From contig NZ_WPCA01000008.1 in assembly GCF_009741825.1 (NCBI RefSeq), positions 1 to 42,880 of the forward strand: a DNA stretch of 42,880 nucleotides, written 5' to 3'. The position numbers and the translations under genes were made by a program. This document shows positions 1 to 42,880 of this stretch, piece by piece. The notes below the pieces were generated by a model. The model saw nothing but the letters and a program-made list of their open reading frames with translations. It did not search any database and was not told the DNA's origin. Positions within the stretch are counted from its first letter, which is position 1. Each line of letters begins with the position of its first letter. This DNA comes from Halapricum sp. CBA1109 (GTDB taxonomy: Archaea > Halobacteriota > Halobacteria > Halobacteriales > Haloarculaceae).

Positions 1-970
1 ACCCGGCGACGTCGCCGGGTTCGACGAGCCGGCCGGCGCTGTCGTCGCCGCGGCCGACGACCTCCGGAATCGCGCTCGTGTCAGAGGCGACGATAGGCGT
101 TCCGGCGGCCATCGCCTCGAGGAAGACGACGCCGAACCCCTCCCAGCGGGACGGCAACGCGAACACGTCGAAGGCGTGCATCAGTGCCGGAATATCCTCT
201 CTGAACCCGGTGAACGTCACCCGGTCTTCGATACCCAGTCGTCGCGTGAGCGCCCGCAGGTCCGCTTTTTCCTCGCCCCGTCCGACGACCGCGAGTCGGG
301 CGTCGGGGACTGACTCGCTCACTCGCCCGAACGCGCGCACCAACACCGGGAAGTCCTTCTGTTCGGTGAGTCGACCGACAGTGCCGACGAGCGGGCCGTT
401 CCCGCTCAGCTCCGATCTGACCGACGCGACGGTCTCCGGGGGCACCTCGTCGAACGGTGCCGGGTCGAGGCCGTAGTGGATCGTCTCCACGTCGCCCGGG
501 GCCACGCGGGTCGTCTCGAGGAGGTACTGGCGGACGTGCTCCGAGAGGCAGACCACGCGGTCGGCTTGGGTCATCGCCAGATCGTGTATCGTCCGGTAGG
601 GCTGTTCGTCCCAGAACGGGTGGTCGTTGTGCTTCGAGACGACGAACCGCGTGTCGCGTGTCAGGGCCGCGACCGCCGCGCCGTAGACGGTCCCGTGGAA
701 CAGGTGCCCGTGGATCACGTCGTACTCCTCGCCGCGGACGTGTCCGAGGAGTCGGGCCAGCCCGAGCGGGTCGGCGTCGGCTCCGATGTCGATGGCGACG
801 ACCGTACAGCCGGCCGCCTCGAACGCCTCCCGAAGCTCTCCCTCCCCTTTCAGGTAGGCGACTGTCACGTCGTGGCCGCGCTCGACTAATCCCTCACAGA
901 GTGTGAGCAGGTGGTTCTCGGCGCCGCCGACAGTAATCCCGGTGATGAGCTGTAGTACCCGACGTGCCAT
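1..970 (-). CDS. GT4-family glycosyltransferase, 3' end cut off by the window edge
   Basis: About 323 residues are visible and the reading frame is still open at position 1. The protein starts MARRVLQLITG with a glycine-rich GGAEN loop near residue 17, typical of the N-terminal Rossmann domain of GT4 retaining glycosyltransferases. The donor-binding half has GTVGRLTEQKDF near the start of the second domain and the EX7E motif as EGFGVVFLEAMAAGTPIV, followed by IPEVV. It should transfer a sugar from a nucleotide-sugar donor to a glycan or lipid acceptor at the cytosolic membrane face; donor and acceptor cannot be told. The ATG at 970 is supported by a TATA-like box (994-1000) about 24-30 nt upstream, implying a leaderless mRNA. 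It is divergent from the sulfatase-like gene at 1082. Confidence 0.9.
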   Translation of the reverse strand, partial: MARRVLQLITGITVGGAENHLLTLCEGLVERGHDVTVAYLKGEGELREAFEAAGCTVVAIDIGADADPLGLARLLGHVRGEEYDVIHGHLFHGTVYGAAVAALTRDTRFVVSKHNDHPFWDEQPYRTIHDLAMTQADRVVCLSEHVRQYLLETTRVAPGDVETIHYGLDPAPFDEVPPETVASVRSELSGNGPLVGTVGRLTEQKDFPVLVRAFGRVSESVPDARLAVVGRGEEKADLRALTRRLGIEDRVTFTGFREDIPALMHAFDVFALPSRWEGFGVVFLEAMAAGTPIVASDTSAIPEVVGRGDDSAGRLVEPGDVAG

Positions 971-993
971 CCGGCGTACCTACCGTCGCGGGT

Positions 994-1000
994 TACAAAA
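994..1000 (-). promoter_or_regulatory. TATA-like box of the GT4 gene at 970
   Basis: TTTTGTA on the minus strand, 24-30 nt before the ATG at 970. This is the spacing expected for a leaderless haloarchaeal transcript. Confidence 0.5.
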
Positions 1001-1049
1001 CGGTTCCCTGATTTCTTGTCCGGGACGGGGCAGACCTCGGTAGAGACGG

Positions 1050-1056
1050 TTTATTA
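1050..1056 (+). promoter_or_regulatory. TATA box deciding the start at 1082
   Basis: TTTATTA lies 26-32 nt upstream of the ATG at 1082. This favours that ATG over an in-frame TTG at 1016, which would place the box inside the gene. Confidence 0.6.
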
Positions 1057-1081
1057 CCTGCTGGACAGAAAGGCCGTCACG

Positions 1082-2002
1082 ATGGGTGCAGGATCGCTCC
1101 GTCGACGTATTCGGGTCATCGCGTACAAGGCGTACCTCGCCGGCTGGTATCCGTTCACCTCGCGCGTCCCGATCGGAACGAACGTCTACGAGCGCGAGTG
1201 GGACGCGCTGTTGTTACTCGACACCTGCCGAGTCGATGCGCTCCGGGCCGTCGCCGACGAGTACGACTTCCTCGGCGCGGTCGAGTCGATGGTATCGGTC
1301 GGTAGCACGTCGTCCGAGTGGATAGCGAACACGTTCCGGGAGCGGTACCGCCCGGAGATAGCCGAGACAGCCTACCTCTCGGCGAACGCCTTTTCGAAGC
1401 GTGTCATCGAGGACCGTGATTTCCCCGGGGACCGACTCCCCGTCGCTTGGACGACTGTCGACGCCACGGCGTTCGGTCTGCTCGACAACGCTTGGCGATA
1501 CCAGCCGGAAACGCCGTACAAGCACATGCTCGCGGAACATCTCACCGACCGAGCCATCGCTGTCGGCCGTGACCGCGATCCGGGCCGTCTCATCGTCCAC
1601 TACTCACAGCCGCACGCACCGTACATCGCCGCCGCGAGAGCCGCCAACCGTGACCTAGAACCACACGAACGGGACCCCTTCGAAGAACTCAGAGCGGGTC
1701 GTGTCGACCGCGAGACCGTCTGGAACGCCTACCTCGACAATCTACGGATGGCTCTCGACAGTGTCGCGGTGTTGCTTCGGAACCTCGACGCCGAGACGGT
1801 TGCGATCAGTGCCGACCACGGCGAGGCCTTCGGTTCTTGGGGAGCGTACAACCACCCCGCCGGATCACTCCATCCACACGTCAAACGAGTGCCGTGGGCG
1901 ACGACGACTGCCACCGACGAGGGTGGGCACGAACCGAAAATCGACCGCCCTGAACCACAGCGCGACGTCGAGAGTCACCTCGACGCACTGGGTTACCGGT
2001 AG
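1082..2002 (+). CDS. Small sulfatase-like (alkaline phosphatase superfamily) protein, 306 aa
   Basis: A compact AP-superfamily protein without signal peptide or membrane segment. The N-terminal metal-binding strand reads LLLLDTCRVDAL (about residue 42), the presumed nucleophile segment VGSTSSEW follows about 35 residues later, the mid-protein motif is YSQPHAPY, and the C-terminal metal site is SADHGEAFG. It lacks the C/S-x-P-x-R formylglycine motif of true sulfatases, so phospho- or sulfo-ester chemistry by a Ser/Thr nucleophile is more likely; the substrate is unknown. It ends HLDALGYR, a tail shared with six other AP-fold proteins here. Its close relatives in this window are the genes at 14367-15272 and 18394-19295. 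The last 10 nt overlap the convergent gene ending at 1993. Confidence 0.85.
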   Translation: MGAGSLRRRIRVIAYKAYLAGWYPFTSRVPIGTNVYEREWDALLLLDTCRVDALRAVADEYDFLGAVESMVSVGSTSSEWIANTFRERYRPEIAETAYLSANAFSKRVIEDRDFPGDRLPVAWTTVDATAFGLLDNAWRYQPETPYKHMLAEHLTDRAIAVGRDRDPGRLIVHYSQPHAPYIAAARAANRDLEPHERDPFEELRAGRVDRETVWNAYLDNLRMALDSVAVLLRNLDAETVAISADHGEAFGSWGAYNHPAGSLHPHVKRVPWATTTATDEGGHEPKIDRPEPQRDVESHLDALGYR

Positions 2003-2589
2003 TCGCGCAACGCTCGCCCCAGTGCCGTTCCGATGTCATCGTCCGCACGGATCGCGTCGAGGCAGACGACCATTCCGTAGCCGGTGTACAGCGTTCCGAC
2101 GAGCACGAGCAGCGATATCGGCTCCATCAGGAGCCGCGACGAGTAGAAGATGTCTAACGGGAGGATGACGACGACGAAGGCCGTCGCAATGCCCGCACGC
2201 TCCGAGTCGAACAGCGACCGAGCGGCCAGTCCCATCGCCGGGACCGTGGCCAGCACGGCCGCCAGCAACGCGAGGTTCGGCCCCGACTGCCCGAACACGA
2301 GATAGAACAGCGCCATAACGAGTTCGACGCCCAGATGCTCCAGTTCGCTCACCGCCAGTGACCCCTCCAGTGCGATCCGTTCCACGTCGGCGAGATAGAT
2401 CGCACTGTCGTCGTGTGACGGCGTGAGCGTCGCATACGGGACGCGGGCGACGACCGCGAGCGCCACGGCCCCGGCGTACGCCGCCACTAGGCGACGCCTG
2501 CCTGCGAACCGCTCGCCGGCAGTGACCGCCCCCACGAGGCCGAGTGAGAGGAGCCCAACCCACCAAATCGGGCCGACAGCTATCTGCAC
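1993..2589 (-). CDS. Short multi-spanning membrane protein, probably a truncated GT39/PMT-like glycosyltransferase
   Basis: The 198 residues hold about six hydrophobic segments (near 5-22, 33-50, 87-103, 106-127, 135-155 and 157-175). Between segments 2 and 3 is an acidic loop, SHDDSAIYLADVERIA. An Asp pair in the first external loop followed by this helix pattern resembles the N-terminal half of GT39-like dolichyl-phosphate-sugar mannosyltransferases, which are usually 400-600 residues. The C-terminal half is absent and the frame ends in a hydrophilic tail (GTALGRALRDYR) overlapping the end of the neighbouring sulfatase-like gene by 10 nt. It is therefore either a decayed remnant or a small stand-alone membrane protein. 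The GTG at 2589 has a TATA-like box 22-30 nt upstream. Confidence 0.55.
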   Translation of the reverse strand: MQIAVGPIWWVGLLSLGLVGAVTAGERFAGRRRLVAAYAGAVALAVVARVPYATLTPSHDDSAIYLADVERIALEGSLAVSELEHLGVELVMALFYLVFGQSGPNLALLAAVLATVPAMGLAARSLFDSERAGIATAFVVVILPLDIFYSSRLLMEPISLLVLVGTLYTGYGMVVCLDAIRADDDIGTALGRALRDYR

Positions 2590-2610
2590 GGTAGCCGTTC
2601 ACGGAGCCGC

Positions 2611-2619
2611 GAAAATAAG
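2611..2619 (-). promoter_or_regulatory. TATA-like box of the membrane protein gene at 2589
   Basis: CTTATTTTC on the minus strand, 22-30 nt before the GTG at 2589. It shows that the truncated gene still has a plausible leaderless promoter. Confidence 0.45.
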
Positions 2620-2643
2620 TGTTCCCGACGCGGTGATCAGTTG

Positions 2644-2651
2644 GATTTTTG
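2644..2651 (+). promoter_or_regulatory. TATA-like box of the GT4 gene at 2676
   Basis: GATTTTTG, 25-32 nt before the ATG at 2676, on the opposite strand from the box at 2611-2619. The 86-nt gap is thus a divergent promoter region. Confidence 0.4.
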
Positions 2652-2675
2652 TTCGCGGCCCGTCGATCAGGGGTA

Positions 2676-3870
2676 ATGCGGATCCTGTTCGCTCCCGGTA
2701 TCTTTCCACCAGACGCCGGCGGCCCGGCGACGTTCGTTCCCGACATCTCGACGGAGTTCGACCGACGCGGCCACGAGACACTCGTCGTGACCAACGGTGA
2801 TCCGGCCCCGTCGGTGGACGAGGAGTTCCCCTTCGATGTCGTCCGCGTCCGCCCGGACCCAGCGCTGACCCGGTATCCGCGGCAGTTGCGAACGGTCGTC
2901 GGTACCGCTCGGTCGTTCGACCCCGACGTGATATTCGCCAACGCCTTCGACTGGCCCGCCGTCGTCGCCGGGACGCTCACCCGGACGCCGGTCGTGGTGA
3001 AGGTCGTCGGCGATATGGCGTGGGAGCGTGCCAAGGTCCGGTACGATGTGACCGACGACATCGAAGCGTTCGCGCGGCGGCGGTACGGCCCCCGGGTCGA
3101 ACTCCATCGGGCCGTCCGAACCGCACAGACTCGCGGTGCCGACCACGTCGCCGTGCCCAGCCACTACCTGAAGAACCTCGTCGCCGGTTGGGGCGTCGAT
3201 GCCGACGACATCACGACGATATACAACGCCATCGACACCGGCGCTATCACGGAGACGGCGACGGGCGAGAGCAGCGACATCGTCACAGTCTGCCGGCAGG
3301 TCGAGTGGAAGGGCGTCCGGGGATTGATCGACGCCGTCGCCGCGGTGGCTGACAGCGTACCGGACGCGACGCTGCACGTGATCGGTGACGGGCCACACCA
3401 GCAGCGCTTCGAACGCTACGCCGCCCGAACGGTCGATGCCGACCGGGTCGTCTTCCACGGGCGGGTCCCACACGACGACGTCCTCGAACACGTCGCCGAC
3501 AGTCGGGTGTTCGCCCTCAACTCGACGTACGAGGGGTTGCCCCACGCTGTCCTCGAAGCGATGGCCTGTGGCACGCCTGCAGTCGTCTCCGACGCCGGCG
3601 GCAACCCGAGTGGTCGCCGACGGGGAGTCGGGGTTCGTCGTCCCGCAGGGTGACGCCGACGCCTTCGCCGACCGGTTCGAGCAGTTGCTGACCGACGACG
3701 GGTTGTGGATACGGTTCCACGAGGCGAGCCAGTCGCGGTTGGCCTCCCACTTCGATCAGGAACGGATGTACGACGAGTACGAGGCCCTGCTCCGGGGCAT
3801 CATCGACGGCGACGAGACGATGGTCGAGACGTTCGCCGAACGGCAGCACAGCGAGGGCGGCCAGCGATGA
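2676..3870 (+). CDS. GT4-family glycosyltransferase with a frame break near 3608
   Basis: The N-terminal domain begins MRILFAPGIFPPDAGGPATF, a classic GT4 acceptor-domain start. The second domain includes IVTVCRQVEWKG and the EX7E element EGLPHAVLEAMACGTPAV near residue 285, then SDAGGNP. Immediately after NP (CCG at 3606-3608) the expected EVVADGESGF continues only in the next frame, from GTG at 3610. Two bases are missing or one is extra. The downstream frame then runs in good family sequence (VPQGDADAFADRF) to the TGA at 3868-3870. The repaired length is about 397 residues, normal for GT4. The stop overlaps the next start as ATGA, so the two GT4 genes are translationally coupled. The break sits in a short C/G-rich stretch and may be a sequence error. 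Confidence 0.85.
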
Positions 3871-5027
3871 CCATCCAGTACGTCGCCAACGCACGGATCC
3901 CGAGCAGGAAAGCCCATCCTTACCAGATCGTCCAGATGTGTGCGGGCTTCGAGGCGGCGGGCGAAGACGTCGAACTCGTCGTCCCCGACCGCCGTCACGG
4001 TCGGAACGCGGTCGACGGCCCGGCCGAATCGTACTTCGATACGCGGATAAGCTTCGACATCACGAAACTTCGCTGTATCGACTTCATATACACCCTCGAC
4101 CGGTTGCCGTCGGCCTTCGGACTCCCCATCTTCTACCTACAGGCCCTGACGTTCAGTCTGGCTGCCCTGTGGCACGTCCTCCGGGGGGAGCAGGCGGACC
4201 TAATCTATACGCGGTCGCTGCTCTTTGCCCTCCTCTGTAGTATCGTCCTGCCAGACCGTACCGTCGTCGAACTCCACCAGTTCCCCTCTAGGCGGTGGGT
4301 CGCTCGCCTCCTCGGGCGGCGGTTCGAGCGGCTCCGCGGCGTCGTCACCATCTCCGAAGGGCTCCGCCGGGAGTGGGACCAGGCCACCGACGCCGACATC
4401 GTGGTCGAACCGGACGGTGTCCGCCTCGACCGGTTCGACGCCGATGTCGACCGGAGCGCCGTCCGAGGTGAGCTTTCGACGGCCGAGGACCGGTTCGTCG
4501 CCTGCTACGCCGGCAGCGTCAAGCCGTGGAAGGGTGTCGACACGCTCGTTCGGGCGGCGGCTACGCTCGAGGATGTCGACGTCTGGGTCGTCGGCGGCAC
4601 CGACGACCAGTTGGCGTGGCTCCGGGAGACGGTCGGCTCGGTTCCGGGGTCGGTCACGCTCGTCGGCCACGTCCGGCCCGAGGCCGTGCCGCGGTATCTC
4701 GCCGCCAGCGACTGCCTCGTCCTCCCGAACACCGCCGACAGCGACATCTCCTCGCGGTACACCTCGCCGCTGAAACTGTTCGAGTATATGGCGGCCGGCC
4801 GTCCCATCGTCGCATCCGACCTGCCGTCGATCCGTGAGGTCCTCGACGAGGAGTCGGCGTTCTTCTTCGACCCTGACGACCCCGCGTCCCTCGCGGCGTG
4901 TCTCCGCACGGTTCGGGACGGCGACGATGCCGACGACCGCACGGCGGCGGCTCGAAACCGCGTCGAGCGCTACACGTGGACCGCCCGCGCCGAGCGCATC
5001 CTCGACCGATACGCGTCGGGGCGGTGA
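3867..5027 (+). CDS. GT4-family glycosyltransferase, 386 aa
   Basis: Starts MTIQYVANARIPSRKAHPYQ, where the segment RxPSxKAHPxQ is characteristic of a GT4 subgroup found in archaeal and bacterial surface polysaccharide clusters. The C-terminal donor domain has CYAGSVKPWKGVD near residue 213 and SRYTSPLKLFEYMAAGRPIV near residue 297, replacing the canonical EX7E with a K-x-x-E version seen in the same subgroup. The ATG overlaps the TGA of the upstream GT4 (ATGA), so the pair probably acts in sequence on one glycan. It ends 9 nt before the convergent sulfatase-like gene. No signal peptide is visible; it is expected to be cytosolic or membrane-peripheral. Confidence 0.9.
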   Translation: MTIQYVANARIPSRKAHPYQIVQMCAGFEAAGEDVELVVPDRRHGRNAVDGPAESYFDTRISFDITKLRCIDFIYTLDRLPSAFGLPIFYLQALTFSLAALWHVLRGEQADLIYTRSLLFALLCSIVLPDRTVVELHQFPSRRWVARLLGRRFERLRGVVTISEGLRREWDQATDADIVVEPDGVRLDRFDADVDRSAVRGELSTAEDRFVACYAGSVKPWKGVDTLVRAAATLEDVDVWVVGGTDDQLAWLRETVGSVPGSVTLVGHVRPEAVPRYLAASDCLVLPNTADSDISSRYTSPLKLFEYMAAGRPIVASDLPSIREVLDEESAFFFDPDDPASLAACLRTVRDGDDADDRTAAARNRVERYTWTARAERILDRYASGR

Positions 5028-5036
5028 AGCCGCCGC

Positions 5037-6412
5037 TCAGAGGTAGCCCATATCGGAGAGGTGTTCGCGCATCGCTTCGGAGTAGTCGCCCTCCTCGCCA
5101 CCGGTCGGTCCCGGTCGTGGTCGTCTAGCCACGCCCGGAGGGTCGCCGCGAGTCGGTCCGTCAGGTCGGGGTCGTCACCGCTCCGGTCCGTCGTCTGGTC
5201 GGGCAGTTCGAACAGTTCGGTCCTCCCGTCGCTGTCGTGCAGTCGGTAGTCGGCGGTCCGGAGCGCACTCACGTCCCCGAGGTGGAACGGGGCGATGTCG
5301 AAGTCGGGGTTGTGCCTGTGGTACGGTTCGAGGTCGGTCTCGTGGTCCTGACTGACCACGAACTCCCGGGGTGGTGCCGACAGCGGCCGCCCCTCGAACC
5401 CGGTGGTGTCACCGCCGACGCGGTCCAGTATCGTCTCCATCACGTCCGCGTGTTGGACGAGGCGGTCGTCGGCCACGTCGTCGAGTCCGCTCGTGACCAT
5501 CGGGACGCGCGTGAGTTCGTCCTTGAGAACGAACTTGTGCCCCAGCAGTCCGTACTCGCCGAACAGTTCCCCGTGGTCTGCGGTGACGACGACGACCACC
5601 TCGCGGTCGTCCATCCCCTCGACGGCCGCCAGCAACCGCCTGACACACTCGTCGGTGTACCGTATCTCGGCGTCGTACATCGCCCGCAACGCGTCCAGTT
5701 CGTCCTCGCCGAGGGTGTGGCCCGTCGCGATGAACCGCTCGACGTTCTCGTGGACGTGCATCGAGAACTCACCCGCGTCGGCGGCGGACATCGATAGGTC
5801 TCCGGTGTACCGGTCGCGGTAGGACAGCGGCGGATAGTACGGCCTGTGTGGTTCGTTGTAGTGGGCGTAGAGGAAGACCGGATCGTCGCCGTCGCGGAGC
5901 CACCGTTTGGCGCTCCCGTTGAGGAGATACGCTGTCGCGTGGCGGTACTTGTCGAACGTGACGCCAGCGGAGTGGCGACGCAGATTCACGAGAAAACCCG
6001 CGAGCGCCCGCCACGGTACCGACCGCAACATCGTTGAGGGGTGGATCCACGTGAACTCGTCGAACCCTCTGTCCAGTCCCGTTTCGGGGCTGACGTACCG
6101 GTTCGAGGAGAAGCCGCCGGTCCGATAGCCCAGCGCACCGAATCGTTCCGGTACCGACGGGATGTCCTCGGGAAGTGTCCGGTGGTCGTACCCGAGACCG
6201 TTCGAGGTGGGGTACGTGCCCGTCAGCATCGACGCCGTCGACGTGAGCGTGTACTTCCCGTGGGCGAAGCAGTTCGGGAGGTACTGCCCGTCGGCCCGGT
6301 CGGCCAGTGCGGCGACGTTCGGCGTCGTGTCCCGTCCGTACCCGTCCATCGTCGTGTGGTCGGCCCGCACACTGTCGAGCGTGATCCAGACGACGTGGGG
6401 CCGTTCGTCCAT
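5037..6412 (-). CDS. Sulfatase-like AP-superfamily protein, about 458 aa, frame break near its C terminus
   Basis: Begins MDERPHVVWITLDSVRADHT, so the metal-binding Asp strand is at the very N terminus with no signal peptide. The nucleophile region is AHGKYTLTSTASMLTGTYPT, with Thr where sulfatases carry Cys/Ser-x-Pro-x-Arg. Further motifs are HYNEPHRPYYPP and the metal site VVTADHGELFGEYGLLGH. The original frame runs past the natural end into arginine-rich sequence, whereas the adjacent frame from about 5096 reads GGEEGDYSEAMREHLSDMGY and stops at 5037-5039. That ending matches the LGY-type tail of its paralogues, so one base is probably missing between 5096 and 5110. Adding it gives an integral 459 codons. 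The promoter lies at 6437-6444. Substrate is unknown. Confidence 0.85.
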
Positions 6413-6436
6413 ACCGTGGCAGTAGTTGGGGAGCGG

Positions 6437-6444
6437 TACAAATA
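6437..6444 (-). promoter_or_regulatory. TATA-like box of the sulfatase-like gene at 6412
   Basis: TATTTGTA on the minus strand, 25-32 nt before the ATG at 6412. Confidence 0.5.
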
Positions 6445-6490
6445 GCTGTGCGTCGATGGATAAATGACACCGAGTTGTCCGACCGTGGGA

Positions 6491-6498
6491 TACTTTTC
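6491..6498 (+). promoter_or_regulatory. TATA-like box supporting the start at 6519
   Basis: TACTTTTC ends 21 nt before the ATG at 6519. Its centre is about 25 nt upstream of 6519 but only 19 nt upstream of the in-frame ATG at 6513, so 6519 is favoured. Confidence 0.35.
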
Positions 6499-6518
6499 AT
6501 TCGACAGCTTATATGCTG

Positions 6519-7774
6519 ATGGTGCCTCCTGTCGTTCTCCTCTCGGTAGACTCACTGCGATATGATCGACTTTCCGAGGAGTATTTCCCCGAGTGTATGC
6601 CGATGTTCGAGACAGACTTTGCCTCTTTCACCAACTGCTACTCCCACGGTGTTGCGACACCCTTCGCGTTCCCCGGGATCATCAGTGGGGCCCTTTCCAG
6701 CGACGACTGTACCCTCCCCACTGACCAGCCTACGATTGCAGAACAGATAGCTATTGAGCGAACGATAGCGTTCACCAACAACGGCCATCTTCGTCCGGGT
6801 CGTGGATACAATCGTGGTATCGAGACATTCGATTGGGCCAAACCACCGACTGGAGTCCACCCGATTCGCCGGTTGAAAGAGATCGACCTTCTTCGACGAA
6901 TTCCACTCGTCCCGGCGCTGTACCATCTTCTAGTGGGGGCGTACCGTGACACGTCTAACTACACCGGGTCGAGTGAGTACCCGATTCCCTATGAAACCGC
7001 AGACACTGTGACGGATTTTGCCATAGAGAATCTTACCAGTCAGGAGACGTTCCTCTGGCTCACTATATGGACCCCCATACGCCGCATCATCCTGATAGTG
7101 CAGTCGATATCCCAGAGATATCACACACCGACGATGAACTCCGAGAGATAAACGACCGATTTACTGACGGGCGTCGTGATGGCCTCAGCGATGCGGAGAT
7201 GTCGCTCGCCACTACACTGTACGACGCGAACGTCAGATATCTCGACAGAGAACTCGCGCGTCTGCTTCGATGGCTACGACGACAGCCGTGGTACAGTGAT
7301 GCTCTCATCGCTATTGTCTCCGACCACGGCGAGTTGCTCGGTGAATATGGTCTGACCTTCCATCCGTGGGGGGCTGACCCACACGATGAACTAGTGCGAA
7401 CTCCTCTCTTGGTCAAATATCCGAACGGCGACCACGCTGGCAGTTCGTACGATCACTTGACTGGCCACCGAAACCTCTACTCGACGCTCACGTCCAACAG
7501 CAACTCGCCCTCTAATAGCATTCCTTGCCTCACAGAGGCTACCGATCAACGTATCGTTTCCCTCTCCAACGGAGCAGTTCGGGTCACCGAGAAGACGGGT
7601 TATCTCGTTGGGACCCGAGACGGTACTGTCCGAACCGAGGGGACTGTCTCATCTGAGGCACGGGAAGTCGCGAACAAAACGGCGCTCCCGGTATGTCAGA
7701 ATATGAGTGGTGAGAAACCCGGTGTCGACACACAGCAGATGGAAGACCGTCTCGAAGCACTTGGATACAAGTAA
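6519..7774 (+). CDS. Sulfatase-like AP-superfamily protein, about 418 aa, split by a one-base loss near 7061
   Basis: The N terminus MVPPVVLLSVDSLRYD carries the metal-binding Asp. The nucleophile region is SHGVATPFAFPGIISG (Thr in place of the sulfatase Cys/Ser motif). The first frame reads correctly to ETFLWL (7061) and then derails. The next frame, starting with the tyrosine codon just before ATG 7067, gives MDPHTPHHPDSAVDIPE and continues to IVSDHGELLGEYGLTFHPWG and the tail RLEALGYK. One C inserted between 7061 and 7062 restores LHYMDPHTP, the H-Y-x-x-P-H motif of its paralogues, in a single 419-codon frame. The gene is noticeably more A+T-rich than its neighbours. It is divergent from the paralogue at 6412. 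An alternative start is ATG 6513. Confidence 0.85.
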
Positions 7775-7843
7775 CCAATAGCGAGGGGATTCGCCGTCGA
7801 GCATCACGCTAAAGATTGTCGGCCACCTCTGGAGTGATATACC

Positions 7844-9382
7844 GTGCATCGGACACCCTCTGTCATCACTATCGGCCTCGACGGAGCAACGTGGCGGCTC
7901 CTCGACCGGTGGGTCGACGACGGGACGCTCCCGAATCTCGCCGCGTTGCTCGACCGGGGCGTCCGTTCCGACCTGCGGAGCTGTCACCCGCCGGTCACTT
8001 CCCCGAACTGGAAGTGTCTCTCGACGGGTCGAAATCCCGGTGCCCTCGACGTCTACTGGTGGGAGGTGCTCACCGAGACGGCCGACGGCTACGAGATATC
8101 CCGTCCGACCTCGACGTCCTACCGGCAACCCGAACTGTGGGACTACCTCGGGCACAACGACATACTGAGCGCCGTCGTCAATATGCCGACGACGCACCCG
8201 CCGACGGACATCTCAGGCGTGATGGTTTCCGGAGGGCCCAACGCCGAGGAACAGGGGTTCACGACGCCGCAGTCGCTCGAATCGACGCTCCGGGAACGCT
8301 ACGACTACCGGTGTCTGCCACGCCGGTTGTCGCTCCTCGGTGACGGCGACGAGGCGGCCGTCGAGGAGGCTATCGACCTCGTCGGAACTCGCTTCGAGGT
8401 GGCCGAACACCTCGGCCGTACCAGAGACGTCGACTATCTCAACGTGACGGTGTATCTCAGTAACGTCTTCCAGCACTTCTTCTGGGACGGGCCGGCGACC
8501 GAGGCCCTCTGGCGGCGTATCGACGACGGTATCGGACGGCTGGTCGAGACGTTCGAGGACGCGACCTTCCTCCTCGCCTCCGATCACGGCAGCAACGAGA
8601 CGGACCTGAAGTTCTACATCAACCTCTGGCTGGCCGAACAGGGGTATCTCGAGACCACCGGGTCGGACGCGACAATCGGACCGATGTTGTACCGACTTGG
8701 CTTACACCGGGATCGGCTGTCGGCATTGGCAACGAAAATCGGCGTTAAATCCGCTCTCAAACGGCTACTGAGCCGTGACGTCATCGACAGCGTTCCGACG
8801 AAGACGGGGTCGGTCAGGCTGGAAGGAAAAAACGACCGTATCGACTGGGAGGCGTCCGACGCCTTCGCCTTCGGGCAGGGGCCGGTGTACGTCTTCGACG
8901 ACGACAAGCGCGAGGAAATAAAGGCCGCACTGGCCGACCTGACACACGACGGCAAGCACATCGCCAGTACCGTCCACGACGGGGCGGATGTCTACTCCGG
9001 CCCCTACGCCGAGACGGCCCCGGACCTCGTCATCGAACAGAACGAGGGCGTCCACATCTCGAACTCGCTCGGCGACGAGGATATCTTCGTCGACCCGGAC
9101 CACTGGCGGGCGGAGAACGAGATGACCGGTATCTTCGCCGCCGCCGGCCCGGACATCGACACGGACGTCCCGCTGGACACCGTCTCTATCCTCGATTTCG
9201 CCCCGTCCGTGCTGGCGCTTCTCGACACGCCGGTCGCCTCGTCGATGGAGGGGACTGTCCTCCCCGTGGTCGACCGTCCGGACGTCAGTTACGCCTCTTA
9301 CGACTTCGACGCGCGGTCCGACACCGCGGTAGAGGGGGACCGGACGCGGGAGCGACTGTCGGACCTCGGCTACCTCGAATGA
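7844..9382 (+). CDS. Type I phosphodiesterase/nucleotide-pyrophosphatase-like AP-superfamily protein, 512 aa
   Basis: The N terminus (PSVITIGLDGATWRLLD) and the following PPVTSPNWKCLSTGRNPG belong to the phosphodiesterase/pyrophosphatase branch of the AP superfamily; the Thr in PVTSPNW is the predicted nucleophile. FLLASDHGSNE is the C-terminal metal site. It differs from the other AP-fold proteins in the window by this GLDGAT start, but it shares their tail (RLSDLGYLE). The family hydrolyses or transfers phosphodiesters and pyrophosphates such as nucleotide-sugars or lipid-phosphates; the true substrate here is unknown. The start is GTG at 7844. Its stop overlaps the deacetylase start as ATGA, so the two products probably act on the same molecule. 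No signal peptide is visible. Confidence 0.88.
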   Translation: MHRTPSVITIGLDGATWRLLDRWVDDGTLPNLAALLDRGVRSDLRSCHPPVTSPNWKCLSTGRNPGALDVYWWEVLTETADGYEISRPTSTSYRQPELWDYLGHNDILSAVVNMPTTHPPTDISGVMVSGGPNAEEQGFTTPQSLESTLRERYDYRCLPRRLSLLGDGDEAAVEEAIDLVGTRFEVAEHLGRTRDVDYLNVTVYLSNVFQHFFWDGPATEALWRRIDDGIGRLVETFEDATFLLASDHGSNETDLKFYINLWLAEQGYLETTGSDATIGPMLYRLGLHRDRLSALATKIGVKSALKRLLSRDVIDSVPTKTGSVRLEGKNDRIDWEASDAFAFGQGPVYVFDDDKREEIKAALADLTHDGKHIASTVHDGADVYSGPYAETAPDLVIEQNEGVHISNSLGDEDIFVDPDHWRAENEMTGIFAAAGPDIDTDVPLDTVSILDFAPSVLALLDTPVASSMEGTVLPVVDRPDVSYASYDFDARSDTAVEGDRTRERLSDLGYLE

Positions 9383-10230
9383 CTCCGAAAGCCGCGGTCC
9401 GTGACCGATTGATACGGCTCGCTGATCGTCTCGGCGTTGACAGCCTCTACCGCGCGGTGCTGGGGCGACACAGCGGCGCGCTTAACGGTCGGGTGCTGAC
9501 GTTCCACGAGATAGCGCCCGAGGAGGTCGATGCGTTCGATAGACTGCTCGACCTCCTCGTCTCGGAGTTCGACCCGGTCCCGCTCGGGACACTCGTCGAC
9601 TCGTTCCGCGGGGACGGCCCGACGACCGGCCCGCGGTCGGTCGCCGTGACGTTCGACGACGGCTTCGATAGCTGGTTGGACACCGTCGTTCCGTCGTTGC
9701 GGGCCCACGGCGTCCCCGCGACGTTCTTTCTCACGTCCGGGTTCGTCGACGCGGAGACGACCGCCGAGATGCACGCCTTCGCCCGCGAGAACCTCCGCCT
9801 CTCACCGACGACGAGCCTCGACTGGGACGACGTGGCGGCCCTCGCGGCGGACCCGCTGTTCGATATCGGGGGCCACACCCGGACTCATCCTGATCTCGGG
9901 GCCGTCTCGCCGGACGCCATCGAAGCGGAGGTCCGCGAGGACCGCGACCGTATCGAGGCGGCAACCGGCGTCGTTCCGCGGTTTTTCGCGTACCCGTTCG
10001 GCGCACCGTGGAACGTGCCGGCGGCCGCACGGGCGGCGGTCGCCGCGAGCGGCTACGACGCCGCGTTCACGCTCGAACCGGGCTACGTCACGGCGCGGAG
10101 CGACCCCTACCTCCTCCCCCGGGACGGGTCGGAACCGACGTTCTCGCCGGCGCTCCTCCGGGCACGGCTCCGGGGGAGTTACGATCCGATCAAACGCCCG
10201 CTGGACCGCATCCGCTCGTACGTCCGCTGA
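9379..10230 (+). CDS. Polysaccharide deacetylase-family protein (CE4 / NodB fold), 283 aa
   Basis: VAVTFDDGFDSWLDTVVPSL (near residue 88) is the first CE4 motif with the catalytic and metal Asp pair. DIGGHTRTHPDLG (near residue 166) is the second motif with the zinc-binding HxxxH, and FFAYPFGAPW corresponds to the third. The family removes N- or O-acetyl groups from amino-sugar polymers or lipid-linked sugars. No signal peptide is visible, so it may act on a cytosolic intermediate rather than the finished polymer. The ATG overlaps the stop of the phosphodiesterase-like gene (ATGA). It ends 16 nt before the convergent GT4 stop at 10247. Confidence 0.88.
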   Translation: MTPKAAVRDRLIRLADRLGVDSLYRAVLGRHSGALNGRVLTFHEIAPEEVDAFDRLLDLLVSEFDPVPLGTLVDSFRGDGPTTGPRSVAVTFDDGFDSWLDTVVPSLRAHGVPATFFLTSGFVDAETTAEMHAFARENLRLSPTTSLDWDDVAALAADPLFDIGGHTRTHPDLGAVSPDAIEAEVREDRDRIEAATGVVPRFFAYPFGAPWNVPAAARAAVAASGYDAAFTLEPGYVTARSDPYLLPRDGSEPTFSPALLRARLRGSYDPIKRPLDRIRSYVR

Positions 10231-10246
10231 CCGCTAGGCCTCCGAC

Positions 10247-11312
10247 TCAGTTCCTGCCGGCCCGGACCCGTTCGAGGTGTCCGACCATCGTGTCGATCAG
10301 TGCTGTGGCGCTGTGGTCGGCGACGACTCTCTCCCGGAGCACGTCCCAGCGCGTCGGTGTCAGCGTCCAGAAACGTCCCGAGACGGTCGACCAGTGCGTC
10401 CCGGTCGCCGGCCGGGAAGACGAGGTCGAAATCCAAACCCGACAACACCGGCTCGAATGCCTCGTTCGACGTGAGTACCGGTGTCTCGGTCGCCATCGCC
10501 TCCAGTACTACCTTGTCGAGGCTCCCGGTGTCGCTGACGTTGACGAGTATGCTCGCCCGGCGGTAGTGTTCCGGCACCTCGTGGTGGGGGACGCTCTCGT
10601 GGAAGACGACTGTATCATCTAAGCCCGCCGCCGACACCTGTCGCTGGAGGGTGCGGTAGTATCGGCGTTCTTCGGCGGTTCGCGGTCCGCCGACAAGGTC
10701 CAACTGGACGTTCCGGCCCGCCTCGACGAGGCGGCCGGTCGCCTCGACCAACCGCTCGTGGTGTTTGGACTCCGTCATCCGTCCGATGGAGAGAATCCGG
10801 TCGCGCCCGTCCGTCTCCGTCCCGTTCGGTGTGAACATCGTCGTGTCGATGCCGTGGCCGACCGGCGTCTTCTTCGCTGAGTCGAGGTCGAAGCTCTCCT
10901 CGGAGGCGGTGAAGAGAACGTCCGCCCTGTCGTGGGCGAACCGGATGTGCCGCGATAGCCCGGCGTGTGTCTTCCAGTACGCGAGGACCGTGTCGCCGAC
11001 AGCGTAGGGGAACGACAGCGTGACGTATATCTCACACATATGTGCGAAGATCACGTCGATATCGTGGCGTCGCTTCAGGCGGAACAGCGTCGACTGCATC
11101 CGGAGAAACTTCTCGGCCTTGCCGGCGCGCCCGTCGCCCGAGACGGGGTGGACCGACACCGAGTCGGGCAGGTCGTGTCGTCCCTCACGCAGACAGACCG
11201 CGTGGACGTGCTCCACCGACGGATGCGTCCCGAACAGTTCGAGCCAGCGATGAACGAACCCCAGGATGTCGCCGTCCCTGTCGACCTCCTGCGTGATGAA
11301 TACGATACGCAT
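10247..11312 (-). CDS. GT4-family glycosyltransferase, about 354 aa, frame break near 10346
   Basis: Starts MRIVFITQEVDRDGDILGFV and has SIGRMTESKHHERLVEA and VNVSDTGSLDKVVLEAMATE; the first Glu of EX7E is replaced by Asp. After FLDADTDAL the original frame becomes arginine-rich, while the shifted frame gives DVLRERVVADHSATALIDTM and ends LERVRAGRN at the TGA 10247-10249. Removing one base of the C run at 10345-10347 (a G run in the gene) restores 355 codons in one frame. The gene lies 52 nt downstream of another GT4 on the same strand and is probably part of the co-directional run 18264 to 10247. It is expected to act at the cytosolic membrane face; donor and acceptor are unknown. Confidence 0.84.
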
Positions 11313-11364
11313 ACGTCGTCGGTTATCCGGTGTAAACCGCCCGGGTCGAAAACCCTGTCGGCGG

Positions 11365-12489
11365 TCACCGCTCGACGGTCGCCCGGACCGACTCGACGTA
11401 CGCCACGCGCAATCGCTCGCGGTCGAACCGTTCTTCGAGGGCGTCCCGCGCCGCCGTTCCGAACCGCTCGCGCTCATCGGACCGTTCCAGCAGCCACGTG
11501 ACCCGGTCGGCTAACCCCGTCACAGAGGACTTCACGAACCCCGTCTCGCCGTCGGCGACGTTGTCGTGCGCCCCGGCGAACGGCGTGGCGACGACGGGCA
11601 GTCCGTTCATCCCCGCCTCGACGACGACCCGTGAGGTCCCCTCGTAGTTCGAGGTGATGAGGAACACGTCCGCACAGGCGTAGTACTCGCCGACGGTCTC
11701 CGGATCGACCCACCCGGTGAACACGACGTCGTCACCGAGGCCGGCGTCTTCGACCGCCGATTCGACGGCGTCGCGCCGCGGTCCGTCCCCGACCAACACG
11801 AACACGGGGTCGCGGTCGCTTCGCTCCCGAACCCTCGCTGCCACGTCGACCCACGTCCCGAGGTCCTTCGCGGCGACGAACCGCCCGACGAACAGCACGA
11901 CCGGTCGCTCGCCGAGGCCGTACTCCGACCTGACAGTCGAGTCCGCTGTGACGACACTGTCGAAGTCCATCGACACCGGGACGACATCCACCGGTACGTC
12001 CGCGGGGACGAACGCTGCCATCTTCCGCCGTTCGTACTCCGTCCCGACCCGCACCGCGTCCGAGCGTGGGACGACGAACCGCCCGAGGCGGTCGAACACT
12101 CGATGTTCCAGTGACTCGCCGACCCACGCCGGGTTGTCCAGAAAGTCCGTGTGGACCTGCGTGTGCAGAGCGAGGTCGAACCGTCTACTCAACAGCCACC
12201 CGACGAGTCCGACGGCGAAGGGGTCCTGTACGGTCACCACGTCGACGTCTTCGCGCTTGCAGTATCGCGCCCCGAGACGGTAGGCGTCCAGCAGGTAGTG
12301 ATACCGGGTCCGCGAGGCAGTCGGAGCGACGGTCAACGGCCCGTCGGTGTGTCCGGTGGCCGTATCGGAGTCTGTCTTCGTGACCACGTAGTAACGGTCG
12401 AACTCCTCGGCGTACTCCCGTTGGCGCTGCCACGGTTCGCTCCCTCGCTCGGCGATGGCCGCGTCTAGACTCAACGAGAGGACGTGCAC
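11365..12489 (-). CDS. GT4-family glycosyltransferase, 374 aa
   Basis: The N terminus is MHVLSLSLDAAIAERGSEPW. The middle segment DVVTVQDPFAVGLVGWLL is typical of the acceptor domain, and the second domain has VVLFVGRFVAAKDLGTWV, then NYEGTSRVVVEAGMNGLPVV with the EX7E pair intact. The length is normal for GT4. The GTG at 12489 is chosen because a TATA-like box (12511-12518) lies 22-29 nt upstream. It is followed after 52 nt by a second GT4, suggesting consecutive sugar additions. The product is soluble or membrane-associated, with no predicted transmembrane helix. Confidence 0.9.
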   Translation of the reverse strand: MHVLSLSLDAAIAERGSEPWQRQREYAEEFDRYYVVTKTDSDTATGHTDGPLTVAPTASRTRYHYLLDAYRLGARYCKREDVDVVTVQDPFAVGLVGWLLSRRFDLALHTQVHTDFLDNPAWVGESLEHRVFDRLGRFVVPRSDAVRVGTEYERRKMAAFVPADVPVDVVPVSMDFDSVVTADSTVRSEYGLGERPVVLFVGRFVAAKDLGTWVDVAARVRERSDRDPVFVLVGDGPRRDAVESAVEDAGLGDDVVFTGWVDPETVGEYYACADVFLITSNYEGTSRVVVEAGMNGLPVVATPFAGAHDNVADGETGFVKSSVTGLADRVTWLLERSDERERFGTAARDALEERFDRERLRVAYVESVRATVER

Positions 12490-12510
12490 ACGGACCTTTC
12501 GACGGTGCTG

Positions 12511-12518
12511 TACAAAAA
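12511..12518 (-). promoter_or_regulatory. TATA-like box of the GT4 gene at 12489
   Basis: TTTTTGTA on the minus strand, 22-29 nt before the GTG start. Confidence 0.45.
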
Positions 12519-12601
12519 TGGCTTCGGGACCCCCCGCTCGGAGACGACGGTCGAATCAGGTTGGCTTCGACCGTATCACCCCTCATTTCGACTGCACGAC
12601 A

Positions 12602-14314
12602 CTACTTCTCGACGATGATGTCCTCGATGACCAACACGTCCAACCCCATCCCGTAGAAGTCCCGAACTGCTTCCTTCGGCGTCGTCACTATCGGTTCCCC
12701 GTGGTCGTTGAACGACGTGTTTAACACAGCGGGCACGCCCGTTATGTTCTCGAACTCGGAGATAAGACCGTGGTACCGCGGGTTCTGTTCCTCGGTGACC
12801 GTCTGGGGGCGGGTCGTGGTATCCCCCGGGTGGACGACCGCCGCGAGGTCCTCCCGTCGTTCGGGGACGGTATCGAACGTCTGTATCATATAGGGAGACG
12901 CCTCGTCGTCGACGAGGTAGTCCGACGCGGCCTCGGCGAGTATCGACGGCGCAAACGGCCGCCACTCCTCCCGGTTTTTCACGTACCGGTTCACCCGGTC
13001 TCTCGACGTTGCCGTGCGCGGGTCCGCGAGGATGCTTCGATTCCCCAGCGCCCGGGGTCCCATCTCTTGGCGGCCCTGCATCCATCCCACCAGATCACCG
13101 TCCGCTATCCGCTCGGCAGTGTATCGCTCGACATCTTCCCTTCGCGTGTACGATAGCTTGTTGTTTTCGAGGAGCGTCGTGACGGTCTCTGTGTCGGGTG
13201 ATTCCCCCCAGTACACGTCTCGCATCGGTTCGACTGACTGCGGATCGGTCTCTAGCCACCCCGCGCCGAGAGCGAGGCCGGCGTCGTGTGCGACCGGTTG
13301 GATGAAGAGGTTCTCGACGGGATCCGTCTCTCTCACCCGCTTGTTCATCTTGCAGTTCAGTGCGACCCCACCCGAGAGCGCGACGTCGTGGATGCCCGTC
13401 CGGGTGGTGTGGCGTCGAACGAGTCCGCTGACGGTCTCCTCTAGGAGTTTCTGGGCTGTGTGTGCCAGATCCTTCTCGAACTGTTGGAACTCCTCCCCGC
13501 GTTGTTTCGCCGGTCGGTCGAACAACTCCTCGAGGGAGGTGACGCCCGCTTCGATGCCGTTCGACGTGAGTGTACGCACGTCGTAGTCGGGACCGAAATC
13601 GGCGACGCTCCGGAGACGGGACTCTATCGTGTCGTTTCGCTCCCCGTACGGCGCGAGTCCCATTATCTTCCCTTCACCGTTGAACGACTCGTAGCCAAGG
13701 TATTCGGTTACGATCCCGTAGAAGTGCCCCAGACTGTTGGGATGAGCAAAGGTTCGCCGCCGTTCGAGTCCGCTCTCGGACCCGGTCCAGACGACCGTCG
13801 AGTCGAACTCGCCCCGCCCGTCCATCGTGATCACGACAGCGGTATCGAACGGACTCGGATGAAACGCGCTCGCCGCGTGACACAGGTGGTGTGATCGATG
13901 GTTGATCGGCGGTATCGGGGACCCGATTGCCTCGAGTTCACTCCTCACTTTCTCGTCCGGAAAGAACTGATCGCGCACGACGTCCTTCGCTCGGGAGACG
14001 ATGTTCCACCCACGTATCCCGAGGTGGGACTGCTCCGACACGGTACTCTTTAGGTCGTGCCGTAACCGTTTGTGGTGCAGTTCCGGATCGTACGGCAGTA
14101 CGACCTTGTGGACGTCCGGAAGGGAGATGTCCGCATACCGAAGGGCGGCGCGAATCGCGTTCCCCGGAAACGACCCCGGCGCGTGTTTGTCCCTCGTGTA
14201 TCGCTCCTCTTCGGCCCCAAACAATAGCCGTCCGTCGTCGAACAGCGCGACACTCGGGTCGTGGTAGCCGTACGGGCCGATTGCGGGTTTACACGCGAGC
14301 GTATATTTTGACAC
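12602..14314 (-). CDS. O-carbamoyltransferase (NodU/CmcH/TobZ family), 570 aa
   Basis: The N-terminal Kae1-like domain has GYHDPSVALFDDGRLLFGAE, then INHRSHHLCHAASAFHPSPF with the metal-binding HxxxH pattern, MDGRGEFDST, and NGEGKIMGLAPYG. The nucleotide-binding element is DVALSGGVALNCKMN. The C-terminal YrdC-unrelated domain has GRQEMGPRALGNRSILADPR and NTSFNDHGEPIVTTP. All of these are hallmarks of enzymes that make carbamoyl-adenylate from carbamoyl phosphate and ATP and transfer the carbamoyl group to a hydroxyl, often of a sugar. In this locus the likely acceptor is a glycan residue. The GTG start at 14314 follows a TATA box at 14337-14343. The full family length is present and no damage is visible. 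Confidence 0.93.
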   Translation of the reverse strand: MSKYTLACKPAIGPYGYHDPSVALFDDGRLLFGAEEERYTRDKHAPGSFPGNAIRAALRYADISLPDVHKVVLPYDPELHHKRLRHDLKSTVSEQSHLGIRGWNIVSRAKDVVRDQFFPDEKVRSELEAIGSPIPPINHRSHHLCHAASAFHPSPFDTAVVITMDGRGEFDSTVVWTGSESGLERRRTFAHPNSLGHFYGIVTEYLGYESFNGEGKIMGLAPYGERNDTIESRLRSVADFGPDYDVRTLTSNGIEAGVTSLEELFDRPAKQRGEEFQQFEKDLAHTAQKLLEETVSGLVRRHTTRTGIHDVALSGGVALNCKMNKRVRETDPVENLFIQPVAHDAGLALGAGWLETDPQSVEPMRDVYWGESPDTETVTTLLENNKLSYTRREDVERYTAERIADGDLVGWMQGRQEMGPRALGNRSILADPRTATSRDRVNRYVKNREEWRPFAPSILAEAASDYLVDDEASPYMIQTFDTVPERREDLAAVVHPGDTTTRPQTVTEEQNPRYHGLISEFENITGVPAVLNTSFNDHGEPIVTTPKEAVRDFYGMGLDVLVIEDIIVEK

Positions 14315-14336
14315 ACTACGAATGAGCGAGATACTT

Positions 14337-14343
14337 CATATAA
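14337..14343 (-). promoter_or_regulatory. TATA box of the carbamoyltransferase gene
   Basis: TTATATG on the minus strand, 23-29 nt before the GTG at 14314. The gene therefore has its own leaderless promoter within a co-directional gene run. Confidence 0.55.
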
Positions 14344-14366
14344 CTCTGGTGGGCGACCACGGACGT

Positions 14367-15272
14367 TCACTCGTCGTAGCCGAGGTCCCGTAGCCGCTCT
14401 TTGATCACGGAGAAGTCAGTCGCGTCATCGTCCTCGACCGGTGGCTCCGCGACGATCCGCCGGCGGTCGCCGGACTCGTAGACTAGCCACGGCACTTTGA
14501 CGAGTTCCTCGACGTAGGTGCCGTGGGGATGTCCCCACATTCGGACCGGGATCGGAAAGCTCCGTTCGCCCAGCAGATGCCCGTGGTCGGCGGTGACGAC
14601 CGTCTTCCCGTCCAGAGCGGTCAGTAACTCCCGGACGTGTGGAATCGCACGACGGAGGTTGTTCTCGTAGGACTGTCTGAGGTCTGCAGCGGTGACGTCT
14701 ATCTCGTCGCGGACGTACTGCTTGTATGGGTTTCCGTCCCGTTCGAGCGCTTCCGTCGCCGGGTCGATGAACGGGAGGTGGGGCTGTGTGTAATGGATCA
14801 GCAGGCGCTTGTTCGGATACGTCGCCGCCGCCTGCAGTGCGTGTTCCGTCGTCGTCTCCGGGAGGATACAGTTCCGGCCGTCCTCGGCGGTCCAGAAGTT
14901 GTCGAGGTCCTCCCACAACCGAACCACCTTGTGGAAGTGTATCTCGGACTCGTCGACGACCCGGTGTAACTGCGGTGTCGCGGTCACGTAGATGGTGTCC
15001 GTGAGGTCACGACCCGCTATCGCCGACCGAACGAACTCGCTCGTCATCGACCCGAGGGACTGTCGGGACTCCAAGCGGCCCGGCAGGCCATCGACTCGTT
15101 CGAGATAATCGTACCGACACGCGTCGAGGAGGACGAGAGTGTCCCAGTCTTCGTCGAAGAAGTTGGTGCCGTCGGGGTTCTGACGGCGTGTATACAGGCG
15201 TGTGTGGTAGGCGCGGTTACACCGCTCGATCCACTTCTTGACGGCTGCGGCGAGCGGCCCTTTCTCTATCAT
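14367..15272 (-). CDS. Small sulfatase-like AP-superfamily protein, 301 aa
   Basis: Clear relative of the genes at 1082 and 18394. It has the metal strand TLVLLDACRYDYLERV, the nucleophile segment LGSMTSEFV, the YVTATPQ motif, HYTQPHLPFI, and the C-terminal metal site VVTADHGHLLGE. The protein ends RLRDLGYDE. It starts MIEKGPLAAAVKKW with no signal peptide. It is much shorter than ordinary sulfatases (450-550) and lacks the formylglycine motif, so calling it a sulfatase would be misleading; it is best described as a Ser/Thr-nucleophile AP-fold enzyme of unknown substrate. It is preceded by another AP-fold gene (57-nt gap) and followed by the carbamoyltransferase gene (52-nt gap). Confidence 0.87.
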   Translation of the reverse strand: MIEKGPLAAAVKKWIERCNRAYHTRLYTRRQNPDGTNFFDEDWDTLVLLDACRYDYLERVDGLPGRLESRQSLGSMTSEFVRSAIAGRDLTDTIYVTATPQLHRVVDESEIHFHKVVRLWEDLDNFWTAEDGRNCILPETTTEHALQAAATYPNKRLLIHYTQPHLPFIDPATEALERDGNPYKQYVRDEIDVTAADLRQSYENNLRRAIPHVRELLTALDGKTVVTADHGHLLGERSFPIPVRMWGHPHGTYVEELVKVPWLVYESGDRRRIVAEPPVEDDDATDFSVIKERLRDLGYDE

Positions 15273-15329
15273 CCGGAGATTCGTCTCAACACTGCAGGCA
15301 GACGTATTTCACTGTGGCGGTGGCGACTC

Positions 15330-16775
15330 TCATTCGAGATATCCCAGATCACGGAGGTTTGACCGGGAGCCAGCGTCGAGTTCAACGTTCTCGTCTCCAG
15401 TCTTGAAGGTCGGCGACAACGTCTCGAACAGTCGGTCTCGGAGCCGAGAGACGACACTCTCTTCGGGATCTTCGACCCGTTCGTCAGACGGTTGTCTGTA
15501 CAAGAACTCTTCCCCGGCGGAGGTCACGACGAACCGGTACTGTTCGGTGCGTATCTGTTTCCGTCCGACCCGGAACTGCTCGTACCTTTCCGAGGACATA
15601 TACTTCGTGTGCCCTCCTTGTTCCTCGTATCGTGAGCCGTATTCGGCGAAGACGGCGTCCCGTTTCCCCGTGTCGAACATCGACTGCCCGTCGGTTGTCC
15701 CGGGGGCATCGATCCCCGTGAGATCACACACTGTCTCGAAGAGATCGACCAGCGACACGAGATCGGATCGCCGCTCCCCCTCGGGAACACCCGGACCAGC
15801 GATGACCAACGGGACGTGCAGTACCTCGTCGTGGAGCAAGTGGCTGTGGACGATGAGACCGCGTTCTCCGAAGTTCTCACCGTGGTCCGACATAACGACG
15901 ACAATTGTATTCTGTGTATTGTTCTCGATCCAGTCTAGGAACGTTCCGAGGACGTCGTCGAAGTACTTGATTCCTGCCCGGTACCACCTCCTGAGTATGT
16001 CCATCTCGCTGTCGTTGAGGTACGACGGGTCGGCGAGATACTGCGCAATCCCGTCTGTGGTCTGTGCGTCGTACAGCCGATCCGAACGGACGTTCTCGGC
16101 GACGACACGCTCGTCGCCGAAGAGATGTTCCAGCACGTACCAACGGGGTCGTCGTAGTTCCGGCGTCGCGGTCTCCTTGTACGGTCGTGGTGGGTTGTAC
16201 GGCGTGTGTGCGATGGTCGTGTTGAGCAGAGCGAAAAAGGGAGACGTCAGTTCGCGCTCGATTTTCGACTGCAGGATGTCGAACTTCAACTGCGTGAGAG
16301 AGTCCGGCCCGCGGAAGGCCGTTCTGAGGAAATCACGCAGCAACGGTCCCCTGAGGGTGGGATCTCTGAACAGCGTCGAGAGATAGGAGGTCGATAGCTT
16401 CGGCGGTTTGTCCCCGGTGTACGTCTCGAAATACTCGTCGAAACCGCGGTCGTAGCCGTACGCCGAGCCCATCTTTGCCGGACCGGGGATACCGAACGTA
16501 TCGTAGCCGGCATCGGCGAACCACTCTCCGAGTACGGGAGTGTCCGCCGGGAGCGCATTGGCTCCGAGGACACCTGATCGAGACGGGTACTGACCGGTGA
16601 AGATACCGCCGTGAGATATCGACGTGTTCGGACCGACAGCGTACGCGTTCTCGAACAGCGTTCCTCGTTCCGCGAGTGATTCTATCGCGGGCGTCGCCGT
16701 TTCACCACCGTAACAGGAGATGAAATCCGGCCGCACGGCGTCGGCGATCAGTACGACGACGTTCGGAGCGTCCAT
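15330..16775 (-). CDS. Sulfatase-like AP-superfamily protein, 481 aa
   Basis: Begins MDAPNVVVLIADAVRPDF with the metal Asp at residue 12. The nucleophile region AVGPNTSISHGGIFTGQYPS has Thr or Ser in place of Cys-x-Pro-x-Arg. The sequence continues NTTIAHTPYNPPRPY, then VVVMSDHGENFGERGLIVHS with the DHG metal site, and ends SNLRDLGYLE. The length matches the usual sulfatase fold and there is no signal peptide, so a cytosolic location is inferred. The ATG at 16775 lies 43 nt after the stop of the flippase gene, so the two are probably co-transcribed. That position suggests modification of a glycan or lipid-linked precursor before or during export, but the substrate is not evident. Confidence 0.9.
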   Translation of the reverse strand: MDAPNVVVLIADAVRPDFISCYGGETATPAIESLAERGTLFENAYAVGPNTSISHGGIFTGQYPSRSGVLGANALPADTPVLGEWFADAGYDTFGIPGPAKMGSAYGYDRGFDEYFETYTGDKPPKLSTSYLSTLFRDPTLRGPLLRDFLRTAFRGPDSLTQLKFDILQSKIERELTSPFFALLNTTIAHTPYNPPRPYKETATPELRRPRWYVLEHLFGDERVVAENVRSDRLYDAQTTDGIAQYLADPSYLNDSEMDILRRWYRAGIKYFDDVLGTFLDWIENNTQNTIVVVMSDHGENFGERGLIVHSHLLHDEVLHVPLVIAGPGVPEGERRSDLVSLVDLFETVCDLTGIDAPGTTDGQSMFDTGKRDAVFAEYGSRYEEQGGHTKYMSSERYEQFRVGRKQIRTEQYRFVVTSAGEEFLYRQPSDERVEDPEESVVSRLRDRLFETLSPTFKTGDENVELDAGSRSNLRDLGYLE

Positions 16776-16818
16776 ATGTCTCCGACGGACGGCAGCGAGC
16801 AATTTCTTTCTGTCGGCA

Positions 16819-18264
16819 TCACCCACCCACGAACCGCCGAACGAGAGCGATATCCTGCTTCGACACGACCCCCGTCCCGTACAGAGCTCCGAAGTACAGT
16901 GTGGCACTCGCCGAGACGACAACCACGACGGAAAGCAGTCCTTGGGCGAACTGCTCTACTGTGAGTACGAACCCTGTCATCGCTACGGCGGGGATACCGA
17001 ACCTAACTACCCCGCTGGGAGTCGGTAGGTCGCTCGTAACGTATCGTGTCTGGTACCACAGGCCGACGACGAGGATTGTACACTGCTGTACTGCGTATCC
17101 CGCCGCGACGAGTGTGATGGATCCGAAGAGCGCTCCGAGAGCGACGGTACCCAACAACAGTCCCGATGCGACGGTGTACGTCAGTGTGTCCAGTAGAGCG
17201 TCGTCACGGGCGACGAAGACCGGTGAGGCCGGAACTGCGAGCGTCTGGAGTCCGAACGCGATCAGAAAGGTCGCGGTTGTCAACTCACTCAGACGGTACT
17301 GGGGACCGAAGACGGCCCCAACTATCTGTGTCCCGAGGAGACTGCCACCGACGACCATCGGAACCACGAGGACCGTGGCGAATCGGTAGTACCGGGTGAG
17401 CAAGTTGTCGATTCCCTCCCCCTCGTCCAACCGCTTGCTCAACTTCGGGAGGAGCATCGTCGAGAACGGGCGACTGAACAGCTGAAACACCGTCGAAAAC
17501 GTGAACAGCACCGACCACCCGCCGAAGACGGCCGTCCCGAACGCCGAGATGACGACAGCGTCGGGCACTTTCCCCTGTGCCTGCTTGACTACCGTCTGCG
17601 GGGCGAGTGGGAGCGAGATAGCCCGTGCCGACGACCACAGGCCACGAAAGTCCGGTCGGGCGAACAGCACCGACGAGAGTCGCCACAGGAGAATCGCTAT
17701 CGAGAGCCCCCGAGCGACGACGTACAGTCCGAGTGCGACCGGTGCGGTCAACAGACTGGTGAAAAATAGTCCCACTACTGCCAACAAGAAGACAACTTCC
17801 GAAACGAGGACGGCCCCGCTGTAGAGATCGAATCGATCCAGTGACTTCGACAGTGTCAGGCCGAACTGGTACAGAGCAGTCGTCGCGACGAACAGACAGA
17901 CGACGAGGACGTTCGACCGAATGAACTCGAAAATCCCGGGGGCGACCCAATCGAAGACACCCGATACGCTGACGGCGACGACGACGAGTACCGAGAGGCC
18001 GACGAAGGCCCCAAGCGTCGCCGCTGCGGCCGCGACTAACGATGCTTGGTCGTCAGCCGTCATCTCCGGGAGTCGCTTCTCGACCAATGTCGAGAGGTTC
18101 AGGATACCCCTGATAGTGAGGACGAGCGACGATACGACAAAGACCGATCGGTAGAGTCCGAAACTGGACGGTGTCAGTGCCCGTGTCAGCAACGGCACGG
18201 TGACGAACGATGCCCCGCGTGCAACGGTTTCGGCGACTGATACTCGACGGAGGTCCTGAAGCAT
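16819..18264 (-). CDS. Wzx/RfbX-type polysaccharide flippase (MOP superfamily), 481 aa
   Basis: A strongly hydrophobic protein with roughly twelve to fourteen membrane segments. The N terminus MLQDLRRVSVAETVARGASF followed by VPLLTRALTPSSFGLY is the usual start of the polysaccharide-transporter family, where an A-L-x-P-x-x-F-G-x-Y element closes the first helix. Charged loops such as LSKRLDEGEGIDNLLTRYYR separate the helices. Such proteins move lipid-linked oligosaccharides across the membrane. It is the first gene of a minus-strand run (flippase, two AP-fold genes, carbamoyltransferase, two GT4 genes). It faces the 18394 gene divergently; no convincing TATA box was found for this side of the 129-nt gap. 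Confidence 0.88.
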   Translation of the reverse strand: MLQDLRRVSVAETVARGASFVTVPLLTRALTPSSFGLYRSVFVVSSLVLTIRGILNLSTLVEKRLPEMTADDQASLVAAAAATLGAFVGLSVLVVVAVSVSGVFDWVAPGIFEFIRSNVLVVCLFVATTALYQFGLTLSKSLDRFDLYSGAVLVSEVVFLLAVVGLFFTSLLTAPVALGLYVVARGLSIAILLWRLSSVLFARPDFRGLWSSARAISLPLAPQTVVKQAQGKVPDAVVISAFGTAVFGGWSVLFTFSTVFQLFSRPFSTMLLPKLSKRLDEGEGIDNLLTRYYRFATVLVVPMVVGGSLLGTQIVGAVFGPQYRLSELTTATFLIAFGLQTLAVPASPVFVARDDALLDTLTYTVASGLLLGTVALGALFGSITLVAAGYAVQQCTILVVGLWYQTRYVTSDLPTPSGVVRFGIPAVAMTGFVLTVEQFAQGLLSVVVVVSASATLYFGALYGTGVVSKQDIALVRRFVGG

Positions 18265-18363
18265 TGTCTGAGGCTGCCTCTTGGCTTTGCGCGTTAGTCT
18301 TGTCGACTACGTATCAACTACACACAATATCGACCGTATCGGCCTATCAAATTCGCTAACACA

Positions 18364-18371
18364 TAAATATA
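18364..18371 (+). promoter_or_regulatory. TATA box deciding the start at 18394
   Basis: TAAATATA, 23-30 nt before the ATG at 18394. It argues against the in-frame GTG at 18373. Confidence 0.6.
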
Positions 18372-18393
18372 GGTGCGATCAATATCTGGACTG

Positions 18394-19295
18394 ATGATCG
18401 GCTCCAAGTTGCGGAGCGCAATCAATCTCTACTCGGAAGGCGGCGTACGTAGGGTCACAGATGGAATTTCTACGGCCGCACGACGCGAGTTCAACGACAT
18501 TTTTCGCCCGGGAACTCCGATATACGAACTCGACTGGGACCTCATTATCGTCTTGGACGCCTGTCGGGCTGATCTGCTTCAGTCTGTCGCCTCTCAGTAC
18601 AGCTATCTAAATACTGATACCGTCTACTCGGTCGGGACCAAGACAACCGAGTGGATGGGGAAGAACTTCACCGAACGATTCCGTAACGATATGGAGTCTA
18701 CTGCGTACGTTTCAGCTAATCCGAACTCGGACAAGTTTGTTTCCAGCGACGATTTCGCTATCTTGGACGAACTGTGGCGATACGCTTGGGACGACGACAT
18801 CGGCACCGTCCATCCGCGCTCTGTGACGGACAGAGCGATCAATATACATCGGACTCACACACCCGACAAGATGATCGCCCACTATATGCAGCCACACGAG
18901 CCGTTTTATCAAAAGATAAACACGGGTCCTGCATACGAAAATACCCACCGTCAGAAGGATCTATCTGGGATAAACTGGACGAAGGCACAGTAGCACACCA
19001 AGAAGTCTGGGACTCCTACAGGGAAACCTTGCTGATCGTCTTGGAGTACGTCGACCTCCTCCTCGAAAACGTCGATGCCAACGAGGTTCTGATAACGTCG
19101 GACCACGGCAACGCGATGGGTGAATACGGTTACTACGGGCATCCACGCTGGACACCGATCAAGTCCCTCAAAGAGGTACCGGCGGTCCGTACGTCGGCTA
19201 CCGATTCCGGCGAATACGAACCTTCTACCGAGCGTACAGAGGGCGGCAGTAATCAAGATATAGAGGAACGACTCCGGGACCTTGGATACCTATAA
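18394..19295 (+). CDS. Small sulfatase-like AP-superfamily protein, about 300 aa, split by a one-base loss near 18957
   Basis: Third member of the small AP-fold family. It has DLIIVLDACRADLLQ, the nucleophile segment VGTKTTEWMGKNF, AYVSANPNSDKF, and HYMQPHEPFY. After THRQK the first frame runs to a premature stop at 18991-18993. The next frame gives GSIWDKLDEGTVAHQEVWDS, then LITSDHGNAMGEYGYYGHP and the tail ERLRDLGYL. Adding one G at 18957-18958 merges both parts into 301 codons, equal in size to the two intact paralogues. Its base composition is A+T-richer than the genes to its left. No signal peptide is visible. Confidence 0.83.
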
Positions 19296-19606
19296 TTTCG
19301 TTGTAATATGTGTCAAAGTAACCCAATCTCATTTTCACAGAGTCGATTATAATATTGTCGTGGGGTGTGGACGCCACTCCTCTCGACGGATATTCTGATC
19401 GGATGTAAGAACGACTTCACCTCCAATATTCGTCTATACTATTGTGCTAAATGTGTGTATGGACATCGATCCTCTATGAATTAACAAATAATATACTTAT
19501 CAATGTAAGATACACTTCTTCGTGTCGTCCGAGATCTGTTTTGCTGCCGACATCCCAGATCACTATTGCCCGAGTATTTATGCTCAACCAGCCGCTCATA
19601 CCAGTT
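19296..19606. other. A+T-rich intergenic stretch
   Basis: About 310 nt between the sulfatase-like gene and the 2-epimerase gene. It is clearly A+T-rich and shows no frame with family resemblance and no long repeat. The TATA box at its right end (19575-19581) is the only signal I can support. It may mark an old insertion junction. Confidence 0.5.
19575..19581 (+). promoter_or_regulatory. TATA box deciding the start of the 2-epimerase gene
   Basis: TATTTAT, 26-32 nt before the GTG at 19607. The in-frame ATG at 19580 overlaps this box, so GTG 19607 is the better start. Confidence 0.55.
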
Positions 19607-20692
19607 GTGGTTGACAAGCCGTCTCTCACGTTCGTCTTCGGGACACGACCCGAGATTATCAAGCTTTCACCGGTAATTCACGAATGCACTGAGAGAAAGA
19701 TATCTTATGATCTTATTCACACGGGACAACACTATTCTGAAAAGCTGGACGATATTTTTTTCGATCAATTGGATCTTCCGACACCAGAATATAACCTTGC
19801 CGTGGGTTCCAAATCCCACGGTCGACAAACCGGCGAAATGATTGCTGGTATTGAAGAAATACTTGACGAGACAACTCCTGATACAGTTTTGGTACAGGGC
19901 GATACAAACTCTGTTTTGGCGGGGGCGATTGCAGCAAGTAAGCTACCGATAAATCTTGGTCACATTGAGGCTGGATTACGGAGCTACGATAGGGAAATGC
20001 CGGAGGAAACGAATCGTGTTCTCACCGACCACACCTCGGACTATTTATTCGCACCGACTGAGACGAGCGTCCAGAACCTTCAAAATGAGGGACTCAGTGA
20101 TGAGCTAATACACCTCACCGGAAACACCGTTGTTGATGCCGTCTACAAGCACCAGCAACTAGCCGACCGGCAGAGCACATTGCACACTGATTTTGGCATC
20201 GATCCAGACGAATTCATTCTCCTCACCGTTCACAGAGCAGAGAATATTGACGATCAGTCGCGCTTCAAGAATATCCTTGATGGTGTATCGCGGCTTGGTC
20301 AGAAGCTTGGGGCGCCTATTTTATACCCTGCACATCCACGAGCAAAAAAGCTAGTTGAATCAGTAAGTATATGTGTGCCAGACAATATTCGTGTCGTTGA
20401 CCCACTAGGATATCTTGACTTCCTGCACGCTGAATCAAGTGCAAGACTCGTTGTGACGGACTCTGGCGGTGTACAAGAAGAAGCTTGTATTCTCGGGACA
20501 CCGTGCATTACGGTCCGGCACAACACGGAGCGGCCAGAAACGGTCTCAGTCGGTGCAAACAGCATTGTCGGCACAGACCCGAACGCCATCATTGAGTGTG
20601 GTTTGGAAGCTGTCTCAAAGCCAACGGACTGGCCGATACCATTCGGTAACGGGACTGCAGCGGCCACAATAATTGATATCTGCTGTCGGTAA
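19607..20692 (+). CDS. wecB: UDP-N-acetylglucosamine 2-epimerase (non-hydrolysing), 361 aa
   Basis: All signature blocks of the family are present: FVFGTRPEIIKLSPVI, HTGQHYS, VQGDTNSVLAGAIAAS, GHIEAGLRSYDREMPEE, VHRAENID, YPAHPRAK, VVTDSGGVQEEA and HNTERPETVSVG. The enzyme interconverts UDP-GlcNAc and UDP-ManNAc (WbpI-type homologues act on the diacetamido-uronic form). Starting at GTG 19607 puts the first motif 9 residues from the N terminus, as usual. The gene is A+T-rich with codon choice unlike the surrounding G+C-rich genes, suggesting horizontal acquisition. Its product could feed the UDP-sugar dehydrogenase at 28902-30265 for an N-acetylmannosaminuronic acid. It is convergent with the next GT4 (24-nt gap). 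Confidence 0.93.
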   Translation: MVDKPSLTFVFGTRPEIIKLSPVIHECTERKISYDLIHTGQHYSEKLDDIFFDQLDLPTPEYNLAVGSKSHGRQTGEMIAGIEEILDETTPDTVLVQGDTNSVLAGAIAASKLPINLGHIEAGLRSYDREMPEETNRVLTDHTSDYLFAPTETSVQNLQNEGLSDELIHLTGNTVVDAVYKHQQLADRQSTLHTDFGIDPDEFILLTVHRAENIDDQSRFKNILDGVSRLGQKLGAPILYPAHPRAKKLVESVSICVPDNIRVVDPLGYLDFLHAESSARLVVTDSGGVQEEACILGTPCITVRHNTERPETVSVGANSIVGTDPNAIIECGLEAVSKPTDWPIPFGNGTAAATIIDICCR

Positions 20693-20716
20693 TTGCTTCT
20701 ACACTGTAACGCTGCG

Positions 20717-21874
20717 CTACCCGTGAACCGAATAATATTCTTCCTCAATCTTTTCTGCGATTATCGACCAATCATGGTTTGTAACTACATATTCTCGCGC
20801 TTCTCTACCAAGATTTTGTCGACGCTCCGGATTCTCGTATAACGAAATTATACTCTCTGCAAGCGACTGAATTCGTTCTTCTGGAAGTATCATCGGGGCA
20901 TCATAATCCGACGTGTTTCGGTCAAACAACTCTACGAGAACCCCACGCTTTCCGCTCCCTAGCATTGACCTATAAGCACTGATATCACTAGCGACGACTG
21001 CACACTGCATCGACATTGCTTCTAGACATGCTATACTTGTTGATTCAGCACTTGATGGGAAGACAACAATATCGGATCTATCGTACAGATCTCGGGTCTG
21101 TTCGTTTGGAACCTCTCCGAGGAAGCTGATGTGCTCCTCTGTTCCGTGTTCTACTACCCGATTCTTAAGATACTCCATCATTTCGTCCTTCCCACCGTTC
21201 CCTGCGATGATGATTTCTACATCTTCTACTCTCTCACAGATAGTAGGGGACGCATCGATGAGATACTGAACCCCGTTCTTTGGATTTAACCGACGAACTG
21301 AGAGGATAGTGAGTGTCTCTCCACTGTCTTGGTGTCCCTGTGGTTTGAAGTAGCCTGTGTCAACAGCGTTTGGTATAACTGTAATTATATCATCTGGAAC
21401 ATATCGTTCTGCGACGCTGGCCATCTCTTCGCTAGTTGAGATTATTCGCTGAGTAGATAGAAACGAAAGACGACGGAACGTTTTTTTGTGCACCGAATCG
21501 GAGACCGAGGAATCAAGCGTTCCTAAGCCGTGTAATGTTGTTACCATTGGGGTCCGAAGTATGCTGCTTAGTACGCCAACTATCGCGGATGACATAAACG
21601 TATAGTGAGTATGTATCAGGTCATGGTTCCTGATGAAGGCCGCTATTTTGCCAATGTCATTTGTCAGTAGCGTGGCCACACCAGTAGTTGGGTCCCAAGG
21701 AGAGTACTGAAGCCGTGTTACTGGCAGTTCCTCAACAGTGTCGTTCCCATCAGTAAACGTAAGAACACTCACCTCGTGTCCCCGGTTACGGAGCGCTTTT
21801 GAGAGCTCTTTCACGTGGATTTCCGCTCCACCTACCTTTGGGTGGAAGGTGTCGGAGACCATCCCAATCTTCAT
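20717..21874 (-). CDS. GT4-family glycosyltransferase, 385 aa, A+T-rich
   Basis: Starts MKIGMVSDTFHPKVGGAEIH and has HTHYTFMSSAIVG, TLHGLG, LTILSVRRLNPKNGVQYLI and SSAESTSIACLEAMSMQCAV with the EX7E pair. It is a complete, undamaged GT4. Codon use is markedly A+T-biased like the neighbouring 2-epimerase, so both probably arrived together. A strong TATA element (21901-21908) lies 27-34 nt before the ATG. It acts on an unknown donor and acceptor; proximity to the 2-epimerase suggests a ManNAc-derived or related sugar, but this is inference. Confidence 0.9.
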   Translation of the reverse strand: MKIGMVSDTFHPKVGGAEIHVKELSKALRNRGHEVSVLTFTDGNDTVEELPVTRLQYSPWDPTTGVATLLTNDIGKIAAFIRNHDLIHTHYTFMSSAIVGVLSSILRTPMVTTLHGLGTLDSSVSDSVHKKTFRRLSFLSTQRIISTSEEMASVAERYVPDDIITVIPNAVDTGYFKPQGHQDSGETLTILSVRRLNPKNGVQYLIDASPTICERVEDVEIIIAGNGGKDEMMEYLKNRVVEHGTEEHISFLGEVPNEQTRDLYDRSDIVVFPSSAESTSIACLEAMSMQCAVVASDISAYRSMLGSGKRGVLVELFDRNTSDYDAPMILPEERIQSLAESIISLYENPERRQNLGREAREYVVTNHDWSIIAEKIEEEYYSVHG

Positions 21875-21900
21875 AACTATTCTATCTATTCCAGAAATGC

Positions 21901-21908
21901 ATATAAAT
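21901..21908 (-). promoter_or_regulatory. TATA box of the GT4 gene at 21874
   Basis: ATTTATAT on the minus strand, 27-34 nt before the ATG. It is one of the best TATA matches in the window and implies a leader of only a few nucleotides. Confidence 0.6.
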
Positions 21909-22006
21909 AGCTATCATACGGTGGTCAGGGATCGAGTATGAGTTGCGGCAACAAACCGTCTGACACTAATATTTCATCTAAAACCGTCGGGTCTCTTGAT
22001 TTTACC

Positions 22007-23847
22007 CTACTCCACCGTCACGCTCTTGGCCAGATTTCGCGGTTTGTCGATCGAGCGCCCCAGCAACGCCGCGGTGTGATAGGACACCAACTGCAACTGG
22101 ACGTTGGCCAACACAGCCGCCGTCCGGGGATGGGTGTCCGGAATCGAGAGCACGTGGTCGGCGTAGCGTTCGACGTCGGTTTGGCCGTCGGTCACGGCGA
22201 TGACGGGCGCGTCGCGGGCCTCGACCTCTTTGACGTTGCCGATGGTCTTGCGCGCCTGCTCCCCGTCGCCAGTCACCACAGCGAAGACGGGCGTCTGGTC
22301 GGTCACCAGCGCCAGCGGGCCGTGTTTCAACTCGCCGGCGGCGAAGCCCTCGGCGTGTTTGTAGGTGATCTCTTTCATCTTGAGCGCACCTTCCAGTGCG
22401 ACCGGGAACTGGAGGCCGCGACCGATGAAGAAGTACGCGCCGGCGGACTCGTAGGTCTCGGCGACGGCGCGCGCGCCGGACTCGTCCAGCACTTCTTGGA
22501 CTTGCCCGGGGAGGTCCCGGAGGCGCCGATGACCTCGCGGGCGTCCTCGCTGTCGGTCATCCCGAGGGCGAGGAGGTTCAGCGCGGCCAGTTGGGAGGCG
22601 AAGGTCTTGGTCGCGGCGACGCCGATTTCGGGGCCGGCGCGGATGTAGAAGACGTGGTCACACTCGCGGGCGACCGTCGACCCGACGACGTTGGTGACGC
22701 CGAGGGTCCGGGCCCCGCGGTGTTTGGCCTCCCGGAGCGCCGAGAGGGTGTCGGCCGTCTCGCCGCTCTGGGTGACGCCGACGACGAGGGCGTCGCCAAT
22801 GGGCGGCGGCGAACTGGCGTACTCGCTGGCGAGGAACGCCTGTGCGGGGATGCCGGCCTGCTGGAACAGTTGCGCGCCGTACAGCGCGGCGTGGTAGGAG
22901 GTGCCACAGGCGACGAAGTGGATGCCTCGGGGGGTGAGGTCCGCGAGGTCGCCGATGTCGACAGTACCGTCGAGTTCGTCGACGCGTTCGGAGAGACACT
23001 GCCTGAGCGACCGCGGTTGCTCGTGGATCTCCTTGAGCATATAGTGGTCGTAGCCGCTCTTGCCGGTCTCCTCGGGGTCCCAGTCGACGGTGTCGACGGC
23101 CTTCTCGACGTGGTTGCCGACGAGGTCGGTGACCGTCCAGCCGTCGGCGTCGAGGACGGCGAACTCCCCGTCGTCCATATAGACGACGCGGTCGGTGTGG
23201 TCGCGGAAGGCGGGCACGTCGCTGGCGAGGTAGTAGGCGCTGCCTCGCGGCTGATCACCGCTCGCCTCGTCCGGGGCGCGTGGCGCCTCGCCGTCGTCGA
23301 TACCCAACACGAGCGGCGAGTCGTTGCGGGCGGCGAAGATGCGGTCGACGCCGGCGACGACGGCCGCGATGGCGAAACTCCCCTCCAGTCGGTCGACCGC
23401 CGCGCGGACGGCCGCCTCGGGGTCGGCCCCGCCCCGGAGTTCGGCCTCGACGAGGTGGGGGACGACCTCGGTGTCGGTGTCGCTGCGGAAGGTGTGTCCG
23501 GCGGCGGCCAGTTCGTCCCGCAACTCCTGGTAGTTCTCGATGATGCCGTTGTGGACGACGGCGACGTCGCCCGAGCAGTCCTGGTGGGGGTGGGCGTTCT
23601 CGTCGGTCGGCGGCCCGTGGGTACTCCAGCGGGTGTGGCCGATACCGACCTCGCCGTGGAGTCCGTCGGCGGGGATCCGGGCCTGCAACGCGTCGACCTC
23701 ACCTTCCTGTTTGCTGACCTCGATGCCGTCGCCGTTCTGGATGGCGATACCGGCGGAGTCGTACCCGCGGTACTCCAGATTCCGGAGGCTCGACAGCAAC
23801 GCGTCGAGGGAGTCGCCGGTGCCGACGCGCGCGGTGATGCCGCACAT
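22007..23847 (-). CDS. glmS: Glutamine--fructose-6-phosphate aminotransferase, about 613 aa, frame break near 22522
   Basis: MCGITARVG places the nucleophilic Cys at position 2, followed by GIGHTRWSTHGPPTDENAHP and HNGIIENYQEL of the glutaminase domain. The two SIS domains include FVACGTSYHAALYG, TQSGETADTLSALREAK, ALEGALKMKEITYKHAEGF and the C-terminal DKPRNLAKSVTVE. It makes glucosamine-6-phosphate, the entry step to UDP-GlcNAc. After REVIGA the frame shifts: adding one base at 22522-22523 gives LRDLPGQVQEVLDESGARAV and a single frame of 614 codons, the usual family size. Loss of function in such a housekeeping enzyme is unlikely, so the break probably reflects a sequence error. It sits between the A+T-rich genes and the regulatory patch. 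Confidence 0.92.
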
Positions 23848-24124
23848 CAGGCCGACACCCCTCGGATCGGCGAGCGCTCGGGCCGACTGCGAACCGCTGG
23901 ACCGTTGGTCTGTCGCATACCGCCAGAAAGCCCCACGTACCCTTTGTTATGGATCGATTTGCGGAACTGGTGGCAAGTAACCGGTTACTACTGTCGGTCG
24001 TCGTCGCACCGTCGGCCCCGGACGCGAACAGACGGTAGCAGCACTGAAACGGCCACTAATGACTGTTGTGTTGAACTGGGTGAAAAACTGCGAGTGTTTT
24101 GATGGTCCGGGACCTAGCGCGACT

Positions 24125-24397
24125 ATGGAGTACGAGTGTGGGCCGAACGAAAAAATCAGTCTGGCGGTCGTCCGAGCGGTGAGTACCGTCGTGGACCGCG
24201 ACGCCCCTGATCTCCGGCCGCTGGCCGAGATACTGGACACCGACGCGCTGGACGCGCTGTTCTCCCCGCGGACCGACGGGACGTTCCGGATCGGCGGCGA
24301 GGTGTCGTTCGTCTACAGCGGCTGTCGCGTGAGCGTCCAGAACGGCGAGTACGTCACCGTCCACCGCCTCGACCCGGACCGGGCCAGCAGACGGTGA
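24125..24397 (+). CDS. HalOD1 output-domain protein, 90 aa
   Basis: MEYECGPNEKISLAVVRAVS then LAEILDTDALDALF and VSFVYSGCRVSVQNGEYVTV fit the small haloarchaeal HalOD1 domain, often found alone or at the end of response-regulator proteins and thought to be an output module in signalling. ATG 24125 is chosen because the domain begins directly there; the in-frame upstream sequence is cysteine-containing and not family-like. A weak TATA-like element (TGTTTTGA) lies near 24096-24102. It ends 38 nt from the convergent TrmB-family gene. Function is not known beyond probable regulation. Confidence 0.78.
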   Translation: MEYECGPNEKISLAVVRAVSTVVDRDAPDLRPLAEILDTDALDALFSPRTDGTFRIGGEVSFVYSGCRVSVQNGEYVTVHRLDPDRASRR

Positions 24398-24435
24398 GGC
24401 GTGCCGACCGCGGCCGTGCGAGGCCGGGGGCGGTC

Positions 24436-25227
24436 TCAGGAGCCGGGGTCTCGGGCGGGGATCAGGCCCTGCGACATAAGCCGACGGGCGATGACGACGA
24501 GGCCGTTCCCGAACCCCTCGCCGAAGATAGCCTGTTCGACGTGGCTGTCAGGGACGATAGTACTCACGAGTATCTTCGAGCGGTCGACCAGCACTAGGCG
24601 GCCGATGGCCGTCTCCTCGTCGATATCCTCGCCGTGTAGCCACTCCAGCCCCGAGACGAACGTCGTCGCGTCCGGGACGGCCGACTGGATCTGCGTCTCG
24701 AGGGATTCGGTCAGCGCACCGACGACCAACTCGACGCCCGGGTCGGCGCTGTTGAGCGTGGCTATCAGCCTGTCGGTGAGCAGCGACTCGTCCCCGATGA
24801 CGAGGACGATTTCCTCGGTGGCCTCCCCGAGCAACTGGTCGGTCCGGTTCTCGATGCCCTCCTGTCCGGACATCGACCACACCTCCTGGACCGGCGTCCC
24901 CTCCTCCTCGGTGACGTCGATGGTCTCTAGGGTGTCCCGGAGCCGTTCGACCCGGTCCTCGTACTGGTGTCTGAGCGTCTCCGTCGCCTCGTCGAGGGGC
25001 ACGGCCCGGAACCGCTGTGGGCTCGTGTGCTGTATCTCGACCAGTCCCTGCGCTTCGAGGACTCTGATGGCGTCGTAGACGCGCGTCCGTGGCACCTCCG
25101 TCGTCTCGCTGAGTCGCTTCGCTGTACCGCTCTCCAGCCGGCACAACCCGACGAAACACCGCGCTTCGTACTCTTTCATACCGAGTTGCTGGAGTACCTC
25201 AATCGCCTCCTCTAGATCTTCAGTCAT
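24436..25227 (-). CDS. TrmB-family transcriptional regulator, 263 aa
   Basis: The N-terminal winged helix reads AIEVLQQLGMKEYEARCFVG, VPRTRVYDAIRVLEAQGLVE and QRFRAVPLDEATETL, the standard TrmB DNA-binding unit with a following coiled coil (residues 85-110). The second half (IVLVIGDESLLTDRLIATLN, ending FGNGLVVIARRLMSQGLIPA) resembles the phospholipase-D-like sensor region of haloarchaeal members rather than the maltose-binding region of the Pyrococcus TrmB. ATG 25227 is chosen over an in-frame TTG 15 nt upstream. It is divergent from a second, similar regulator at 25591 across 363 nt. Its target genes cannot be read off, but self-regulation or mutual regulation across the shared spacer is plausible. 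Confidence 0.9.
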   Translation of the reverse strand: MTEDLEEAIEVLQQLGMKEYEARCFVGLCRLESGTAKRLSETTEVPRTRVYDAIRVLEAQGLVEIQHTSPQRFRAVPLDEATETLRHQYEDRVERLRDTLETIDVTEEEGTPVQEVWSMSGQEGIENRTDQLLGEATEEIVLVIGDESLLTDRLIATLNSADPGVELVVGALTESLETQIQSAVPDATTFVSGLEWLHGEDIDEETAIGRLVLVDRSKILVSTIVPDSHVEQAIFGEGFGNGLVVIARRLMSQGLIPARDPGS

Positions 25228-25245
25228 GTCTGTGTGTCCCAACGT

Positions 25246-25262
25246 CCCGGCTCGAATCCGGG
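25246..25262 (-). promoter_or_regulatory. Leader hairpin before the leftward TrmB-family gene
   Basis: CCCGG / CCGGG stem with the 7-nt loop CTCGAAT (plus-strand reading), ending 19 nt from the ATG at 25227. It resembles a tRNA T-arm but has no accompanying tRNA body. Confidence 0.4.
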
Positions 25263-25306
25263 ATTGTCTCGTACTTCTCCCCGAGGACGGATATGTATTG
25301 TCACCC

Positions 25307-25322
25307 TAATTATAACGTTTCG
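25307..25322 (-). promoter_or_regulatory. BRE plus TATA box of the leftward TrmB-family gene
   Basis: On the minus strand CGAAAC followed by TTATAATTA. This is the clearest archaeal promoter in the window. Transcription would begin near 25285, leaving a leader of about 55-60 nt that includes the hairpin at 25246-25262. Confidence 0.65.
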
Positions 25323-25418
25323 TCTGTCTGACTCGGCCTCTATGCCGCCAGCGTCATCGTATTACGGCGCCCCCGGTCACCGTAGACTGTCTGTAATACT
25401 CACAGTGACGCACCCCGT

Positions 25419-25432
25419 CGAAATATAGATTA
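25419..25432 (+). promoter_or_regulatory. BRE/TATA-like element for the rightward TrmB-family gene
   Basis: CGAAATATAGATTA; a start about 25 nt further on would give a leader near 135 nt. A second TATA-like element at 25479-25486 would give about 80 nt. Confidence 0.45.
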
Positions 25433-25552
25433 TGTGACTTTTACTCCCTGGCTAGTGTAACTCGGTTAATCACAAAAACAATATACGCCGGGGGGCCATC
25501 CGGTCTAACGGCACACAGCCAGAATGTGTCCCAACACCGTCTGACGTGTGCC

Positions 25553-25574
25553 GCCCGGCCCTCGCCGGCCGGGC
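25553..25574 (+). promoter_or_regulatory. Leader hairpin before the rightward TrmB-family gene
   Basis: Perfect 8-bp stem GCCCGGCC / GGCCGGGC with loop CTCGCC, ending 17 nt before the ATG at 25591. It could hinder ribosome access or act as an attenuator; function unproven. Confidence 0.5.
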
Positions 25575-25590
25575 CTACTTTACACAACCG

Positions 25591-26346
25591 ATGAGTTCTG
25601 AACCACCAGCGGACCCGTGGTCGGTCGCCGTCGAACAACTCCAAGAGTTCGGGCTGAGTGCCTACGCCGCCCGGACGTTCGTCGCGCTCTCGACGCTCGG
25701 AACAGGGACCGCACGGGACGTGAGTCACGTCGCCGCCGTCCCGCGAACCCGCGTCTACGACGCGGTCGAGGAGTTACAGGAGATGGGGCTGGCGTCCGTC
25801 CACCAGTCCTCGCCCCGGACGTTCAGGGTGCCCCCGCTGGAGACGGTGTCCCGGACCTTCGAGAACGAGTTCCAGCGCCGTATCGGTCTCCTCGGCACGG
25901 CCCTGCGCGCGCTCGACACCGAATCTCCGCCCGACAGCGGCGGCCGGACCGTCGAGGGGCAGGCGGCGGTGACGGACCGGGTCCTGTCGTTGCTTGACGG
26001 GGCCGAGGAGTCGGTCGTCTACGCGACGGCCGCGGACCGCCTCACCGCCGACGTACTCGACGCGGTCGTGACGGCCGACGACCGCGGCGTCTCGGTCACG
26101 GTCGGCGGCGCCTCCGCGACGGTCCGCGAACGGGTCCGGACCGCAGTCCCCGACGCGGCGGTCGACGCGACGGCGTGGGACATCGCAGACACCGCGCTCG
26201 GCCGGGTGCTGGTCGTCGACGGCGAGCGGACGCTCCTCAGCGCCCGCGTCGACGGGACGGAGACGGCCGTCTGGAGCGACGCCGCGTCCCACGGGTTCGC
26301 CGCCGTCCTCCGGGCGATGGTGACTGGCCGCCGCGACACCGAGTGA
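25591..26346 (+). CDS. TrmB-family transcriptional regulator, 251 aa
   Basis: The winged-helix domain reads AVEQLQEFGLSAYAARTFVA, VPRTRVYDAVEELQEMGLAS and RTFRVPPLETVSRTF. A linker of about 20 residues leads to the sensor half (SVVYATAADRLTADVLDAVV, ending SHGFAAVLRAMVTG). It matches the divergent regulator at 25227 in domain order, so the pair probably arose by duplication. The ATG at 25591 precedes the conserved helix by about 15 residues. A strong hairpin sits just upstream of the start. The ligand is unknown. Confidence 0.88.
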   Translation: MSSEPPADPWSVAVEQLQEFGLSAYAARTFVALSTLGTGTARDVSHVAAVPRTRVYDAVEELQEMGLASVHQSSPRTFRVPPLETVSRTFENEFQRRIGLLGTALRALDTESPPDSGGRTVEGQAAVTDRVLSLLDGAEESVVYATAADRLTADVLDAVVTADDRGVSVTVGGASATVRERVRTAVPDAAVDATAWDIADTALGRVLVVDGERTLLSARVDGTETAVWSDAASHGFAAVLRAMVTGRRDTE

Positions 26347-26401
26347 GTTCGTTCGGCCGTCGCCGCCCGCCAGAGCCGCCCTGTCGCTGATATGCGTGTC
26401 C

Positions 26402-26416
26402 ATAACAAAGGATAAC
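26402..26416 (+). promoter_or_regulatory. TATA-like region before the 23-codon ORF and the DUF7344 gene
   Basis: ATAACAAAGGATAAC, 19-33 nt before the ATG at 26435 and about 90-100 nt before the DUF7344 start. It suits a transcript beginning at or near 26435. Confidence 0.4.
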
Positions 26417-26434
26417 AGGGACCCAGCTACGGGT

Positions 26435-26506
26435 ATGCCAACGACAGCCAACGGTGACTTCGAGCGGTCCGCGTCCGCGCACACGGGAGGGCGAACGGTC
26501 GTATGA
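26435..26506 (+). CDS. Possible leaderless 23-codon upstream ORF
   Basis: ATG at 26435 opens a 23-codon frame (MPTTANGDFERSA at its start) whose TGA at 26504-26506 overlaps the ATG of the DUF7344 gene as ATGA. A TATA-like region lies at the right distance for a leaderless start at 26435. A GGAGG at 26485-26489, about 13 nt before 26503, could serve as the ribosome site of the main gene. No family resemblance is recognised. It may be a translated coupling peptide or a chance frame. Confidence 0.35.
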   Translation: MPTTANGDFERSASAHTGGRTVV

Positions 26507-26913
26507 GCGAACGGCTGGCGGAACTGGAGAGCGAACGCGACGCCGTCCGGACGCTGACCGAGGGGACGGTGCCCGACGACGAGGCGACCGACGCGATAAC
26601 CGACGTCTTCGACGCGCTAGCGCGGCCCGAACAGCGGTACGTCCTGACGCTGTTGCTCCGGGCGGAGGGCGGCCTCACGGTCGCCGACCTCGTCGACTAC
26701 GTCGTCGAACAGACCGCCGACGACGCGTCGGCGAACGAACTCCGCCGGCGCATCACCGCGGAGTTGACCCACACCCACCTCCCGGAACTCGCGTCGGCCG
26801 GGTTCGTCACGTACAACTTAGAGCGACAACTGGTTCAGTCGACCGACCGGACCGAACTGGTCCGCCCGTACGTCGAGATAGCGCTCGCCCAGCAGTCGAT
26901 GCTCGGAGACTGA
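26503..26913 (+). CDS. DUF7344-type winged-helix protein, 136 aa
   Basis: The core reads ITDVFDALARPEQRYVLTLL, GGLTVADLVDYVVEQ, and LTHTHLPELASAGFVTYNLE. This winged-helix arrangement (phenylalanine-aspartate-leucine followed by R-R/Q-Y-V-L) is a very common haloarchaeal putative DNA-binding domain. The final part (YVEIALAQQSMLGD) is a short tail. It is probably a transcription factor; targets unknown. The start overlaps the stop of a 23-codon upstream ORF, and the stop is 1 nt from the convergent gene at 26915. Confidence 0.82.
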   Translation: MSERLAELESERDAVRTLTEGTVPDDEATDAITDVFDALARPEQRYVLTLLLRAEGGLTVADLVDYVVEQTADDASANELRRRITAELTHTHLPELASAGFVTYNLERQLVQSTDRTELVRPYVEIALAQQSMLGD

Positions 26914-26914
26914 G

Positions 26915-27457
26915 TTAGTCCGAGACGGGTTCGGACTGTCCGGCGTCGGCGCGTTCCGCCCGCTCCTGTCGTTCCGAGAGAAACGTCGCCGGTTCGTACG
27001 TCCGGACGCCGTCGGTACAGGGGAACACGCCGACCAGTGCATCGTCGACGAATACGCCAAGCGCCTGCTCGGGGAGCGAGATGGTGTGATGATACTCGCC
27101 GGTGATCGCGGACTCGACGGCCCGCTCCGTAATGCCGCTGGCCTCCAGCGGTCCCGACCGCCACTCCGCGAGGGCGGCGACCGATTCGAACGTGTCTTCC
27201 TCGGCGTAGAGTTCCGTACAGCGGTCACAGACACAGATACGGTCGCCGACGACGGTCACGTCGTAGCCGTCGAGGCCCCCGTCCTCGACCCGTTCGGTCA
27301 CCGACTCCACGAGGGCCGACCGGTCGAGGTGGTGGCCCGTCGGCGTGTACGACCGGAGGAACAGTTCGACGGTCACCGCGTCGGCGTCGCGCGCCCTCGC
27401 CCGATACTGCTGCCACCAGTCGGCCATCGCTGTCGTACCGTCTGCCGTGTGTCTCAT
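26915..27457 (-). CDS. Haloarchaeal HTH-domain family protein, 180 aa
   Basis: The segment DADAVTVELFLRSYTPTGHH followed by VESVTERVEDGGLDGYDVTV and GDRICVCDRC resembles a haloarchaeal family usually annotated only as an HTH-domain protein, which begins with V-E-L-x-x-R-S-x-x-P. The C-terminal half has HHTISLPEQALGVFVDDALV and GVFPCTDGVRTY, typical of the same family. A C-x-C-x-x-C cluster near residue 75 could bind metal. The start could be ATG 27457 or ATG 27427; the family motif begins shortly after the second. No clear partner gene is visible. The specific function is unknown. Confidence 0.65.
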   Translation of the reverse strand: MRHTADGTTAMADWWQQYRARARDADAVTVELFLRSYTPTGHHLDRSALVESVTERVEDGGLDGYDVTVVGDRICVCDRCTELYAEEDTFESVAALAEWRSGPLEASGITERAVESAITGEYHHTISLPEQALGVFVDDALVGVFPCTDGVRTYEPATFLSERQERAERADAGQSEPVSD

Positions 27458-27566
27458 CGTGTACTCGCCCGTACCATCCCGGTCCCGACAGATAAGCGAC
27501 GCCGACCGTTCAGGGCCACAGGAGCGTCCTACGAACGGTAGGAAGTGACTACGGCGGCCGATGGGC

Positions 27567-27785
27567 TCACAGGTACCCCAGCGATTCGAGGCGGCTCTGG
27601 ACGTCGTCGTGGTCCGCGTCCGACCCGTCCGGGCCGTCGGGGTCGTCGTCGACCTCCTCGAGCAGTTCGGCCAGCACGAAGGCGACGTAGTCGTCGACCG
27701 ATTCGAACTCGGTCCCGGCGAGACGCCCGGCGATCACGGCCGCGGTCTCCTCCGGTATCTCGACGACTCTGGTCCGCTCACTCAT
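27567..27785 (-). CDS. 72-aa ribbon-helix-helix-like protein with a C-terminal LGY tail
   Basis: The N-terminal part TRVVEIPEETAAVIAGRLAG then FESVDDYVAFVLAELLEEV has the strand-helix-helix pattern of CopG/MetJ-type proteins. An acidic linker (GPDGSDADHDD) joins it to VQSRLESLGYL, which matches the C-terminal tails of the seven sulfatase-like proteins in this window. Its ATG at 27785 overlaps the end of the DUF354 gene by 8 nt, so it is the last gene of the minus-strand run 31230 to 27567. It could be a small regulator or an adaptor that shares a partner with the AP-fold enzymes; neither is shown. It is too short for a catalytic role. Confidence 0.75.
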   Translation of the reverse strand: MSERTRVVEIPEETAAVIAGRLAGTEFESVDDYVAFVLAELLEEVDDDPDGPDGSDADHDDVQSRLESLGYL

Positions 27786-28899
27786 CGGTGGTCTCCAGAA
27801 TCGTCTCGACGAGTCGGTCGGTCACGTCGGGGTGGTCGGCGATCAACTGCTCCCGTCGCCGGCGATACTCCGCCCGGTCGACGTCGCTCTCGACGTGGCG
27901 CCGCACGGCCTCGACGGCGCGGTCGGCGTCGGCGAACGACTCCAGCAATCCGTACCGGGACTCCAGCTCCCGGAAGACGTTCTCGTCCTCGTCGCCGACC
28001 ATCGTGTTCGTCCTGATGGCGGGCGTCCCGAGCATCGCGGCCTCCGTCGACATCGTCCCGGAGTCGCCGACGTAGAGGTCGGCGTGGTAGAGGACCTGAT
28101 GGATGTCCGACGGGTCGATCTGGAGCCGGTAGCTCTCTAGGTCCGCCGGGAGGGCCTTCTCGGCGGAGACGAGCACCGTCCCGTGCTGTTCGAGCACGCC
28201 GATCAACTCCCGGAGGACCGACGGCGAGAGGCCGTCGTACCCCACGTCGTGGTAGGCGTCCCAGCCGGCGACCCGGACGACGAAGTAGGGATGGTCCGGG
28301 TACAGCCCGTACGGCGCGATGCGCTCGGGGTCCGGCTCGAAGTACCGCGGGTGGAGATAGGCCAACTCCTGGAAGTCAAGCGGCCGCCGGTCGGCGTCGT
28401 CGACGGGCAACTCGAAGTCCGCGGGCGCACACGTCGTGTCGACGAACGGGAACGTGATTCCCTGATACACCCGCTGTAACAGCGATTCGTCGACGTGCGT
28501 GTCGCTGACGACCACGTTCCGACAGCCAAGCGCCGCCGAGACGTGGGCTGGGACGGGTCCGAGTCGACTGACGATCACGTCCGGGTCGAACTCGCGGGCG
28601 ACCGCGAGCAGTCGCCACTCCCGAACCAGCAGTTCGGCGACCAGCGAGGGCAGCGAGTCCCCCCGCGTCGAGAGCGACCGGTGGTCGATACCGTAGGCGT
28701 CCAGCAAGTCGGTCGTCACCTCCTTCTCCCGGGAGGTGACGAACGTCTCGTGGCCGTCGGCTCGTAGCTGTTCGATGGCGTTGCGAAAGAGGTGGACCTG
28801 CGCCGGGTGGCCCACGTCGAACAGCACGCGGAGCCCCGCCCCGTCGCTCTCGGTAGCCGGGGCATCCTCGCTCGCGGTCGCCGTGACTCCGTCTATCAT
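27778..28899 (-). CDS. DUF354-family predicted glycosyltransferase, 373 aa
   Basis: The motifs LRVLFDVGHPAQVHLFRNAI, FVTSREKEVTTDLLDAYGI, FDPDVIVSRLGPVPAHVSAA and the C-terminal LYVGDSGTMSTEAAMLGTPA belong to DUF354, an archaeal family with a GT-B fold related to UDP-GlcNAc 2-epimerases and MurG-like transferases. ATG 28899 lies 2 nt after the stop of the UDP-sugar dehydrogenase, and the gene end overlaps the 72-aa gene by 8 nt, so the four genes form a tight operon. It probably transfers the uronic or amino-uronic sugar made by its operon partners. This role is inferred from context. Confidence 0.87.
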   Translation of the reverse strand: MIDGVTATASEDAPATESDGAGLRVLFDVGHPAQVHLFRNAIEQLRADGHETFVTSREKEVTTDLLDAYGIDHRSLSTRGDSLPSLVAELLVREWRLLAVAREFDPDVIVSRLGPVPAHVSAALGCRNVVVSDTHVDESLLQRVYQGITFPFVDTTCAPADFELPVDDADRRPLDFQELAYLHPRYFEPDPERIAPYGLYPDHPYFVVRVAGWDAYHDVGYDGLSPSVLRELIGVLEQHGTVLVSAEKALPADLESYRLQIDPSDIHQVLYHADLYVGDSGTMSTEAAMLGTPAIRTNTMVGDEDENVFRELESRYGLLESFADADRAVEAVRRHVESDVDRAEYRRRREQLIADHPDVTDRLVETILETTDE

Positions 28900-28901
28900 C
28901 G

Positions 28902-30265
28902 TCAGGGCCACCGCCCGCCGATGCGGTACACCGGGGCCGAGACGTCGCCGTCGTCGATGGCCCCGCGGCCGTCGAGAATCGGCGCGTCGAAACGGTCCCA
29001 CTCCAGCCGCGTGAACTCCTCGTGGGGTGTCGCCAGCACGACCACGTCGGCCGGGGCCGCCTCGGCCGCCGATAGCGCCGTCGGTTCCATCCCGTCCAGC
29101 CCCGACCAGTCCTCGATCAGGGGATCGACGGCCGACACCGTCGCGCCGGCATCGGCGAGGTGCCGCGCCAGCGGAATCGACGGGCTGTTGCGGAGTTCGG
29201 CGATATCGGCCTTGTAGGTCACGCCGAGCAAGAGCACGCGCGCGCCCTCCATATCGACGCCCTCGGACTCGAGTATCGCCTCGACCATCTCGGCGGCGAC
29301 GGCCGGCATCGCGTCGTTCCGTTCGCGCGCGGCCCTCAGCACCGACGCGTCGGCGTCGAACTGGCCGCTGAGGAAGTACGGGTACACCGGGATGCAGTGG
29401 CCGCCGACGCCCGGCCCGGGGTCGTGGATGTCACAGAACGGCTGAGTGTTGGCGACGTCGATGGCCTCGTTGCGTCGATGTCCAACTCCTCGCTGTACAT
29501 CGCTAGCTGGTTGGCGACGGCGATGTTCGCGTCGCGGTAGACGCCCTCGAACACCTTGACCGCCTCGGCGGTCGTCGCGTCCGTCCGCAGCACCTCGTTG
29601 TCGCTGATCTCGCCGTAGACCAGCGCCGCGGCCCGCGTGCTCTCGGCGTCGACGCCGCCGACGACCTTCGGATGGGTCCCGCGGATGTCCGCTATGGCCT
29701 GCCCGCTGACCGTCCGCTCGGGGCAGGCCGCGACGCCGAACTCCCCGGGGTCGAGACCGCTCTCTTCGGCCAGTCGCGGCCGGACGCGGTCAGTGGTCGT
29801 CCGCGGCGGAACCGTCGACTCGACGACGACGAGGTCGCCGGGCGAGAGCCCCTCGGCGACGGTCGAGACGACCGTGTCGAGCATCGAGAGGTCCGGCTCC
29901 CGCTCCTCGGTCAACAGCGTCGGGACCATAAGGACGTGGACGGCCGCGTCGGCCGCCGCCTGGGCGCCGTCGGTCGTCGCCCGCAGGTTCCCTCCGTCGA
30001 CGTTCGCGGCGACCAGTCCCGGCAGTCCGGGCTCGCGCTGGATCGGCGAGCGGCCCGCGTTGACTGTCTCGACCACGTCGGGGTCGACGTCGACGCCGAC
30101 GGTGTTCGTCGTCACGTTCGCGTAGACGGCCGCCAGCGGGAGGCCCATCTTCCCGAGGCCGTAGACGGCGACCGGCACGTCGCCGGCAGTGAACGCCGTC
30201 CGCTGGGACTCCTCGTCGTCGCTCGCACCGTACAGCCCGGGTCGGTCGGTGACGGACTCGCTCAC
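28902..30265 (-). CDS. UDP-N-acetyl-hexosamine 6-dehydrogenase (WecC/WbpA-like), about 454 aa, frame break near 29470
   Basis: The Rossmann start VAVYGLGKMGLPLAAVYAN, GVDVDPDVVETVNAGRSPIQ and VVESTVPPRTTTDR identify the nucleotide-sugar dehydrogenase family. The middle ACPERTVSGQAIADIRGTHP is close to the WecC (UDP-ManNAc dehydrogenase) and WbpA (UDP-GlcNAc dehydrogenase) group. The reading frame breaks after MYSEELDIDA; adding one base at 29470-29472 gives NEAIDVANTQPFCDIHDPG and then GVGGHCIPVYPYFLSG with the catalytic Cys. The repaired frame has 455 codons. It oxidises the C6 hydroxyl to a carboxylate using two NAD. Its GTG start overlaps the stop of the MocA gene (GTGA), so they are coupled. 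Confidence 0.9.
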
Positions 30266-31230
30266 GGACGGGTCACCTCCGGCACCGGCGGGAACGCCAT
30301 CCCCTCGACCCGTTCGACGACCTCCAGTACGTCGAGGGCGTCCTCGGCCGTGACGAGCGGTTCGGTCCCGTTCTCGGCGGCGTCGACGAACGACGAGAGT
30401 TCGGCTTTCAGCGGCTCGCCGTTCTCGACCATCGGGCGCTCGACGACGCTCTCGTGACGGTAGCGGATGTCGCCGTCGGCCTCGACGTACTCCGGCAGCG
30501 ACCGGCGGTGTATCTCGACGGTCTGGCCGATCATATCCACGTTGACTCGGCAGGACTCGGCCGTTATCGAGAGCGTCCGCACCTTCTGCTGGGTGAGGCG
30601 GCTCGCCGTCACCGTCGAGACGGCACCGGTGTCGAACTCGAACTGGGCCGTGGCGTGTCGGTCGTCGCGGGCGACCGCCGACAGCGACTCGATGTCCCCC
30701 TCGACGAGCGACAGCAGGATGTCGATGTCGTGGATCATCAGGTCCATCACGACGTTGTCGTCGTTCTCCCGCGCCAGCGGCGGCCCGAGGCGGTCGATGT
30801 CGATGGAGACGACGTCTAAGTCGGGGACGATGTCCGAGAGGACCGTGATAGACGGGTTGAACCGCTCGATGTGGCCGACCTGTAGCGTGACGCCGGCCTC
30901 CCGGGCCTGGCGGGCCAGTTCCCGGCCCCGGTCCCGGTCGTCGACGTAGGGCTTCTCGACGAGGACGTCCACGTCCGCCTCGATACACGACTCGACGGCG
31001 TCGGCGTGGAACCGGGTCGGCACAGCCACCGAGGCCACGTCGACGGCGTCGAGCAGGTCACGCCGGTTCATATACGTCGCGCCGTAGTCGGTTGCGACCG
31101 ACAAGCCCTGTTCTGCGTCGGTGTCCGTCACGCCGGTGAGCGTCGTCCCCGGCAGTTCGCTGTACACGCGTGCGTGGTGTTGCCCCATACTTCCGACGCC
31201 GATCACGCCGGCCCGCAGTTCGTCGCTCAC
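30262..31230 (-). CDS. Gfo/Idh/MocA-family oxidoreductase, 322 aa
   Basis: RAGVIGVGSMGQHHARVYSE is the NAD(P)-binding start, VDVLVEKPYVDD contains the EKP motif and LQVGHIERFNPSITVL is the active-site helix of this family. In amino-uronic acid pathways a member of this family (WbpB/WlbA type) oxidises C3 of a UDP-hexosaminuronic acid for a later aminotransferase. The direct coupling with a UDP-sugar 6-dehydrogenase (GTGA overlap) supports this reading, though sequence alone cannot fix the substrate. It starts at GTG 31230 and is first in the minus-strand operon; no convincing TATA box was seen just upstream. Confidence 0.87.
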   Translation of the reverse strand: MSDELRAGVIGVGSMGQHHARVYSELPGTTLTGVTDTDAEQGLSVATDYGATYMNRRDLLDAVDVASVAVPTRFHADAVESCIEADVDVLVEKPYVDDRDRGRELARQAREAGVTLQVGHIERFNPSITVLSDIVPDLDVVSIDIDRLGPPLARENDDNVVMDLMIHDIDILLSLVEGDIESLSAVARDDRHATAQFEFDTGAVSTVTASRLTQQKVRTLSITAESCRVNVDMIGQTVEIHRRSLPEYVEADGDIRYRHESVVERPMVENGEPLKAELSSFVDAAENGTEPLVTAEDALDVLEVVERVEGMAFPPVPEVTRP

Positions 31231-31446
31231 GCCCGTCTCCCCCCGGTAGTCGGCGGGGTCGTCCGCGGTCGGTACTCCGGCGTTACTGCCGGCGGTTCGG
31301 CCCCGGCCGGCGGTCGTCGCTGATCTGATTGCACGCCCGTAGATCCGCCCGCTGTCGGGATTGTTATTCCCGGCTTGTTACCGGTAAGCTCTCACTGACG
31401 CCGCCGCGCTCGATAGCCCGTCTGTGACCCCCTCAGTAGCGGGACG

Positions 31447-31453
31447 ATAACTA
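31447..31453 (+). promoter_or_regulatory. TATA-like box supporting the GTG start at 31476
   Basis: ATAACTA, 23-29 nt before GTG 31476. It favours this start over the in-frame GTG at 31500. Confidence 0.4.
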
Positions 31454-31475
31454 CCGCAATCGCGTCCAACGGCCG

Positions 31476-32396
31476 GTGTATGCACGAGGTGTCCCGGTAG
31501 TGGGTGCGGTCGTCTTCTCCGTCGACGCGGAACTGGGCTGGGGGTTTCACGACCTGCCGGACCCGCCGACACCCCGCGTCGAGGCCGGACGGGAGGGGTG
31601 GCTGACGCTGTTGGATATCTTCGACCGGTACGACGTGCCGGCGACGTGGGCCGTCGTCGGCCACCTGATGCTCGACTCGTGTGACGGCGTCCACGCCGAC
31701 CTCCCCGCCATCGACGGCTGGTTCGACCGCGAACGGACGAGTTGGCGCGACCGTCCGGACCTGCGGTTCGGCGTCGACCTCGTCCGTCAAACCGTCGACG
31801 ACGACCACGAGATCGCCTGTCACACCTTCTCGCACGTCCGCTTCGGGGATCCGCGGGTCACGCCGGAGATAGCGGCGGCGGAGCTAGCGGCCGCCAGCGA
31901 CGCCGCCCAGCGGTTCGGCGTCGAGTACGACTCCATCGTCTTCCCGCGCAACGCCGTCGGCCACCGCGACCGAGTGGCCGACGCCGGCTTCACCTGCTAC
32001 CGGAGCAGAGAGTCCGCGCCCGCGACCGGCGCGGGTCGGGCGGCCGCGAAACTCCGGGACGCCCTGACCGCCCGTCCCTCAATGGTCGAACCGACCGTCG
32101 ACGAGTACGGACTGGTCGACGTCCCGCCGTCGCTGTTCCTCTTCGGGTTCGAGGGGTGGGCGCGGACGGTGGCGACGGCAATCGGCGGCGATCCGATCGT
32201 CAGACAGGCCAGAAACGGTATCGACCGCGCCGCAGAGACGGACGGCGTCTTCCATATGTGGCTCCACCCGAACAACCTGTGTACGCCCCGCGACGCCCGG
32301 CGCGTGGACGCTATCGTCGAGTACGCGGCCCAGTGTCGTGAGCGCGACGGCCTCCGCATCGAGACGATGGCCGAAGCCGCGGCGCGGGTCCGGTAG
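31476..32396 (+). CDS. Polysaccharide deacetylase-like (NodB-fold) protein, 306 aa
   Basis: The motifs VVFSVDAELGWGF (metal Asp of motif 1), RYDVPATWAVVGHLM, HEIACHTFSHVRFGDPRVTP (motif 2, HxxxH) and FPRNAVGHRDRV fit the NodB-fold deacetylases that resemble the PgaB/ShxA group in haloarchaea. FHMWLHPNNLC near residue 253 supplies a further conserved His. No signal peptide is visible, so action may be inside the cell. Start GTG 31476 is supported by a TATA-like box. It ends 10 nt before the convergent ATP-grasp gene. It probably removes acetyl from an amino-sugar or sugar-lipid; the exact substrate is not evident. Confidence 0.82.
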   Translation: MYARGVPVVGAVVFSVDAELGWGFHDLPDPPTPRVEAGREGWLTLLDIFDRYDVPATWAVVGHLMLDSCDGVHADLPAIDGWFDRERTSWRDRPDLRFGVDLVRQTVDDDHEIACHTFSHVRFGDPRVTPEIAAAELAAASDAAQRFGVEYDSIVFPRNAVGHRDRVADAGFTCYRSRESAPATGAGRAAAKLRDALTARPSMVEPTVDEYGLVDVPPSLFLFGFEGWARTVATAIGGDPIVRQARNGIDRAAETDGVFHMWLHPNNLCTPRDARRVDAIVEYAAQCRERDGLRIETMAEAAARVR

Positions 32397-32406
32397 GCAC
32401 TCGCCG

Positions 32407-33600
32407 TCAGCTATCGACACCGAGCAGTCCCCGCCCGACGTTCAGCCAGTCCCGGACGAACGGCGCGGGGTCGTCGAGGCTGAGGTAGTCGAAGTTGGGT
32501 TGGCGGTACAGCGACACGGCGATATCCCGGAGCGTTCCCGCGGCCGACGGTCGCTCCGCCAGCGCGTACTCCTCTCTGAGGACGCTGTGGAGGTGGACGG
32601 CCTCGCCACGGAGGAGGTGGCTCGCGACGCCGCTGTCGTAGTGGCGGTCCGCGTCGACGGCCGCCCCGGTCGCTAGCTGCCACCAGTATCGGGGGTAGTC
32701 CACGCCGGCGTGGATGTCGACCGGGAGGCTCGACGGGATGCGTGGGTTGATCTCCAAGAGGTTGAACGCCCCCGAACTGTCGCGGATGAAGCCGACCGAC
32801 GCTATCCCCTCCCACTCAAGTTCCGACAACAACGCGAGGCCGGCGGTTTCCAGCGCCGGGATGTCGACGGCCTCGTGGTAGACGCTCGGCCCGCGGCTGT
32901 ACTTGTACCCTCTGATCAGCCGCTTCTGTGATGTTACGACCGCTTCGCCGTCGTGGCGAAGCGCCCGGAAACAGAACTCCGTCCCGTCGACGTACGACTG
33001 GGCGATCGGGACGTGGCCCATCCGCTCGACGATAGCGTCGACGTCGGGCCGGCGGCCGGGGTCGAGAAACAGCGTCTTCGGCGGGGACTCGAATCGCCCC
33101 TCGGGGACGTCCTCAGTGGTGTCTTCGGTGAGCACCGCGTAACGGCCCTTGACGATGCGCTCGCGCTCCCAGTCCTCGATGTCGTCCAGCAGCGCCGTCT
33201 CTGGGACGGTCACGCCGGCCCGCTCGGCCGCCTCGAACAACCGCACCCGGTCGTGGACGGAAAGCAACTGTTCGAATGTCGGCCACGGCGTGTCGAGGTG
33301 CTCGGAAAATGACTCGCGGTACTTCGCGAGGACGTACACGTCGGGCTCTCTGACGGGGACGATCAGTCCCACGTCTTCCCGGGATGCGAGGTCGAGCAAC
33401 GCGTCCCGGTAGCCGTGTAGATCTCCCTCCGGCTCGGGGACCCGTTTCGTCTCCGCGCAGTAGCGGGAACTGGCCGACGGCGGCCGTTCGTGCTCCGAGG
33501 CGACGATAGTGTGGACGCCCATCCGACCCAGCGACCGGACGGTGCTCAGCGACCCCGCCGTCTCCACGCCGGGGACGACCGCCGCCGATGGTTCGTGCAT
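32407..33600 (-). CDS. ATP-grasp family ligase, 397 aa
   Basis: The fold begins PSAAVVPGVETAGSLSTVRS and shows SVHDRVRLFEAAERAGVTVP (domain boundary typical of carbamoyl-phosphate-synthase-like ATP-grasp proteins), IAQSYVDGTEFCFRAL and FNLLEINPRIPSSLPVDIHA, where the E-x-N-P-R block binds metal-ATP. ATP-grasp enzymes join a carboxylate to an amine or other nucleophile. In this neighbourhood a sugar or uronic acid carboxylate amidation is possible but unproven. A TATA-like box (33625-33632) lies 25-32 nt before the ATG. The gene follows the aminotransferase gene by 39 nt on the same strand. Confidence 0.84.
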   Translation of the reverse strand: MHEPSAAVVPGVETAGSLSTVRSLGRMGVHTIVASEHERPPSASSRYCAETKRVPEPEGDLHGYRDALLDLASREDVGLIVPVREPDVYVLAKYRESFSEHLDTPWPTFEQLLSVHDRVRLFEAAERAGVTVPETALLDDIEDWERERIVKGRYAVLTEDTTEDVPEGRFESPPKTLFLDPGRRPDVDAIVERMGHVPIAQSYVDGTEFCFRALRHDGEAVVTSQKRLIRGYKYSRGPSVYHEAVDIPALETAGLALLSELEWEGIASVGFIRDSSGAFNLLEINPRIPSSLPVDIHAGVDYPRYWWQLATGAAVDADRHYDSGVASHLLRGEAVHLHSVLREEYALAERPSAAGTLRDIAVSLYRQPNFDYLSLDDPAPFVRDWLNVGRGLLGVDS

Positions 33601-33624
33601 ACCCGAACCCGGGCTGAGAGCGGG

Positions 33625-33632
33625 TAAGTTAT
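33625..33632 (-). promoter_or_regulatory. TATA-like box of the ATP-grasp gene
   Basis: ATAACTTA on the minus strand, 25-32 nt before the ATG at 33600. The ATP-grasp gene may thus have its own promoter besides read-through from the aminotransferase gene. Confidence 0.4.
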
Positions 33633-33639
33633 GGCCCGC

Positions 33640-34890
33640 CTACCGGCCGCCAGCGGTGACCTCTCGGACTGTCTCGACGACCAAGCGCCTGTCCCGGTCG
33701 TCGACGTAGGGGTGGGTCGGGAGCGTGAGAATCCGCCGCTGGAGGGACGCCCCACCCGGGAACGTCTCCGGGTCGAGGACCGGCCAGTCGTACAGCGGCG
33801 TCGCCCCGATGCCGGCGTCCGCAAGCGCCGTCTTGATCCGGTCACGCAGCGCCGTCGTCTCGGCCACGAGCGGGTAGCGGACGTGCTGGCAGTTCGACAG
33901 CCCCGGGACCGCCTCGACGGCGCTCACCCCCGGGCAGGACGATAGCTGTTCGCGGTAGTGCGTCGCCGTCCGCTCGCGTGCCCGGCGGTGGGCGTCGAGG
34001 CGGCCGAACACCCGGGATGCGACGGTCCCCTGGAAGTCCGAGATGGTCTCGAACGGCGGGTCGTAGTCGACCGCGAACTTCGGGTCGGGGTGGGTCGTGG
34101 CCCGGTCGCCGACGCCGTCGAACGCGTCGCGGACGGCCGCGTAGGCGTAGTACGGCCGCGGGCGGCCCAAGGCGGCGTAGCCCGCCAGCGCGGCGACGTT
34201 CGGGTCGACCGGGTCCCGCCCCGCGTCGCGGAAGGATAACTCGTCGTTTCCGGCGACGACCATCCCGCCGCCGACCGGTAGCGGTTTCCCCTGCTGGAAG
34301 TTCAGTACCGCGCAGTCGCCGAACGTGCCGAGTCGCCGCCCGTCGTACTCCGTCCCGAGCGCGTACCCCAGCACCTCGACGAGGTACGGGTCCCCGCAGC
34401 GCTCGACCAACTCGTCCATCGGCGACCCGTAGCCCAACACGGGTATCGAGACGACGGCCAGCGGGTCCGTCTCCAGCCCCTCGCGCAGGGAGTCGGGGTC
34501 GAACGCGAGCGTCTCGGGGTCGATGTCGTAGCGCCGCGGCTCGAGGCCGACGCCCTCGATGGCTTCGGGGAAGTCGGCGCTACAGAACGCCGGGATTAGG
34601 ACGGTGTCGCGCCCGTCGTCGTCGGCCACGGCGAGTTCGTGGAAACAGCCGGCCAGCGTCCGCCGGTAGGAGGTGTAGGTCGCGGTCTGTTCGGCGTCGA
34701 GAAACCCAGCTATCTCCTCGCGGAACTGCCGGCGGCCGCGGCCGGCCCACTGCCCCCGAATACCCGCGGCGACGTCGCTCGCCCGAACCGGCGTCACCGC
34801 CGGCGGGACGAGTCGCCACCGCCGGGGCCGTCGTCGTCGCTCCACGCTGTCGGGCCACCGGTCGGTGGCCGCCGCGTCGTGTCGGTCCAT
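33640..34890 (-). CDS. DegT/DnrJ/EryC1-type PLP-dependent aminotransferase homologue, 416 aa
   Basis: TVLIPAFCSADFPEAIEGVG and RRYDIDPETLAFDPDSL match the N-terminal part of sugar aminotransferases. DPYLVEVLGYALGTEY and TFGDCAVLNFQQGKPLPVGG contain the Asp/Glu and the presumed Schiff-base Lys of the block F-x-x-x-K-x-L-P. The block is less canonical than in well-known sugar aminotransferases, so the exact reaction is uncertain. The first 30 residues are arginine-rich and may not be translated; a later start is possible. It could act after the MocA-type dehydrogenase to install an amino group on C3 of a uronic acid. It precedes the ATP-grasp gene by 39 nt. Confidence 0.75.
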   Translation of the reverse strand: MDRHDAAATDRWPDSVERRRRPRRWRLVPPAVTPVRASDVAAGIRGQWAGRGRRQFREEIAGFLDAEQTATYTSYRRTLAGCFHELAVADDDGRDTVLIPAFCSADFPEAIEGVGLEPRRYDIDPETLAFDPDSLREGLETDPLAVVSIPVLGYGSPMDELVERCGDPYLVEVLGYALGTEYDGRRLGTFGDCAVLNFQQGKPLPVGGGMVVAGNDELSFRDAGRDPVDPNVAALAGYAALGRPRPYYAYAAVRDAFDGVGDRATTHPDPKFAVDYDPPFETISDFQGTVASRVFGRLDAHRRARERTATHYREQLSSCPGVSAVEAVPGLSNCQHVRYPLVAETTALRDRIKTALADAGIGATPLYDWPVLDPETFPGGASLQRRILTLPTHPYVDDRDRRLVVETVREVTAGGR

Positions 34891-35134
34891 CCGTCGGGTT
34901 CTCAGCCACCGTCCGGAAAGGTATCCTGTCCTTACCGGTCGGTAGAAGATTCATACTGTCCTGTCGGCGTTCGACGCATCTCGTCGGCCCGGCGGTAGGA
35001 AGTCCGTATCGCGCACAGACGCATCCGATCCGTCACGCGATGGAAATTACGGCCGGTGGTGACCAACTGATCGGTAGCTGGATACTAAACGACCGTACCG
35101 GAGCCTCAGTGGTCTCTTCCCCGTCACAACGGCC

Positions 35135-35141
35135 TTTACAG
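35135..35141 (+). promoter_or_regulatory. TATA-like box of the beta-helix gene at 35162
   Basis: TTTACAG, 21-27 nt before the ATG. The rest of the 271-nt gap from 34891 shows nothing further. Confidence 0.4.
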
Positions 35142-35161
35142 TAAGTACATCATACCGAGCT

Positions 35162-37525
35162 ATGCCACCCTCGAATGGCGACCCTACCGACAGTGACGAG
35201 ACAGCCGAGCGACCGTCGATCAGCAAGCGCCGCCTGATGCAGGTCGGGACGGCCGGCCTCGTCGGCACCCTCGCGGCCGGGACGGTCGTGGGCGACACGT
35301 CCGACCACCCCAACAGCATCGTCTTCGACGGGACCGTCAGCCGCGGCAAGACCGACTACGAGGTCAGCGTCACCGGATCGATCACCCCAGACGGGGAGTC
35401 GACGGAGGGCAACGACACCCTCGGCGACGGCAGCGCGTCCGGCGCCGTCCACCGCGACGTGGACGCCTACCGGTTCAGCGGCGAACTCGCCGGACTGGAC
35501 GTCGACGGCGACGCGAGCGTCCGGATCAACTACGGCGACAGTTCGGACGTATCGGCCAAGCGGCTGACGGTCGTCGCGGGCACCGAGTCCTCGGTGACGT
35601 ACTCGGTGACGACCACCGACCGGATGGTCGCCGTGCGCGACGCCGAGAGCGACGCCGCCGAGGCCGAAGACACCGTCGTCGAGAACGACGACGGCACCTG
35701 GACGGCGACCGGCGAGACGGCCAACACCGACGGCGACACCTTCGACTTCTGGGGCGACGTCGAGTCGTTCTCGCCGATGGACGGCGACTACACGCTGTTT
35801 CTCGACGGGACCGAGGTGACGGCCTACGATCTGACCGGCGAGGAACCGCCCGAGACGCGCGAGCATTCGTACTCCTTCGAAGGGACCGGCGACTCGTGGG
35901 CGGACTACTACCTCGAAGTGCAGGACGACGCCGAGATGATCGCAACGACGCTGGACGGCGCCGTCGTCGAACCTGACTTCCACTGGGTGAGCGAGGACGG
36001 AACGAAAGCGGCGGGCCGCGTCGACCCCGGCGAGCGCCACGCCTACGAGTTCGACAACCTCGTGGTCGACGTGACAATCGACGGTGAGGCAGACGCCCTC
36101 GTCGACGGCAGACCGTCGGACCTCGATTACTACCCGCGTCCCGGCGCGACCGGTGACGGCTGGAAGGGCGGCTTCCCGTGGCAGCAGGTCGACGTGGAGC
36201 GTGAACACTCCTACTCCTTCGAGGGGACCGGCGACTCGTGGGCGGACTACTACCTCGAAGTGCAGGACGACGCCCAGATGGTGGCGACGACGCTGGACGG
36301 CGCGATTATCGAGCCCGACTTCCACTGGGTGAGCGACGATGGGACCAAGGCGGCAGGTCGCGTCGACCCCGGCGAGCGCCACGCCTACGAGTTCGACAAC
36401 CTCGTCCTCGACGTGACTATCGAGGGCGAAGCCGACGCCTTCGTCGACGGGGGGCCGTCGAGTCTGGACTACTACCCACAGCCCGGCGCGACGGGCGACG
36501 GCTGGAAGGGCGGTTTCCCGTGGCAGGACGAGGAAGCGGAGCCGACGACGACACAGACGGGGCCAGTCGTCGGCGGCGGCCCGGGGTACGACGCGACGGT
36601 CGCTCGCTCGGAGGCAGACACCGTCGTGACGACGGCCGGCGGACTCGACGACGCGCTGTCGAGCGCCGGGTCCGGCGACGTGGTCTTCGTCCCCAGCAAC
36701 GAACAGATAGACCTCGGGAACCGGCAGTACGACATCCCGGACGGGGTTACGCTGGCGTCGGACCGCGGCGTCGACGGGTCCGCCGGCGCGTTGCTGTACA
36801 CCGACGACGAACCGGGCGAACTGCTCAGCCTCGAGGGCGACTCACGGCTGACTGGCGTCCGAGTCCGCGGTCCCCACCCCGGCGACGACTGGGGCGGCGA
36901 CTCCAGTGCCGGCGGCGCACAGACGATGGGCGCGGGCGAAATCGACAACTGCGAGGTGTGGGGCTTCTCCCACCACGGGATACAGGCCGACAGCGGCGAC
37001 GGCGCGCACTTCCATCACAACGTCGTCAGGGAGAACAACAAGAGCGGCCTCGGCTACGGCATCACCGTCGACGCGGGGATGCCCGTCATCGAGTACAACT
37101 ATTTCAACTACAACCGCCACTCGGTGGCGACCGGTGGGTCGAACCCCGGCTACGTCTGCCGGTACAACCACTTCGGTCCGATGGAAGTCCTGCACAACAT
37201 TGACGCCCACGAACCGGCCGGCGACCGTTACGAGATCCACAACAACGTGGTGGAGACGGTGCGACGGGAGTGGGACGACAACGTCAACCACATCGTCGTC
37301 ATCAGGGATGCCCCCGACGACGAGGCGTTGATCACCGACAATTGGTTTTTCAACCCGAACGCGCCCGACGCCGACGGACCGACCGATCAGGCCGGGCAGG
37401 CGATCATCCAGCCGAACAACTCCTCGTGGACGAACGTCTCCTTCGGGTCGAACCACTACGGCGCGGACGCGGCCGTCACGTACAGCGACATCATCCCGGG
37501 GTACGACGGCTCCCGGACCAACTGA
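35162..37525 (+). CDS. Secreted right-handed beta-helix (pectate-lyase-like) protein, 787 aa
   Basis: The N terminus has an SKRRLMQVGTAGLVGTLAAG element, a Tat-type signal with the twin arginines at about residues 22-23. A beta-rich module follows, then two near-identical 114-residue copies (from residues 234 and 348) starting HSYSFEGTGDSWADYYLEVQ. The last 290 residues form a right-handed parallel beta-helix with NosD/pectate-lyase-like repeats (IDNCEVWGFSHHGIQADSGD, FHHNVVRENNKSGLGYGITV). Such proteins bind or cleave polysaccharides at the cell surface. It is the first gene of a plus-strand run with a second beta-helix gene and a GT2. Whether it has lyase activity cannot be told. Confidence 0.85.
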   Translation: MPPSNGDPTDSDETAERPSISKRRLMQVGTAGLVGTLAAGTVVGDTSDHPNSIVFDGTVSRGKTDYEVSVTGSITPDGESTEGNDTLGDGSASGAVHRDVDAYRFSGELAGLDVDGDASVRINYGDSSDVSAKRLTVVAGTESSVTYSVTTTDRMVAVRDAESDAAEAEDTVVENDDGTWTATGETANTDGDTFDFWGDVESFSPMDGDYTLFLDGTEVTAYDLTGEEPPETREHSYSFEGTGDSWADYYLEVQDDAEMIATTLDGAVVEPDFHWVSEDGTKAAGRVDPGERHAYEFDNLVVDVTIDGEADALVDGRPSDLDYYPRPGATGDGWKGGFPWQQVDVEREHSYSFEGTGDSWADYYLEVQDDAQMVATTLDGAIIEPDFHWVSDDGTKAAGRVDPGERHAYEFDNLVLDVTIEGEADAFVDGGPSSLDYYPQPGATGDGWKGGFPWQDEEAEPTTTQTGPVVGGGPGYDATVARSEADTVVTTAGGLDDALSSAGSGDVVFVPSNEQIDLGNRQYDIPDGVTLASDRGVDGSAGALLYTDDEPGELLSLEGDSRLTGVRVRGPHPGDDWGGDSSAGGAQTMGAGEIDNCEVWGFSHHGIQADSGDGAHFHHNVVRENNKSGLGYGITVDAGMPVIEYNYFNYNRHSVATGGSNPGYVCRYNHFGPMEVLHNIDAHEPAGDRYEIHNNVVETVRREWDDNVNHIVVIRDAPDDEALITDNWFFNPNAPDADGPTDQAGQAIIQPNNSSWTNVSFGSNHYGADAAVTYSDIIPGYDGSRTN
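35861..36530 (+). repeat. Tandem duplication inside the beta-helix gene
   Basis: Two copies of about 327 nt, at 35861-36187 and 36203-36530, repeat with a 342-nt period (114 codons) and are very similar in DNA. Each encodes a module from HSYSFEGTGDSWADYY to GDGWKGGFPWQ. A recent in-frame duplication or gene-conversion history is inferred. Confidence 0.85.
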
Positions 37526-37609
37526 ACGCCGGCGGCTGTCGGCGTCTCGGGCCCCGAGGACCGATAGCCACGGCATAACAATCCGGCCCCACCCCTAGCG
37601 GGCAGGTAC

Positions 37610-39055
37610 ATGGATATCGAGCGACGGGAGTTCGAGCGACGGGAGCTGTTGACGTGGGGTGGTATCGGCGGGCTCGGTGGACTGCTCGTGGGGCTGTCGA
37701 TTCTGGGCGGTATGGGGCCCGACGAGGACGACGGGACTGCCGTCGCTGACCCCCAACCGTCCGGGTCGGGACCGCGGCACGCCGACGCGTTCGGCACCGT
37801 CGTCGACGCCGTCGAGAACGGCGCTGACCCCGACGGCGAGGAGCCGATAACTGACTTCCTGACTGCCCACGCCGGCGACGACACGCTCCTGTCGTTTCCC
37901 GCCGGGGAGTACCGGCTGGAACCGACCGACCTCTCGGGCTATCGGAACCTCGGTATCGCCGCCGCCGGGTCCGAGCGGCCCGCGTTCGTCGCCTCCGGCG
38001 ACCGCTGTCTCGGCAGCGGCGAGTCGTACCTCCTGTTCGACGGCGTCGAGGACCTCCTGATAGACCGAATCCACCTCGACCTGACCGACGACTCGGTCGG
38101 CGGCATCGTCAGGGTCAACGCCGCAGGGGACGCGACCGTCTCGAACGTCACTGCCGCTGGGGGCTGTGACGGCCAGATAGCGCTGTTCCGGTTCGACGTC
38201 TTGGACGCCGACGCCACGGCCCTCGTCCGGAACCTCGACATCGGGGCGCGCGACGACGACGAGTACCTGACGGGCGTGTACGTCGGGAAATCTCACGCGG
38301 GCGAACTCCGCTTCCGTGACTGCACGGTACAGGCGTTCACGGACAACGGGCTCTACGCGTCCGCGCCCGGCCTCGCCGACGGGGCGGGCGGCGTCGTCCA
38401 CGTCGAGGGCGGCACCTACCGGAACAACAACATCGCGAACGTCCGTCTGGGATCAGTCGGGTCGACAGCGGTGAACGTCGAGAGCATCAGCGACGCGCCG
38501 CCGCCGACGACCGACGCCGGCCCGAGCGCGAACGCCCGCGGGTTCAGGCTCCGCAGCGGCCACGGTCAGCGCATCGAAGACTGCCTCGTCCGCATCACCG
38601 CCGACTCGCGGTTCACCCACGGCGGCGTCGTCTTCCACGAGACCAACGGCGGCGCGACGGTCACCGGGACGGAGATAACGGTCGACCGCGACGACACCCC
38701 CGCGATCAGAGTGTTCCCCGACAACAGTGACCATCCGGGGACGGCCACGTTCGAGGGGGTGACGATGACGGGCGAGAGCGCGGCTGGCCGGACCGTCCTC
38801 GTCGAGGGCCGCGACGGGACGGTGTTCCGGGACTGTGAGATCACAGCGACCGGCGACGACCGCGACGGCATCCACTTCTGGGGCTGCGAGGGGGGTCGAG
38901 TCGTCGACTCCCGAATCGACGTCACGGGGGCGCCACTGGTCCTGAGAGACGCGACAGTCCGCGTCGAGAACACGACACTGGTCACACCGGACGGCACCGA
39001 ACACGTCGAACAGCGCCGTGTGACCGACGGCGAGTTCGCGGGGGGCGACCGATGA
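37610..39055 (+). CDS. Secreted right-handed beta-helix protein, 481 aa
   Basis: The N terminus EFERRELLTWGGIGGLGGLL has the RR plus hydrophobic stretch of a Tat-type signal or uncleaved anchor. The rest is made of beta-helix coils: LLFDGVEDLLIDRIHLDL, ALVRNLDIGARDDDEY, FRLRSGHGQRIEDCLVRI, GGVVFHETNGGATVTGTEIT and VFRDCEITATGDDRDGIHFW. It has no catalytic signature I can assign. The stop overlaps the start of a GT2 gene as ATGA, so a secreted protein is coupled to a cytosolic glycosyltransferase. It may be a surface glycan-binding or glycan-processing protein whose synthesis is tied to the GT2. A TATA-like element CATAACA (37574-37580) lies about 30-36 nt upstream. Confidence 0.82.
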   Translation: MDIERREFERRELLTWGGIGGLGGLLVGLSILGGMGPDEDDGTAVADPQPSGSGPRHADAFGTVVDAVENGADPDGEEPITDFLTAHAGDDTLLSFPAGEYRLEPTDLSGYRNLGIAAAGSERPAFVASGDRCLGSGESYLLFDGVEDLLIDRIHLDLTDDSVGGIVRVNAAGDATVSNVTAAGGCDGQIALFRFDVLDADATALVRNLDIGARDDDEYLTGVYVGKSHAGELRFRDCTVQAFTDNGLYASAPGLADGAGGVVHVEGGTYRNNNIANVRLGSVGSTAVNVESISDAPPPTTDAGPSANARGFRLRSGHGQRIEDCLVRITADSRFTHGGVVFHETNGGATVTGTEITVDRDDTPAIRVFPDNSDHPGTATFEGVTMTGESAAGRTVLVEGRDGTVFRDCEITATGDDRDGIHFWGCEGGRVVDSRIDVTGAPLVLRDATVRVENTTLVTPDGTEHVEQRRVTDGEFAGGDR

Positions 39056-40062
39056 CCGTCGATCCGACGACGGCCGCCGAACCGGGAGCGATCACGCTGT
39101 CGGTCGTCGTCATCACCGAGAACGAGGCCGACCACGTCCGGGAGTGTCTGGCGTCGGTGATCGCCGCCTGCCAGTCGGTCGAGGAGTTCGAGGTGATCCT
39201 CGTCGACTCGGCCTCGACAGATAGGACCGTCGAGTACGCGAGCGAGTACCCCGTCACCGTCCTCCGCATCCCCGAGGAGCACACCGTCTCCTGTGGCGCG
39301 GGCCGGTTCGTCGGCGATCAGGTCGCCACCGGCGAGTACGTCCTCCACATCGACGGTGACATGACGCTGACGGAGGAGTGGCTCCCGGCGGCGCTGGCGT
39401 ACCTCCGGGACACCGACGCCGTGGCCGCCGAGGGCTGTCTCGACGAGTCCACACAGGAGGAGGTCGTCGACGTCGAGAAGATCGGCGGCGTGATGCTGTA
39501 CGACGCCGCGGTGCTCCGCTCGGTCGGCGGCTTCGACCCCTTCCTCCCGGGGTACGAGGACATCGACGTGGGGTTCAAACTCCGGACCGCCGGCCATCGA
39601 CTGGTGCGGCTGCCGGCGGTGTCGGCGATACACCACCACGAGGACGCCGCGACCGAACCACTCCGGCGGTGGCGACAGGGCTACTACACCGCGCCGGGAC
39701 AGACCGTCAGGAAGTGGCTCCGCTCGCCGCCGATACTCGGGCGGTTGCTCGCCCGCCAGCAGTACAAACTCGGCCTGTTCGGCTGGCTCTGTCTGGGAGT
39801 CGGGTCGCTCCGCTCGCGGCCGCTCCGCCTCGCGTGGCTCGCGCTCTCTATCGCGGCGTTCGCCGTCGTCGCCCGCAAGCGCGGCGTCGCCGGCGCGGCC
39901 GACTTCTTCGTCGTGAAGGGGTTCGGTCTTGTCGGACTCGCGGCGGGGCTGACCGAGCGGACGCCGCCGGCGGACTCGTTCCCGCTGGCGGCCGTCGAGG
40001 TGGTGGCGACCGGTCGCGTGCTCACCGGTGAGCGGACGCCCTCGCGGTCACCGTCGTCCTGA
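39052..40062 (+). CDS. GT2-family glycosyltransferase with C-terminal membrane segments, 336 aa
   Basis: TLSVVVITENEADHVRECLA is the nucleotide-binding start, FEVILVDSASTDRTVEYA has the D-x-S-x-D element, VLHIDGDMTLTEEWLPAAL is the DxD metal-binding part, and SVGGFDPFLPGYEDIDVGFK carries the G-x-E-D base motif. Two or so hydrophobic stretches near residues 242-255 and 262-275 may anchor it to the membrane. It likely transfers a sugar at the cytosolic side. The ATG overlaps the stop of the beta-helix gene (ATGA). The last 15 nt overlap the convergent methyltransferase gene. Confidence 0.9.
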   Translation: MTVDPTTAAEPGAITLSVVVITENEADHVRECLASVIAACQSVEEFEVILVDSASTDRTVEYASEYPVTVLRIPEEHTVSCGAGRFVGDQVATGEYVLHIDGDMTLTEEWLPAALAYLRDTDAVAAEGCLDESTQEEVVDVEKIGGVMLYDAAVLRSVGGFDPFLPGYEDIDVGFKLRTAGHRLVRLPAVSAIHHHEDAATEPLRRWRQGYYTAPGQTVRKWLRSPPILGRLLARQQYKLGLFGWLCLGVGSLRSRPLRLAWLALSIAAFAVVARKRGVAGAADFFVVKGFGLVGLAAGLTERTPPADSFPLAAVEVVATGRVLTGERTPSRSPSS

Positions 40063-40827
40063 GGGGCGGACGTAGCCGGCGTTCAGCGAGAGCCGTCCGG
40101 CGTCGCCGTCGCGGTGGTCGAGAAACGTCGGGAACGCGTCGTTCCAGTGGATGTCGTCGGAGACGAGCAGCCCTCGCTCGGAGAGCCACTCCCACGCGAG
40201 TTCGAACTCGAACAGCATACACGGGGCGCTGTGGTCCGAGTCGTGTAAGAAGAGGTCGACGCTTCCCAGTTCGGGGAGCAGTTCGGGCAAGACCCGCTGG
40301 CTCCGGCCGACGTGGAGGGTCCAGTCGTCCCGCAGCGTCTCGGGGACCAGCCACCCCGGTTCCTCGGTGTCCCCGGGACAGCTACTCGCGGCGACCGGGT
40401 CGACGGAGTGGAGGTGGCCGTGCCCGTTCCGGGACAGCGCCGCGAGGATGTACGCCGTCGAGTGCCCGTAGTGGACGCCAGTCTCGACGACGACCGACGG
40501 TTGCAGCGACCGGACGACGGCGTAGAGGTTCCGGGCCGCCGTGTCGTCTAAGCCCCCGGAGATAGACTTCTGCTCGTTGGTCGTCTGGGTCCCCACGTGT
40601 TCGTCGTATCGATCCCGCATCACCGTCCGATACTCGGTGAACGGGGACTCGTCTAGCTCCGCGAGGTACGAGCGGTAGGCCGCGTCGTTGTCGAACAGCG
40701 ACGACGAGAGCGACCGCTGGATGTTCCCCGGTGTCAGTCGGGTCGGGCTGAGCGTGAGGTACGCCCGCTTACACCGGGGCTGGAGCCTCCCCGGGAGCAG
40801 CCTGTACAGATGTCCCTTCAGGTCCAT
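40048..40827 (-). CDS. Class I SAM-dependent methyltransferase (Methyltransf_24 type), 259 aa
   Basis: VVVETGVHYGHSTAYILAAL is the E-T-G-x-x-x-G-x-S motif I, GHLHSVDP is the following acidic strand, LFLHDSDHSAPCMLFEFELA the motif with Asp-His, and GLLVSDDIHWNDAF the C-terminal metal or catalytic stretch. This matches small-molecule or sugar methyltransferases often found in glycan clusters. It could cap or decorate the glycan; the target is unknown. It has a good TATA box (40849-40856), giving a leaderless transcript. It overlaps the end of the GT2 gene by 15 nt. Confidence 0.83.
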   Translation of the reverse strand: MDLKGHLYRLLPGRLQPRCKRAYLTLSPTRLTPGNIQRSLSSSLFDNDAAYRSYLAELDESPFTEYRTVMRDRYDEHVGTQTTNEQKSISGGLDDTAARNLYAVVRSLQPSVVVETGVHYGHSTAYILAALSRNGHGHLHSVDPVAASSCPGDTEEPGWLVPETLRDDWTLHVGRSQRVLPELLPELGSVDLFLHDSDHSAPCMLFEFELAWEWLSERGLLVSDDIHWNDAFPTFLDHRDGDAGRLSLNAGYVRPSGRR

Positions 40828-40848
40828 GCTCGATTCCCCGAGGGGGAC

Positions 40849-40856
40849 TAATATAA
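40849..40856 (-). promoter_or_regulatory. TATA box of the methyltransferase gene
   Basis: TTATATTA on the minus strand, 22-29 nt before the ATG at 40827. It overlaps the 40-nt spacer after the flippase gene. Confidence 0.6.
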
Positions 40857-40867
40857 GTATACTATCG

Positions 40868-42358
40868 CTACGCCACTGGGTTCCCCGCGAACGGGAGCGG
40901 TAGCCGGTCGACGGCGGCGAGGACCTCCTCGCGGTCGAGCGCGCCCGACAGCAGCGCGGCGGCGGCGAACACCGCCAGCCCGACGACCGGGACGACGACC
41001 AGCGCCAGCACGTCGGTATCGAACAGGCTGTCGGTCCAGACGACCGCGGCTCCGGTCGCCAGTGCGGTCACCGCGATGCGGCCCACGCGGAAGTCCACGA
41101 GCGGGTCGTAGCCGATGTGTCTGGCCGTCGCCACGAGCAGGACGAACATCGACCCGTAGGCGACGCTGGTAGCGATCCCCGCTCCGGCGATACCGTAGGC
41201 GGGTATCAGAGCCGCGTTCAGCGCCACGTTTGTCACGGCGGCGACAGCCACGGCGGCGAGCAGCGGCCGCAGGCGGCCGGAGCCCTGACAGATGGCCTGC
41301 AACGGCCGGGCGACGGCGAACCCGACGGCACCGGGGAGCAACAACAGCAGCGGCGTCGTCGCCACCGCGAACTGCTGGCCGTAGTACAGCGGGACGACCC
41401 GGTGGGCAAGCGACGCGAGACCGACGGCCATCAACAGGACCAAAAGCGTCGTGTAGCGGGTGATCCGCCCGGCCAGTTCCGTGATCTGTTCGTACCGTTC
41501 CTCGCTCCAGAGGCTCGAACTGGAGTGTAACAGTAGCGTCTGGAGGACGATGGGGACGATCCAGATGTACTCCGCGAGCGCGAGCGCCGCCTTGTAGTAG
41601 CCCGTCTCCGCCCCGCCGACGAGCGTCCGAACCATCACCACGTCGACGTGGAACAGCGACATCACGAGGAGGACGAGGACGACGTTGAGCACGTTAAAAG
41701 AGAGGAACTCCCGATAGGGAATCGACCGCGGGAGCGCGAGCAGTCGGCGCAGCGATATCCGCCGGAGGACGACCGCGCCGGCGACGACGGCGACCACACC
41801 GTTGGCGAGGATGTGGCCCGCGAGCATCCCGATGACGCCGAAGCCGCCGGCGACGAGGCCGATACCGACGCTGACAGTGAGAACCTTCTTGACGACGCCG
41901 AGGGGCCCCTGTACGTGTTCGAGACCGAATCCCAGTACCGTGTGCATCGAGAGGGCGCGACACTGACCGACGAGGACGAACGCCGCGAGGACGTAGAGGT
42001 ACGCGGTGAACCCGTCGCCGAAGACGGTGCCGACGCCGAGCCGTGTGAGCACGAACAGGAGCGCGCTCCCGAGAACCCCCAGCGTGAGGGCGAGCACCAG
42101 ATAGAACTGGAGGACTCGTTCGACCCAGCCGTCCCCGCGATTCTCGGCGACGAACTTCTGGACGCCCTCGGTGACGGCCGCGCTGATCGGAATCATGTAC
42201 AGCGAGTACATCGATAGCAGGACGGCGTAGTCGCCGTACCCGCCCGGGCCGAGCAAGCGGACGATGACCGGCGTCGAGACGACGGCGATGAGCGTCCCGA
42301 GCATCTTCGGGCCGACCAGCGAGAGGAACCGCTGGAACAACCGCGTCGTCCCGCTCAT
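40868..42358 (-). CDS. Wzx/RfbX-type polysaccharide flippase (MOP superfamily), 496 aa
   Basis: A hydrophobic protein with about fourteen membrane segments. MSGTTRLFQRFLSLVGPKML and IVRLLGPGGYGDYAVLLSM match the family start, and LLPGAVGFAVARPLQAICQG followed by NAALIPAYGIAGAGIATSVA are the late-helix signatures of polysaccharide flippases. It would export a lipid-linked glycan. It is a second flippase besides the one at 16819-18264, so the locus may make two different glycans or have two acceptor specificities. It precedes the methyltransferase gene by 40 nt on the same strand. Confidence 0.9.
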   Translation of the reverse strand: MSGTTRLFQRFLSLVGPKMLGTLIAVVSTPVIVRLLGPGGYGDYAVLLSMYSLYMIPISAAVTEGVQKFVAENRGDGWVERVLQFYLVLALTLGVLGSALLFVLTRLGVGTVFGDGFTAYLYVLAAFVLVGQCRALSMHTVLGFGLEHVQGPLGVVKKVLTVSVGIGLVAGGFGVIGMLAGHILANGVVAVVAGAVVLRRISLRRLLALPRSIPYREFLSFNVLNVVLVLLVMSLFHVDVVMVRTLVGGAETGYYKAALALAEYIWIVPIVLQTLLLHSSSSLWSEERYEQITELAGRITRYTTLLVLLMAVGLASLAHRVVPLYYGQQFAVATTPLLLLLPGAVGFAVARPLQAICQGSGRLRPLLAAVAVAAVTNVALNAALIPAYGIAGAGIATSVAYGSMFVLLVATARHIGYDPLVDFRVGRIAVTALATGAAVVWTDSLFDTDVLALVVVPVVGLAVFAAAALLSGALDREEVLAAVDRLPLPFAGNPVA

Positions 42359-42526
42359 CGCGCAGCGCGCGGCGTGGCTGTCCGCCGGTATCTGACGGGC
42401 GTCGCGCCCGGCCGCGGCAGTCGTGTCGGGTGACCAGTCGGTCGGCGGGAACGTGCGCTCATTGGCCGTTCCAGTCGCCGGCGGGCCGTAGTTATGACAC
42501 GGTTACCCGCCCACGGAGACGGCCTC

Positions 42527-42538
42527 CACGCTAGCGTG
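42527..42538. promoter_or_regulatory. Perfect palindrome in the divergent spacer
   Basis: CACGCTAGCGTG is a perfect 12-bp palindrome in the 275-nt spacer between the flippase and the vWA-type gene. It could be an operator; no regulator is assigned. The spacer also holds the TATA-like box at 42602-42608 and otherwise nothing recognised. Confidence 0.25.
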
Positions 42539-42601
42539 ACAGGTATCCTCACGCACGGAAGCGAACGCTCCGCTGTCCGGCACGAGCGTGGTAAGCCTCC
42601 G

Positions 42602-42608
42602 TTTACTA
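42602..42608 (+). promoter_or_regulatory. TATA-like box of the gene at 42634
   Basis: TTTACTA, 26-32 nt before the GTG start at 42634. Confidence 0.45.
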
Positions 42609-42633
42609 CCTCCATCGGCAGCCTACTCCCGGT

Positions 42634-42880
42634 GTGTCACGACCACTGACGGACAGACGGGCGGCATCGATACTGGCGTCGGGGGCGACCCTCGCCGTGG
42701 TAGCGCTCGCGGTGCTGGCGACGCTCACGGCGGGCGCGCCCTCGGACGCGACAGTCGGCAGCGTCGCCGAGACGCCGGGCGAACAGCAGTTGGCGACCGC
42801 GCCGAACGCGACGGCGACCGACGGCGGCCCCACCGCTCTCGACCGGCCCGCGCCGGCCGTCGACATCGTGTTCGTCCTCG
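42634..42880 (+). CDS. N terminus of a secreted protein, probably a von Willebrand A-domain protein (cut by the window edge)
   Basis: The visible 82 residues begin MSRPLTDRRAASILASGATL and continue with a hydrophobic signal or anchor (AVVALAVLATLTAG). A low-complexity Ala/Thr-rich linker leads to AVDIVFVL at the edge, which is how a vWA (MIDAS) domain starts (D-I-V-F-V-L-D). The rest lies outside. GTG 42634 is supported by a TATA-like box. If correct, it is an adhesive or metal-dependent binding surface protein and may lie outside the glycan locus. Confidence 0.55.
   Translation, partial: MSRPLTDRRAASILASGATLAVVALAVLATLTAGAPSDATVGSVAETPGEQQLATAPNATATDGGPTALDRPAPAVDIVFVL

Follow-up and report, generated by a model that had tools for sequence, protein, structure and literature searches.

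Seven AP-fold genes in a haloarchaeal surface-glycan island probably encode cytosol-facing, mostly sulfate-adding transferases and share a C-terminal tail with sulfate-activating enzymes

The window, a 42,880-nt stretch of Halapricum sp. CBA1109 DNA, is one contig of a 2.97-Mb genome (266 contigs, 79% complete) from an organism that shares its order with Halobacterium. Judged by Pfam, its gene content is that of a surface-glycan island. The context from 2 to 22648 includes GT4 glycosyltransferases (2-970, 2649-3653, 3864-5027, 10179-11312, 11365-12489 and 20717-21874), a polysaccharide deacetylase (9379-10230), a NodU-type carbamoyltransferase (12602-14314), a flippase (16819-18264) and a UDP-GlcNAc 2-epimerase (19451-20692). 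Further glycan genes extend from 22375 to 42358, namely a GlmS-like gene (22375-23847), a UDP-sugar dehydrogenase (29336-30988), a deacetylase (31476-32396), a DegT aminotransferase (33640-34890), a GT2 glycosyltransferase (39052-40062) and a second flippase (40868-42358). All within the first 19.3 kb lie seven AP-superfamily genes: three short, three long of the PF00884 type, and one of the PF01663 type. The grouping is not due to chance, because the genome as a whole has ~14 PF00884-type and ~8 short AP genes, spread over several clusters. The initial annotation had recognized these seven genes from the letters and open reading frames, and their assignment is confirmed by Pfam, family profiles, residue alignment and a structural model of 1082.

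The short gene 1082 (1082-2002, forward strand; 306 aa) is of the Agl30 (VNG1056C) type, matching Halobacterium salinarum Agl30 at 46% over 300 aa. It has metal residue D47, nucleophile S77, H173, H178, D245, H246 and H258, and ends in HLDALGYR (1976-1999). The second short gene, 14367 (14367-15272, reverse strand; 301 aa), matches the short-family profile at 7e-85, with metal D50, nucleophile T77, D229, H230 and H248 and the tail RLRDLGYDE (14370-14396). The third, 18373 (18373-19295, forward strand; earlier placed at 18394), is split by a frameshift into 18373-18993 and 18774-19295, which match the short-family profile at 7e-65 and 7e-44; it has metal D62, nucleophile T91 and then DHG, ends in RLRDLGYL (19269-19292), and is 48% over 135 aa to a paralogue elsewhere in the genome (contig C56). 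Both 14367 (32% to Agl30) and 18373 (pieces at 32-49%) are paralogues within the short family of Agl30.

Among the long genes, 5037 (5037-6412, reverse strand; VNG1063H type) matches PF00884 at 4e-38 and VNG1063H at 36% over 457 aa. Its residues are metal D13, nucleophile T55, H189, D279, H280 and H292, and its C-terminus lies in another frame, with EHLSDMGYL at 5040-5063 and the stop at 5037. 6513 (6513-7774, forward strand) is frameshift-split into 6513-7151 and 7067-7774, the second piece matching PF00884 at 2e-13; it has metal D13, nucleophile T49, then DHG, and the tail RLEALGYK (7748-7771). 15330 (15330-16775, reverse strand; ~481 aa from an ATG at 16775) matches PF00884 at 4e-41 and has metal D12, nucleophile T51, H190, D297, H298 and H310, with the tail NLRDLGYLE (15333-15359). 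The remaining gene, 7844 (7844-9382, forward strand; 512 aa), matches PF01663 at 6e-32 (111.9 bits against a cut-off of 23), has metal D13 and nucleophile T52 within PVTSPNW, and ends in RLSDLGYLE (9353-9379). It is 41% to a copy on another contig of the genome (C223), which is also tailed. Frameshifts therefore split three of the seven AP genes in this assembly: 5037 near its end, 6513-7774 and 18373-19295. An adjoining glycosyltransferase and glmS likewise look frame-shifted, and assembly error is therefore the likely cause.

The short genes have only sub-threshold Pfam matches, and phmmer of 1082 against the PDB gave no real match. Profile comparison of the short with the long family is clear (E 9e-19), with the PHxPY, DHG and GH motifs aligned. 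Structure prediction, which had been proposed as a check, bears this out: the AlphaFold (AF2) model of 1082 (pLDDT 84, pTM 0.84) keeps the AP fold, with S77 opening a helix and D47 closing the first strand. Such a placement of nucleophile and metal Asp is usual in the AP superfamily. TM-scores to the nearest solved folds are only ~0.5, so the fold of 1082 can be assigned and its details cannot. An AlphaFold run on 7844 with one relative gave a low-confidence model (pLDDT 37). Conserved in the short family, across 29 haloarchaeal relatives plus those in the window, are the motifs LDACRxD, GSx[S/T]xEW, HYxQPHxP, DHGxxxGE, GHP and VPW, and with them the S/T nucleophile, D47, H178, D245, H246 and H258 (1082 numbering); the motifs of 1082 are invariant in the family alignment. 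The N-terminal metal Asp and the DHG motif are found in all seven window genes, as first described, and the proposal of a Ser or Thr nucleophile holds for each of them. The initial annotation had also reported [CS]xPxR to be missing. This is correct for the nucleophile position in every gene, and for the whole protein in 15330, but 5037 has three chance copies outside the active site, and CLPRR in 7844 is another.

What do these enzymes do? The best guide is H. salinarum, in which two AP-superfamily proteins of the agl cluster, membrane-associated Agl30 (VNG1056C) and soluble Agl31 (VNG1057C), were demonstrated in 2025 to place sulfate onto the N-linked tetrasaccharide (PMC11980604). Deletion of Agl30/31 lowers N-glycan sulfation, expression in Hfx. 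volcanii adds sulfate, and deletion of VNG1063H leaves N-glycan sulfation unchanged (PMC11980604). GlcA(2S) and IdoA(3S) have been seen by NMR (PMC13308652). In H. salinarum DSM 3754 (contig C17), the order and length of the genes, their Pfam profile and a hydrophobic segment spanning residues 21-39, all matching PMC11980604, identify Agl30 at 6392-7396, Agl31 at 4973-6355 and VNG1063H at 1125-2555. Within the compared set, 1082 and Agl30 are reciprocal best matches, as are 5037 and VNG1063H. Agl31 has no reciprocal best match in the window; its best match in the genome is on another contig (C198, 38%). The short window genes share with Agl30 the metal residues, the S/T nucleophile, HYxQPHxP and an LxxLGY end, and they differ from the H. 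salinarum arrangement in that their island combines three short with several long paralogues and has no Agl31 orthologue. Agl30 and Agl31 also resemble the window genes in having the AP fold, lacking the formylglycine motif and lying in a glycan gene cluster; both end in LxxLGY, as does VNG1063H.

Each of the seven window genes has an LxxLGY-type C-terminal tail, that of 5037 in a shifted frame. In nearly all haloarchaeal short proteins this end, preceded by an acidic linker that varies, is conserved as strictly as the catalytic residues. In archaeal loci, the tail is carried by 38/40 short proteins, 29/49 long proteins without formylglycine, 2/2 PF01663 proteins and 0/11 formylglycine sulfatases. 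Unexpectedly, it also turned up on a few proteins of other folds, among them an APS kinase and the H. salinarum CysD-like protein. These statistics are post hoc, being collected once the tail had been noticed, and further loci were then fetched as a fresh test. All 21 haloarchaeal CysD-like copies examined there end in RLRDLGYM, and in each of the seven Sat-linked APS kinases the kinase domain is followed by an additional tail, which ends in LGY or MGY (LGH in one). Not every APS kinase is tailed: a second APS-kinase-like class (~300 aa, 13 genomes) lacks the tail. A PF00685 sulfotransferase with LGY near its end (locus L202) was not counted, as these residues seem to belong to the domain itself.

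It is possible, if somewhat doubtful, that the tail is a general AP-fold feature or a stability signal unrelated to sulfation, and that the CysD-like and APS kinase copies are coincidental or another signal. The motif is short, and E. coli CysD ends in GYF, such that the tail of CysD may be part of that protein's own fold. The tail also occurs on a viral methyltransferase adjoining an AP gene and on small proteins, one of ~72 aa in the window (27567-27785, reverse strand; no Pfam match), which the genome-wide tail pattern picked out and which has an acidic linker and the tail RLESLGYL (27570-27593), and a similar one of 76 aa directly before an AP-long gene on another contig (C197). However, a terminal RLxxLGY in four whole genomes gave 29 matches in ORFs of at least 150 aa, all of them AP short, AP long, PF01663, CysD-like or APS kinase. 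The 21-base DNA pattern for RLxxLGY used in this search mostly exceeds its reversed control (25 vs 5, 15 vs 4, 8 vs 2 and 19 vs 14). The APS kinases have the tail appended beyond the kinase domain, and AP proteins with formylglycine are without it. Coincidence would poorly explain the extra APS kinase tails and the restriction of the motif to these classes across whole genomes, and the tail may link the whole sulfation pathway. Many viral short enzymes (18/28) are tail-less, so the tail is not needed for catalysis.

Gene neighborhoods also connect AP genes with sulfate activation. For example, a virus-derived contig (L147) has, in order, a tailed cysD, cysN, a PF01663 gene of phosphodiesterase fold and a tailed short AP gene. 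One further locus (L207) combines two tailed short AP genes with Sat, a tailed APS kinase and a tailed PF01663 gene, another (L206) has a tailed AP long gene, a tailed PF01663 gene, Sat and APS kinase, and two more (L202 and L170) resemble these in gene content. AP genes are present in 4/7 Sat-APS-kinase loci within the 11-18 kb examined. Glycan genes are close by as well: in 17/29 cellular short-family loci, crude profiles place a glycosyltransferase or flippase no more than 1.5 kb away, and viral short-AP loci are rich in glycosyltransferases, sugar-nucleotide enzymes and methyltransferases. A viral scan with 15330 as the sole query gave no match, and a phage structure library gave only weak AP matches, one being a phosphodiesterase of Haloarcula hispanica tailed virus 1.

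The distribution of these genes bears on the sulfate donor. The short AP family is found in 219/243 haloarchaeal genomes at E 1e-30, each of which carries between 1 and 9 copies. APS kinase of the canonical kind (E below 1e-40) occurs in ~19/243 and Sat (PF01747) in 6/243; weak PF01583 matches near 1e-6 look like other P-loop proteins. H. salinarum has no recognizable Sat, APS kinase or PF13469 sulfotransferase, and PF13469 is likewise absent from the Halapricum genome, including the AP genes of the window. PAPS can therefore be rejected as a general donor, and most haloarchaea probably do not rely on PAPS from the ordinary route as donor; APS is a guess. A CysD-like PF01507 protein, of the sulfate-adenylylating type, is present in 18/18 genomes tested. 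It scores below the CysD cut-off, the H. salinarum copy included, and retains the PP-loop GGKDS, the R-DE-R motif and a CysD-like end.

Taken together, the seven genes probably encode cytosol-facing AP-fold group transferases that mostly sulfate sugars of lipid-linked glycans before flipping, as Agl30 and Agl31 do in H. salinarum. Sulfate addition is favored because of the homology to Agl30 and Agl31, the clustering with Sat, APS kinase, CysD and CysN, and the tail common to sulfate-activating enzymes. The case for an AP-fold glycan sulfotransferase is strong for 1082, 14367 and 18373 and weaker for 5037, 6513, 15330 and 7844, for which a close relative of such an enzyme would also fit. Several points count against it: VNG1063H, to which 5037 corresponds, proved dispensable for N-glycan sulfation (PMC11980604), 6513, 7844 and 15330 have no experimentally characterized orthologue, the Agl31 match lies outside the island, and H. 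salinarum lacks the recognizable enzymes of the PAPS route. Sulfotransfer itself has been demonstrated by others, for Agl30 and Agl31 only (PMC11980604). The initial annotation had called the enzymes cytosolic and without signal peptides. The N-termini, judged by eye, agree with the latter, and a cytosolic face is supported, but "cytosolic" should become "cytosol-facing" because the homologue Agl30 is membrane-associated. Its suggestion that they add, move or remove phospho- or sulfo-esters on glycan precursors stands as to the precursors; the choice it left open leans towards sulfate addition.

How might the reaction proceed? First, the Ser or Thr would be activated by a single metal that the N-terminal Asp and the D-H pair bind. 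Second, this residue would take the sulfo group from activated sulfate (APS or PAPS), presumably as a covalent intermediate, or position it. Third, the sulfo group would be passed to a sugar hydroxyl, with separate paralogues perhaps serving separate positions or sugars. Fourth, the sulfated lipid-linked glycan would be flipped outward from the cytosolic face. The most likely role of the tail would be to dock transferases and sulfate-activating enzymes to a common partner or to each other. That such docking serves the hand-over of activated sulfate, like CysN-CysC fusions in effect, is plausible without reaching even chances. The CysD/CysN/CysC complex offers a partial parallel, in that a CysD-like protein and APS kinase bear a similar C-terminal end, although the folds are unrelated and the AP proteins are the proposed users, not makers, of activated sulfate. 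More tentatively, LxxLGY could be a dedicated docking tag that joins a CysD-like APS maker, APS kinase and AP-fold sulfotransferases in a sulfation complex, with APS or another carrier replacing PAPS in most haloarchaea via a Ser/Thr sulfo-enzyme step.

A phosphate-based chemistry is unlikely for the group as a whole, although individual window genes may carry out phospho-transfer. On this view, the enzymes would resemble LtaS, EptA or NPP and, with glycan or lipid carriers as substrates, would either transfer a phospho, phosphoglycerol or phosphoethanolamine-type group or cleave phosphodiesters. A Thr/Ser nucleophile and one metal site fit this, and Foldseek places the catalytic domains of the EptA/MCR phosphoethanolamine transferases nearest to the 1082 model, followed by sulfatases (E 5e-6, probability 1.0). 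However, EptA/MCR and LtaS have a membrane domain, outward orientation and phosphate chemistry. The several N-terminal transmembrane helices typical of LtaS and EptA are missing from the 306- and 301-aa window proteins, which have at most one N-terminal helix. 7844 has the PF01663 domain and an NPP-like Thr motif in PVTSPNW, but it differs from type I phosphodiesterases in its LGY tail and glycan-gene neighbors, and a relative on the viral contig adjoins cysN. The relatives of measured activity, Agl30 and Agl31, transfer sulfate (PMC11980604), and the Sat/APS kinase/CysDN clusters and common tail point the same way. It is more improbable still that the genes are decaying, partly non-functional copies in a hypervariable glycan island: three of the seven are frameshifted, but motifs and tails survive on either side of each shift, and core-type neighbors such as glmS are shifted too, which fits assembly error in a 266-contig genome. 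Least probable are sulfate-removing sulfatases, with formylglycine from another maturase or a Ser/Thr mechanism, since the PF00884 matches of 5037, 7067-7774 and 15330 and a shared superfamily and DHG metal motif are offset by a nucleophile without CxPxR or SxPxR, the absence of FGE (PF03781) from this genome, five congeners and H. salinarum (supporting the initial view that these are not formylglycine sulfatases), N-termini in which no signal peptide is seen by eye, the separate, tail-less grouping of the formylglycine sulfatases (S1, PF00884) of other haloarchaea, and the fact that loss of Agl30/31 decreases sulfation rather than increasing it (PMC11980604).

What are the implications of sulfate addition by AP-fold enzymes? 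The kind of enzyme has already been described: AP-fold (sulfatase-like) sulfotransferases were first shown in 2025. What is new is that one tail recurs on unrelated folds and that the route to PAPS is lacking, for neither of which was a description found in the open-access literature. First, the short AP family is near-universal in haloarchaea and also occurs in virus-derived contigs. Second, most of these genomes, that of H. salinarum included, lack the ordinary route to PAPS. Third, the transferases and the sulfate-activating enzymes have one C-terminal tail in common. Together, these findings bring the identity of the donor and a possible sulfation complex within reach of direct tests. The tail also offers an inexpensive marker for telling putative sulfate adders from sulfate removers in a superfamily whose annotation is poor.

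Several conserved genes in the window have broken reading frames: a GT4 glycosyltransferase gene (2649-3653 / 3385-3870), three AP genes (breaks at 5037-5090, 7067-7151 and 18774-18993) and glmS (22375-22648). Because the breaks fall in several conserved genes, the pattern suggests indel errors in the assembly rather than gene decay. An AP gene outside the window, on another contig of the same genome (C117, L130:2097-3104), is likewise frameshifted. It encodes CMPSR, a true formylglycine consensus, although no FGE gene was found in this incomplete genome assembly.

A second class of PF01583 proteins, ~300 aa or more in length, is encoded in 13 haloarchaeal genomes (loci L208-L221). These proteins lack the LGY tail, and a single C-terminal stretch is common to all of them.

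The tail itself extends to other proteins. In the window, a ~72-aa protein (27567-27785) joins an N-terminal part that by eye looks like ribbon-helix-helix proteins to an acidic linker and the tail; a relative is encoded ahead of long AP genes on another contig of the genome (C197, L122:17286-17570). This protein is possibly an adaptor or regulator.

Virus-derived contigs (L133-L157) encode short AP enzymes in a minimal, tailless form (230-250 aa), often next to glycosyltransferase and sugar-nucleotide genes. One structural relative, among the weak AP matches in a phage structure library, carries a phosphodiesterase annotation in Haloarcula hispanica tailed virus 1. Two viral contigs with short AP genes also encode tailed proteins of other kinds. 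One (L151:5489-6010) had no match in a Pfam search. The other, a PF13578 methyltransferase encoded beside the short AP gene (L150:1980-2651), may be a further tagged glycan-modifying enzyme.
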